From the NCBI RefSeq assembly GCF_947623445.1, contig NC_135246.1, positions 19,774,288-19,838,287 of the forward strand: a stretch of DNA of 64,000 bases, in the 5' to 3' direction. The DNA is from Clavelina lepadiformis. Lineage: Eukaryota; Chordata; Ascidiacea; Aplousobranchia; Clavelinidae. Both the position numbers and the translations under genes were made by a program. The notes below the pieces were generated by a model. The model was not told where the DNA came from and searched no databases. It saw nothing but the letters and a program-made list of their open reading frames with translations. Shown here piece by piece: positions 1 through 64,000 of this stretch (its first letter is position 1; each line of letters starts with the position of its first letter).

Positions 1-1160
1 TGTAAAATATAAATATCAAGTTGTTGAAATATTCTTAAATGTGGGGAATTCCCAAAAAAAGTTCTTCTGAGCGACCTGCGGGGAGTTACCATAATCTCAT
101 AAAAATCATATTCAGCAGCAGACGATGATAACTCTCTGTTCAACAGCAAATAACATGGTGTTATTTTAAATGGTTTTGGAAGTATTTGAGATGCCAATTC
201 AAAAAGTATTTCATTTTGTTATCGTTGTTTTCCTAATTTTACATTGGGACCATCTCACAAAAACAACAAAATTTTGAGAACAAATGGTGAATTTCTATTG
301 GATGGTGTTTACCAGACGACATAACCAATTTAGAGCTTTCATTTAAACCTTAATACTTCTATAACCAGTTAACGAAACGATTCCAATTTTAACAAGCGTA
401 GGACGATTTAGCCAGGCCCTGTCCAGACTTCCGTTGAAACTCGATTTTAATTACGCCTCCAAGTGGCAAGTTATTAAGTAACAAATTTATGTTAAATTGG
501 GCTACAGATAGTAGGCGCTGTGTTAGATCTTTGATCAAAAAGAAGCTAGTGACCGACAGAGAAATTCTTCCCACTTCCAACGATATTAACGTTGTTGAAA
601 TTGATAAAGCCAGTGTAATTTCAGTTGCGAACTACTGCACTTGGGGCAGAAATGCATTGATTTAAATAGGGTCAAAAGTCGTTTACGCGACCTCAAAGTA
701 CTCTTTGCATAGACAACTTATTGTATTTTCTCGTTATTGCATTATCTTTTTATTTGGAACGACAACTTAGGAGGGCTCTCCCCGGCGATTGGCGAGTAAC
801 GACCCGCTAGCGACTGCAACTAAGACTGGTAACACGAACAATTAAGAATCACTTTCAATTGTCGCTCGATTAACGAACTTTGTACTTATTTTGTGGTGTA
901 AGTCGGCCAACACTGACTTAGTTGTAACTGGTCCGATGAGGACTCATCGAGAACTTATCTACTTACAACAACAAAAACTAAACTGTCGAGCAAATGTCAA
1001 TACTAGTTAATACAAATGTTATATTGTAGAAAGATTTTGGACAATGATTTGTGCGCCAAATTGTGCTCCACGTGAAAAGTGCCGAGTACCGGTGTAACGA
1101 TTATTTTCTCGTTCATATAGCCAGGCTTAATTTCACATTTACGGTGAACCGCGACACCTT

Positions 1161-1320
1161 TAACTGTGAGTAACTGTGAGTAACTGTGAGTAACTGTGAG
1201 TAACTGTGAGTAACTGTGAGTAACTGTGAGTAACTGTGAGTAACTGTGAGTAACTGTGAGTAACTGTGAGTAACTGTGAGTAACTGTGAGTAACTGTGAG
1301 TAACTGTGAGTAACTGTGAG
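1161..1320. repeat. 10-bp minisatellite, 16 units
   Basis: Sixteen perfect tandem copies of TAACTGTGAG. The duplicate locus at 11,822 has only three copies, one with a substitution, and the 130-bp length difference equals exactly 13 units. The array therefore expanded or contracted after the duplication. Confidence 0.98.
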
Positions 1321-1587
1321 TAACCTTCAACTATGAGACTTTGTAGCGTTATCACGCTAATGAAACAAACCGATGATCTTCGAAAAGCCACATTTAATTG
1401 GTCTCAGCCAGACGCCGACTCAGACTAAAAAAACTCTAAAAAGCGCACAATATTTATATAGAATAAGGGTGCCAAATCATGTGATTAAAATAGTTAACAA
1501 ACGCGTAGGTGCTGATTGGTAAAAAATGCTTCAAGCAAAAACACGGTGATAAGTAACGACACAACATGTGAGGAACAAAGTCCGTAA

Positions 1588-1725
1588 CACCGGGACTGAC
1601 CGAAATTTCTTGACAAAAAATAATTCGGTTCTATTTTCGAAAGTACCGACGGTATCGGTAAGTATCGGTAACGCGATAGTACCGCGGTACAGTAATTCGG
1701 TACTATACTAGCCGCGGTACTGCCT
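1588..1725. mobile_element. Fragment of GGTACC-rich hAT MITE
   Basis: The stretch is rich in GTACCG and GGTAC motifs and matches the right half of the elements at 32,332 and 52,090, including the block around GTACCGCGGTACAGTAATTC. No left terminus is present here. A matching fragment is in the second duplication copy at 12,119-12,256 and another at about 40,783-41,215. Confidence 0.7.
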
Positions 1726-2232
1726 TGGTAGGTTGGAAAACTTGCTACAAATCAATGAAAATAAATTTTTAATAAAGATAATAATGGTTGGTATCGTCCA
1801 ATCATACGCTCAAGGCTGATTGACTTATCTTGTAACAACCACGCCAACCTGCAAGCTACAGTAAGAGTTAGTGCTTTTCTAAGCGCAAAGTTAAGTTGAT
1901 TCTAATTCACTTTTCACTTCATCTTCAAAGTGAGAAGCTTTCACTGCACTCAGTTGTAAACCTGCTTCATGAAAGCTCGGTCACAATTTGCTGATCACTT
2001 TTTGGAAAAAGATTTTTTATAGCTAGTTCTTGGCTCTTGCTTAAAAACGAGATTATAATAATCAAGCTACCATTTTTAACCAGCCTTGTTATGAAAATAT
2101 TAAATTCTGCTTTGATGATAATATATGGACATAGTACTTTTTTTTAACAAACTGTTGCAAAATAATATTTCGCACCATTGTTTGTTTGTTTTTCGTGTGT
2201 TTTCCCACGCTTTTATTTTTGTTAGTTAATTA

Positions 2233-2655
2233 TCAGTTAGATTTTATTCTGTTTGTTATCACCTTGATTTCTTTTGTCCACTGCGTTATTTCATGTTGTT
2301 TTCGTTTGCGCCTCAAGTGTTTCGATGTGGTCGAACGGTCAGTAAAAACTGCCATAATAGTTGGCATAGAAAAAAACTTAAGGCAGATAAGCACAGCGAA
2401 AGAGATGTGTTTCAGAGATTTTTTGAAAACACTGAATCTGTGCGCGTTGCGCACGTCCCGCGGTAGACTGTTCCACAGCCTAGAAGCAGCTGCGGAAAAC
2501 ATTATGTCGCTGTACATCGAGGTCCGACAAGGTGGAACTTGCACGAAGTTCCTAGACTGGGATCTCAGAACTCTCGTTGGGCTATAACGGCACAGACGCG
2601 TTTGCTGATATAAAATAGTTAAACAAATATAAGCTCTCGGTACTCAGTTGAAATA
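2233..2655 (-). mobile_element. LINE 3' end (reverse transcriptase C-terminus)
   Basis: The minus strand encodes a tail with the block AAASRLWNSLPRDVRN followed by FSVFKKSLKH. This is the typical C-terminal end of non-LTR retrotransposon ORF2 proteins of the jockey/CR1/L2 group. Only the last hundred or so codons and the 3' flank are present, as expected for a 5'-truncated LINE. A second copy is at 12,764-13,186 inside the duplication and an independent, more diverged one at 21,557-21,877. Confidence 0.8.
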
Positions 2656-3420
2656 CATTTTATTGTTTATTTTTCGCCATTGACAGTGGGAAGAAAAATT
2701 ACGGTACCTAGTACTTAATCTATGCAAATTTGTACTGGCAAAAACTTTCGTCAGTTCGAGGATAAAGAAAGCTTGTCATGCTAGTGCAGGCCTAGAAACC
2801 AGTTATCGTACCACGTCGAATACATACACAGTAAACATTGCTATAAATCATGTCAATATAGTTATACGCGGACAAACCTTTGCAAAATGCTGTCATTGTG
2901 GCTTGTTTTATATCTTAATGTCCAACAAAAGAAGTCAATAAACCCACATAATCAATTAATTTTCATGTTTTTTGTTTTATTATTGTGACCAGTGTTTTTT
3001 TAAGGTGTTTTGGTGTTTTGGGAAACCGAAACGGTCCCCCAAATTTCTCCAGCGGTTTCCCAAAATTTGGACTTGCAACTACAGGCTATTTTTTGGTATT
3101 TAAATGAAACACTTGCGGTGTCTTAAAACTACTTAGTGGTCACCCAAACCAAACCTTAAAAAAAAACCTGATTGTGACTCATATATATATTTGGTTTAAA
3201 GTCACCAAAGTGCGAAACTGCGCTTTGGCTACGAAATGCAAAACCACGGGCACAAAATTAAACAATTGAACCAATAAATCCAATTAAGCAATGAGAAAAA
3301 GTGGACTTAATATTATAGCATGGGTTTAACACTAATATTAACAGGAAAGACAAAATCCGACAACATCGACATCGGAAACTCAACATCAGGTTGTCTCTTC
3401 AGGTTGGTCATGTCATCGAC

Positions 3421-5961
3421 TTAGCAAATGAGATAATCCAAGCGTAAGAAGATACCACGACGAAAGGTGACGGCAGTAAGTCTGAAGTGTCTGGCTTTAA
3501 TTGGGTTCGGGAATATATTCTGCACATGATTAGTGCTATCAGTGTTTCCTTGGAAAATCTACAAAAACAAACAAAATCAAAATAAAGAAAGCTGGGTAGT
3601 CTGATATAAACACAACTTAACTTTTATCGAACTTTATCACAAACATTCAATTTACCATGTCGTTTCCATCGACATCTTGTATCACTTGCAGGTGATTGGT
3701 GGAATTCCCAAATGATATCTTGAAGCTTGTCACCCAATAACTACTACTTCCCTGGGTGACTACACCTGTCACTGTGGTCGGAGTTCTCAAGTCAACTTGA
3801 AGCCATTCTCCTGGCGTCTCTGCATGAAAATATTACGTCATCATATCTTGGCAGCATTGATAAAAACTCTTAGAGGCGAAACGCTTGACTTACGATATTT
3901 TGATGAATGAGGAAACCAAACTTTCTCTCCATCCAATCTTCCTCCATGAGCAACATGATTAGGATGAGAATTGATCGACGATGCGGTCATTTCGTCATCT
4001 TGCACTTTTCCACTTTTCACACCAGCCAAGCAAACTTCCTCTGTGAAATGTAAATATCAAGTTGCTGAAATGTTCTTAAATGTGACGAATTTCCAAAACT
4101 CATGACCTGGTATCGCTGAAATAAATAAAGTTCTTCTTCTGAGCTAAGTGTGGGGAGTTACCACAATCCAATAGAAATCATATTTACCAGCATTTACCGG
4201 TTAATTTAGTTCAATACATGGTTAACACTGGTCAACAGCAAATTATTTGGTGTTATTTTAAAAGGTTTTGGAAATATTTAAAACGCCAATTCAAAAAACA
4301 TCTCATTTTGTCCACCACCACGGCAAGTTATGATGGTTATGTTACAAGTCCTGCCTTTATTTAATTTTATCCAATTGTTCAAAAGAACTAATCGATACAT
4401 AATAAAAGCATAAATTAACAAGCATCAAAACCATAGTTAAATGGACAATCTTGCCACCGCAGTATCACTGAATGGTTTGTACGTAATTGAATCCTTTATG
4501 AAGAAAAAATACAAAACAAATTTCAAATTCGCGGCATGTATCGGTTAAAGTGTTGTGTTTAATGGTTATATTTCTTGAAATTAAATTTACTAAATATAGA
4601 AATTTAATGTAAAAATTAGCTTTTTCAACATTGGTAACACTTTCCAAGACTGGAAAGTCTTGAAAAGAAGCAAGGACTGACCTGGAAGTTAAGCAAACAA
4701 CCCGAGTTTATGTTGTTTATGGTTGTGTTGTGCTTTGTCTACAAGCAGAGTTGAATAAAGTATCTTTTATTTGCTGGGTATTAGGATAAGCAAAGGATTG
4801 GGCTCCATGTAAAATATACATCTTTGTACAACTGGCCAGCGTAGTTTTTAGGTATCTTGAGTGTCCGAAACGATATCTCAAAATTTGTACCACGGTACCT
4901 ACAGCAGAAAATGAGCAGTTGCAGTCTCTTAAAACATTTAATTGAGGTTTTTAAAATTTTAGCGGTCGCCAAAGATAAACCTTAAAAAAACCTGCCGTTG
5001 GCTAAAGGGAGAGTCCCTATAATGCCTTATTTTCTAAGCTCTGACGTCAAACCAAACGCCATTATCTGCATTTGGGATAAAAATAAAGAACGAAGTTTCA
5101 AAATAAAATAAAATATTTAAACACTTGAGCTTGGAAGGAAAACGTTTTTGCAAAGATGCCCTGTCTGTTTGCTCAAGATGAACTTGATTTGTTGGTGTGA
5201 GTTTTGTAAAGTTTCTTGGTGCGTTAATTTCGTGCAATATCAATTTGTTGTCAAGTGTTAAATTGAAGACATCAGATTAGTTATTTAGAAATTGGTTACA
5301 AACATAAACTACTAAAATGCATAAAAAAATGCTGTCAGTGAAAACATTCATATATTTTAGCTCGGTGCAACATGATAATATGAAAACGTGAGATATGATT
5401 GCGGTGAACAAAGTCGTGATATGAAGCTCTCATGTGACATTTGACAAATGTTATGCTTTGCAATATACCATCAGTGTAATGGCTGCTGTATGGATCGAAA
5501 TGTTTTCAAAAAAACTTCTGCATCGTTTTAGCTTGTTTGTTTAGCTTGTTTGTTTAGATTATTTGACTGTTTTTTATAGTCCAGCCACTCCTCGACATAT
5601 TGTCATAATGCGACCAATCTACATTAATCTTTTGATAAAGCAACTTATTTATTGTTGGTAAATTACCTCGAAGAGCTTCATGTAAACGATCCAACGTATC
5701 CAACCTTTTCTTAAGCTCGACAACTTCGCTTAGATCGCATTGACACTGGCCAGGTGGACCGGGATTCCCCTTTGCTCCGTGCGTGCCTTGAGGTCCTGGT
5801 ATTCCCCGTTTACCGGATGGTCCTCGCGGGCCTCTACTTTCCAGGATTCCTAGAGCATCACGTGGAACAGGCAAACAAATCTGCTCATTTTGACTCAGCA
5901 CAAATGTCGCCAGATTAACAGCAAACACCAGCGCTAAGAAAGCAGCTATTATTGACGTCAT
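3421..5961 (-). CDS. Secreted collagen-discoidin (F5/8C) protein, gene 1
   Basis: Proposed coding exons on the minus strand: 5,961-5,667, 4,040-3,894, 3,819-3,656, 3,558-3,421, total 744 nt (247 aa). All introns are GT-AG and the junction phases (1, 1, 0) keep one frame. Exon 1 starts at the Met before the hydrophobic run MTSIIAAFLALVFAVNLATF (signal peptide), followed by about ten Gly-X-Y triplets, a CQC neck and a short heptad-like helix. Exons 2-4 encode one F5/8 type C domain: it opens with EEVCLAGVKSGK, has GEWLQVDLRTPTTVTGVVTQG, and ends RLDYLIC-stop, so the usual first and last Cys that staple the domain are present. A likely splice acceptor 18 nt before the ATG suggests a 5'UTR exon not located here. 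The likely role is a secreted oligomeric lectin-like or matrix protein (inference from architecture). Reading exon 1 past its proposed donor gives a different, shorter C-terminus. Confidence 0.82.
4041..5666 (-). other. Intron 1 of collagen-discoidin gene 1
   Basis: About 1.6 kb with no coding sequence I can support. Its parts recur beside other discoidin sets (10,661-10,880; 19,803-21,300; 27,945-29,830; 42,690-42,750), which is how truncated copies of the gene can be recognised. Small open frames here are conserved only because the repeats are conserved. Confidence 0.75.
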
Positions 5962-5979
5962 CTTCACTTGTTTATCAGT

Positions 5980-6604
5980 CTGCAAAATAGAACAGATTAT
6001 GACGTGTGAGAGAGCATTCTGTGCAACAAAGATCTGCGCGAAACATTTCATTCACAATTTGGTTAGAAACAAGATGCTTTAACCATTTACAGAAATACAC
6101 TTGTGCAATTGTGTGTAAAATATTAAGTAAAATGTAAGGATTTGCAAAAATTTTGGTATTAATAGAACGAAAACTTTTAACCTCAAATTTTCTGCAAACC
6201 CGAACCGATGCCAAATATATTACGTCATAAAAATGAAAAACTGAAAATTATAGTTAAAGAATTCTATCTACATTCATCGCGTTTATTGAACATATACGTA
6301 ATAATGGTTGACTTGCTTTTTATATTATTTGGATAAAAGGAAATAAAGCAACAGCGCCTCCGCAATAACATTGCCAAGTTATTTCGTTACTGGACGAACG
6401 AGCAACAACAAAGCGACAATCAAATTATCAAAAAAGCTGACGCTACATGTCGCTCTTTGCTTGCAATGTAAACTTCATCACCTCTAAGTCGGAGGCAATA
6501 AGAAAGGAAATGACGTCAGCAATATTTGAGACTCTTCTACTAATGAAAGAAAAAAAAAAGTTTAGAGCTTATTTCCATTTCTAAGTTTTGACTACTGTCT
6601 ATAG
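5980..6604. other. 5' flank of gene 1, nothing recognised
   Basis: The stretch upstream of gene 1's first coding exon holds no gene I can support. The 5'UTR exon and promoter predicted by the splice acceptor next to the start codon should lie here or further right, but I could not place them. Confidence 0.5.
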
Positions 6605-7099
6605 CGGGCGTGTGCGACCTTTTTCACTGGAGGGCCAAATACAAAACTTTGAATGATAACGCGGGCGGCATGAACGTTTTCAAAAAAAAAATTGGTAACA
6701 TTTTTCTATGAAACTAGTTTATGTAGACAAGAAACAGATTTAGTGCAGTCCACGACACACGTGTGTGACAGTTTATTGGAAAACTGTGAATAATTGTCGA
6801 TGGAAGATGAGGAAACTAAATTCAGTCAAGCGTATTTAATCACAAATTATTGTGATTTTTGCTGTTGCAGATCTTTGCAAATTTTTGGAATATTTGCTTT
6901 CACAGAACTACATTCTTACGCAGCATTCTTACATCACAAAGCTTCAGCGCAATATTACTGTACACAGCGCGCGAAAATTTCGCTTGCTTTGCTGTAAACC
7001 GCATCAAAGAGTGATGGCTAGTATACACTTCTAACATTTTGCTGAGCACCACGCGGGCCGCACGGAACAACCTGGCGGGCCGCTGGTTGCACCTGTCTG
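6605..7099. mobile_element. Non-autonomous hAT-like element with 8-bp TSD
   Basis: The element begins CGGGCGTGTGCGACC and ends GGTTGCACCTGTCTG, which are imperfect inverted repeats. It is flanked by a direct 8-bp duplication GTCTATAG at 6,597-6,604 and 7,100-7,107. It is about 495 bp and no transposase was recognised. In the second duplication copy it is cut short at 17,375. Confidence 0.85.
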
Positions 7100-7107
7100 G
7101 TCTATAG

Positions 7108-8690
7108 GAATATTAAAATAAATACCAACATCAAGTTATTCTTTTTACCAGGAAATCGTTTACTTTGAACAGGCTGAAAGCTGAAGCTTTTAGGAAAATA
7201 CGAGCTTAATAACTATATTTATCAGCGCTGAAGTTTGAATTATGACGTCGATTTTCATAGAAAAGCAACTACCAATAAGAGCGTCAGTTTATATCTGGTA
7301 AACAACTTGAAGTCGTTCAGTTTCAACTTTCAAAGCAATCGATACTTTGTTCCACAAAGTCATATTCGCCTGCTAGCATACAATTACCTATAGTCGTAAG
7401 CTTACTGTAAGCTCGACTGCAATGTACTAGTCAGTTATTTGCGTAGTTAAGCTGCATTTATATAGAAAATATTCGAGTCAAAAAGTCTTTTTTTCCCGCA
7501 TGTAACAACAAATATTTTGCGACTGCACTGCACCATTTCCCATGCCCCGTGGATTGGTTAAAAATCACCTTTTTTCTTCGAATTTTTAAACAAAACTAAA
7601 CCAAGCTCAGAGATTTGAAACAAATAGATTGGATCCTGACGTAAAGTATGATGCTAACAAATGACTCAGTTATAAGTGTCACCATGTCAGAGTTTATGAC
7701 TTGTTTTATTTCAACCGGTCCAAGGCCGACCTAAGGAAGTGCGGGGCCCGATGCAAGAATTCATGACGACGATCATCGCTGATTATAAACAACATCAGCT
7801 GTGAACTAACAATGTGATTTGTCCAAAATAAAAGTTAAATTGATGTTTTGGTTCTAAGCAGCGCGAGTCACAACGCAGTCGCATCTCTCTCATTGACCTA
7901 AGGCCGGTCCTGAACTCGTCATAGTTCGTATTCTCGCAGATTGATTGAAACATCAAATATATACACGCAAATAGTTTTGACTTACGTGTTTTTGTGACGG
8001 ATTTGTCATGGTTATATTTTCTCTAAACAGGGTTACAATTCTTGCATTCACACGAAACGTGAAATACGGCAGAGTTTAACAGCAACTGAGCCGTTATATT
8101 TAGCTGATAAAGTTCAACTAATTCAACCAAGATTTTTCTTGGCCAGGATGTATGAAGTCATAATAAAACAAACAAAAAAATCAAATCGAAGCAAAACGCT
8201 TTTATCGATATATTTTAGTCTTCGACTCTTACATCATCGGTATAGACTATAGACCTTTGATATATAGGTCTAATGTATAAGTGCCTTTAATTCGATGAAT
8301 TGAATCTTAACCAAGTTTGACAAAACACCAAACGCCAAATACAATTTTCAAGAACTATAAGTTTTCGTATATCCCAGTGACAATTGGCAAATGTTTTATG
8401 AATACTAACGCTAAGGTTATGGTACGACTTACATACGAGGATATTGTGCACTATTGTATGTTATATATTGTATATATATTAATTTGCTCTGACTTGTACC
8501 GCGCGTGTATACGTCTGCAGGCATCAAATAATAGAATAAACTCGTTTTTGATAAGGTTCGCATTTTGGCTTTCCTACAAATCTTTCTGTCTGTCCACGAT
8601 AAGCAGAAATTAAAACATTCATTAAACAGGCAGCAGCAAAGCAGCATAAATAGATCATCGCCGCGGTTATATCGCGTAAATATTTACAAG
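7108..8690. other. Region present only in copy 1, no gene seen
   Basis: This 1.6-kb stretch has no counterpart in the second duplication copy, which jumps from inside the hAT element to a discoidin exon. I see no splice-supported coding sequence; the open frames near 8,317-8,647 overlap on both strands and match nothing known. A probable small MITE at 7,721-7,912 is listed separately. Confidence 0.6.
7721..7912. mobile_element. Probable small hAT MITE
   Basis: The ends CAAGGCCGACCTAAGG and CTAAGGCCGGTCCTG are imperfect inverted repeats. The flanking 8-mers AACCGGTC (7,713-7,720) and AACTCGTC (7,913-7,920) match at six of eight positions, as expected for an old target-site duplication. Confidence 0.5.
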
Positions 8691-8691
8691 A

Positions 8692-9060
8692 GGCACAAAA
8701 ATGCGTTTGCAGAATCCAAAATAATCCAGCTTTTGTTATACCGCAGTGTTATGCTTGAAACAACGACAACAAGCAGCAGTGAGATTTTTGCACAAGATAA
8801 TGACATGGAGTGTGTTTACCGGATTTTGTGTTTGTTGTACAACTATGCACTCCTGTCAAGTCGTTTCCGATAACCCGCTCAATATACACATTGATTCGAG
8901 GAGCTTTTCATGACGAACTTTTATGTATTTGGAATAAATTACTTGTTGTTTGTCCTGATTGTCTTTAAAACTTTGATATTTGAAGAAATATTCCTCAACA
9001 AATCCATAACTATATTAAACACCCCAGCATCAACAAACGAAACTTTATTAGCATGTTAGC
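8692..9060. repeat. Discoidin-array spacer repeat ('segment A' plus spacer)
   Basis: About 190 bp (8,692-8,882) containing GACAACAAGCAGCAGTGAG, plus a following spacer, recurs at 9,590-9,960, 17,835-18,180 and 18,735-19,090. In those places it lies next to a discoidin exon 3, in the position where exon 2 would be expected. It has no open frame joined to exon 3 and no usable donor. It marks 0.9-kb tandem units of partial discoidin sets. Confidence 0.75.
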
Positions 9061-9130
9061 TTGGATTTAATATTAATCGGAATTCCGCTTCAAAATCGGG
9101 TGGTCTCTTCAAGTCGGTCGTGTTGTGGAC

Positions 9131-9519
9131 TCAACAAATCACATAATCCAAGCGTAAGCCGCTGCGAGCGTAATAAGTGACCGCAATAAGTCTGAAGAGT
9201 CTGGCTCTAATTGGTATCGAGCATATATTCTGCACGTGATTATCTGTGTCTTCAGTGTTGTCTTGGAAAATCTACAAAAACAAACAAAATCCAAATAAAC
9301 AAAGCTGTGATATAAGCACAACTTCTATCGAGTTTTATCACAAATACAAATTTACCATGTCGTTTCCATCGACATCTTGTGTCACTTGCAGGTGATTATT
9401 GGAATCTCCAAATGATATCTTGAAGCTTGTCACCCTCCAACCAACAGATCTCTAAGTGACTACACCTGTCACTGTGGTCGGAGTTCTCAAGTCAGCTTGA
9501 AGCCACTCTCCTGGCGTCC
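9131..9519 (-). pseudogene. Partial discoidin exon set (exons 3 and 4), disrupted
   Basis: The minus strand has an exon-3 homologue at 9,519-9,356 (164 nt) and an exon-4 homologue at 9,271-9,131 ending RLDYVIC-stop, with GT-AG sites in place. Exon 3 carries an in-frame TAG where the other sets have CAG in the TQG motif, so this unit cannot encode a full domain. No exon 2 precedes it; the segment A repeat is there instead. Confidence 0.75.
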
Positions 9520-10035
9520 CTGCATAAAAACATTACGTCATCATATCTTGGCAGCATTGATAAGATTCTTAGATGCGAGACGTGCGAGACGTTTTCGAGG
9601 CAAAAATGTGTTTGTAGAATCCAAAATAATCCAGCTTTTGTTATACCGCAGTGTTATGCTTGAAACAACGACAACAAGCAGCAGTGAGATTTTTGTACAA
9701 GATAATGACATGGAGTGTGTTTACCGGATTTTGTGTTTGTTGTGCTACTATGCACTCCTGTCAAGTCGCTTCTGATAATCTGCTCAATATACACATCGAT
9801 TCGAGGAACTTTTCATGACGAACTTTTATGTCTTTGGAATAAATTACTTGTTGTTTGTCCTGGTTGTCTTTAAAACTTTGAAATTTGAAGAAATACTCCT
9901 CAACAAATCCATAACTATAATAAACACCGCAGCATCAACAAACGAGACTTTATTAACATGTTAGCTTGGATTTAATATTAATCGGAATTCCACTTCAACA
10001 TCGGGTGGTCTCTTCAAGCCGGTCGTGTCGTGGAC

Positions 10036-10660
10036 TTAACAAGTCAGATAATCCAAACGTAAGACGATGCCACGATTAAAGGTGACGACAATAAGTCTGA
10101 AGTATTTAGCTTTAATTGGGTTCGGGAATATATTCTGCACGTGAGTGTCGCTATCAGTGTTGCCCTGAAAAATCTATAAAAACAAACAAAATCGAAATAA
10201 ACAGAGCTGTGTATCCTGAAATAAACACAAATTAACTTTTATTGAGCTTTGTCACGAATATTCAACTAACCATGTCGTTTCCATCGACATCTTGTATCAC
10301 TTGCAGCTGATTGGTTGAATTTCCAAATGATATCTTGAAGCTTGTCACCCACAAACCCGCAGCTCCCTGGGTGACTACACCTGTCACTGTGGTCGGAGTT
10401 CTCAAGTCAACCTGAAGCCACTCTCCTGGCGTCCCTGCATGAAAATATTACGTCATTATATCTTGGCAGCATTGATAGAATTCTTAAAGGCGAGACGCAT
10501 TACTTACAATATTTTGATGGATGAGGAAGCCAATATCTTCCTGACTCTCCATCCAATCTTCCTTCATGAGGAGCATAATTAGAATGAGGGTGGATCGACG
10601 ACGCGGTCATTTCGTCATCTCGCACTTTCCCACTTTTCACACCAGCCAAGCATAATTCCT
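10036..10660 (-). CDS. Discoidin (F5/8C) exon set without collagen exon, intact
   Basis: Three open exons on the minus strand: 10,660-10,508 (153 nt), 10,434-10,271 (164 nt), 10,173-10,036 (138 nt), with GT-AG sites and the same phases as gene 1. They encode a whole F5/8C domain from EELCLAGVKSGKVRDDE to RLDYLTC-stop. The first exon is two codons longer than in gene 1 and its loop residues differ. Upstream, only about 220 bp of the usual intron 1 is kept before the recently duplicated block begins, and no collagen or signal-peptide exon is visible before the next complete set. It may be reached by alternative splicing from the collagen exon at 16,479, or be a 5'-truncated gene copy. Confidence 0.7.
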
Positions 10661-11821
10661 CTGTAAAATATAAATATCAAGTTGTTGAAATATTCTTAAA
10701 TGTGGGGAATTCCCAAAAAAAGTTCTTCTGAGCGACCTGCGGGGAGTTACCATAATCTCATAAAAATCATATTCAGCAGCAGACGATGATAACTCTCTGT
10801 TCAACAGCAAATAACATGGTGTTATTTTAAATGGTTTTGGAAGTATTTGAGATGCCAATTCAAAAAGTATTTCATTTTGTTATCGTTGTTTTCCTAATTT
10901 TACATTGGGACCATCTCACAAAAACAACAAAATTTTGAGAACAAATGGTGAATTTCTATTGGATGGTGTTTACCAGACGACATAACCAATTTAGAGCTTT
11001 CATTTAAACCTTAATACTTCTATAACCAGTTAACGAAACGATTCCAATTTTAACAAGCGTAGGACGATTTAGCCAGGCCCTGTCCAGACTTCCGTTGAAA
11101 CTCGATTTTAATTACGCCTCCAAGTGGCAAGTTATTAAGTAACAAATTTATGTTAAATTGGGCTACAGATAGTAGGCGCTGTGTTAGATCTTTGATCAAA
11201 AAGAAGCTAGTGACCGACAGAGAAATTCTTCCCACTTCCAACGATATTAACGTTGTTGAAATTGATAAAGCCAGTGTAATTTCAGTTGCGAACTACTGCA
11301 CTTGGGGCAGAAATGCATTGATTTAAATAGGGTCAAAAGTCGTTTACGCGACCTCAAAGTACTCTTTGCATAGACAACTTATTGTATTTTCTCGTTATTG
11401 CATTATCTTTTTATTTGGAACGACAACTTAGGAGGGCTCTCCCCGGCGATTGGCGAGTAACGACCCGCTAGCGACTGCAACTAAGACTGGTAACACGAAC
11501 AATTAAGAATCACTTTCAATTGTCGCTCGATTAACGAACTTTGTACTTATTTTGTGGTGTAAGTCGGCCAACACTGACTTAGTTGTAACTGGTCCGATGA
11601 GGACTCATCGAGAACTTATCTACTTACAACAACAAAAACTAAACTGTCGAGCAAATGTCAATACTAGTTAATACAAATGTTATATTGTAGAAAGATTTTG
11701 GACAATGATTTGTGCGCCAAATTGTGCTCCACGTGAAAAGTGCCGAGTACCGGTGTAACGATTATTTTCTCGTTCATATAGCCAGGCTTAATTTCACATT
11801 TACGGTGAACCGCGACACCTT

Positions 11822-11851
11822 TAACTGCGAGTAACTGTGAGTAACTGTGAG
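11822..11851. repeat. 10-bp minisatellite, 3 units
   Basis: Short allele-like version of the array at 1,161-1,320: three units of TAACTGTGAG, the first with a C for T change. Confidence 0.95.
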
Positions 11852-12118
11852 TAACCTTCAACTGTGAGACTTTGTAGCGTTATCACGCTAACGAAACAAA
11901 CCGATGATCTTCGAAAAGCCACATTTAATTGGTCTCAGCCAGACGCCGACTCAGACTAAAAAAACTCTAAAAAGCGCACAATATTTATATAGAATAAGGG
12001 TGCCAAATCATGTGATTAAAATAGTTAACAAACGCGTAGGTGCTGATTGGTAAAAAATGCTTCAACCAAAAACACGGTGATAAGTAACGACACAACATGT
12101 GAGGAACAAAGTCCGTAA

Positions 12119-12256
12119 CACCGGGACTGACCGAAATTTCTTGACAAAAAATAATTCGGTTCTATTTTCGAAAGTACCGACGGTATCGGTAAGTATCGGT
12201 AACGCGATAGTACCGCGGTACAGTAATTCGGTACTATACTAGCCGCGGTACTGCCT
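12119..12256. mobile_element. Fragment of GGTACC-rich hAT MITE
   Basis: Second-copy equivalent of the fragment at 1,588-1,725, with the same termini, so it was already truncated before the duplication. Confidence 0.7.
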
Positions 12257-12763
12257 TGGTAGGTTGGAAAACTTGCTACAAATCAATGAAAATAAATTTT
12301 TAATAAAGATAATAATGGTTGGTATCGTCCAATCATACGCTCAAGGCTGATTGACTTATCTTGTAACAACCACGCCAACCTGCAAGCTACAGTAAGAGTT
12401 AGTGCTTTTCTAAGCGCAAAGTTAAGTTGATTCTAATTCACTTTTCACTTCATCTTCAAAGTGAGAAGCTTTCACTGCACTCAGTTGTAAACCTGCTTCA
12501 TGAAAGCTCGGTCACAATTTGCTGATCACTTTTTGGAAAAAGATTTTTTATAGCTAGTTCTTGGCTCTTGCTTAAAAACGAGATTATAATAATCAAGCTA
12601 CCATTTTTAACCAGCCTTGTTATGAAAATATTAAATTCTGCTTTGATGATAATATATGGACATAGTACTTTTTTTTAACAAACTGTTGCAAAATAATATT
12701 TCGCACCATTGTTTGTTTGTTTTTCGTGTGTTTTCCCACGCTTTTATTTTTGTTAGTTAATTA

Positions 12764-13186
12764 TCAGTTAGATTTTATTCTGTTTGTTATCACCTTGATT
12801 TCTTTTGTCCACTGCGTTATTTCATGTTGTTTTCGTTTGCGCCTCAAGTGTTTCGATGTGGTCGAACGGTCAGTAAAAACTGCCATAATAGTTGGCATAG
12901 AAAAAAACTTAAGGCAGATAAGCACAGCGAAAGAGATGTGTTTCAGAGATTTTTTGAAAACACTGAATCTGTGCGCGTTGCGCACGTCCCGCGGTAGACT
13001 GTTCCACAGCCTAGAAGCAGCTGCGGAAAACATTATGTCGCTGTACATCGAGGTCCGACAAGGTGGAACTTGCACGAAGTTCCTAGACTGGGATCTCAGA
13101 ACTCTCGTTGGGCTATAACGGCACAGACGCGTTTGCTGATATAAAATAGTTAAACAAATATAAGCTCTCGGTACTCAGTTGAAATA
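12764..13186 (-). mobile_element. LINE 3' end, duplicate copy
   Basis: Matches the LINE remnant at 2,233-2,655 with an offset of 10,531 and encodes the same 103-residue tail containing RLWNSLPRDVRN. It was copied by the segmental duplication, not by a new insertion. Confidence 0.8.
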
Positions 13187-13951
13187 CATTTTATTGTTTA
13201 TTTTTCGCCATTGACAGTGGGAAGAAAAATTACGGTACCTAGTACTTAATCTATGCAAATTTGTACTGGCAAAAACTTTCGTCAGTTCGAGGATAAAGAA
13301 AGCTTGTCATGCTAGTGCAGGCCTAGAAACCAGTTATCGTACCACGTCGAATACATACACAGTAAACATTGCTATAAATCATGTCAATATAGTTATACGC
13401 GGACAAACCTTTGCAAAATGCTGTCATTGTGGCTTGTTTTATATCTTAATGTCCAACAAAAGAAGTCAATAAACCCACATAATCAATTAATTTTCATGTT
13501 TTTTGTTTTATTATTGTGACCAGTGTTTTTTTAAGGTGTTTTGGTGTTTTGGGAAACCGAAACGGTCCCCCAAATTTCTCCAGCGGTTTCCCAAAATTTG
13601 GACTTGCAACTACAGGTTATTTTTTGGTATTTAAATGAAACACTTGCGGTGTCTTAAAACTACTTAGTGGTCACCCAAACCAAACCTTAAAAAAAAACCT
13701 GATTGTGACTCATATATATATTTGGTTTAAAGTCACCAAAGTGCGAAACTGCGCTTTGGCTACGAAATGCAAAACCACGGGCACAAAATTAAACAATTGA
13801 ACCAATAAATCCAATTAAGCAATGAGAAAAAGTGGACTTAATATTATAGCATGGGTTTAACACTAATATTAACAGGAAAGACAAAATCCGACAACATCGA
13901 CATCGGAAACTCAACATCAGGTTGTCTCTTCAGGTTGGTCATGTCATCGAC

Positions 13952-16479
13952 TTAGCAAATGAGATAATCCAAGCGTAAGAAGATACCACGACGAAAGGTG
14001 ACGGCAGTAAGTCTGAAGTGTCTGGCTTTAATTGGGTTCGGGAATATATTCTGCACATGATTAGTGCTATCAGTGTTTCCTTGGAAAATCTACAAAAACA
14101 AACAAAATCAAAATAAAGAAAGCTGGGTAGTCTGATATAAACACAACTTAACTTTTATCGAACTTTATCACAAACATTCAATTTACCATGTCGTTTCCAT
14201 CGACATCTTGTATCACTTGCAGGTGATTGGTGGAATTCCCAAATGATATCTTGAAGCTTGTTACCCAATAACTACTACTTCCCTGGGTGACTACACCTGT
14301 CACTCTGGTCGGAGTTCTCAAGTCAACTTGAAGCCATTCTCCTGGCGTCTCTGCATGAAAATATTACGTCATCATATCTTGGCAGCATTGATAAAAACTC
14401 TTAGAGGCGAAACGCTTGACTTACGATATTTTGATGAATGAGGAAACCAAACTTTCTCTCCATCCAATCTTCCTCCATGAGCAACATGATTAGGATGAGA
14501 ATTGATCGACGATGCGGTCATTTCGTCATCTTGCACTTTTCCACTTTTCACACCAGCCAAGCAAACTTCCTCTGTGAAATGTAAATATCAAGTTGCTGAA
14601 ATGTTCTTAAATGTGACGAATTTCCAAAACTCATGACCTGGTATCGCTGAAATAAATAAAGTTCTTCTTCTGAGCTAAGTGTGGGGAGTTACCACAATCC
14701 AATAGAAATCATATTTACCAGCATTTACCGGTTAATTTAGTTCAATACATGGTTAACACTGGTCAACAGCAAATTATTTGGTGTTATTTTAAAAGGTTTT
14801 GGAAATATTTAAAACGCCAATTCAAAAAACATCTCATTTTGTCCACCACCACGGCAAGTTATGATGGTTATGTTACAAGTCCTGCCTTTATTTAATTTTA
14901 TCCAATTGTTCAAAAGAACTAATCGATACATAATAAAAGCATAAATTAACAAGCATCAAAACCATAATTAAATGGACAATCTTGCCACCGCAGTATCACT
15001 GAATGGTTTGTACGTAATTGAATCCTTTATGAAGAAAAAATACAAAACAAATTTCAAATTCGCGGCATGTATCGGTTAAAGTGTTGTGTTTAATGGTTAT
15101 ATTTCTTGAAATTAAATTTACTAAATATAGAAATTTAATGTAAAAATTAGCTTTTTCAACATTGGTAACACTTTCCAAGACTGGAAAGTCTTGAAAAGAA
15201 GCAAGGACTGACCTGGAAGTTAAGCAAACAACCCGAGTTTATGTTGTTTATGGTTGTGTTGTGCTTTGTCTACAAGCAGAGTTGAATAAAGTATCTTTTA
15301 TTTGCTGGGTATTAGGATAAGCAAAGGATTGGGCTCCATGTAAAATATACATCTTTGTACAACTGGCCAGCGTAGTTTTTAGGTATCTTGAGTGTCCGAA
15401 ACGATATCTCAAAATTTGTACCACGGTACCTACAGCAGAAAATGAGCAGTTGCAGTCTCTTAAAACATTTAATTGAGGTTTTTAAAATTTTAGCGGTCGC
15501 CAAAGATAAACCTTAAAAAAACCTGCCGTTGGCTAAAGGGAGAGTCCCTATAATGCCTTATTTTCTAAGCTCTGACGTCAAACCAAACACCATTATCTGC
15601 ATTTGGGATAAAAATAAAGAACGAAGTTTCAAAATAAAATAAAATATTTAAACACTTGAGCTTGGAAGGAAAACGTTTTTGCAAAGATGCCCTGTCTGTT
15701 TGCTCAAGATGAACTTGATTTGTTGGTGTGAGTTTTGTAAAGTTTCTTGGTGCGTTAATTTCGTGCAATATCAATTTGTTGTCAAGTGTTAAATTGAAGA
15801 CATCAGATTAGTTATTTAGAAATTGGTTACAAACATAAACTACTAAAATGCATAAAAAAATGCTGTCAGTGAAAACATTCATATATTTTAGCTCGGTGCA
15901 ACATGATAATATGAAAACGTGAGATATGATTGCGGTGAACAAAGTCGTGATATGAAGCTCTCATGTGACATTTGACAAATGTTATGCTTTGCAATATACC
16001 ATCAGTGTAATGGCTGCTGTATGGATCGAAATGTTTTCAAAAAAACTTCTGCATCGTTTTAGCTTGTTTGTTTAGATTATTTGACTGTTTTTTATAGTCC
16101 AGCCACTCCTCGACATATTGTCATAATGCGACCAATCTACATTAATCTTTTGATAAAGCAACTTATTTATTGTTGGTAAATTACCTCGAAGAGCTTCATG
16201 TAAACGATCCAACGTATCCAACCTTTTCTTAAGCTCGACAACTTCGCTTAGATCGCATTGACACTGGCCAGGTGGACCGGGATTCCCCTTTGCTCCGTGC
16301 GTGCCTTGAGGTCCTGGTATTCCCCGTTTACCGGATGGTCCTCGCGGGCCTCTACTTTCCAGGATTCCTAGAGCATCACGTGGAACAGGCAAACAAATCT
16401 GCTCATTTTGACTCAGCACAAATGTCGCCAGATTAACAGCAAACACCAGCGCTAAGAAAGCAGCTATTATTGACGTCAT
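13952..16479 (-). CDS. Secreted collagen-discoidin (F5/8C) protein, gene 2
   Basis: Recent duplicate of gene 1 with exons 16,479-16,185, 14,571-14,425, 14,350-14,187 and 14,089-13,952 (247 aa). Signal peptide, collagen triplets, CQC neck and F5/8C domain are all kept and the splice sites are unchanged. One amino-acid change is visible by eye in exon 3: PTTVT in gene 1 reads PTRVT here (C to G on the plus strand near 14,305), next to a silent change. Everything said of gene 1 applies. Intron 1 spans 14,572-16,184 and shows no other gene. Confidence 0.82.
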
Positions 16480-17122
16480 CTTCACTTGTTTATCAGTCTG
16501 CAAAATAGAACAGATTATGACGTGTGAGAGAGCATTCTGTGCAACAAAGATCTGCGCGAAACATTTCATTCACAATTTGGTTAGAAACAAGATGCTTTAA
16601 CCATTTACAGAAATACACTTGTGCAATTGTGTGTAAAATATTAAGTAAAATGTAAGGATTTGCAAAAATTTTGGTATTAATGGAACGAAAACTTTTAACC
16701 TCAAATTTTCTGCAAACCCGAACCGATGCCAAATATATTACGTCATAAAAATGAAAAACTGAAAATTATAGTTAAAGAATTCTATCTACATTCATCGCGT
16801 TTATTGAACATATACGTAATAATGGTTGACTTGCTTTTTATATTATTTGGATAAAAGGAAATAAAGCAACAGCGCCTCCGCAATAACATTGCCAAGTTAT
16901 TTCGTTACTGGACGAACGAGCAACAACAAAGCGACAATCAAATTATCAAAAAAGCTGACGCTACATGTCGCTCTTTGCTTGCAATGTAAACTTCATCACC
17001 TCTAAGTCGGAGGCAATAAGAAAGGAAATGACGTCAGCAATATTTGAGACTCTTCTACTAATGAAAGAAAAAAAAAAGTTCAGAGCTTATTTCCATTTCT
17101 AAGTTTTGACTACTGTCTATAG

Positions 17123-17375
17123 CGGGCGTGTGCGACCTTTTTCACTGGAGGGCCAAATACAAAACTTTGAATGATAACGCGGGCGGCATGAACGTTTTCA
17201 AAAAAAAAATTGGTAACATTTTTCTATGAAACTAGTTTATGTAGACAAGAAACAGATTTAGTGCAGTCCACGACACACGTGTGTAACAGTTTATTGGAAA
17301 ACTGTGAATAATTGTCGATGGAAGATGAGGAAACTAAATTCAGTCAAGCGTATTTAATCACAAATTATTGTGATT
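17123..17375. mobile_element. Truncated copy of the hAT-like element
   Basis: Left half of the element seen whole at 6,605-7,099. It ends at the duplication/deletion junction, where sequence from the end of a discoidin exon 4 follows directly. Confidence 0.85.
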
Positions 17376-17763
17376 ATCCAAGCCACATTATCCAAGCGTA
17401 AGCCGTTGCGAGCGTAACAAGTGACCGCAATAAGTCTGATGAATCTGGCTCTAATTGGTATCGAGAATATATTCTGCATGTGATTATCTGTGTCTTCAGT
17501 GTTGCCTTGGAAAATCTACAAAAACAAACAAACTCAAAATAAACAAAGCTGTGATATAAGCACAACTTCTATCGAGTTTTATCACAAATACAAATCTACC
17601 ATGTCGTTTCCATCGACATCTTGTATCACTTGCAGGTGATTATTGGAATCTCCAAATGATATCTTGAAGCTTGTCAACCTCCAACCAACAGATCCCTGAG
17701 TGACTACACCTGTCACTGTGGTCGGAGTTCTCAAGTCAGCTTGATGCCACTCTCCTGGCGTCC
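17376..17763 (-). pseudogene. Partial discoidin exon set (exons 3 and 4), 3' end lost
   Basis: Exon 3 is open at 17,763-17,600 (reads TPGEWHQADLRTPTT and TQGSVGWRLTSF). Exon 4 starts at 17,515 and is open through RLD, then runs into the deletion junction near 17,376, so the terminal Cys and stop are replaced by unrelated codons. Exon 2 is missing and segment A lies upstream. Confidence 0.7.
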
Positions 17764-17834
17764 CTGCATGAAAATATTTCGTCATCATATCTTGGCAGCA
17801 TTGATAGAATTCTTAGATGCGAGACGTGCGAGAC

Positions 17835-18925
17835 GTTTTCGAGGCAAAAATGTGTTTGTAGAATCCAAATTAATCCAGCTTTTGTTATACCGCAGTGTTA
17901 TGATTAAGACAACGACAACAAGCAGCAGTGAGATTTTTGCACAAGATAATGACATGGAGTGTGTTTACCGGACTTTGTGTTTGTTGTGCAACTATGCACT
18001 CCTGTCAAGTCGCTTCTGATAACCCGCTCAATATACACATCGATTCGAGGAGCTTTTCATGACGAACATTTATGTCTTTGGAATAAATTACTTGTTGTTT
18101 GTCCTGGTTGTCTTTAAAACTTTGAAATTTGAAGAAATATTTCTCAACAAATCCATAACTATATTAAACATCGCAGCATCAACAAACGAAACTTTATTAA
18201 CAAGTTAGCATGAATTTAATACTAATCGGAATTCTGCTTCAACATCGGGTTGTCTCTTCAAGTCGGTCTTGTCGTGGACTCAACAAGTCAAATAATCCAA
18301 GCGTAAGCCGCTGCGAGCGTAATAAGTGACCGCAATAAGTCTGATGAATCTGGCTCTAATTGGTGTCGAGAATATATTCTGCACGTGATTATCTGTGTCT
18401 TCAGTGTTGTCTTGGAAAATCTACAAAAACAAACAAACTAAAAAAAAACAAAGCTGTGATATAAGCACAACTTCTATCGAGTTTTATCACAAATACAAAT
18501 CTACCATGTCGTTTCCATCGACATCTTGTATCACTTGCAGGTGATTATTGGAATCTCCAAATGATATCTTGAAGCTTGTCACCCTCCAACCAACAGATCC
18601 CTGAGTGACTACACCTGTCACTGTGGTCGGAGTTCTCAAGTCAGCTTGATGCCACTCTCCTGGCGTCCCTGCATGAAAATATTTCGTCATCATATCTTGG
18701 CAGCATTAATAGAATTCTTAGAGACGAGACGTGCGAGACGTTTTCGAGGCAAAAATGTGTTTGTGGAATCCAAATTAATCCAGTTTTGTTATATCGCAGT
18801 GTTATGCTTGAAACAACGACAACAAGCAGCAGTGAGATTTTTGCACAAGATAATGACATGGAGTGTGTTTACCGGATTTTGTGTTTGTTGTGCAACTATG
18901 CCCTCCTGTCAAGTCGCTTCTGATA
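17835..18925. repeat. Tandem 0.9-kb discoidin array units
   Basis: Segment A (17,835-18,020), a spacer, exon 4, exon 3 and again segment A (18,735-18,925) follow each other. The two units here and the one at 8.7-9.8 kb share the same order, so they arose by unequal exchange within the array. Confidence 0.7.
18280..18668 (-). CDS. Discoidin exons 3 and 4, open but without exons 1-2
   Basis: Exon 3 at 18,668-18,505 and exon 4 at 18,420-18,280 are open, have GT-AG sites and end RLDYLTC-stop. The exon 4 loop reads VTYYARSG. No exon 2 or collagen exon is adjacent. It could only be expressed if an upstream exon 2 (for example at 19,802) splices into it; phase 1 at that junction would allow this. 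Otherwise it is a gene fragment. Confidence 0.55.
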
Positions 18926-19190
18926 ATAATTAATCCGCTCAATATACACATCGATTCGAGGAGCTTTTTATGACGAACTTTTATGTCTTTAGAATAAATT
19001 ACTTGTTATTTTTCCTGGTTGTCTTTAAAACTTTGAAATTTGAAGAAATATTTCTCAACAAATCCATAACTATAATAAACACCCCAGCATCAACAAACGA
19101 AACTTTATTAACATGTTAGCATGAATTTAATATTAATCGGAATTCCGCTTCAACATCGGGTGGTCTCTTCAAGCCGGTCGTGTCGTGGAC

Positions 19191-19802
19191 TCAACAAGTC
19201 ACATAATCCAAGCGTACGCCGATGCGAGCGTAATAAGTGACCGCAAGAAGTCTGAAGTATCTCGCTCCGATTGGGTTCGGGAATATATTCTGCACGTGAT
19301 TAGTGCCATCAGTGTTGCCTTGGAAAATCTACAAAAACAAACAAAATCGAAATAAACAGAGCTGTGTATCTTGATATAAAGACAACTTAACTTTTATCAA
19401 ACTTTATCACAAATATCAACTTATCATGTCGTTTCCATGGACATCTTGTATCGCTTGCAGCTGATTGTTGGTATCTCCAAATGATATCTTGAAGCTTGTC
19501 ATCCTCCAAGCACCACCTCCCTGGGTGACTACACCTGTAACTGTGGTCGGAGTTCTCAAGTCAACCTGAAGCCACTCTCCTGGCGTCCCTGCATGAAAAT
19601 ATTACGTCATCCTATCTTGGCAGCATTGATAAGATTCCTAGAGGTGAGACGCTTCACTTACGTTGTTTTGATGAATAAGGAATCCAATATCTTCCTTTAT
19701 CCAATCTTCCATGAGGAGTAAAAGCATGAGAACGGATCGACGATGCGGTCATTTCATCATCTCGCACTTTCCCTCTTTTCACACCAGCCAAGCATACTTC
19801 CT
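19191..19802 (-). CDS. Discoidin (F5/8C) exon set, open, with altered splice donor
   Basis: Exons at 19,802-19,662 (141 nt, two codons shorter than in gene 1), 19,588-19,425 (164 nt) and 19,328-19,191 (138 nt) are open and encode EEVCLAGVKRGKVRDDE through VRLDYVTC-stop. The loop residues differ again (TQGGGAWRMTSF). The donor after exon 3 reads ATG then ATAAG, where every other set has GTAAG, GTAAA or GTTAG, so normal splicing to exon 4 is doubtful. Its intron 1 is kept only to about 21,300 and no collagen exon follows. Confidence 0.6.
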
Positions 19803-19924
19803 CTGTGAAATGTCAATATCAAGTTGCTGAAATGTTCTTAAATGTGACAAATTTCTCAAAACCCATGACATGGTATCGAAGAAATAAATAAAGTTCTTCT
19901 TCTGAGCGAAATGTGTGGAGTTAC

Positions 19925-20442
19925 TGTCACCAAATTTCACGTTTGGCAATTCTTTGTATATCAACGCTGACAGGCGTGCTGTTGTAGCACTGCACATTGA
20001 TACGTTTTAGTTGTATAGTTAGATGTATATTCCACGATGTGTTTTTAGATTTATATTAAAATGTATTTCACCCGTATTGTTGTGGCCATATTGTGTGACC
20101 GCGGTTTTATATATAGTATTAGTAATTCATCGATATGCCACTTGTGACTCGTTTTATTGTTAGTAAGTCTTCTACACTTGTACTTGGTTTACTCCTTTAC
20201 CCACAACTCCCCCAAGGTATGTTACGCTGCCCGTAATTTCCAATCTCACACCCTAATGATAATTAATTGATCACGCTGTGGTTTGTTGGAGAAGAGTTGA
20301 TTAAGTCTACATTTGGTTTCAATACAAGAAAGACGTTTGTTTTTATTAAAGGAATGCTCATAAAAGATAGGAGAGCAGAAACCGGCTAATCGACTAGCCG
20401 TAAAAGCGGGAGGTTTCCTGGCCAAGGAAAATCTTGCTTACA
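19925..20442. mobile_element. Solo LTR (fossil LTR retrotransposon)
   Basis: The segment interrupts the discoidin intron-1 sequence. It starts TGTCACC, ends GCTTACA and is flanked by TTAC on both sides (19,921-19,924 and 20,443-20,446). The uninterrupted intron can be read elsewhere, for example near 4,155. A related copy is at about 62,116-62,603. It is an inactive remnant of one LTR only. Confidence 0.7.
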
Positions 20443-21556
20443 TTACCACAATCACATAGAAATGATATTTAGTAGCAGAAGGTTTGGTCAATTTAGTTCA
20501 AAACATGGATAACACTGGTCAACAGCAAATTACTTGGTGTTATTTTAAATATTTTGGAAATATTTGAGATGCCAATTCAAAAAATATCTCATTTTGTCCA
20601 CCACCAAAGCAGGTGGTTGTGTTACAAGTTTTGCCTTTATTTAATTTTATCTGATTGTTCAACAAAATTAACCGTTTCATCATAAAAGTATAAATTAGCA
20701 AGCATCAAAACCAAAGTTAAATGGACAATTTTGCTACCGCAGGATCACTGAATGGCTTGTATGTAATTGAATCCCCTTATAAAGAAAATACAAAATATAT
20801 TCGAAATCACTGCCATCTATCGGTTAAAAATTGTGTTTGATGTTTATATTTCTTGAAATTAAATTTATTAAATATAGAAATTAAATGTAAAATTAGCTTT
20901 TTCAACATTGGTGACAATCTTCAAAACTGAAAAGTGCTGGAAGGGAAGCAAACAGACCGAGTTTTTATATTTAATGGTTATGTTGTGCTTTATCTACAAG
21001 CAGCGTTGAATAAAGTGTCTTTTATTTGCTCGATATTAGAATAAGCAAAGGATTGGGCTACATGTAAAATATACATCTTTGTACAAATGGCCAGTGTAGT
21101 TTTAAGGTATTTTAAGGGACCGAAACGATATCACAAAATTTGTACACGTTACCTACAGCAGTAAATGAGCAGTTGCGGTCTCTTAAAACATTTAATTGCG
21201 GTTTTAAAATTTTTTAACCAAACCCCAAAAAACCTGTAGCCTTCTAAAGGGAGAATCCCTCTAATGCCTTATTTTCTAAGCCCTGACGTCAAACCAAACA
21301 TCATTATCAAAACAAAAACTCATAAGTGCACAAAATAGGCGGATAACCAAAACAAGCGACGTTGCTTAGTTGTTCACATAATCCATTCCTTTTTTCAATA
21401 TTTCAGGTGACAGAACTTTATGGAATTGATAGATATAATAAATAAATAATCATACTATTTGTATAGCTCCGTATTTCGGTAAAAAAATAACCGCTCAAAG
21501 GCGCTTAACATATACGGCATAGATAACAGTTCTAAGAGTATAACATAAATAAAAGG
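20443..21556. other. Remnant of discoidin intron 1, no gene seen
   Basis: Up to about 21,300 the sequence follows intron 1 of gene 1 with many differences, then stops matching before the point where a collagen exon would lie. The rest, up to the LINE tail, is AT-rich and shows nothing recognisable. Confidence 0.65.
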
Positions 21557-21877
21557 TCAGTAAAAACTGCCATAATAGTTGGCATAGAAAAAAAACTTAA
21601 TGCAGATAAGCAAAAGTAAAGAGGTATGTTTCAGTGATTTTTTGAAAGTACTGAAGCTGTCCACGTTGCGCACGTCCCGCGGTAGACTGTTCCACAGCCT
21701 AGAAGCAGCTGCGGAAAACATTATGTCGCTGTAGATCGAGGTCCGACAAGGTGGGACTTGCACGAAGTTCCTAGACTGTGATCGCAAAACAATCGTTGGG
21801 CTATATAGCGGCACAGACGCGTTTGCTGATATAACACAGTTAAACAGATATAGGCTCTCGGTACTCAGTTGAAACAC
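21557..21877 (-). mobile_element. LINE 3' end (reverse transcriptase C-terminus)
   Basis: A 106-codon open frame on the minus strand with RLWNSLPRDVRN, homologous to but clearly diverged from the copies at 2,233 and 12,764. It extends a little further 5' and includes SPTIVLRSQSRNF, another block typical of this part of jockey/CR1/L2-type proteins. From 21,880 to 23,217 the sequence is partly homologous to 2,650-3,420 and carries no gene I can support. Confidence 0.8.
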
Positions 21878-23217
21878 ATTTTATTGTTTATTTTCGCCAT
21901 TGACAGTGGGAAGCAAAATTACGGTACTTAGTAATTAATCTACGCAAATTTGTACTGACAAATACTTTCCTCAGTTCGAGGATAAAGAAAGCTTGTCATA
22001 CTAGTGTAGGCCTAGAAACCAGTTATCGTTCCACGTGGAACGAGTAACACTGATACAAAACCTTATGAATGGATCGGTGACGAAAATTACGTATAAGGAT
22101 TTATGGCCACAACTTTAACTTGTAACCATGTCAATTAAACTCAATGTTATTGACGAGCTTACTGCTGTCGTGACGTAATTTTTAATTTTCACAATGCAGA
22201 GACACAACTGTCACAACTCAGTTGACACTTGAGTTCGAATGCAGCCTACTTAAAGCTAAGTCTGGAATGGTCTAGTTATGTATGGAGTTCTATGTTAAAA
22301 TAAAAGGAAGCTAAAATCACAAAAAAATCTCTTTGGGCGTTTGCGTTTTTGTTTTCTTGGTTTTGTAGGTGTTGGACGGCTGATAGATTTGAGCTGAGAA
22401 TACCAAAAAGGCAAAATGGCATGAACTGCAAAAAGCAAGCAATGACTTGAAAAAATGCATCTTTTCAACATTGTTGGAGCTTTCTTGTGATAACAGATGC
22501 GAGCAGCAACGAAAAAGTGTTTAATTCAATTTGACGTCATCAAATAAAATGTCAACAAGTTTCACAAAAATTTTAGTTAAATTGAACCTGCGGCTTTAAC
22601 CATCGAATTTTAAAATCCTCTGAACTCCCTTTAAAATTTTCCCATACAAATAAAATTTGCTTACAGTTGACGAAATTAAGCGACGATAATCGTTCTTGTC
22701 GGATTTACTGCATAGTTATACGAACCCATATAACGCGACCCGTATAATGCAGAGGTCGTATTGGATAAACTTTAATCACGGCAGAATAACAAAAATATTA
22801 ATATGTATAGTTAACAATGCACAGCAAACACTGCTATAAATCATGCCAATATAGTTATAAACCTTTGCAAAATCCTGTCATTGTAGCTTGTTTTATATCT
22901 CCATGTCCAACACACAAGAAGCCAATAAACTCACATAATAAATTACTTTTCGTGTTTTGTTGTTTTATAATTGTGACTCATATACAAATTTGGTTTAAAG
23001 ACACCAAAGTACGAAACTGCCCTTTGGCTACGAAATGCAAAACCATGGGCACAAAATTAAACAATTGAACTAATAAATCCAAAGTAATGGGAAAAAAGTG
23101 GACTTAATATTATAACATGGGTTTAACACTAATATTAACAGGAAAGTCAAAATTCGGCAACATCGACATCGGAAATTCAACATCAGGTTGTCTCTTCAGG
23201 TCGGTCGAGTCATGGAC

Positions 23218-24666
23218 TTAGCAAGTCAGATAATCCAAGCGTAAGCTGATGCCAACATTAAAGGTGACGATAATAAGTCTGAAGAGTCTGGCTTTAATTG
23301 GGTTCGGGAATAAATTCTGCACGTGAGTGGTTCTATCAGTGTTGCCTTGGAAAATCTACAAAAACAAAAAAAATCAAAATAAACAGAGCTGTGTATCCTG
23401 ATATAAACACAACTTAACTTTTATCGAGTTTCATCACGAATATCAACTTACCATGTCGTTTCCATCGACATCTTGTATCACTTGCAGGTGATTGGTGGAA
23501 TTTCCAAATAAGATCTTGAAGCTTGTCACCCACCAAGCACCTCCTCCCTGGGTGACTACACCTGTCACTGTGGTCGGAGTTCTCAAGTCAACCTGAAGCC
23601 ACTCTCCTGGCGTCTCTGCATGAAAACATTACGTCAGCATATCTTGGCAGCATTGATAGAATTCTTAGAGGCGAGATGCATTACTTACGTTGCTTAGATG
23701 AATGAGGAGGCCAAAATCTTTCTCCATCCAATCTTCCTTCATGAGCAGCATAATTAGACTGAGTGTGGATCGACGATGCGGTCATTTCGTCATCTCGCAC
23801 TTTCCCGCTTTTCACACCAGCCAAGCATACTTCCTCTGCGAAATATAAATATCAAGTTGTTAAAATATCCTTAAATGTGGGGAATTCCCCAATCCTATAA
23901 CCTGGCAGAAATAAATAAAGTTCTTCTTCTGAGCAAAGTGTGGAGAGTTACCACAATCCCATAGAAATCATATTTACCAGCAGAATGTTTGGTCAATTTA
24001 GTTCAATACATGGTTAAGACTGGTCAACAGCAAATTACTTGGTTTTATTTTAAAAGGTTTTGGAAGTACTTGAGATGCTAATTCAAAAAATATCTCATTT
24101 TGTCCACCACCACGGCAGGTGGTGATCGTTATTTTACAAGTTTTGTCTTTATTTAATGAAGTGTCGTGATATGAAGCTCTCATATGACATTTGACAAATG
24201 TTATGCTTTGCAATATACCAGCAGTGTAATGGCTGCTGTATGGATCGAAATGTTTTAAAAAAAAATTCCGCATCGTTTTAGATTGTTTGTTGAGGTTATT
24301 TGACTGTTTTGTACAATCCAGCCACTCCTCGACAAATTGTCTCAATGCGACCAACTTACTTAAAACATCTGCTGGTTTACCTCGAAGACTTGGAAGTAAG
24401 CGAGTCAAGACTTCCCTCATTTCGACAAGTTCTCTTTGATCACATTGACATTGACCAGGTGGCCCGGGATTCCCCTTTGTTCCTTGCGGGCCCTGAGATC
24501 CTGGTATTCCCCGTTTACCGGATAGTCCTTGAGGGCCTCTACTTTGCAGGGATCCTAGAGCATCACGTGGAACAGGCAAACAAATCTGTTCGTTTTGACT
24601 CAGCACCAACTTCGCCAGATTTACAGCAAACACCAGCGCTAAGAAAGCAGCTATCAATGACGTCAT
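23218..24666 (-). CDS. Secreted collagen-discoidin (F5/8C) protein, gene 3
   Basis: Exons 24,666-24,381, 23,835-23,689, 23,615-23,452, 23,355-23,218 give 735 nt (244 aa). The start is the Met of MTSLIAAFLALVFAVNLA (signal peptide). Gly-X-Y triplets, a CQC neck and a predicted helical stretch follow, then the F5/8C domain from EEVCLAGVKSGKVRDDE to RLDYLTC-stop. Intron 1 is short (545 bp), unlike the 1.6 kb of genes 1 and 2. The domain differs from genes 1 and 2 mainly at the loops: RFWPPHSSKQ in exon 2, TQGGGAWWVTSF in exon 3. Exon 1 can also be read past its donor into an in-frame tail, which I consider an unspliced read-through. Confidence 0.82.
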
Positions 24667-24679
24667 CTTCACTTGTTTA

Positions 24680-26690
24680 TCAGTCTGCAAAATATAACAG
24701 ATTATGACGTGAGATTAAAAAAGAGGTAGCTCGATTTAATTAAACACAGAATTTACTCACGTTGATTTTTCTATTTCCAGAAACGTGACTGAAAAAACAA
24801 TTTCGAAACGGTTAATTTTAATATAAAATGCACCCTTGTTCACACAATTTGTGCGTTTGAATGATCTTAAATATTTTTAATTTAACGACAACAGAGTTGC
24901 CAAAAAAAAATTAATTAAACTTTTTCATAAAAATTCCTATAATTAATTTTTGCATTTTTGCTGCCTAAAAATAATTTAGAAATTTTACAACAAACACAAA
25001 TGCATTAAAATAATGCAACACTAAAAGATTAGAAAAGATACTAAACCACAAAAATTTATTTAGCAATACTGTAATAACAATTTGAGTTAGAAAGTATAAA
25101 TGGAATAATTTTCCTTTAATATTAGCAATAAATACTCACTTGAACGAACATTTGAACAAAATAAGTGACAAATTTAATTTAACAGCAACCTGTGTAAAAC
25201 AAACTTGAAATTGAAAATAGTTAAAATCTATTTATATGGGAACAGGTCACAAAATGTTAATCAATAGAAATCTTAAAGCAATTATTCTTTGCCTGTGCAA
25301 GTCCACTTTGTTCTTACAAGGTCCAGATTAAAACTGGAGTTGAAAAAGTTTTTGCTTGTCACTTTACAAACAATTAATCAAAAAGCTTTAAAAATTCATT
25401 TATATCCAAGACAAAACAACTCGATTTTTTTTTGCTAAAGTCGATTTCTCGAAACCACCTGATGCTTTTATCATGTCTCTGATCCTCATGTAAGTAATTT
25501 CTTGTCTTTGATTAAAACGTTTAATTGTAATTAACGTGACGAAACACCATGAGCTTTTTCCAGATTTAGATAAATGACAAAGCTTGCGTGACAACATTCA
25601 TTTAATTACTGTTCAACATGTGTCTTAGTTGTTTCGACAGCAGTTATAGTGCATGATATTTTGAATGGCATTTTGGTGCAGACTCGTACTGTCGTCATGT
25701 TGTTGCCATTTTACTGGATCCGATGGGTCTCATTTTCATTTGAACAGTCTCCAACATTATTTCAGTTTCATTCCAATCTGATCGTGTGCTCTGTACGGTG
25801 ACCATATTGCAAAGATTGTCACCAAGAACCAATCAACGTCCCCGGAGATCGCAACAAAATAGTCTGTCCAAATAGTGTTGGCGATTTCGTGAGCTATGAA
25901 TTGTCTGAATGTTAATGATTTAGTTTTAACCTGACACATCTGTGTGCACGTAATGTCTGCCTGTTATTATCCACTGTAAATTGGTAAATGTTAATTCTCT
26001 GCTTCTATATGACATCGATGTTAAATGTTTCCGAAATGTGCTGCTTATCAACCACAACAATTACTAATAACTTAATAAGTAAGGTAACTACAACTTAAGG
26101 TAAATTCTTGGTAATAAACTCAAAGACAGTAATCGCTTTTCTGCCTAAATTCTAGTCTAAAACCACTGACACAAGTTTGAGTAGAAACGCCACAACCTCC
26201 ACCGTACATATTTCAAAGTCTTGTGATGTGCACGAGCTGTTGAATGTTTTATAAATGCACCACGTCCAAAACCCCGATCTTTACACATTTCCACCACGCA
26301 TTGAAGCCGTTGCCACCAACAAAGCTTTCATGGTTAAGCAGCAGTTTTGCTCTTTAGCGCCACTTTAACTTTTAGGCTAAAACTGAGGCTTTGGTATGGC
26401 ATGACCTAGGCTAAGACCAAAATATCAGAAATTAATGAAACAAACCATAGATCAGTTTGCTTTCACTCACAAAATGTTTTCTTAATCATTTTGTATTGCA
26501 AATAGCGTCGCTATTTTTGTGAAGGAGATCACAGAAGATATTATTGACAATGAAATATTATTTTCGTAATTGAAGCTTAGGTGAGAACGGAAGGGTTATA
26601 TTGCAAGTTAGTGACGTCATGATATAGCAAATATTAGCATAAATAGTGTCGAAAACAAACAGCAATGACGACACAGTAGATAGCATCAAC
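24680..26690. other. AT-rich interval, no gene supported
   Basis: Upstream flank of gene 3. Short open frames exist on both strands (for example 25,400-25,597), but none has a recognisable domain or a repeat partner in the window. A 5'UTR exon and promoter of gene 3 should lie in the first part, since an acceptor-like TTTTGCAG precedes the start codon. Confidence 0.5.
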
Positions 26691-26698
26691 AAAACAAG

Positions 26699-26920
26699 AT
26701 GCATTTTCACTTCATTGTTTTGCTATAAGTTTTCCTGACTGTTGTTGGTCCAGCTTTAGCTTACAGAATGAAACCGCTTTTTTTCTTTCAAGTTAATGAC
26801 AACGATTGGAAAAAAGTTGCTGAAGTTAATGATAATGCAATGAAACTTACTTGGTATTGGGCTGAATTTATTACAGGATGGAGAACACTTCATGCAATGT
26901 TGAAAGTGTGCGTGACGTAA
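26699..26920 (+). pseudogene. Small secreted peptide, single exon, stop in signal peptide
   Basis: From the ATG at 26,699 a 74-codon frame reads MHFHFIVLL, a TAA, then VFLTVVGPALA, which together look like one signal peptide. The mature part contains NDNDWKKVAEVNDNAMK, the Trp-rich WYWAEFITGW and a single Cys near the end, then TAA at 26,920. A TATA-like CATAAATAG lies about 60 bp upstream. The in-frame TAA at codon 10 makes it a pseudogene, an allele or a sequencing error. I do not recognise the family. The frame is short, so chance cannot be excluded. Confidence 0.4.
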
Positions 26921-27344
26921 TATAACACTCAAACATTTTTGAGAGCTGCTTGTGGAACAGGTTTTGGCAAATAACGATGCAAAAAACAGCTAACCTCAGG
27001 TCATCTTATATCTGATATTTCCAGCTAATTCAGCATATTTTCTGGCAAAGGTTTGACAAAAGTTACATTGTTAAGAAACAATTCTCCGATGAACTTTTTG
27101 CACTAAATTTTCACCACTTTTAGGTAAAGTAATTAGACGATTAACGTAACGATTCGACGCAAAAGTTAATACCTTTGCCACAAATGTAAAACCGCTTATT
27201 TTGATTATAAAGGTTTCGACTTTCGAGTGCTATTGTAGCTCTGTCGGACTTAATATTAGCATATTTGCATGGATTTAACAGTAATATTAGCAAATAATCC
27301 GCTTCAAAATCGGGTGGTCTCTTCAAGTCGTTCGTGTTGTGGAC

Positions 27345-27944
27345 TTAACAAGTCAGATAATCCAAGCGTAAGTCGATGCCAACATGAAAGGTGACGGCAA
27401 TAAGTGTAAAGTATTTGGCTCTAATTGGGTTCGGGAATAAATTCTGCACGTGATTAGTGCTATCAGTGTTCAAATCAAATCTCGCACATTTTCCGCTCGA
27501 CTGATACCATCGTAGTTGCCTTGGAAAATCTACAAAAGTAAAAAATCAAACTACACGAAACTGTGCATCCTGATATAAACAAGATTAAACTTATCGTTCG
27601 TATCGTACATATCGAAACTCGATTTATATCAAGTATATTATCCACAAACCACCACCTCCCTGGGTGACTACACCTGTCACTGTGGTCGGAGTTCTCAAGT
27701 CAACCTGAAGCCACTCTCCAGGCGTCTCTGCATGAAAGTATTACGTCATCATATCCTGGCAGCATTGATAAGATTCTTAGAGGCGAGACGCATTACTTAC
27801 GAAAGTTGAACAAATGAGGATACCAATATCTTCCTCCATCCAATCTTCCTTCATGAGCAGCATAAGATTGATTGTTGATCGACGATGCGGTCATTTCGTC
27901 ATCTCGCACTTTCCCACTTTTCACACCAGCCAAGCAAAATTCCT
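27345..27944 (-). pseudogene. Decayed discoidin exon set
   Basis: Exon 2 (27,944-27,801) is open and begins EEFCLAGVKSGKVRDDE. Exon 3 starts at 27,727 but matches the family only for about half its length. Exon 4 (27,529-27,345) carries an insertion of about 47 bp that shifts its frame. No collagen exon is present upstream, where the intron-1 homology breaks off at about 29,830. Confidence 0.75.
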
Positions 27945-28171
27945 CTGTGAAATGTAAATATCAAGTTGCTGAAATGTTCTTAAAGGTGACGAATTACCAA
28001 AACCCATGACCTGGTATTGCAAAAATAAATAGAAATTCTTCTTCTGGGCGAAATGTGGGGAGTAACCACTGGCGCACAGATCGAACAATAGACACAATCC
28101 AGTATTTAAGATGCCAATTCAAAAACTATCTCATTTTGTCCATCCCCACAGCAGGTTATGATGGTTATGTA

Positions 28172-28811
28172 TTTAGGCTTACCATAAATTTGTGGCTTCA
28201 AAGCGGGACGCTTTCAAACAATCCAAACCCCTTAGCTGTGATTTTTTAACTTGACATTTTTCGGAATTATTACGTAGGCCTACATTTAAACCCACCCTAG
28301 CTGTCTTCATAGAACAGTGTTTGTTCTCTAAATATTGGTTTTAATTCGAAAAATAGGAAGGAATTGACGTTAACGATACAAAGATGCGTGACGCGACACC
28401 TGATCGAAAGACACTTTATCGAACGACACTTAATCGAACGACAGTTTATCGAAAGACACTTAATCGAATGTTACATGTAGTAACCTAATTACCTAAATCT
28501 ACCTTTTGATGTTAATTTAACTTCAATTAAATCCTAAATACCTAAAATCAAGTTTTTGCGTGTGTATTCCCCTAACCTAAATGCCTATCATTAACAAAAG
28601 GTTAGGGAGTTTTTTCCGGTGAAGTAGTCACTGTGTACAAAAATTAGAAAAATAATAAGAACATGCTAATGTTCGTGTATGGCTTTTATGCGGTATGCCT
28701 ATGCTGGCTGACTGAATGCCAAACCGGGACGTTTGGCAGACCGATCGGGACGCCGGGACAAAACGTTAAAAAGCAGGAATGTCCCGGCTAAAACGGGACG
28801 TATGGTAAGCC
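28172..28811. mobile_element. MITE-like insertion with GGCTTACCATA termini
   Basis: Inverted ends GGCTTACCATA and TATGGTAAGCC, a possible 6-bp duplication TATGTA on both sides, and interruption of otherwise continuous intron homology mark an inserted element of about 640 bp. Its right part is GC-rich with repeated CGGGACG. No transposase was recognised and the superfamily is uncertain. Confidence 0.6.
28395..28470. repeat. Short tandem repeat, TCGAACGACACTTAATCGAA type
   Basis: About four imperfect units of roughly 19 bp built on ATCGAA-GACACTT, inside the MITE-like insertion. Confidence 0.8.
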
Positions 28812-29830
28812 TATGTATGTTACAAGTTTTGCCTTTATTTAATTTTATCAGATTGTTCAACAGAACTAACCGTTTCATCATAAAAGTAATAATTAACAAG
28901 CATCAAAACCAAAGTTAAAAGGGCAATTTTTCTACCGCAGGATCAATGAATGGTTTGTATGTAATTGAATCCCTTATGAATAGAAATTACAAAATAAATT
29001 CGAATTCGGGGCAGTGTATCGGTTAAAATGTTGTATTTGATGTTGATATTTCATGAAATTAAATTTTCTAAACATCCAATTTAAATGTAAAAAATTTAAC
29101 ATTGGTAACATTTTCCAAGACTGGAAAGTCTTCAAAGGAAGCAAGGACGGACCTGAATGGGAATCAAACACCCAGAGTTTATGTTGTTCATGCAGTTATG
29201 TTGAGCTTTATCTACAAGCAGAGTTGAATAAAGTGTCTTTTATTTGCTCGGTATTAGGATAAGCAAAGAATTGGGCTCCATGTAAAGTATACATTTTTGT
29301 ACAACTGGCCAGTGTAGTTTTAAGGTATCTTGAGTGTCCGAAACGATATATCAAAATTTGTACCACGGTACCTACAGCAGAAAATGAGCAGCTGCGGTCT
29401 CTTAAAACATTTAATGGAGGTTTTAAAAATTTTAGCGGTCGCCAAAGCCAAACCTTAAAAAAACCTGCAGCTGGCTAAAGGGAAAGTCTTTTTAATTCCC
29501 AAATTCTAAGCTCTGACGTCAAACCAAACACCGTTATCTGGACTTGGGACAAATATAAAGTAGAAAGTTTCAAAGCAACATAAAATATTTGAACACTTGA
29601 GCTTGGAAGGAAAACGTTTTTGCAAAGTTGCCCTGTCTGTTTGCTCAAGATGGACTTGATTTGTTGGTGTGAGTTTTGTAAAGTTTCTTGCTGCGTTAAG
29701 TTCTTGCAGCATCAATTTGTTGTCAGGTATTAAGTTTATTGAGTTTAGGATATTTGGTTAGTTTTTGGGAGATTTGATACAAACAGAAACTGTGAAAATG
29801 TGTCGTTTCAGTGAAAACATTCATATACTT

Positions 29831-30863
29831 TAGCTTTGAGACAAAAAGTAACAACAATTTTTTTTGTTATTTCTACATCATTTCAGCTGAAACAGACGCA
29901 TAGCAATTCAATCCCTGGCCACAACGGCGCCCAAGAGTAAATTGATCCCAGCAACTCCCACAAAGCGAATTAACTGTACGCGACGGTAAAATGAACGTAA
30001 ATCAACAAATGAACATGGAGGCTGTGGTGATGGTTTTCTTTAACACTTTTACAAAATATTTTGTGTTGAAAGTAAGGTTGTTTTTTTTGACTGCGGAAAC
30101 GAATCATTCACGTCAGTTCATTGACTCAATCAAAATCAAGGCGTCTTCGCTTCTTCACCTTCCAACCCCTAATACTTCCGAACACTCTATTAAACGCTAG
30201 CTACAAAATCATGTGAAATTTACAGCCGTACTATGTTGAACTTAAGATTTCGTCAGTTTGGATTAAAATGGTTTCATATAAAGGAAGATCCATGAGCAAT
30301 TGCAACAAAACTTTTTTCTCAGCCAGGAAACTTTCCGCTTGACAGCTAGTCAATTAGCTGTTTTGCCTCAATAACTTTTAATAGCATTTTCGTCGATGAA
30401 AACACCCATCTTACCTCTATAAAACCCAAACGTAACTGAAATCAACAGTCGACCAGCACTTCCCAGCCGAGCGCAAAAACCACACCAAAACAAATTCCAC
30501 CCAATGAGACAATCAACGTGGGACGCTAAATACTAATTAGGCCCTAGAGGGAGCGATGTAAACGTTGCAAGAGATCGAATAAAAAAATATTTGTAAAAAA
30601 CAAAAGAAAAAAACAAAACAAGTAAAATAAGGTAGCAAGTGAGCAAACATAGCACTTGACGAGCATGCATAAAAATTTGACATTTGACTAAAATACTAAA
30701 TCAACCTATAAGAGTGGTGCGAAATAAACAGTGTAAGATGTGATGACTCTAAAACGGGTGCATAAAAATAATCCGGTGACATCACCCCCCAGTCCAGTTC
30801 TTTTCCGTCCCCGGAAAAGTTATTCAACTCCTGGATAAAAACGTGTCTGCTAAACTATTTAAC
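29831..30863. other. Boundary between the two gene clusters, nothing recognised
   Basis: Unique sequence to the right of the last intron-1 homology and to the left of the first 'tail' repeat. No coding exon, TIR or repeat partner was found by eye. Confidence 0.5.
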
Positions 30864-32997
30864 TTCAACTTAACCGTGATTTTTCCTTTCTTTGTCAATA
30901 ACTTTGTTGAAGCTTTAAAGTGTTAATGAAATTTTGCTAATGTGTGTTATTACTTGATCTAATTCTATTCCTGTTGTTGCTAAACTTAGTTTTTGAAATA
31001 CAAAATTGCATTCGCCATATTTTTAATTTTTATCTGAACAGTTTACCAAAATAAATCCAAATAATTTCCAATGACATATTAAGTTATTACAATCGACATA
31101 GTTGTTAGAAATGTTTATGTTTATCTTGTGAAAATATTTTTAAGTATTAATTGAAAGTGGTGTTTTATTTGCGAATTTCTTTGCCGATTTCACGTTTGTA
31201 CGGTCCATCAATAGAAAAACAATTTGCTAAAACTCTGTTGTAAAGGTTTTCTAAAACCTGGGTTCAAATAAATAAGTAACACTTGACTTTATGACATCAT
31301 CAAAGCGAGTAGCTTATAATCGTACTTTTTCGTCTTTCCAGCGAGTCTTAAAAGAAAGGTTGGCTCAGTAATTTGAGAAACTGATTTCATGCTAGATCAC
31401 ATCTTACGTGCCAAGCTACGAAAAAAATATTTTGTTGAAATGAACATTACACAATTCACCAACCATGATCACCTCGTTGCTTAAACGTATGAAATGCAAA
31501 GCAACTAGTGATTGACAACTATTCAAAACTTTTGTCTTCGCAGACGTTATATAATGATGAGTCAAGGCACAAACAACAAAGTCGTCCACAAACATAGGAA
31601 ATTGCATTTCTACACTATCCGGCCTGCCAGCGTTGTGTCAGTTGTGAGGTTAATACAAAACAATCACCACTGATAAGTGATAACACTAAATGACCAAACC
31701 TTATACGTTTTGTTAAGTTACTTGTAAGTAATTTTTTTAAATTTCCGACTTAAAATTTGAAATGAAAGCATTGCGAAAGTGGGGAAAGCCAAAAAAGAAG
31801 AGTTTAGCGTGAAATTTTGTTGTTGTCAGACAGACAAGCGGATCATCGTAGTAAAAATGTTCTTATTACAGTAGTAAAAAACACTTTATTTATCTACCTA
31901 CACTGTTTTTGTTGGAACTAGCGGCGGAAGTTTCCGTTGGAGAGACAACCGATGTAAATGTTTATAAACCATACATTTGCACAAAACGTCGATTTAATGG
32001 AAGTACTTGTGTTTATATTATATCTCTAACACGAACACAAACCAAGTGATAAAATTAAATTGTTAGTGAATTAGTACTAAAATTGTGCATATTTTCGATT
32101 TATTTATTGTTTTGGTTTAGTTAAAACATATTGTTTTTGAAAAGTGTCATCAAAAATAAATTTATGGAACAACATTCACTTCAAAATAACAAAAAAGAGC
32201 TTTTCTTTTACTAAAAAGTCAACTTGTTACTTTGGAAACTATGATTAAATATCTCACATAGCAACATTAAACGCTCTGATATTATTAAAATAGGTAATTG
32301 CTGGATGTTTTGCCTCGTTGGACGCTTAGGCCAGAGGTGGGCAGTCGGTAATGTGAAAGTACCGTCGGTAACGGTAACGGTACCGGTACTTGGCAAAAAA
32401 TGTACCGACGGTTCCGGTATTCGATACTATTTTAAAAAAGTAGTTCGATACTTTGTCGGTACTCGGTACCGGTACTTTTTGTGTAAAGGATGGTGCTGCA
32501 AATGCAATGTTTGCTGCTATTATGCCCTCGGTGAAGGTCACTCTAGGTCAAAACATGTGTGACGTTAGTCGCTTGCAATTGTACTTGACATTTTTAGATT
32601 ATAAAAGATCAACAGATGCTGAAATTAATGTTAAATATTAATTAACATGTATTTTGAAATTGTCACGTGAAAAGCAACGAGTACCGGGACCGAACAAAAT
32701 TTCTTGAAAAAATTAATTCGGTACATAGATTAGGAACTATTTTCAGACGTTCCAATTGGACCGGTTTCAGTACTGTAAAAGTACCGCGGTACAGTAATTC
32801 AGCACTGTAGTACCGCGGTACTACCCAACTATGGCTTAGGCCTATGTTATCGGTACTTGCAAATCAGGCAAATAGGCCTAGTCAATAGGTTAATAGCAAG
32901 TCAGGCTGACTTGGCTATCTTTCGGCTCACATCTACCCATAACACGTGCTGTTGTCTACTTTCAACATAGCGAAGGAACAAATATCGTTACGCCACG
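30864..32997. repeat. Peptide-cluster 'tail' repeat, copy 1
   Basis: Direct repeat shared with 37,674-40,445 and 48,600-53,131. In those two places it follows a B peptide gene; here no B gene precedes it. All copies hold the GGTACC-rich hAT MITE at the same site. This copy has the uninterrupted site (near 31,478) of the hAT element found in copy 2. No gene was recognised within it. Confidence 0.85.
32332..32833. mobile_element. hAT MITE, GGTACC-rich, 8-bp TSD
   Basis: Starts CAGAGGTGGGCAGTCGG and ends CCCAACTATG, with inverted GTACC-rich interiors. It is flanked by GCTTAGGC at 32,324-32,331 and 32,834-32,841. It is 502 bp and non-coding apart from chance frames. Confidence 0.85.
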
Positions 32998-33052
32998 CCA
33001 CGTTTTTGCAGACGTTATATAATGACGAGTCAGCAAGGCACAAACAACAAAG

Positions 33053-33527
33053 ATTTTGATGTGGTCTTCGATTTTGCCAAGAAACATGACACAAAATCCT
33101 CATATGGTTGATATCATTTAGTGGCTGATATCTAACATTTGTCATCCCGCTAGTAGGCGTATGAGCGCTATGTTTGCCTGCGAAAAAGTGGTTTCCTAAA
33201 AAACACAAATAACGTGGGGCGTTATTTAATTATTTATTGTTCGTTATTTGTTTAATTTCAAGGTCACATACGAAATTTTTATGAAATAACAAAACAAACC
33301 TGACGTAAGTCGTCCTCTAAGCCCAAGCCACATAATGTTATATGTGAGTTTAAAATTATCAAATAGCTTTAGTTGGATGAATCTTCTCATTTCGCTGTTT
33401 CTGGTGATGAACATCTTTCACATAATAAAAACAAAAACTGTTAAATTTTTGGCTTAACTTTCCGGAACATCAAAGTCGAATGTTGAAACAGTTCTCTTGG
33501 AGTTTATTTACAAGCCTGATATGTAGA
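33053..33527. repeat. Peptide-cluster 'head' repeat, left part of copy 1
   Basis: Matches the left part of 43,215-44,393. The match resumes at 35,699-36,180 after the LTR fossil, so the element inserted into this repeat. Confidence 0.8.
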
Positions 33528-35698
33528 TGTTACGTTGGTTTTTGCTTGATTTGTCATTCCGCAGTCTTGTCTGCTCCTGGGCGGAAGCGCTTGCTGATTT
33601 GGCTGCGCCTTGTCTGTTGCTACAACGAGTGATGATGACATTCTACCGATGCCTGTACTGCTGTGTAAACGTGCCTAGTTTTTATCAGTTTTGAAATACA
33701 ATCCTATAGTTAACTGGAGGTCTCTTCGAACTAGCACTAGGAAAAGACCGGTAACATTTGGCGAGCACGGCAGGATCTGTAGTTTCAAAACGTGTGTCAA
33801 CAAAAGTGATCTGGACCAAGTTTTATCCACGATGAACTTTTTTTTTTCTCTTTCGAAGTTTGAACTTGGAGAAAGTTTTAGCTCGTTTTTATCCACGTTT
33901 GAAAGTTTCTGCGACAGTGTGGACGCAACAGCAGCTGCTCGAAAACATGCTTTTATGCTCAGTTTACCGGAAGAGGTTAAGTTGGAAATGAAGTGCAACG
34001 GTGCAGAGGTAGGCACCATGAACTATGAAGAACTAAAGTCCAAAGCTGAGGAAGTTGCTTGTTGCTCACTTCGATGTCACAAGGCCAAACAACAGCTTGT
34101 ACAAAGAACACAAGCTCTAGGTAATACGAATCGAAATTACGCCAACGCTCTTGTCAATTTGGGAGCAATTGCATACCCGAAACCGGAAGATAAAGGTACG
34201 AAGAATGACGTCTTGTATAACGCTTTAATAGCTGGACTGCGTAACAAACATGAAGCAGAAAGGCTGGTCACGTGCAACATGGAGGTACAGTGTCCAAAGT
34301 TTCTAGATGCTGTCAAAAAGCGATAGAATTGATAGAATTTTACATAATTGATAATATAATTGATATATATAATTGATTGATATATTGATGATATATTGAT
34401 ATATAATTGATAGAATTATATAATTGATAGAACTTGCGCATGTGCAACAACAAGTTTTCAAAATACTACTAAGAAAGCAAGTCCCATCAGCTTGCGAGGA
34501 AATGAAACAAATGATCCAGGAGATGCGGCAGGAAGTTGACGCCTTGCGTGACTCACTATCGGAAAAATTGCAGACGTCTCGTCTTACCAACAATCATTCC
34601 TTTTGCATGCGGAGAAATAGGTCACATCAGTCCTCAGCATAACCGCCAGGGAAACGCCAACGTGGTGGGCACAGGTGTTCGCCCCTGAATCCATCTCCAC
34701 AACCAAAACGGGAATTGGTGACTTACAAGATACAGACCATGTAATTAATTGAGTCACTGTTTATCCCCGCGTTTACTAAGGTTGTGTTGGCCTTGTAGTG
34801 TTAAACGCCAGACGAAGTCTAAATCGAACGACGTTTTTATACAGGGATCTGCAAGACCTACACAGACAGTGTACGTTTTTATACAGATCCTACTAGACAA
34901 ATACGAACCTTTAGGCGCAAATTACGTAACAAAAACCAAGGACAATTTGGTGCCAGTTAGACTTGCCAATTTTACGAATAAAAGCAAGTGCATTCCGGCT
35001 GGGACAATTGTTGCAGATTTAATATCAATTGTTGGAGAAAACGTTTCATATATTAATGCCTACTCATTATGTTGTATATCGAAAGAGGTTGACGAGCTGG
35101 CGACCGATGATGACGTGTCGTCTCTCGTTGAACAACTGCATCTAAATGATGTTAATTTGTCAGATGTTGAGCGAGAAGCTGTAATCGAAGTGATTCGAAG
35201 ACGGCAAGCTGCTTTTTCACTCTCTAAACGTGATCTTGGCAAAACCAATATTCTTAGCCACAGTATTGACACGGGAGACGCTGCACCGATACGCCAACAT
35301 CGGAGAAGAATGTCAGAAGAAAACAAACGAAAGGTAGATTAGTTGCTAAAGGATATGTTAAATGATAGAATGATTAGTCATTCACAGTTGCCTTGGTCCA
35401 GCCCAGTTGTTTTGGTAAAAAAGTACGGCAAATTGAAGTTTTGCATAGACTACAAGGCTGTCAACGATTGAACTAAGAAGCACAGTTTTCCTTTGCCACG
35501 GATCGATGACAGTTTGCTTTCATGCGGAAGCGCTTGTTGATTTGGCTGCGCCTTGTCTGTCGCTACAACGAGTGATGATGACATTATACCGATGCCTGTA
35601 CTGCTGTGTAGACGTGCCTAGTTTTTACCGTTTTTGAAATACCATCCTAAAGTTAACTGGAGGTCTCTTCGAACTAGCACTAGGAAAAAGCCCGTAAC
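33528..35698 (+). mobile_element. Ty3/gypsy-type LTR retrotransposon, broken fossil
   Basis: A direct terminal repeat of about 229 bp begins TGTTACGTT at 33,528 and ends GGTAACA at 33,756. A shorter related repeat occupies about 35,523-35,698. The flanks GTAGA (33,523-33,527 and 35,699-35,703) form a 5-bp duplication of a target that is whole at about 43,919. Inside are gag-like, protease-region and early reverse transcriptase-like stretches. The element is incomplete, with several breaks. By eye the two terminal repeats differ at about ten of some 175 aligned bases, suggesting a moderate age. An AT-rich simple repeat (AATTGATA type) lies at 34,323-34,432. Confidence 0.8.
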
Positions 35699-36180
35699 GT
35701 AGACACATGATGTGCAGCTCACAAGTGAAATCAAGCGGATAACGCGACCAAGAACAGCGCATGTCAAATCGTAGACAAAGAGCGTTGGTTTAGTTTGTTT
35801 TATTTCTTGTGCTAATTGGATTGACGCAAGTTAAGCGAAACCACAAAAATTCAATTGAAAAATGATTTCCTCGGAGAACCGAAGAAATAATTGACAGAAT
35901 GTTGTCTAGAAATGAAACTGGCTGCGTGGTTTATAGGTTTACTTTAAGGTTGTTATGAAAAGCAACAAAGCAAAAACAATATTCAGCAAATGAGTGTGCT
36001 TTAAAAATGATTGCCTTGATGCCAATTAACTAAATTTCGTTCCAATTAATTTAAAAAAAACAAATAAAACACAAACAGGCTTCATGCTACGGTATTTTTA
36101 TTGAGTTTTACAAAACACTAATAATATTTTTCAAAGTAATCCTGTTCATCTTCAAATGATCTCAATTGATGACGTTTCTA
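35699..36180. repeat. Peptide-cluster 'head' repeat, right part of copy 1
   Basis: Continues the homology to 43,925-44,393. Just after 36,180 the sequence jumps to what corresponds to 47,150, so the A peptide gene found in the second unit is absent from this unit. Confidence 0.75.
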
Positions 36181-36589
36181 TTCGTCTCTATTCATTTATT
36201 TAGTAATCTACATTCACCTGACATTGATAAATAAACGTTCATGAATAAATTTTGGGGCGAATTTAACTTTTTTCCATTTTGTTGGGTTCATTTTCGTCAA
36301 AATATTTCAGGTTAAAAATCGAAATTTACAGCAGAAGAATTAGAAATGTTGTTTTTATAACGTTATTGTAGTTAAAAACATTCACAATGCAACAAGACAC
36401 TACTCATGTGACGAAAGTTTGAAAAATGTTCTCGAAAGTTTTTGGGTTTGCTTTGAACCACTGCAAGCCAATGGCATCCTACCCCGCGAAAAGATAGCGC
36501 AGAAAAAATGCGTTTTTCAAAATCTTTTTTGTGCGCTTAAAAACGAAAACAGTTTGAGCAAGTTCTTATTTCATATTAGTTCACGAAGT

Positions 36590-36628
36590 TATAAAAATAT
36601 AAAATTGTTTGTTTCCTGGTTCCGGGAA
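36590..36628 (+). promoter_or_regulatory. TATA box and STAT-like site of B1
   Basis: TATAAAAAT at 36,590-36,598 lies 48 bp before the B1 start codon and TTCCGGGAA, a perfect TTC-N3-GAA palindrome, at 36,620-36,628. Both are conserved at B2 (47,548 and 47,578) and B3 (63,438 and 63,460). The TATA call is moderate; the STAT reading is a motif match only. Confidence 0.5.
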
Positions 36629-36645
36629 AATAAAATCATTTTGCG

Positions 36646-37493
36646 ATGGATTTGTTTGACAAAGCACACTCAGGTTCTTATCTGAAGATGTATTTGATCA
36701 TGTTCGTGTTATTTGCGTTGATCATGTCTTCGAACGGAAGGAAGAGAAGTCTCAATTATCGGTGAGTATCTCAGTGTTAAATGTACGACATTTACTCGAA
36801 ATCATGCTTATTTCATAGGGCTTGTAAATGACGATACTTTGCCTTGTAGGGTGATCAAAGCTTGCCGGGGATTGATCAACATCAAATGCAAATATTTGAC
36901 TCGCTATTGCAGAACGAGAAGTTTGTTCAAGCGAGATATTGGCAACAAGCAAGGTAAGATTTTACAAATTGCTTTATTTTTGAATAACTGCTATAAGTTA
37001 CGTATAGGCGACTGAAAATTACATGGCATTGAAAACCTTTTAGATTCGTTAGCAACACCTAATTGTTACAAAATAAGTTAAACTATGATGATCGACAAAT
37101 CGACATACACAAATATGTTGCTGTTGCACATAATATGAGATTTTGTTACTCAGAAAACTAAGTCATAATAATTTTAACGATTGACAAATATGTTTGATCA
37201 GGTGTATTGTAAAGCTGCCGAAACATGAAAAGAGATCTAGATAGACATGCAACTATATTTAAACCATCAGTTAACACTTTACTGCGCCCAGTGCATGTCC
37301 ACGCTAAGAAGATTTGGCAGTTCAAGTATTTTCCGTATCAGTTCCATTAAATCAAATTTGTGTTTTAGAAGAATCTTCAGAAGAATTTTCAGAAGAAGAT
37401 AAAAACCGCACAAAAAAGTCACCAGCTGGCTTTATCATAAAACGCGTGAGATTTCGTGTGACCTGCGACCTTTGCAGGAAGTTCTGTTGGTGA
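36646..37493 (+). CDS. Small cationic Cys-rich secreted proprotein, B1
   Basis: Exons 36,646-36,761, 36,850-36,953 and 37,369-37,493 (345 nt, 114 aa), all with GT-AG introns and consistent phases. The product opens MDLFDKAHSGSYLK and then MYLIMFVLFALIMSSNG, a signal peptide. After GRKR comes a basic segment with three Cys (ACRGLINIKC and YLTRYC), then FKR, an acidic propiece EESSEEFSEED, then RTKK and the C-terminal RVRFRVTCDLCRKFCW. The layout (signal, cationic parts, acidic spacer, dibasic sites, six Cys) resembles antimicrobial-peptide or hormone precursors. I recognise no family. Relative to B2 and B3 the last site is KK instead of KR and one residue after NYR is Val instead of Ser. Confidence 0.75.
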
Positions 37494-38307
37494 AAGAGAT
37501 GCCAAAAGCAAAACTTCAACAAAATCTACCAAACATACATACATACAAACAAACCGTCATTACATACAAACTGTCATTTTAGACATTTTGCTGCAAAATA
37601 TCCGATGAAAAGTTGCTTATTAAAACCAAATGCTTTGCTTAATTACCTGCCTTAACTTAAACTTGAAATATGTTAACTTCAACTTAACAATCATCTTTCC
37701 TTTCTTTGTCAATAACTTTGTTGAATCTTTAAAGTGTTGATGAAATTTTGCTATTGTCTGTTATTAGTTATTACTTGATCTAATTCTATTCCTGTTGCTA
37801 CTAAACTTCGTTTTGAAATACAAATTTGCATTCGCCATATTATCAATTTTTATCTGACTAGTTTACGAAAATAAATCCAAATAATTTCCAATGACAAATT
37901 AAAACATTAAAATCGCCATAGCTGTTAGAAATGCTTATGTTTATCTTGTGAAAATGTTTTTAAGTATTTATGTGAAAGTGGTGTTTTATTTGCGAATTTT
38001 TTTGCCGATTTCACACTTGTACGGTCAGTCAATAACAGAACAATTTGCTGAATCATTGTTGTAAATGTTTTCTAAAACCTGGGTTCAGATAAATAAGTAA
38101 CACTCGACTTTATGACATCATCAAAGCGAGTAGCTTATAATCGTACTTTTTCGTCTTTCCAGCGATTCTTAAATGAAAGGTTGGCTCAGTAATTTGAGAA
38201 ACTGATTTCATGCTAGATCACATCTTACATGCCAAGCTACGAAAAAAATATTTTGTTGAAAGGAACATTACACAATTCACCAACCATGATCACCTCGTTG
38301 CTTAAAC

Positions 38308-39109
38308 CAGTGGTTCCCAAACTATGGAACGCGTACCACTAGTGGTACGCGAAGGTCTTCCAGGTGGTACGCGAGCAACTTTTCAAGTTCACACCAAACG
38401 ATCGCAAATGATCTTTTATTTTCGTCGGCATTATTTTAATTCACATAAATTAGGGAGAGCGTGAAATTTCATGCCATGTTCCCTACTGAATACTAATTCC
38501 TTAGGGTTATGACGCATTGGATTGTAAAACGGGAAATTCTTTGTGACGAAATAGAACGTCATTTATTACTACGTAATAAATCCTTGAAGTCAGTTTTTGT
38601 AATACGTTAGTTGTGCTGTAGCACTGTAGCGAGGGCGGTAAAAGTTCGACTAATTTTGTTTAATATTCACGAGCCTTTAGTAACATGTCAGAACGAAAGT
38701 ATAGCCCGGACTATATGAAGTACGGGTTCATAGCTATCGAACATGGAGGAGAGTCTCTGCCGCAGTGTGTAGTATGCATATGCATTACTTTCAGCGACTT
38801 GGCGAGAACGTGAAGGGGCAACGTCTGGACATGACTTTCGATGCGCTGTCAGCAAAGTTATTCCTCGCATCGACCAACGGGTTGAGATAAAACAACTTCA
38901 TCCATCTCATTAAAATCGTGTTGTGTTTTTTTTAATTTCATCTTCAGGGTTTTAAGTATCCCATTCAATGGTATTCATTAAACATTTTGCCTTTCATTTT
39001 TTATTTGTGAATTCTGGAGTTTTGTCGGATCACCTACAATGTAGGTGGTACAAGAACGCTGCATGAACCAAAAAATGGTACGCAAGTAGATAAAGTTTGG
39101 GAACCACTG
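38308..39109 (+). mobile_element. hAT element (Charlie/ZBED5-like), internally deleted, perfect TSD
   Basis: TIRs CAGTGGTTCCCAAAC and GTTTGGGAACCACTG bound 802 bp, flanked by GCTTAAAC at 38,300-38,307 and 39,110-39,117. The plus strand keeps two ends of a transposase: MSERKYSPDYMKYGF with PQCVVC (about 38,685-38,777), like the N-terminus of ZBED5-type hAT proteins, and a short C-terminal stretch ending QLHPSH-stop (about 38,840-38,910). The centre of the transposase is missing, so this is a deletion derivative. The empty site is preserved in the tail repeats at about 31,478 and 50,309. Confidence 0.88.
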
Positions 39110-39931
39110 GCTTAAACTTATGAAATGCAAAGCAACTTTGTCTTCGCAGACGTTATATAATGATGAGTCAGCAAGGCACAAACAACAAAGTCGTCCACAA
39201 ACATATGAAATTGCATTGCTACACTATCCGGCCTGCCAGCGTTGTGTCAGTTGTCAGGTTAATACAAAACAATCACCACTGATAACACTAAATGACCAAA
39301 CCTTATACGTTTTGTTAAGTTACTTGTAAGTCATTTTTTTAAATTTCCAACTTAAAATTTGAAATGAAAGCATTGCGAAAGCGGAGAGAGCCAGAAAAGA
39401 AGAGTTTAGCGTGAAATTTTGTTGTTGTCAGACAGACAAGCGGATCATCGTAGTAAAAATGTTCTTATTACAGTAGTGAAAAACACCTTATTTATCTACC
39501 TACACTGTTTTTGTTGGAACTAGCGGCGGGAGTTTCCGTAAAAGAGACAACCGATGTGAATTTTTATAAACCACACATTTACACAAACCATCGATTTAAT
39601 GGTAGTACTTGTGTTTATATTATATCTATGACACGAACACAAACCAAGTGATAAAATGAATTTTTTTGTGATTTAGTAGTAAAATACTGCATTTTATTAG
39701 ATTTATTTATTGCTTTGATTTAGTTAAAACATTTTTTTGATTAGTGTCATCAAAACTAAATGTATGGAACAACATTTATTTCAAAATAACAAAAAAGAGC
39801 TTTTCTTTTACTAAAAAGTCAACTTGTTACTTTGGAATCTATGATTAAATATCTCACATAGCAACATTAAACGCTCTGATATTATTGAAATAGGTAATTG
39901 CTGGATGTTTTGCTTTGTTGGACGCTTAGGC

Positions 39932-40282
39932 CAGATGTGGGCAGTCGGTAATGTAAAAGTACCGTCGGTAACGGTACCGGTACTTGGCAAAAAATCTACC
40001 GATGGTTCCGGTCTTTCGGTACTATCTAAAAAAAGTAAAAATCGATACTTTGTTGGTACTCGGTACCGGTACTTTTAGTGTAAAAGATGCTGCTGAAAAT
40101 ACATTATTTGCCGCTAATATGCCCTCGGTGAAAGTTACTCCAGGTCAACACATATGTGAAGTTATTCGCTTATATTTTTACTTGAAAAAAGTAATTCGGT
40201 ACAAAGATTGGGTACTATGTTCAAACGTACCGATGGTACCGGTGTTGGTACTGTAAAAGTACCGCGGTACTGCCCAACTATG
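39932..40282. mobile_element. hAT MITE, GGTACC-rich, shortened copy
   Basis: Same termini and same GCTTAGGC target duplication (39,924-39,931 and 40,283-40,290) as the element at 32,332, about 150 bp shorter. It is in the equivalent position of the tail repeat, so it was copied with the repeat. Confidence 0.85.
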
Positions 40283-40445
40283 GCTTAGGCCTATGTTATC
40301 GGTATGTGCAAGTCAGGCAACTAGGCCTAACGAATAGTTTAATAGCAAGTCAGGCTGACTTGGCTATCTTTGTGTTGACATCTACCCATAACACGTGCTG
40401 TTGTCTACTTTCAACATAGCGAAGGAACAAATATCGTTACGCCAC

Positions 40446-42545
40446 TGGCACAAATATCTGCTTCAGACAATCTGGTTTGGCATAGAAAGGTTTTCTCAGT
40501 AGTTTGAGAAACTGATTTAATGCTAACTCACATCTTACATGCCATGCTGTGAAAACAATATCTTTTCGTTAGATTACATTACACAATTTACCAACCATGA
40601 TCACCTCGTTGCTTAAAAATATGAAATGCAAAGTAACAAGTGATTGACAACTATCTAAAATTTTTGTCTTCGCAGACGTTATATAATGATGAGTCAGCAA
40701 GGCACAAGGATAAGCGGAGGTTTTCAGCGGAGGTTTTCGTTTTTTTCAGGTTTTCAGCGTTTTCAGGAGCGGAGGTACAGTAGCTCGGTACCGGTACTTT
40801 TTGTGTAAAAGATGCTGCTGTAAATGCAATGTTTGCTGCTATTATGCCGTTGGTGAAGGTTACTCCAGGTCAAAACATATGTGACGTTAATCGCTTGCAA
40901 ATTTACTTGACATTTTTAGATTAAAGAAGATCAACAGATGCTGAAATTAATGTTAAAGACTAATTAACGTGTATTTTTGAAAATATACTTGTTAAAATTT
41001 TGAAATTATCACATGAAAAGTACCGAGTACCGGGACCGACTAAAATTTCTTAAAAAAAGTAATTCGGTACAGAGTCTGTACCGAATTAGAGCTTCGGTAC
41101 TATTTTAGAAAGTACCAACGGTATCGGTAAGTATCAGTAAGGTACTTACTTACCGATACCGATAAGTACCGCGGTAGAGTAATTCGGTATTATACGAGCC
41201 GCGGCACTGCCTGCCTTACCTTATACTTTTGTATTCCAACCCAAGTGTATAAACCTGGTTATAGATAACTAATATACCCAGAAGGTGTCGCTACCTAACA
41301 ATCAAAAAACAAAAAAAATATAAAATGAAATGAGCAAAAAACTATTTTATTTTCATAATGGTTGGTATCGTCCAATCATACGCTCAAGGCTAATTGACTT
41401 ATCTTGTAGCAACCACGCCAACCTACAAGCTACAGTATGAGTTAGTGCTTTTCTAAACGCAAAGTTTAAGTTGATTCTAATTTGCTTTTCACTTCATCTT
41501 CAAAGCGAGAAGCTTTCACTGCACTCAGTTGTAAACCTGCTTCATGAAAGCTCGGTCACAACTTGCTGATCATTTTTTGCAAGAAAATTTTTATAGCAGG
41601 TTTCCCACTAAAATTGCCTTTTTTCTTCTCGGCTAAACAAAAAAAACTTCTTAGAAATGTTGTTTTGAGGTGAGAAATGTTCATTGAGCCGGAAAGTCTA
41701 TTTTTAGGTTTTAAAAGAAGAATAAAAGCAGGCTACGAAATTAATGCCGGGGTGTCTTTCGTCATTAAAATTATCATATAATACTTATTGTTATATTTTT
41801 AATATATTTAATTAAATTTTTAATTACATAACAACTTAAAATCGGCTTCTCCGTTAACAATTCTTCTCATTTAAGTTGGGAATATATTTAGGAAATATTT
41901 AGGTGGCGTTGCCAATAGCACAGTGATGCAAATGTCAACAGTATCAATGCAAATCTTTTTGTTTTGACGTTTCTGCCGACCTTACAATTTATGACTGATC
42001 GTGATTCTGCATTTGTGTGCACGTTCCAACTAACTCACGCCGTGCTGTCGTGAGGTGAAGTGAGGTGGTGAACACATACTGACTAGACTTAATTTGAAAT
42101 TCGCTTTCATAAAGCAACGATGGAAAGATTTTATAAATACAAATACAATTTTACAAAAGATATTTGTTTTTCAGTATACATTTAAACACTGTTTCATGTC
42201 TCTGGATAGAGCTAGAAAAAAGACAGAATATATGTGGAAAATCTGGCAAAGTTAATGTATCGACGTTTCTCTTTCTACCTGAAAGCCTTGGCAAATTTTG
42301 AAAACTTGATGGAGGATTTAGTCTTAACAATATCAATTACGTTTTTGAGTGAGATCATAAATGCGCCGTGGTTTCATTATTTTATGAAAAAAAGCGAGAT
42401 TTGCTTTATAAAAGCAGAAGGAGCAAGTGGAAGTTTCTGCTGGATGACTCATTTATATAGAACAACATGCATGCATGAATATATGACGTCATAATATAAT
42501 ACGCCAGTATTGATATATTTCTCTGAGGAGAGCCACTTGACGTAC
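40446..42545. other. Mosaic of repeat pieces from both clusters
   Basis: About 40,490-40,710 repeats a piece of the tail. About 40,783-41,215 is a GGTACC MITE fragment and about 41,341-41,600 matches 1,780-2,030 of the discoidin cluster. The remainder is AT-rich with no gene recognised. It leads into an isolated discoidin exon. Confidence 0.6.
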
Positions 42546-42689
42546 GTTGCTTCCATGGATGAGGAGTCCAAGGAGAACCTCGATCCAATCTTCCTTTATG
42601 AGCGGCACAAATTTGCAAGTAGTATGACGACGCGGTCACCTCATCATTTTGCGCTTTCCCACTTTTCACACCAGCCAAGCATACTTCCT
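42546..42689 (-). pseudogene. Isolated discoidin exon 2
   Basis: A single open exon of 144 nt encoding EEVCLAGVKSGKAQNDE and a distinct loop (YYLQICAAHKGRLDRG), with acceptor and GTACGT donor sites. Exons 3 and 4 are absent; only traces of the following intron are seen. It lies 12 kb outside the main discoidin array, inside the peptide cluster, and is the most divergent exon 2 in the window. Confidence 0.7.
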
Positions 42690-43214
42690 CTGTGAAATGT
42701 AAATATCAAGTTGCTGAAATATTCCTAAATGTGGGGAATTCCCAAAATCTATGATGAAACCAAAACGTAATTTAACACAGAACAGACGGTACCACAGCTA
42801 TTGGTGCGACGGGTTAATTAATTTGAGTCAAAGATTACTTTCGAGTATCAAACTACTCAACAACCGCGCCTTAACGCGTCAATCGGTCTTACAAATAGCT
42901 TATAATGAACGCTAATACGTTCTATGGGAAATATGAAACATATTAGATATGTATTGTAAAGGTGATAAACATTAGACAAGTCCACGGTGCAAACGATGAA
43001 TGACTAAGATAACAATATATAAAAATCGTCATAAAGGTCAATAACGCAAACTTTATCGTGGTCTCATATCACTTCGCTTTCACGTTCACTGAAAATTCCA
43101 ACTATCCACGAATAGAAGTTTGCGTTGGTTGATGCTTGTCGTTTATCACAGATTAGTGACTTGTATTGAAAAGGCTCAAGCTTGTTTGGAAAATCGAAAT
43201 TTAATCACTTACTG
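42690..43214. other. Interval with intron-1 trace, no gene seen
   Basis: The first 60 bp match the start of discoidin intron 1. The rest is unique AT-rich DNA with nothing recognised. Confidence 0.5.
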
Positions 43215-44393
43215 ATTTTGATGTGGTCTTCGATTTTGCCAAGAAATATGACACAAAATCCTCATATGGTTGATATCATTTAGTGGCTGATATCTAACAC
43301 TTGTCATCCCGCTAGTGGGCGATTGAGTGCTATGTTTGCCTGTGAAAAAGTGCTTTCCTGATAAACACAAATAACGTGGGGCGTTATTTAATTATTTATT
43401 GTTCGGTATTTGTTTAATTTCACGGCCACATACGAAATCTTTGTGACATAACAAAACAAACCTGACGTCAGTCGTCCTCTAAGCACAAGCCACATAATGT
43501 TATATGCGAGTTTACTTTTTGTTCTTGTTTATCAAATTGTTTCATATTCAGTTCTCTTCATTTAAAAAAAATATAACTGATCGTGGTTGACCACGGTTTG
43601 GTGACCTCTGAATAATGATGAATAAATTATTTCATCCCTCGCCTTCTCATGTCTGCTAACAAACGGTTAAATCAAAGTTCTAGATTGCACTGTACTTTGT
43701 GTTCAGGATTGTTCCAGTCTTGCAGATTTTGGGAAACTGAAGTTCAGGTGATTGTTAAATAGTTTTAGCTCGATGAGTCTTCTCCTTTCGCTGATTCTAG
43801 TGTTGAATATCTTTCACATCAATCAAAAAAATGTATGTTGAATTTTTGGTTTAGCTTTCCGGAACATTAAAGTCGAATGTCGAAATAGTTCTCTTGGAGT
43901 TTATTTACAAGCTTGGTATGTAGATACATGATATGCAGCTTACAAGTGGAAGTCAAGCGGTTAATGCGACCAAGAACTGGGCATGTCAAATCGTAGACAA
44001 AGTGCGGTGGTTTAGTTTGTTTTATTTCTTGTGCTAATTGGATTGACGCAAGTTAAGCGAAACCACAAAACTTCATTTGAAACATGATTTCCTCGGAGAA
44101 CCGAAGAAATAATTGACAGAATATTGTCTAGAAATGAAAGTGGCTGCGTGGTTTATAGATTTACTTTAAGGTTGTTATAGAAATCACATATTCAGCAACT
44201 GAGTGTGCTTTTAAAATGATTGCGTTGATGCTAATTAACTAAATTTCATTTCAATTAATTCTATAAAAACAATTAAAACACGAACAGGCTTCCAGCTACG
44301 GTATTTTTATTGTAATTTCGAAAACACTAATAATATTTCTCAAAGAAATGCTGCTCGTCTTCAAATGATCTCAATTTATGACGTCTCTATTCG
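43215..44393. repeat. Peptide-cluster 'head' repeat, copy 2
   Basis: Uninterrupted partner of 33,053-33,527 plus 35,699-36,180. It shows the intact target site (GTAGATACATG, about 43,919) into which the LTR fossil inserted in copy 1. Confidence 0.8.
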
Positions 44394-46001
44394 TACGATT
44401 TCTTTGCAACTGCTGGCGCATCGCGGTTTCGTAGGACACGCAAAATGAATGTTACGTTCGATGCAGACTGAAGTACAGGGTGGGCATAAAAGCTACAAAC
44501 TCATAAAGTGCCAAATTATATATTTTTTTCAACTGAATCATTAAAGCGTCATGTTGCCAACCAAGCAAGAACATTTTGTACTAAAGCTATTTCCAAGTGG
44601 TAAATATGTTTAAAAGCTTTCCCTTGTCGATGATAGAAAGGGCCGCATTATTGCGTCTGTAACCAAATGGCGAGCGGCGATGTAAAAAAATCCACTATGA
44701 CGTCATATTGTTAATTGCAAGCAAAATTACTTCTTAAAAAGTGAGATGATATTTATCATTTATGTTAACAAAGTATTTAACCCTAAAATATTTTAGAGAT
44801 AAATTTATTCCAGCTTACAACAAAAGTTGCACATTTCAGTTGTTGGACGCAGCTCAAACAATCTTGCTCCAACTCTTTTTCTTTCATCGCTTCATGATTA
44901 ACAATTCAGTTTTTTTCTAACAACTGAAACTGCTAAGCGGTAATGAGCACGATAAATTTTCCAAGTTCTAGTTTGACGGCAAGCAAACGCGGGAACCAAT
45001 ACAAGAGCTAATATCTGCGGTGGTGGGGCCTGTTGCCGATTTCAATCAACGACTTGACGAAATGTGCAAGTGTGAGTATTTGCTTAATACAATAATGAAC
45101 TCCATTTTCAACTTTTTAAACTTCTATAAAAATTTGCAAGCCGCTGTATTCAAATTAGTCTAAAATCACGATACCGGGATTTTCCTAGTACACTGAATTT
45201 TTTGAATGGTTCAGATAAATGTCTCTCATATCTTATGTTTGCAATTATTTGTATGCGTAGTGAAACAAACCATGGTTTCAAAAAGTCAGATAAATAGGTG
45301 GTAGTCCTGTTTTATTGCTTCATATTTTAATTTCGCACAATTTCTGATTATAGCTTATACGTCCCGACAGATCGAAATTACTGCAACTTAGAATGCCATC
45401 AGGAAGTGTTTGACCAACCTGCCGACTAAGCAAACCCGACCCTTTAAACAACGTGTTGGAATCCCGGGTAAATATACGAAAGTGAGATAGAGAGAAACCG
45501 ACGAATAAATGAACCTGAAATACCACAAGTACACCAACTAAAACATTGCCCTGGCTTAGCCCGTAAGTAAATGCGGTGGCGTTTTAAATCCAAGCTGTGT
45601 AAATAAAACCTTGTTGTGTTAAGCCGATTGTTTCTGTTCTAGTTTTTCCGCTTTAACGTCCACTCATTGAACCGCAAATTGCTTCCTCAACATACGTTCC
45701 TAATCATATCTATCTGTAAAAGAGTAAGACAAACAAATAATTACAAACGATAAGCATCTAAAAAGTGAATAAACAGTTTAATAATATATTGAAACATTCA
45801 GACAAAAATACTTTAATACATATACAGACAGATGCATTTTTTGGCAGTTGCATAAAGAGACTTAAGGCGAGGGCGCAAAAATAAGTGGCTTTAAATGAAA
45901 GAGGAGTTGTGTGAGCGACGAACCGCCATCGGATGTCGGCGTGCCGCTCTACCGCAAGCCAACAACTTGTTCACCCGCCATCACCTAATCATAAACCTTC
46001 A
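44394..46001. other. Unique interval upstream of A1
   Basis: No repeat partner was found for most of it. About 44,975-45,075 on the plus strand reads as coding-like sequence (IQELISAVVGPVADFNQRLD), bounded by no clear splice sites and of unknown origin. The minus-strand frame at 45,320-45,526 is not recognised. About 45,890-46,001 matches the sequence before A2 at 62,645-62,757. Confidence 0.45.
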
Positions 46002-46195
46002 ATGAAAAATTTAAAAGTGACAAATCTTCTATCGAAATTATTCCTGCTGTTTGCATTGTCAACCATAACCATTATTCTTCTATTGTCTGCTATATACAGT
46101 TGTGGAAATGGTGACTTTGATCTTGCTCAAATATTATCCGTATCGTTTGGGGGTTTCCAGCGTAAACGTGGAACGAATAAAATTAACTATAAATA

Positions 46196-47034
46196 CAGTG
46201 AGACCTCGTTAATCCGGACCACTTCGTTTCGTCAAAAAATGTCGGTTTAGCGGGGTATCCGGATTATCGGAAAGTAAAAAATCAATCAATCTTGCAAATG
46301 CAGTACCGTGTTAAAAATGCAGTATGCACCTTACTTCAATTCTAAGTACCGAGTTTCTGGCTGGACAGCAACTAAAATAACATTATATTTTTTGTATGAT
46401 CCGATCCAGTGTCGAACCCCAGAACCACCGTATTAAAGACGAATGCTCTAAGCCAGAAGTGACGAACATGCGGCCGCAAATCGGTTTGACAACCGCTCTT
46501 GCATGGCGAAGCATTCCGGCGGGACCAGCAGTCTTAAACTTTCTCTGACCTGTTTCAAATCTTTGCGCAATGCGATATCAAAAGCTGATAGCACGATTGA
46601 GTTGCAGCAGTATGTCTTCAATAGACTGCCGCTCTCAACCGATATACTGTACGTATTTTTTTGCGACCGCGGAAGCGTTGTTTGTTACTGTTGATGAACA
46701 ACGCAACGTTATTATGAACAACGAACAACGTTGATGAACAACGCAGACCGCAACGTTATTATGCGTAGATAATCGGCTATTGTTTCGTCAACTAACTACA
46801 TAGTGTATTAGGACAATCGTGAATCATTTTCGCTTAACTGTTAATAATCCGGTTTATCGAATTTTATTGCTATTGATTTAGCACATTTGTTCCAAAACTT
46901 TTGTGTCGGAGTCGGACAGCGGGGTTTTCGGATTAAAGGGGTAAAATGCATAGGAAGAAATCCGTTCCCGGCAGTTTTGTGTCGGATAGCGGGGACTCCG
47001 GTTCATCGGGGTACGGATTAACGAGGTCTCACTG
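46196..47034. mobile_element. pogo/Tigger-like DNA transposon, TA target site
   Basis: TIRs CAGTGAGACCTCGTTAATCC and its inverted match ending GGTCTCACTG enclose 839 bp, with TA on both sides (46,194 and 47,035). The uninterrupted target is seen in A2 near 62,936. No full transposase is present; a 63-codon frame at 46,503-46,694 may be a remnant. Confidence 0.85.
46401..46455 (-). repeat. tRNA-like (SINE-type) fragment
   Basis: On the minus strand TGGCTTAGAGCATTCG resembles an A box with a shortened D arm, and GGGGTTCGACACTGG a B box. Between them CGT-CTTTAAT-ACG can form an anticodon arm. Acceptor stems are missing, so this is not a working tRNA gene. Confidence 0.4.
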
Positions 47035-47603
47035 TACATTGGTTTGAGATTTTGTTACAATATTGATTGTGGTAGTTTATGATCGTGTGTTGGTTATTGG
47101 TTGTGTGATTTGTGGTTTGTGTAGTTGTTTGTAGACCACAATAGAAACATTTATTTAGTAATCTACTTACACCTGGCATTAATAAACTTTCATGATTAAC
47201 ATTTGTGGCGAATTTAACTCTTTACCATTTTGTTGAGTTCATTTTCGTCAAAAATATTTCAGGTTAAAAATCGAAATTTACAGCAGAAGAATTAGAAATG
47301 TTGTTTTTATGACGTTGTTGTTAATTGTTAAAAACATTCACAATGCAACATTAAGACACTACTCATGTGACGAAAGTTTGGAAAATATTTTCGAAAGTTT
47401 TTTTGACATGTTTTGAACGACTGCAAGCCAATGGCATCCTACCCCGCGAAAAGATAGCGCAGAAAAAATACGTTTTTCAAAAATTTTTGTGCGCTTAAAA
47501 ACGAAAACAGTTTGAGCAAGTTCTTATTTCATATTAGTTCACGAAGTTATAAAAATATAAAATTGTTCGTTTCCTGGTTCCGGGAAAATAAAATCATTTT
47601 GCG

Positions 47604-48451
47604 ATGGATTTGTTTGACAAAGCACACTCAGGTTCTTATCTGAAGATGTATTTGATCATGTTCATGTTATTTGCGTTGATCATGTCTTCGAACGGAAGGA
47701 AGAGAAGTCTCAATTACCGGTGAGTAACTCAGTGTTAAATGTACGACATTTACTCGAAATCATGTTTATTTTATGGTGTTTAAAAGTGACGATACTTTGC
47801 CTTGTAGGTCGATCAAAGCTTGCCGGGGATTGATCAACTTCAAATGCAAATACTTGACTCGCTATTGCAGAACGAGAAGTTTGTTCAAGCGAGATATTGG
47901 CAACAAGCAAGGTAAGATTTTACAAAATGCTTTATTTTTGCATAAATGTAATAAGTTACGTTTAGGCGACTAAAAAATACATGACTTTAAAATACTTTTA
48001 AGTTCGTTAACAACACCTAATTGTTATTAAATAAACTAAACTATGATGATCGACAAATCGGCATAAAGAAATTTTTTGCTGTTGCACATAATATGAGATT
48101 TTGTTACGCAGAAAACTAAGTCACAAAAAATCTTAACGATTGACAAACATGTTTGATCAAGTGTATTGTAAAGCTGCCGAAACATGACTAGAGACCTTGC
48201 TAGACATGCAACTATATTTAAACCATCAGTTAACACTTTACTGCGTCCGTGCATGTCCATGCTAAGAAGAATTGGCAGTTCAAATATTTTCCGTATCACT
48301 TCCATTAAATCAAATTTGTGTTTCAGAAGAATCGTCAGAAGAATTTTCAGAAGAAGATAAAAACCGTACAAAAAGGTCACCAGCTGGCTTTTTCATAAAA
48401 CGCGTGAGATTTCGTGTGACCTGCGACCTTTGCAGGAAATTCTGTTGGTGA
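47604..48451 (+). CDS. Small cationic Cys-rich secreted proprotein, B2
   Basis: Exons 47,604-47,719, 47,808-47,911 and 48,327-48,451 (114 aa) match B1 in length, phase and splice sites. The signal peptide is MYLIMFMLFALIMSSNG. The first basic segment reads SLNYRSIKACRGLINFKC then KYLTRYC. The acidic propiece is kept, the third processing site is RTKR, and the C-terminus is FFIKRVRFRVTCDLC then RKFCW. Conserved Cys and basic residues across three copies, with changes mostly elsewhere, argue for a real protein. TATA-like TATAAAAAT is at 47,548. A1 lies directly upstream on the same strand. Confidence 0.78.
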
Positions 48452-50367
48452 AAGAGATGCCAGAAGCAAAACTTCAGCAAAATCTATCAAGCTTACAAAC
48501 CGGCATTTTAGACATTTTGCTGCAAAATATCTGGTTAAAAGTTGCTTATTAAAAACAAATGCTTTGCTTATTTGCCTGCCTTAACGTAAATTTGAAATAT
48601 ATTAACTTCAACTTAATCGTGATCTTTCCTTTCTTTGTGAATAACTTTGTGGAATTTTTAAGGTGTTAATGAAATTTTGCTATTGCCTGTTATTATTTGA
48701 TCTAATTCTATTCCTGTTGCTGCTAAACTTAGTTTTGAAATACAAAATTGCATTCGCCATATTATCTATTTTTATCTGAACAGTTTATCATAATAAATCC
48801 AAATCATTTCCAATGACATATTAAAATATTAAAATCGCCATAGCTGTTAGAAATGCTTATGTTTATCTTGTGAAAATATTTTTAAGTATTTATGTGAAAG
48901 CGGTGTTTTATTTGCGAATTTCTTTGCCGATTTCACGTTTGTACGGTCTATCAATAATAGAACAATTTGCTAAATCACTGTTGTAAAGATTTTTTAGAAT
49001 CTGGGTTCAGCTAAAAGATTAACACTTGACTTTATGACATCATCAAAACCTGTAGCGTATATAGCATTTAGTTGACCACATGAAACAAAAACAACTAAAC
49101 CACAACATATTGATACAAATATAAAAGCAATACAAGTCATTGAATATGTGTGAATATTTGAAGCAATTTTCATTGCAACTATTATTATCAAAAACGTTTT
49201 AAACAAAACTTTTTTTCATATACTTTAAAATTTCACTGGTATTTTTGGTGTTATCATATTAATAAGTCAAGCATGAGTAACAAAAATATTACAAATAATT
49301 TTAAATCTTTTTTTACTGTAAATTTAAGCAACAAATACGCCAATTGTTTTTCACTCTGTAAATTAGGCGCGTAAACCAAAGCCGGCTTCTGAAGTAAAAA
49401 CACTCTTTGCTTTATCCGGTCAGTCTCTTGCACTATTGAGTTATTAGGAAGATTAAAACGGTAACATTTTTCATTTTGTCAAGTTCAATGTGGTTTGCTT
49501 GTGTGTGTTGTGTTAGCATAAATCGCTATGGTGGCAACATAAGCAAAATGAAGGTTCGGGTCAACAATTTCGACTTAAAGACGAGCGAGAGCTTGACAAA
49601 GTAATAAATGCCCAGCTCAGTGTACAAATGACAAAAGTCGAAAGAAATGTTACTTACCCATATAACTGAATGTTAATGGCCAACTAAAATGCTTTATTTT
49701 GTCTTATCTCCGGTATGCTTAGGATTTGATTGAAAGGTATTCGGAGTAAACATGACTAAGGTGCAAACTAATCAAAGTCAAACATGACTTTGATCGTCAT
49801 TGAGCATTATTTGGTAATCACCGAAGCCAAATAACAAAATTGGTTTTGTCTTAATCCAATTAGTTTCAAATTACTGTAACTTTGAAGATCATCAAAAAGT
49901 GGCCAACCTGTCAATGAAGCAAATCTAAATCAGACAAAGTTTAAGTTATATTCCTCGGATAGGGTTACAAAAGTCAATTAGCAGAAATATATAAGTCAAT
50001 TAACAAATGACCTGAAAAACCGATTATCCCCCAGCTAACCAAGATTGACCGAGAAGACCGGAGAAAATTGGCCTAGTGTACCAAGAAAAAAATTTTCACC
50101 TCATTATGGGTAAAATGTTCCTACTAATACCTTCTCTTTCCCACGTTCGAAATTTGTCATCTTTCCAGCGAGTCTAACTAGAAAGGTTGGCTCAGTAATT
50201 TGAGAAACTGCTTTCATGCTAAATTTCATCTTAAATGCCATGCTGTAAAAACAATATCTTGTGGTTAGATTACATTACACAATGCACCAACTATGATCAC
50301 CACGTTCGCTTAAAGTTATGAAATGCAAAGCAACACGTGATTGACAACTATCCAAAATTTTTTCTTG

Positions 50368-50413
50368 GCAGACGTTATATAATGATGAGTCAGCAAGGCA
50401 CAAACAGCAAAGT
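50368..50413. promoter_or_regulatory. Repeated block with TATA-like and TGAGTCAGC motifs
   Basis: The block GCAGACGTTATATAATGATG followed by AGTCAGCAAGGCACAAAC occurs here and at 33,008-33,052, 39,146-39,190 and 40,672-40,707, with a variant at 31,536-31,580. It combines a TATATAA string with TGAGTCAGC, an AP-1/Maf-type half site. It may simply ride in the repeat; promoter function is speculative. Confidence 0.3.
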
Positions 50414-52089
50414 TTCACGTTTAACTCTTCTTTTCTGGCTCCCCCGCTTATAGTCACATAGCCAGCCAGCCAGAGGTGTAGGTAATGGCGTAAATCATGG
50501 ACATGGGTAGAAAACTTACTAAAAATAATCAAAGGAGCCACAATTGGCATATCGATAAATTATTAATAATACCAAACACGCAGTCACATATTGTGTACAA
50601 GAATGTCCGCAACAACATGGGTGAAATTCATCTAAATATTCGTCCACAAACATATGAAAGTGTAGTGCTACACTAACCGGCCTTTCAGCGTTGTGTCAGT
50701 TGTCAGGTTAATACAAAATGAATCACTACTGATAACTCTAAATGACTAAACCTTATACGTTTTGTTAAGTTACTTGTAAATCATTTTAAAAAAATTCTGA
50801 CTTGAAATTTGAAATGAAAGCATTGCGAAAGAAAATAAACTATATGTTTGTTTATGCCATTTCAACAAAAAAAAAACAAAGTGTGTAAAAACATTTATAA
50901 ATGTACAAATGCTGTAGTCACATATTTTCTGCAAAAATGGTATAATAATGTTGCCTAGGAAAATGATGACGATAAAGTTGTTTGAAAGATTTTGTCATCG
51001 TAAAGTTATTAATAAGATATCCGTATTTTATCTCATCACACATTTTAATACAAACAGCCACGTAGCATTCATATAGTTTTCATAGAGCAGTTTGTTATTG
51101 TCTTAAAATAGTGTAGGCTAAGTTGATGAGAACTTGGTCCTGGGTCACAGTGATACTATTGAAACTATGATACACAGTAGTAAAAAGGTTAGAAACTTTT
51201 TTCCTTAACACCTTATTTATGGTGTTAAGGAAAAGGTTAACATCTACACTGTTTTTGTTGGAACTAGCGGCGAAAGTTTTCGTACGATAGACAACCGATG
51301 TGAATTTTTATAAACCACAGATTTACACAAACCGTCGATTTAATGGTAGTACTTGTGTTTATATTATATCTATGACACGAACACAAACCAAGTGATAAAA
51401 TGAAATTTTTTTGTAAATTAGTAGTAAAATAGTGCATTTTTTTGATTTATTTATTGCTTTGGTTTATTAAAAACATATTTTTTTTTTGAAAAGTATCATC
51501 AAGACTAAATTTATGGAGCAGAATTTATTTCAAAATAACAAAAAAGAGCTTTTCTTTTACTAAAACGTCAACTTGCTATTTTGGAAACTATGATCAAATA
51601 TCTCACATAGCAACATTCAACGCTCTGATATTATTGAAATACGTAATTGCTGGATGTTTTGCCTTGTTGGATGTGTAATGGAAAGTGGTGTATGGTACCT
51701 TAACCTGTAAGGTTTGCCCACTTCCTTACAAAGTCTGTTTACTTGTGTATATCTTAACAGTGAACTTTGATAGACTTCAGCAATAATGACACAGGAATGA
51801 CTACTGTATAATCTGATTATATTTGAAGCTTCTTTGAACGAATGCATCAAGATAGAACATTGTGACAGCTACATAATAAAGTCGACCACTTTCTAGGGTT
51901 AACTTCGTAGACTGTGACGCAATGAATAGTTATAAATGAAAGAATAACTCACGTCACGATTTATAACGATACACAGGAAGTCGGATACATAGGCGACACG
52001 TAACGCAATGCTTTGCTTTGCCGATTTCCGTTTTCTATGCGGCATTCAATTTGCAAACAATTTTATAAAATCATCACAGATGCTTAGGC

Positions 52090-52639
52090 CAGAGGTGGGC
52101 AGTCGGTGAAAGTAGGCCAGAGGTGGGCAGAGGTGTGAAAGTACCGTCGGTAACGGTAACGGTACCGGTACTTGGCAAAAAATGTACCGACGGTTCCGGT
52201 ATTCGGTACTATTTTAAAAAAGTAGTTCGATACTTTGTCAGTACTCGGTACCGGTACTTTTAGTGTAAAAGATGCAGCTGTAAATGCAATATTTACCGCT
52301 ATTATGCCGTTGGTGAGGGTTACTCCAGGTCAAAACATATGTGACGTTAATCGTTTGCAATTTTATTTGACATTTTTAGATTAAAAAAGATCAACAGAAG
52401 CTAAAATTAATATTAAGGGTTAATTAACATGTATTATTGAAAACATAATTGTTAAAATTTTGAAATTATCACGTGAAAAGTAACGAGTACCGGGACCGAC
52501 TGAAACTTCTTGAAAAAAATAGTTCGGTACAAAGATTCAGTACTATTTTGAAAAGTACCGATGGTACTGTTGTCGGTACTGTAAAAGTACCGCGGCACAG
52601 TAATTCAGTACTGTAGTACCGCGATACTGCCCAACTATG
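52090..52639. mobile_element. hAT MITE, GGTACC-rich, third copy
   Basis: Same ends and same GCTTAGGC duplication (52,082-52,089 and 52,640-52,647) as the copies at 32,332 and 39,932. The left end has a small internal duplication of GGCCAGAGGTGGGCAG. Confidence 0.85.
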
Positions 52640-52888
52640 GCTTAGGCCTATGTTATCGGTATGTGCAAGTCAGGCAACTAAGCCTTGTCAATAAGTTAAT
52701 AGCAAGTCAGGTTGACTTGGCTATCTTTCGGTTCACATCTACCCATAACACGAGCAATCAGACAATTTCGCTATTGTGCGTGCGTTGTAAATTGTAAATT
52801 GTGAAATTTATTGTGTGGAAACTCGCATTCCTGCATTGAATTGTAGAATTCACAACATTATTTTGTAATTTACAAAATTTCCGTAGTG

Positions 52889-53640
52889 GAAAATGTGGCA
52901 CCTTCGCGCACCAGCTTCAACAACTTGTCAAACTTTTTTGTCTTCATGCCGATTTGTAATAAATAAACAAAGAAAAGCTGTTAGTTTGAACGCCAATTTA
53001 TAAACAAACAAAGAATTGAGGCTTTAATGCACGCCATCACGCGTGTGTCTTTGCACGCACAATTTCTTACCGGAAATTGCTGTTGACTACTTTCAACATA
53101 GCAAAGAAGCAAATATCGTTACGCCACTGGCATAGATATCTGCTTCAGTCAATCTGGTTTGCCATCACAAAATCGTGTCACAAGAAACAAGCATACAAAA
53201 ATTGCAAGTGCTAAAGTGCAAACAATGGTTTTTCACTCGGCTCCATTTATTAAACTACGAATAGGCCTGTATTAGGGTAGGCCTGTTATTAAACTACGAA
53301 TTAGGTTAGGCGTAGCTAAGGCGAAAAATAAGTAGAGTTTAAATATTGTCGAAGCATAAAACATAGACCCTGTTTTTTGGTGTAAATCTACCTGTGCTAA
53401 AATGCAAACTTTCCATGCAGGACTTTCCACTATTGTACAGCCATAGTGGAAAGTGTTGCAGCTACACGCACGAGATTCATCAATGTGCGTGCCAAACTTT
53501 TTTATCTTCACCCCGATTTATGAGAAATAAACAAAGAAAAACTAGGTAATTAAATACCAATTTATAACAAATAAAGAACTTGTGCTTTAGTGCATGCTAT
53601 CATGCCAAATTTTGTATCTCTGCAAGCACAATTTTTCATC
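52889..53640. repeat. Diverged direct repeat of about 180 bp
   Basis: The stretches 52,889-53,070 and 53,448-53,640 share a common order of motifs (GCCAAACTTTTTT-like, CCGATTTAT, AATAAACAAAGAAAAAC, CCAATTTATAA, GCACAATTT). They are old duplicates with many changes and no coding content seen. Confidence 0.6.
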
Positions 53641-53824
53641 AAAAACTGCCATACTTTTCAGTCGCGTTGTGCAATCAATGAAACTTTGTGGATTGTACCA
53701 GTATATGGCCTAAGCCTTAGCCTAACTCTGACTTTATAAAATAATACAAGACAATCAGGCAAGCATAGTCCTTAGGTATATTAATAAAAATCTTTAAATC
53801 TGGCACATGCTGAGTCTGTGAGTT

Positions 53825-56800
53825 ATGAGTGATTTTAAAGATGAAATAAAAGCTGAACTGGACGCACTTTCTGACTCGTCTTTGCAAGATGATGATGATG
53901 ATCTTCCGATCAATATTCATGAGGATGAAGAAATAAAAGAAAAAACAAGAAGTGAAGGTATAGAGATTAACCATAGTGTTTTACTGTTTTGTTTTGAAGA
54001 TAACTTTGTCTCATTTAGGTTTTCCTGTGGATCAGACTGCGGAGTTTGGCATAGGTACACTTAATACTGTTTTTCGTGAGCTACAGTGGCACACTTTAAG
54101 TGCATTATTTTGCCCTTAATGATTTGGACAGAGCTTCTGTGCACTCTGTTTTCAATAGGTTTAGAGAATAAATAAGTCAAACTGCTTACACTACTGTGTA
54201 ATTGAACACCTAAGTACGCACTTCCATTACGTCCGAACATTTTTGCACACCTGCTCTTGTCAGTTTTAGTTGTTTGGCACACACAAGATCTTGCTGAAAA
54301 TGAGCATGTATGTGTGCAAAGTTACAGAACACCCAAACTTTGATGATGTAAAAACGTAACAATTACATAAAAAGTTTAAAACATGTCTAAATGTTGTTCG
54401 TATTATCTCAATGCCTATATATCATACGTATGTGAAATTTAGACAACCAAGATTGGATTCTACTTTTCCTTGAAAAAACCTCAGCACAATCTAAGAAGAC
54501 GGAAGATATTCTTTTCAATGCTGAGGAAGTTCTGAAAGAGGTGATCAGTTACTTTTCAATAAGTTGCTTTGCTTAGATTTAAATTATATTAAGAAAATAG
54601 CATGATACGTTGTCTAATAAAGTAGCAAAGTAAAAGCAAGTCTTCCAGTTCAAAAGAGAGTTAATTTGATAATGATGACAATTTAAGTCAAACTGCTTAC
54701 ATCATATGGTGCCGATAACATTAGATTATTAGACATTATTATTAGACATTAGAACATTAGAAATCAGGATAATCTGTCAATGATGTGGAATGTAGAAGAT
54801 CATGAATGAAACGAACGACTTAAGAGTCTCGGATTTCTTTTTTGTAGGTTGAGGAAAATGTGACGCGCTGCCATTCGAGATTGTCCTCTGTGAATGACAA
54901 AGAACTAATTGAAGTTGAAAACGTGGCCATTGTTGATGAGAATGAAACGTCAATCACTGAAGGTGAGATTGCAAGCTTAATCCTGTTTATTTTACGTTGA
55001 GGACATCACTATAAAGACTGATTGCAAATGTCTGACCTGAACATTGCTTTAAAGTGAGGTGAAGGAAATGCTGAAATTGGTTGACGTTAAGCCTAAAGAA
55101 TAATTGTCAGTAGGTATACCAGAGAAAGAAAGCTTTGGTAATACTTGATATATATCATAATTAAGCAATTATAACAAATATGTGTTGCAAATTATTGCTA
55201 GCTGTGACATAGGTGGTAGTAATTATGACATCACATTGTAAAATGCATGGCACTGGTGTCTGGAATAGCAAATATGAATAGAATGTATCATGTGTGTAGT
55301 CGATAAAATATATAAGTTATAGTTTATACTTAAGTGTCTGCCAGGAATAATTTGCGTTAGATGTAATCAACTTACAGCTGGTGTATTTATATCAACTGGA
55401 GAGCTAGTGAGTTTTCAAAATGGCATCTGTTGCATGAATTACTTTTCTAGAACTTCATTCATTTGTTGAAGAAAGTGAAGATCTTCTCATTGAACCAACA
55501 ACATCAAGAACATCTGTCTTAGATGAAGAGGTCCTTGATCATTGTCTTGATGCTGGGAACCAAAATTCAGTTGATAACTTTCATGAAATGAATCAAAGAG
55601 AAACGCTTGACCACAAAGAACAGAAGAATCAAGTGTTTGATTTTAAGCAACAAAAAATTGAAAGTGATCGAAGGATGAAGGTAAAAATACTGTCTTATAA
55701 AAATCTGCAAATTCTGCCATTTAATATGTCGTGTAGTTTTATCTACAAGGATAGAGCCTGAGTGTTTCCTTTACAACTCTCGGCTTCCTTTAGCAGCCAA
55801 TCGACTCAGATTTTATTATTGAAGTAAAACGCTGAATCTTCCAGAAGTTCCAGGCATCTTTCTATGAGGAAGTTGCTCTTCGAATGGACGACATCGAGTC
55901 TGAGAGTGTCGCATCCCATCAACATCTCACTGCGCTGGAGGAAGCAGAAAGTAAAATATTGTCCGAGCTCAAGAAACAACAAAAGTTTTTTGAAGAACAG
56001 CGCACCAATGAAGCAGCCACCTTGATTCAGGTTGCCTTGCTTATAACATTCCTGCTTAATTGCAAATGTTATGTTTCATTGCTCTTTTTGTGATTTCACA
56101 AGAAGCATTATTGTTCTTGTCATGCTTTTCCAGTGCCACTTTCGAGGGTATCAGTCAAGGAGAATGTACGCCGGCATCTTGCACAATAGATTGACAAATT
56201 TGCGTCAAAAGCAGAGAGAGCAGCGAATTCGTGAGATAGAGGAACGTCGGATGGCCGAGAGACAAGTAGAACAGCCCACTTCCAATTCGGATCATTTTAA
56301 AAATAAAATCAAACTTCAAGATGACCCAGAAAACATTCCAATGGTCACTGATGATGTTGCCTGCAATGATGTCACTATGGATTCAGACCCGAGCAAACCT
56401 AGAGAAGGTGATCATAAAACAGAAACTCATGTTATTACAACGAGAGAAGATGCGGATGATGGCAGCACAGCCAAAGAACCCAACCTCAACTTAAAGCTTT
56501 CAAAGCAAGATGTGCATCAATCAGGAAGTCTCACATCAGATGCAGGTGATGAGCTCAAGGAAAGCAAACTTGAACAATCTGACTCTGGTGGAAAGAAGGA
56601 TCCGATATTGTCACTGAATGAGTCGCCACTTAAAAGAACAAACGGTGAGAAAGATCACCGTCCACATTGTGAGGATGGTTTGCTGCAGATGATAGCACAG
56701 GATGTGGCCGTGTTAGAGAAAAGTGTTTCCTTCTCAAAAAATTCCAAAATCAATCAACGAGGAAATGAAAAGTTTTCTTCTGCTAAAATTCAAGAGAAAG

Positions 56801-58114
56801 CACAAGAAAGTGTAGTCACTGGTCATGAAGGAAACTCTTATCAAGTCGGACAACAGGTTGGCTTGATACAGAATACTTTGGATCATGACTTGAGCATATT
56901 GGAGTCATCAGTACAACTCTCTCCTCCAAAAGCATTGGGAAGTCAATCATCCCTGACACTAGCAGATCACTCGATCTTAAGCGACTCTATCGCTTGTGAC
57001 TCGCCTCTGCCAGGCAAAGTCCAGACTGAGTGGAGGAAAGAAATAAAAAATGAAATAAGTTTCATCACAGAAAAAGAAACAGAGCTCGGTCCATCGTTTC
57101 AACAAATAGATTTGAGTGTTTCCCATCTATGCCGACCTAGCAATGAAAATCCTCCAAAACCTGCAACATCTTTATCAACTGGTGGCAATGATCCTGATAA
57201 ATCTCATCCAGGAAAACATAAAGTGCAAGAATCAGTTCCTTGCTTGGACTCATCATCAGCTATCAAAGTAGTCATTGAAGACCACCAAGAGAACAACGAG
57301 ACGTCGAAAAAATGTCCAGATGACAATGCAGAATTATTAACTGAATTATCAAGCTCACCACCCATCAAAGCACATGATGATGAAGTTCAAGTCATCGTTT
57401 GTCAAGAGACAAGCGAGCCAATTCCAGAGGAGACTGAAGATGTGTTCACTCAGGATTCCCATCGAACTCCTTCGATTCCAGGTTGGATTTTAAATGAAGA
57501 CAGTTCGCTGGACAATGTTGTGATGATTCATCCAAATATGGTTGAAGCTGAGCTCAAAGAACAGACTGTTTTATTGGAAGACACAAAACCTGAGAGTCCA
57601 TTACCATCCAGCCATGACAATTCGTTAAAGTCCATCTCCTTAGGTTCATCTCTAACACAGACCGATAACTCTAGCGATGTTCCCAGTGTTGTTGTTAAAC
57701 CTGTTATTGCTCACGATGGAGATTGCAACATGACACGACCAGGTGAAGATGATGGAATAACTTCCATGCAAGGTAATGTGAAGGAAGAGGTTGCATTGGA
57801 TGACCACAAAAATTTCACTGATCACATCGATGAAGAAAATGTTAGATCACCAATAAACAGCCATCATCACCCAATCTCCTCTTCAGTTGAGTCAGAGATC
57901 ATTGCAGAGGACTCCTGGAAGAAAGTCCCACAAGATCGTTCCAAGCACGAATGTCCTGATATTGCAGTGATGTGGGAGACATGGAGGAATAAATACCAGA
58001 GATGGCAAGATGCGAGATCTGAAGTGGTCGTCAAACCTCATCTACGATGGACAATTCGAAAGTCCTCTGCCGCAAAAAGGATGCACCCGATAACAGATGA
58101 TGAGATAGTTAATG
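53825..58114 (+). CDS. LRRIQ1-like: LRRIQ1-like IQ-motif protein, N-terminal half
   Basis: Proposed exons 53,825-53,957, 54,019-54,054, 54,443-54,540, 54,848-54,962, 55,451-55,680, 55,845-56,030 and 56,134-58,114; phases agree and about 926 codons are open. The N-terminus (IKAELDALSDSSLQ, then an Asp run) resembles vertebrate LRRIQ1. A charged coiled coil leads to a split IQ motif: AATLIQ at the end of exon 6, then CHFRGYQSRRMYAG. A basic helix and a long acidic, Ser-rich low-complexity region follow. The end (MWETWRNKYQRW, then RKSSAAKRMHPITDDE) resembles the stretch just before the leucine-rich repeats. A GTAAGT donor at 58,115 implies further exons, but no LRR exon is in the window. The small 36-nt exon 2 and the GTGATC donor of exon 3 are the weakest parts. 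Confidence 0.72.
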
Positions 58115-58151
58115 GTAAGTTAGCAGTTATTGACAGGTCATTACTTTAGGA

Positions 58152-58471
58152 CAGGCATGCACAACATGCGGCCCACGAGATATTCCGTGATTTCGCTCAT
58201 TCAGGCATTTTCTCCACGGTTACAGTTACATAATCAACGAATCCGATGCTTTACCGCCGCTAAGCGTTAAAAACAACTAGATACTGTAGTGCGAGAGGCA
58301 ACCGTCTCTTGACAGTAACCATCTTCTCAACGATATCTCTTATTCAACGGTTAATCGGTCACATTATATAAAGTAGGCTACACGTTAGTTACAACAACGT
58401 TAGCACGCGGCCCGCGAAAAATATTTTTTCGCTAAAACGGCCCGTGTACTGTTTTGAGTTGTGCATGCCTG
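58152..58471. mobile_element. hAT-like MITE with perfect 8-bp TSD
   Basis: Ends CAGGCATGCACAAC and GTTGTGCATGCCTG are perfect inverted repeats of 14 bp, flanked by CTTTAGGA at 58,144-58,151 and 58,472-58,479. It is 320 bp, lies 37 bp after the last recognised exon donor of the LRRIQ1-like gene, and carries inverted GCGGCCC blocks. Confidence 0.9.
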
Positions 58472-58535
58472 CTTTAGGATGACATGACAGAGATTTTTAC
58501 TTTTGACTACATCATGCACTTCTGGACTCTTCGGT

Positions 58536-61500
58536 TTCCAATTGGCCTGCGCCCTCGTCCATAAAGGATTTAAGGCAGTTTTTGGGACTCGCATCATACT
58601 ATCGCAAGTTTGTCAGAGATTTTGCCAACATTGCAGCCCCACTGTACGATTTGACGAAATCTCAAAAAAAAGTTCTGTTGGAATGGTAACTGTTTACACT
58701 CATTCAACTTGTTGAAAAACGCATTCGTAACAAACCCGGTATTGAGATACCCGGACTTTACGCAGCAGTTCATCCTCGATACAGATACTTCATATTCTTC
58801 GCTTGGCTGTGTTTTGTCACAGATTGTAGATGGTGAAGAGCACCCAGTTTCATACGCAAGTAGATCTCGAACGAAAGCAGAAAGAAATTATTCCACCACG
58901 AGAAAGGAACTCCTGGCAATTGTTTTTGGGGTGTAGAAATTTCGTTGTTATCTTGGCACACCTTTTCTTCTTCGCACGGACCATGCTTTGTTACGGTGGC
59001 TGTGGACAGCAAAAGAGACATACGGTCAATGGGCGCGCTGGTTTGAAATATTGGTTGATTTTGATTTTAAATTAATACATCGCTCTGAATCAAAGCACTC
59101 CAATGCAGACGCACTTAGTAGAAGGCCACAGAGCAGCAAAACAAGTGATTCTAATAGCGTCGAATTGAATCCTGTCAAGATCCGTTTCAAATTGAATAAA
59201 ACTTTAAAACCGGTAAAACCTCGACGGAAAGTGTTTTAAGTATTGTTCTTCGTGAGGGTTTCAGTTGGAATCCTGATCAAATTTCACAAGCTCAAAAGTC
59301 CGACGAACATCTTTTCGTAGTACTAGGTTGGATTAGAGCCGGCGCAAGACCCCCTTTTAAGAAAATTTAGAAGTTGAGCAGTGAGCTTCGACATTACTGG
59401 TCTTTGTTTGGAGAGTTTTTTTTAGTACACCAGTGCTTTTACCACAATCTGGAAGACACATTAGAAGGAAAACGCCTTCAGTTGCTGGTTCCTAAAGAAA
59501 TGCGTCCGAGAGTCCTGAAAGAGTTTCATGACGCATCACATGGAGGTGGACATATTAGTGTTGATAGAACAGCTGAAAGAGTTTCAAGACGATTTTACTG
59601 GCCCCGCTGGAAAACGGATGTCCGTGAGTATTGTGAGAGTTGCACACTCTGTGATTTACGTAAAGCTCCTTCTAGAACAGCGTGGTCCAACTTCTTTTCA
59701 TCGCGGGCCAAAATCTGAAATTTTTTTATCTTGCGGGCCAATGTTTTTAAATTAGAACTGAAGAACAATGTGACATTGATATTAGAACTGAAAAAAGTTC
59801 TCTTTTTTATTAAAACTGAAATTAGAATAGTTTAAAATTTAGCTGATAAAATTTAAATGCTGATCGATGTGACATCTGCGGTCGAGGTTCTTCCTCGACA
59901 ATAGCGACTATCAAAGCTGACTATCAGTTCGCGGGCCACCTTTGGTCCGCGGGCCTGCAGTTGGACCACGCTGTTCTAGAACGTCAAGAGCGCCCTTGGT
60001 ACCTTCCGATGAGTTGGTGTCGTTGCAAAGAATAGAGATTGACGTCCTGGGAGGACTTCCTGTGACACATTCAGGTAACCGTTACATACTGGTAGCCACT
60101 GATATGTACACTAAATATATGCAGGCTTGGTCAATGGCATCACAGTCAGCCCAAGAAAAGGCATTTGTTCTCTATCATAATTGGATGACGATTCATGGTG
60201 TTCCGGAGCGTATTCACAGCGATCGAGGAGAAACTTTTGAGAGCCAGTTGTTTAAAGAGCTTATTGATCTTCTCGGCTGCAAGAAATCAAGAACCACAGC
60301 ATACCACCCTTCTGGGAACGGAGCGGTTGAAAGGGCCAACAGAACAATCCTTTCCATCATGCAGAATTATGTTCAGCGCGATCCACTATCCTGGGATAAA
60401 TCCCTCTTCCCAATTTGTTCAACCTATAACGCCAGCCGACACGAAGAGACAGGTGTTTCTCCACATTTCCTTCTGACAGGACGAGAATTGATGTTACCAG
60501 CAGATTTGATGACTAGACAACCTTCGAGTCATCCATCATCGTCGGCAATGTTCCATTTACAAGACCGCATGCCGCTTGTTCACGAAGTCGTGAAAGCAAG
60601 ACTCGAACAACGTCGGCAATCCATGAATGCACGTTACGACAAGTCGGTATCGAGACAAGTGGAGTTTCAAATAGGAGACAAGGTCATGCTGCGAAACACT
60701 GTCACATCAAAAGATGAAAAGCGAAAGTTTCACCTCCTTTATTCAGGTCCCTACGAAGTTGTTGAGACTTTTCCGCCCGTAAATTATCTCATTCGCAATC
60801 ATGAACGGACGTTAAGAGTACATTTTAACAGGCTAAAGCTAAGCAGAGGAGACCGTCATACAGGGATGCCTTCCTATAGTCAAGCTAGTCGCCCAGAAGA
60901 AGTCCCCCAGCAATTGGACATGCCCTTGACTGGAGCTTAGTTTTTTAATAACCGATCAAATGCAAATCGCCACGAGAGTAACAATTTTAATAACGTTTGT
61001 AACTTCCGAAATAACGGTCGACTTCGCCGAAGTCCACGTTGACCTATTCGTTACCCAGACGTCGAAACGTATTAATTGTGTATTTGTGTGATGCTTAATT
61101 TTTATGATTTGCGTTTTAAATACAACAGTTTCAAGTATGATGGTATTTTTTTTCGGATCCGTTTATATACGACCTATTTTACAGTAGCTATCAATCTCAC
61201 GTTTTTTTGTGGTTTTATTAGCATGAAGCGTGATTTGTAACCCACCGATACTTTTTATTGTGTTTGTGTTATTGTATTGGTATAGACATGTTTACATTAA
61301 TTGCATAGAAATGCTGTGCCTTGATTTTCGTTTGTTTTGATTGGTGTGATAATCATAATTTTTGTCACTAGTACACCATTTTGCTGTGTAAGAATCGTTT
61401 TTGTAAACCTTTTTTTTATGTGGCCCACTATAACATACGTAGACGAAAAATTTTTCTTCAAAATTCACGAATTCATCTGGGTAACAGAAGTAATAGCGGT

Positions 61501-61838
61501 TGCTTCGTGATTATATTGCAGTTTGTCTTTATATTTACCATATACTTAGCTTATAGCCAGTTATGCTGATTGATGTTCAAGCAATGTCGAAGCGAAATTT
61601 ATTGGAGTGGGAGGAGTGTTACGTTGTTTTCTGCTTGGTTTGACGTGCCTTTGTATTTTCTGCCTTCGGTCAGAAGTACTGATAAATGTGATTACGCCTT
61701 GCCCGTTGTCGAACGAGTGAACAGACTACTGATGCCTGTACTGCTGTGTAGACGTGCCTACTTTATACCGTTTTGAAATGCAATCCTATAGTTAATTGTA
61801 GGTCTCTTCGAACCAGCAGTAGAAAAACGCAGGTAACA
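58536..61838 (+). mobile_element. Ty3/gypsy-type LTR retrotransposon, broken fossil
   Basis: Parts in order: the end of a reverse transcriptase and an RNase H-like stretch (about 58,536-59,240), an integrase region including the zinc-binding end and core (about 59,400-60,940), a non-coding stretch, a purine-rich tract at about 61,604-61,616, and one LTR at 61,617-61,838 that starts TGTTACGTT and ends GGTAACA. The order reverse transcriptase-RNase H-integrase and the LTR termini place it with Ty3/gypsy, and the LTR is related to that of the fossil at 33.5 kb. The 5' part is absent and there are several breaks. A hAT MITE has inserted into it. Confidence 0.85.
59678..59973. mobile_element. hAT-like MITE nested in the gypsy fossil
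   Basis: Perfect 15-bp inverted ends, CAGCGTGGTCCAACT and AGTTGGACCACGCTG, enclose 296 bp. They are flanked by TTCTAGAA at 59,670-59,677 and 59,974-59,981. It is younger than the host element. Inner GCGGGCC blocks resemble those of the elements at 6,605 and 58,152. Confidence 0.9.
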
Positions 61839-62115
61839 TGTTTACCGCACCGATAACTTGTCTAGCTGGAAAGTGCTAGTATGAGTAATCACAAGTTTAA
61901 ATGGTAGGATGTCGGATACATTAACAAGTGAAACGATGAAGCGTCATCAGTTGAATCAAAACAGAGTGACAAATGTCAGATTTCCAGCCAGCAAGCAGCT
62001 CCTCTGTTGTGCTCATCAACAACGGAGCGCCAGACGATTGACAAAGAGCTACGAACGATAGTCATTTATTCGTCTGTAACTTTCCGGGACGGAAAGAATG
62101 TACGATGTGGGGAGA
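61839..62115. other. Short interval between two LTR remnants
   Basis: Nothing recognised. It does not continue the LRRIQ1-like gene. Confidence 0.5.
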
Positions 62116-62603
62116 TGTGACGGGATTATTTCTACACACTTGTTTTAAGAAGCACTGCACATTGATACGTTTTTAGTTGTTTAGTTAGATGTATTTCCCA
62201 CAACATGTTTTTATATTTATATTAAGATGTATTTCGCACGTATTGTTGTGGCCATAATGTGTGACGGCGTTTTTATATAGTATTAGTCATCGATATGTCA
62301 CTTGTGAATCCGTTTATTGTTAGTAAGTTTTCTACACGTGTACACGGTTTACGCCTTTACCCACAACTCCCCCCGAGGTATGTTACGCTTCCCGCAATTT
62401 CCAATCTCACACCCTAATGATAATTAATTGATTACGCTGTGTTTTGTTGGAAAAGAGTTTTTTGGTCATTACATTTGGTTTTAATGCAAGAAAGACGTTT
62501 ATTTCTATTAAAGGAATGCTCATAAAAGATAAGAGAGCAGAAACCGGCTAATCGACAAGTCGTAAAAGCGGGAGGTTTCCTGGCCAAGAAAATCTTGGTT
62601 ACA
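62116..62603. mobile_element. LTR-like repeat, second copy (fossil)
   Basis: From about 62,155 to 62,603 the sequence matches the solo LTR at 19,925-20,442, including GCACTGCACATTGATACG and the end near GGTTACA. The left end is less certain and no clear target duplication is seen here. Confidence 0.6.
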
Positions 62604-62789
62604 TACTGTACTATAAGTTATATATAATTACTATAACTTAGAGAGAGGGGTGAACGAAGAACCGCCATGGGCTGTTGCTGCAAACCAACAACCTTTTCAC
62701 CCACCATCACGTACAATTATAATTACCACAATTATACAGGGTCCATGTAAAATTGGAAAGTGGCAAATCTTCTATCGAAATTAGTTTTG

Positions 62790-63026
62790 ATGTTTGCATT
62801 GTCAACCATAACCATTATTCTTCTATTGTCTGCTATATACAGTTGTGGAAATGGTGAATTTGATCCGGGACAATTCTTATCCGTATCGTTTGGGGGTTTC
62901 CAGCGTAAACGTGGAACGAATAAAATTAACTATAAATTTAGTGGTTTGAGGTTTTGTTACAATATTGATTGTGGTAGTTTATGGTCGTATGTTGGTTATT
63001 GGTTGTGTGATTTGTGGTTTGTGTAG
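62790..63026 (+). CDS. Small secreted proprotein A2
   Basis: From the ATG at 62,790 the frame encodes 78 aa: a signal peptide MFALSTITIILLLSAIYS, a short propiece CGNGEFDPGQFLSVSFGGFQ, an RKR processing site, then a tail GTNKINYKFSGLRFCYNIDC, then GSLWSYVGYWLCDLWFV. The ATG aligned with the A1 start (62,750) is followed at once by TAA, so the downstream Met was chosen; the frame is open further up through a GTG at 62,760. The tail is rich in Trp, Tyr and Cys but its DNA is T/G-rich, so its coding status is less sure than that of the signal and RKR parts. B3 starts 460 bp downstream. No known family recognised. Confidence 0.55.
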   Translation: MFALSTITIILLLSAIYSCGNGEFDPGQFLSVSFGGFQRKRGTNKINYKFSGLRFCYNIDCGSLWSYVGYWLCDLWFV

Positions 63027-63485
63027 TTGTTTGTAGTCCACAATAGAAAAATTAGTTTAGTAATCTACTTACACTTATTGAACTTTCATGATTAACATTT
63101 GTGGCGAATTTAACTCTTTACCATTTTGTTGAGTTCATTTTCGTCAAAAATATTTCAGGTTAAAAATCGAAATTTACAGCAGAAGAATTAGAAATGTTGT
63201 TTTTATGACGTTGTTGTAGTTAAAAACATTCACAATGCCTCAAGATAATACTCATGTAACGAAAGTTTAAAAAATATTCTCGAAAGTTTTTTTGACATGT
63301 TTTGAACCACTGCAAGCCAATGGCATCCTACCCCGCGAAAAGATAGCAAAAAAAAAATACGTTTTTCAAAAATTTTTTGTGCCCTTAAAAACGAAAACAG
63401 TTTGAGCAAGTTCTTATTTCATTTTAGTTCACGAAGTTATAAAATTATTCGTTTCCTGGTTCCGGGAATATAAAATCATTTTGCG

Positions 63486-63793
63486 ATGGATTTGTTTGAC
63501 AAAGCACACTCAGGTTCTTATCTGAAGATGTATTTGATCATCTTCATGTTATTTGCGTTGATCATGTCTTCGAACGGAAGGAAGAGAAGTCTCAATTACC
63601 GGTGAGTATCTCAGTGTTAAATGTACGACATTTACTCGAAATCATGTTTATTTTATGGTGTTTAAAAGTGACGATACTTTGCCTTGTAGGTCGATCAAAG
63701 CTTGCCGGGGATTGATCAACATCAAATGCAAATACTTGACTCGCTATTGCAGAACGAGAAGTTTGTTCAAGCGAGATATTGGCAACAAGCAAG
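63486..63793 (+). CDS. Small cationic Cys-rich secreted proprotein, B3 (last exon outside window)
   Basis: Exon 1 at 63,486-63,601 and exon 2 at 63,690-63,793 match B1 and B2 in length and phase. The signal peptide differs by one residue in the core (LIIFML). Exon 2 encodes SIKACRGLINIKC, YLTRYC and SLFKRDIGNKQ. By the 415-bp intron of B1 and B2, exon 3 should begin near 64,209, beyond the window. TATAAAATT at 63,438 and TTCCGGGAA at 63,460 repeat the B promoter pattern. Confidence 0.72.
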
Positions 63794-64000
63794 GTAAGAT
63801 TTTACAAATTGCTTTATTTTTGAATAACTGCTATAAGTTACGTATAGGCGACTGAAAATTACATGGCATTGAAAACCTTTTAGATTCGTTAACAACACCT
63901 AATTGTTACAAAATAAACTAAACTATGATGATCGACAAATCGGCATAAAGAAATTTTTTGCTGTTGCACATAATATGAGATTTTGTTACGCAGAAAACTA

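Follow-up and report, generated by a model that had tools for sequence, protein, structure and literature searches.

What kind of product is encoded by a small three-exon gene (gene B) that recurs in tandem in a repeat-rich, duplicated region of chromosome 7 of Clavelina lepadiformis? Within the window, i.e. the whole 64,000-nucleotide stretch of DNA analysed, the first copy, B1, lies on the forward strand, as do all features located below. Its exon 1 (36646..36761, 116 nt) carries the start codon, a hydrophobic leader and an RKR sequence and ends at a GT donor in phase 2; exon 2 (36850..36953, 104 nt), bounded by an AG acceptor and a GT donor, encodes the first Cys block, C-X7-C-X6-C-X6-KR; and exon 3 (37369..37493, 125 nt) encodes an acidic spacer, basic sites and the ending C-X2-C-X3-C-W-stop. 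These exons join in frame across GT..AG intron borders to give 114 amino acids with six Cys, from whose hydrophobic leader we infer a signal peptide. B2 has exons of the same three lengths at 47604..47719, 47808..47911 and 48327..48451, and the exon model that an earlier sequence-only reading of this DNA had drawn is correct for both copies. That reading counted three copies, but the tandem array has four, B1 to B4, and at least five further members lie elsewhere in the genome. While the window holds B1 and B2 in full, of B3 it has only exon 1 (63486..63601) and exon 2 (63690..63793), its 125-nt exon 3 and the whole of B4 being located just past the window end.

The five paralogs outside the array (C3, which is the chromosome 3 copy, C7a, C7b, C4a and C4b) are divergent, lie on three chromosomes and bring the family found by whole-genome searches to nine members. 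This count is a lower bound; members without the terminal C-X2-C-X3-CW would escape a search with the terminal pattern. As B1-B4 are near-identical, it corresponds to about six independent sequences. The terminal pattern had 47 matches in the genome, nine of which are the family members. Another 13 end in TGG rather than a stop codon and were left out as candidates, and three end in a stop but carry an in-frame stop inside the motif. The exon 2 motif was absent from the 1,500 bases upstream of 17 stop-ending non-member matches, and from the approximately 850-890 bases examined upstream of five more, one of which ends inside the motif. C4a and C4b were themselves picked up through the terminal CW-stop pattern and were later backed by exon 2, by their intron phases and by a profile comparison of the C4 pair with the rest of the family (hhalign probability 94%, E 1.3e-7, in one comparison). 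A genome search with either C4 product as a single sequence recovered the C4 pair alone at E<=10, and no B, C3 or C7 copy.

All nine members conform to a single pattern, C-X7-C-X6-C-X6-KR, spacer, C-X2-C-X3-C-W-stop, and share intron phases 2/1, with every exon length equal to 2 modulo 3. The earlier description of a cationic six-Cys precursor divided 3+3 extends to the entire family, whose products are apparently secreted. Ten columns are invariant: the six Cys, the Lys preceding the second Cys (Lys51), the KR and the final Trp. The KR stands at a fixed distance after the third Cys in every member, occupying residues 7-8 beyond it, and between the KR and the fourth Cys lies a variable spacer of 33-42 residues. 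Both Cys blocks align without gaps, all indels between them being confined to the spacer, which is also the least conserved segment (mean pairwise identity among six representatives of 0.19, versus 0.41 and 0.51 for the blocks). Two other features proposed as general proved to be so only in part. Of the dibasic sites, the first KR (residues 66-67 in B1, 36929..36934) is found in 9/9 members, whereas the second (residues 98-99, 37440..37445) is KR only in the tandem copies and C3 and is otherwise merely basic; a further possible processing site within the spacer is KK in B1 (37413..37418) and KR in B2-B4. The tandem copies and C7a have a clearly acidic spacer; in C7b and C4a its acidity is weak. 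The two presumed chains combined would carry a net charge of +6 to +13. Helical amphipathicity of the N-terminal chains was not significant (alpha p of 0.14 or more in 9/9), and beta amphipathicity of the tail reached p below 0.05 in a single member of nine.

The repeat-rich, duplicated setting of these genes raises the question of whether they are functionless copies, decayed or unexpressed, a view that could also draw on the dN/dS of 1.09 for the B2/B3 pair, a value resting on five changes. Several lines of evidence make this very improbable. Random stops and lost Cys, which the sequence-only reading had named as counter-evidence if shown by relatives in other ascidians, were looked for in the same-genome paralogs, and 9/9 members retain both the reading frame and all six Cys. 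B1 and B2 differ at 11/345 exon positions and 51/502 intron positions (Fisher p 8e-5), exons being so much more conserved than introns that more than recent duplication is indicated. Inside the window, B2 and B3 differ at 2/220 exon and 18/295 intron positions (Fisher p 0.002), with an intron 1 whose conservation (98.9%) equals that of the exons, and B1 and B3 at 6/220 and 17/295 (Fisher p 0.13). The exons are gap-free in all three pairs; gaps occur in intron 2 (B1/B2) and in the flanks. Estimation of dN/dS, a check suggested at the outset, gave overall values of 0.19-0.21 for the B copies versus C3. The family is under purifying selection, and this is unevenly distributed along the precursor: in five B/C3/C7 pairs, pN/pS was 0.10-0.36 for the C-terminal 15 residues, 0.26-0.72 for block 1 and 0.39-1.07 for the spacer, while in the C4 pair, whose synonymous sites are near saturation, block 1 (0.94) was not below the spacer (0.83).

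The arrangement of a three-Cys block on either side of the invariant KR suggests that the precursor is cut into two disulfide-linked cationic chains. Following removal of the leader, a proprotein convertase would act at two points, behind the KR and at the basic stretch that precedes the C-terminal block, releasing the spacer, which is acidic in the tandem copies. A basic N-terminal chain (about 31 amino acids with three Cys in B1) would remain linked to a basic C-terminal chain (15 amino acids in B1, with three Cys and a Trp at its end). With its odd count of Cys, neither chain could pair all of them internally; one or more bridges should therefore connect the two chains, and all three would do so if the six Cys were paired in a nested manner. 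The precursor might be stored in a partly charge-neutralised form and, after processing, act on microbial membranes, although the weakly acidic spacers of C7b and C4a imply that charge neutralisation is not general. On the strength of these sequence features, we favor, with confidence a little short of even, a family of secreted prepropeptides that yield two disulfide-linked chains, with host defence as the preferred role. With somewhat more hesitation, we propose that these genes constitute an undescribed family, expanded in an ascidian, of two-chain peptides processed in the style of insulin, with a 3+3 Cys arrangement and three interchain disulfides, which could possibly represent a general tunicate scaffold.

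The resemblance to insulin and relaxin precursors extends over the whole layout, from the leader and basic chain through the presumed dibasic cut, variable connecting piece and second basic site to the C-terminal chain, and probably includes interchain bridges. Where removal of an insulin-type connecting peptide would call for basic sites, the family has the invariant KR and a basic second site. This order, together with the invariance of the Cys, KR and Trp and the strong constraint on the C-terminal chain, would suit a two-chain hormone, cytokine or growth-factor-like signal that acts on a receptor. Nonetheless, the Cys patterns are different. Insulin has a 2+4 arrangement, with two Cys in the B-chain and CC-X3-C-X8-C in the A-chain, whereas the gene B family has C-X7-C-X6-C and C-X2-C-X3-C. 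As the sequence-only reading had maintained, neither insulin nor the usual defensin spacing is matched. Pfam scans of all nine members found no Insulin and no defensin family, whether alpha, beta or big, at E<=10, and weak stretches resembling an insulin A-chain occur in other places, on C1, where they score below the cut-off. In our judgement, the very high positive charge and the tandem copies fit defence peptides better, and we regard the signal as unlikely. The sea urchin centrocins are a precedent for the making of an antimicrobial peptide with two chains from one precursor, being reported as cationic, disulfide-linked chains whose interchain sequence is excised (PMC4805251). Centrocins have one disulfide, compared to three Cys per presumed chain here, and it is their chains that vary and their pro-regions that are conserved, the reverse of the gene B family (PMC4805251). 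The constraint on the chains, being opposite to that in centrocins, might suit a receptor ligand equally well.

A single, uncut six-Cys mini-protein, for instance an antimicrobial fold of turgencin or another type, or else an inhibitor, in which the KR has a structural role and is not cleaved, would be in keeping with the turgencins of another ascidian, Synoicum turgens. Turgencins A and B are cationic single chains with six Cys, a second triplet C-X2-C-X3-C and disulfides 1-6, 2-5 and 3-4, this nested arrangement having been determined by NMR for turgencin B (PMC7024374). The spacer and the KR speak against this reading: a variable, indel-bearing segment of 33-42 residues between the Cys blocks and a KR that is invariant and constant in position are both expected if a segment is removed. 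We find the uncut form unlikely as well. The turgencins also differ from the gene B products in their first triplet (C-X3-C-X4-C), their loop of 7-8 residues, their amidation and the lack of a terminal Trp (PMC7024374). Membership of the gene B family among the turgencins was rejected: of the two triplets only the second fits, and the profile match had 5.6% probability over 8 columns (hhalign). C-terminal amidation, which needs a Gly donor, is not supported for the gene B products, as all nine frames end in Cys-Trp-stop and so offer no such Gly, C4a and C4b having been found through the CW-stop pattern itself. Other ascidian peptides are also distinct. Halocidin and dicynthaurin of Halocynthia are disulfide-linked antimicrobial dimers and thus share the linkage, but are set apart by their single bridge. 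The St-CRPs of S. turgens have six Cys, but they exhibit a CC-C-C-CC pattern and are neutral and 18-19 residues long (PMC13208793).

The view that the family is unrecognised was borne out by the absence of any accepted Pfam, NCBIfam or PDB sequence match. Weak matches to RNA_pol_Rpb1_4 (four members), DUF1091, GPR15L, WH_Egal, Synaptobrevin and STEVOR, in Pfam and in NCBIfam, which is built for prokaryotes, had E values of 0.049 or worse, fell below the cut-offs where one was shown and were taken as chance. Against the PDB, a seven-member profile retrieved nine sequences at E<=10, the best a radical SAM protein (E 0.0069), followed by von Willebrand factor (0.41 and 0.44) and others; with the nine-member profile, the radical SAM protein was the sole match (0.069), and it was also attributed to chance, its alignment pairing two of the three block 1 Cys. 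No relative was retrieved when viral_contigs was scanned with the alignment of seven members. In open-licence PMC papers, no occurrence of the family motif strings was found, CDLCRKFC, KCKYLTRYC and CRKFCW had 0 occurrences among the turgencin papers checked, and topical searches returned no title or abstract describing the family. A defence or signalling role is proposed here for a family that is without recognised relatives in the libraries searched. If processing occurs as outlined, it would provide a tunicate with a disulfide-linked two-chain scaffold outside of the insulin superfamily. With its fixed Cys/KR/Trp code, the nine-gene family lends itself well to searches of transcriptomes and to peptidomics, and whether it yields a defence peptide or a receptor ligand can be put to the test.

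The surroundings of the array contain a few additional features. The 3′ flank of gene B occurs once more at 30859..31486; this copy matches 37673-38307, and its first part matches 48602-49061. No gene B exons were found upstream of it, and it is a truncated array unit. TATA boxes lie 5′ of B1 (36590..36603, at -56 and -48 from the ATG), and an ATTAAA poly(A)-signal-like hexamer lies 3′ of it (37619..37624), both by consensus match only. The sequence TTCCGGGAA, missing from the 300 bases upstream of the other five members, is present at -26 in 4/4 tandem copies.

Splicing of the exons of B1, the first of the tandem copies of gene B, gave an in-frame product of 114 residues with six Cys, as a sequence-only reading of the window had modelled, and B2 has the same exon lengths and splice sites, so that the three-exon anatomy and its conservation between copies are both borne out. 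The three copies counted in that reading (B1, B2 and B3) are all real, but the count was too low: B3 starts within the window but extends beyond its end, and ~3.7 kb farther along lies the start of a fourth copy, B4. The copies are embedded in a duplicated, repeat-rich array, with 89.6–93.7% identity in the aligned stretches around those in the window. Between B1 and B2, 11 of 345 sites differ in the exons, against 51 of 502 in the introns (Fisher p 8e-5); the exon/intron contrast gave p 0.002 for B2 and B3, a pair in which intron 1 is conserved as much as the exons, and was not significant for B1 and B3 (Fisher p 0.13). Gaps are absent from every exon in all three comparisons.

At least five further members lie elsewhere in the genome, of which 209.06 Mb in 95 contigs were searched (the published assembly is described as 210.1 Mb in 102 scaffolds; PMC10884593). 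A protein search found C3, named by its contig, which is 75% identical to B1 across the whole product, and two copies, near 9.9 Mb (39%) and near 9.6 Mb (37%), on C7, the contig that also carries the window (C7:19774288-19838287, plus strand). A pattern search at the DNA level, for C-X2-C-X3-C-W and then TRR, matched genome-wide 47 times (25+22), versus 20 (9+11) for the reversed pattern used as control. Nine of these matches belong to the family, and two of the nine, both on C4 (C4a and C4b), were new. Each of the C4 pair has an upstream exon carrying C-X7-C-X6-C then KR in the same phase as the other members, and no such exon was found upstream in the other terminal-pattern matches that were read. 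This exon 2 motif did not occur in 163,620 strand-bases from 27 non-member loci. In the window it marks the three gene B copies and nothing else, and a simulated 1 Mb contained it two times, or ~0.003 per 1,500 bases. Profile comparison of the C4 pair with the other seven members gave a probability of 94% and an E of 1.3e-7 for the one comparison, a score that rests partly on the terminal motif through which the pair was found. Single-sequence genome searches point the other way: with the C4 products as queries they returned the C4 genes alone, each matching the other at E 0.09–0.13, whereas the B, C3 and C7 copies were all missing up to an E of 10. Additional, more divergent members may exist in the genome.

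All nine members share exon phases 2 and 1, a first Cys block (block 1, C-X7-C-X6-C) with fixed spacing to the dibasic KR, and C-X2-C-X3-C-W as the end of the product (the tail). Invariance is limited to the columns of the six Cys, the Lys before Cys2, KR and the last Trp, although the nine amount to about six independent sequences, because B1–B4 are near-identical. Between the blocks lies the spacer, with 33–42 residues from KR to Cys4. Its identity is the lowest (0.19, versus 0.41 for block 1 and 0.51 for the tail; the leader reaches 0.34 and the stretch after it 0.25), and gaps between the two Cys blocks are confined to it, the leader region also being gap-rich. The acidic character attributed to the spacer is clear in B1–B4 and C7a and weak in C4a and C7b: the most acidic 12-mer after KR has a charge of -3 to -7 in B1–B4, C3 and C7a, -3 in C4b, -2 in C4a and -1 in C7b. 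The presumed chains have a net charge of +6 to +13. Three features were seen as consensus matches only: a purine at -3 of the start codon in seven of nine members (not C3 or C7b); TATA-like boxes no more than 130 bases from the start codon in 7/9, C4a having only more distant matches and C7b none; and, in every member, a poly(A)-like hexamer no farther than 600 bases from the stop.

Across five pairs (B1 versus C3, C7a and C7b; B2 versus C3; C7a versus C7b), pN/pS was 0.10–0.36 in the tail, 0.26–0.72 in block 1 and 0.39–1.07 in the spacer. In the C4 pair, which is very divergent and has synonymous sites near saturation, the values were 0.58, 0.94 and 0.83, block 1 being no more constrained than the spacer. 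The dN/dS between copies, proposed earlier as a check, was 0.19–0.21 for the B copies versus C3, 0.26–0.36 versus C7a and C7b, and 0.20–0.45 in five of the six B pairs; the sixth, B2/B3, gave 1.09 from only five changes. Pairs among C3, C7a, C7b and C4b ranged from 0.36 to 1.02 at high dS.

The hydrophobic leader suggests that the product is secreted. The invariant KR, with the rigid block 1 on one side and the variable spacer on the other, looks as expected of a processing site that precedes a discarded piece. Three Cys lie in each conserved block; if the spacer is removed, this odd number per chain would require at least one interchain bridge between the two chains, barring free Cys or other dimerisation. 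We favor a role in host defence because of the high charge and the tandem copies. A receptor ligand is a plausible but less likely alternative, and the strong constraint on the tail is a point in its favor.

That the family was unrecognised held up: nothing was accepted from Pfam (all nine members), NCBIfam or PDB sequence profiles. Insulin precursors resemble it in the logic of their layout only, and the Pfam Insulin model matched no gene B copy. That model gave just two weak A-chain-like places, C1:9594667-9594765 and C1:9583681-9583803 (E 0.037 and 0.10, neither reaching the cut-off of Pfam), which are possibly ordinary insulin-like genes of the ascidian. Turgencins, reported as amidated single chains (PMC7024374), have the same spacing in the second Cys triplet and a different first triplet; given this difference and the lack of a profile match, membership of that family was rejected. 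St-CRPs are described with the Cys pattern CC-C-C-CC (PMC13208793). The best working parallel is the centrocins, whose heavy and light chains are joined by one disulfide and whose 24-residue interchain sequence is missing from the mature peptide (PMC4805251). They differ in that single disulfide and in where conservation lies, since their chains are reported to vary and their pro-regions to be conserved (PMC4805251). For keeping a strongly cationic peptide in precursor form in an ascidian, botryllin provides a precedent: it is styelin-like, with a mature charge of +11.2, and its authors infer that morula cell granules store it as a propeptide (PMC9966394).

Upstream of B2 and B3 lies a neighbor ORF with a long hydrophobic leader and RKR (46002-46199 and 62745-62942), which has genome matches at E<=1 only at these two places; codon 2 of the copy at 62745-62942 is a stop. 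Between this ORF and B2, an insertion (46196-47034) with 21-base perfect inverted repeats at its ends (46196-46216, 47014-47034) looks like a small DNA transposon, and RNase H and integrase domains of LTR-retroelement type occupy separate ORFs at 58937-60937, between B2 and B3. Three minus-strand ORFs (5557-6051, 16075-16569 and 24001-24714) encode a small protein that looks secreted and contains a short collagen-like repeat; two of the copies were scanned, and in both Pfam Collagen fell slightly under its cut-off (E 1e-5 and 2.9e-5). The two halves of a near-identical tandem duplication (1-6857 and 10662-17375, 99.6–99.9%) resemble each other far more than do the aligned stretches around the gene B copies. 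A perfect tandem repeat of the 10-base unit TAACTGTGAG has 16.4 copies at 1161-1324; the duplicate carries a version of 3.4 copies at 11822-11855.
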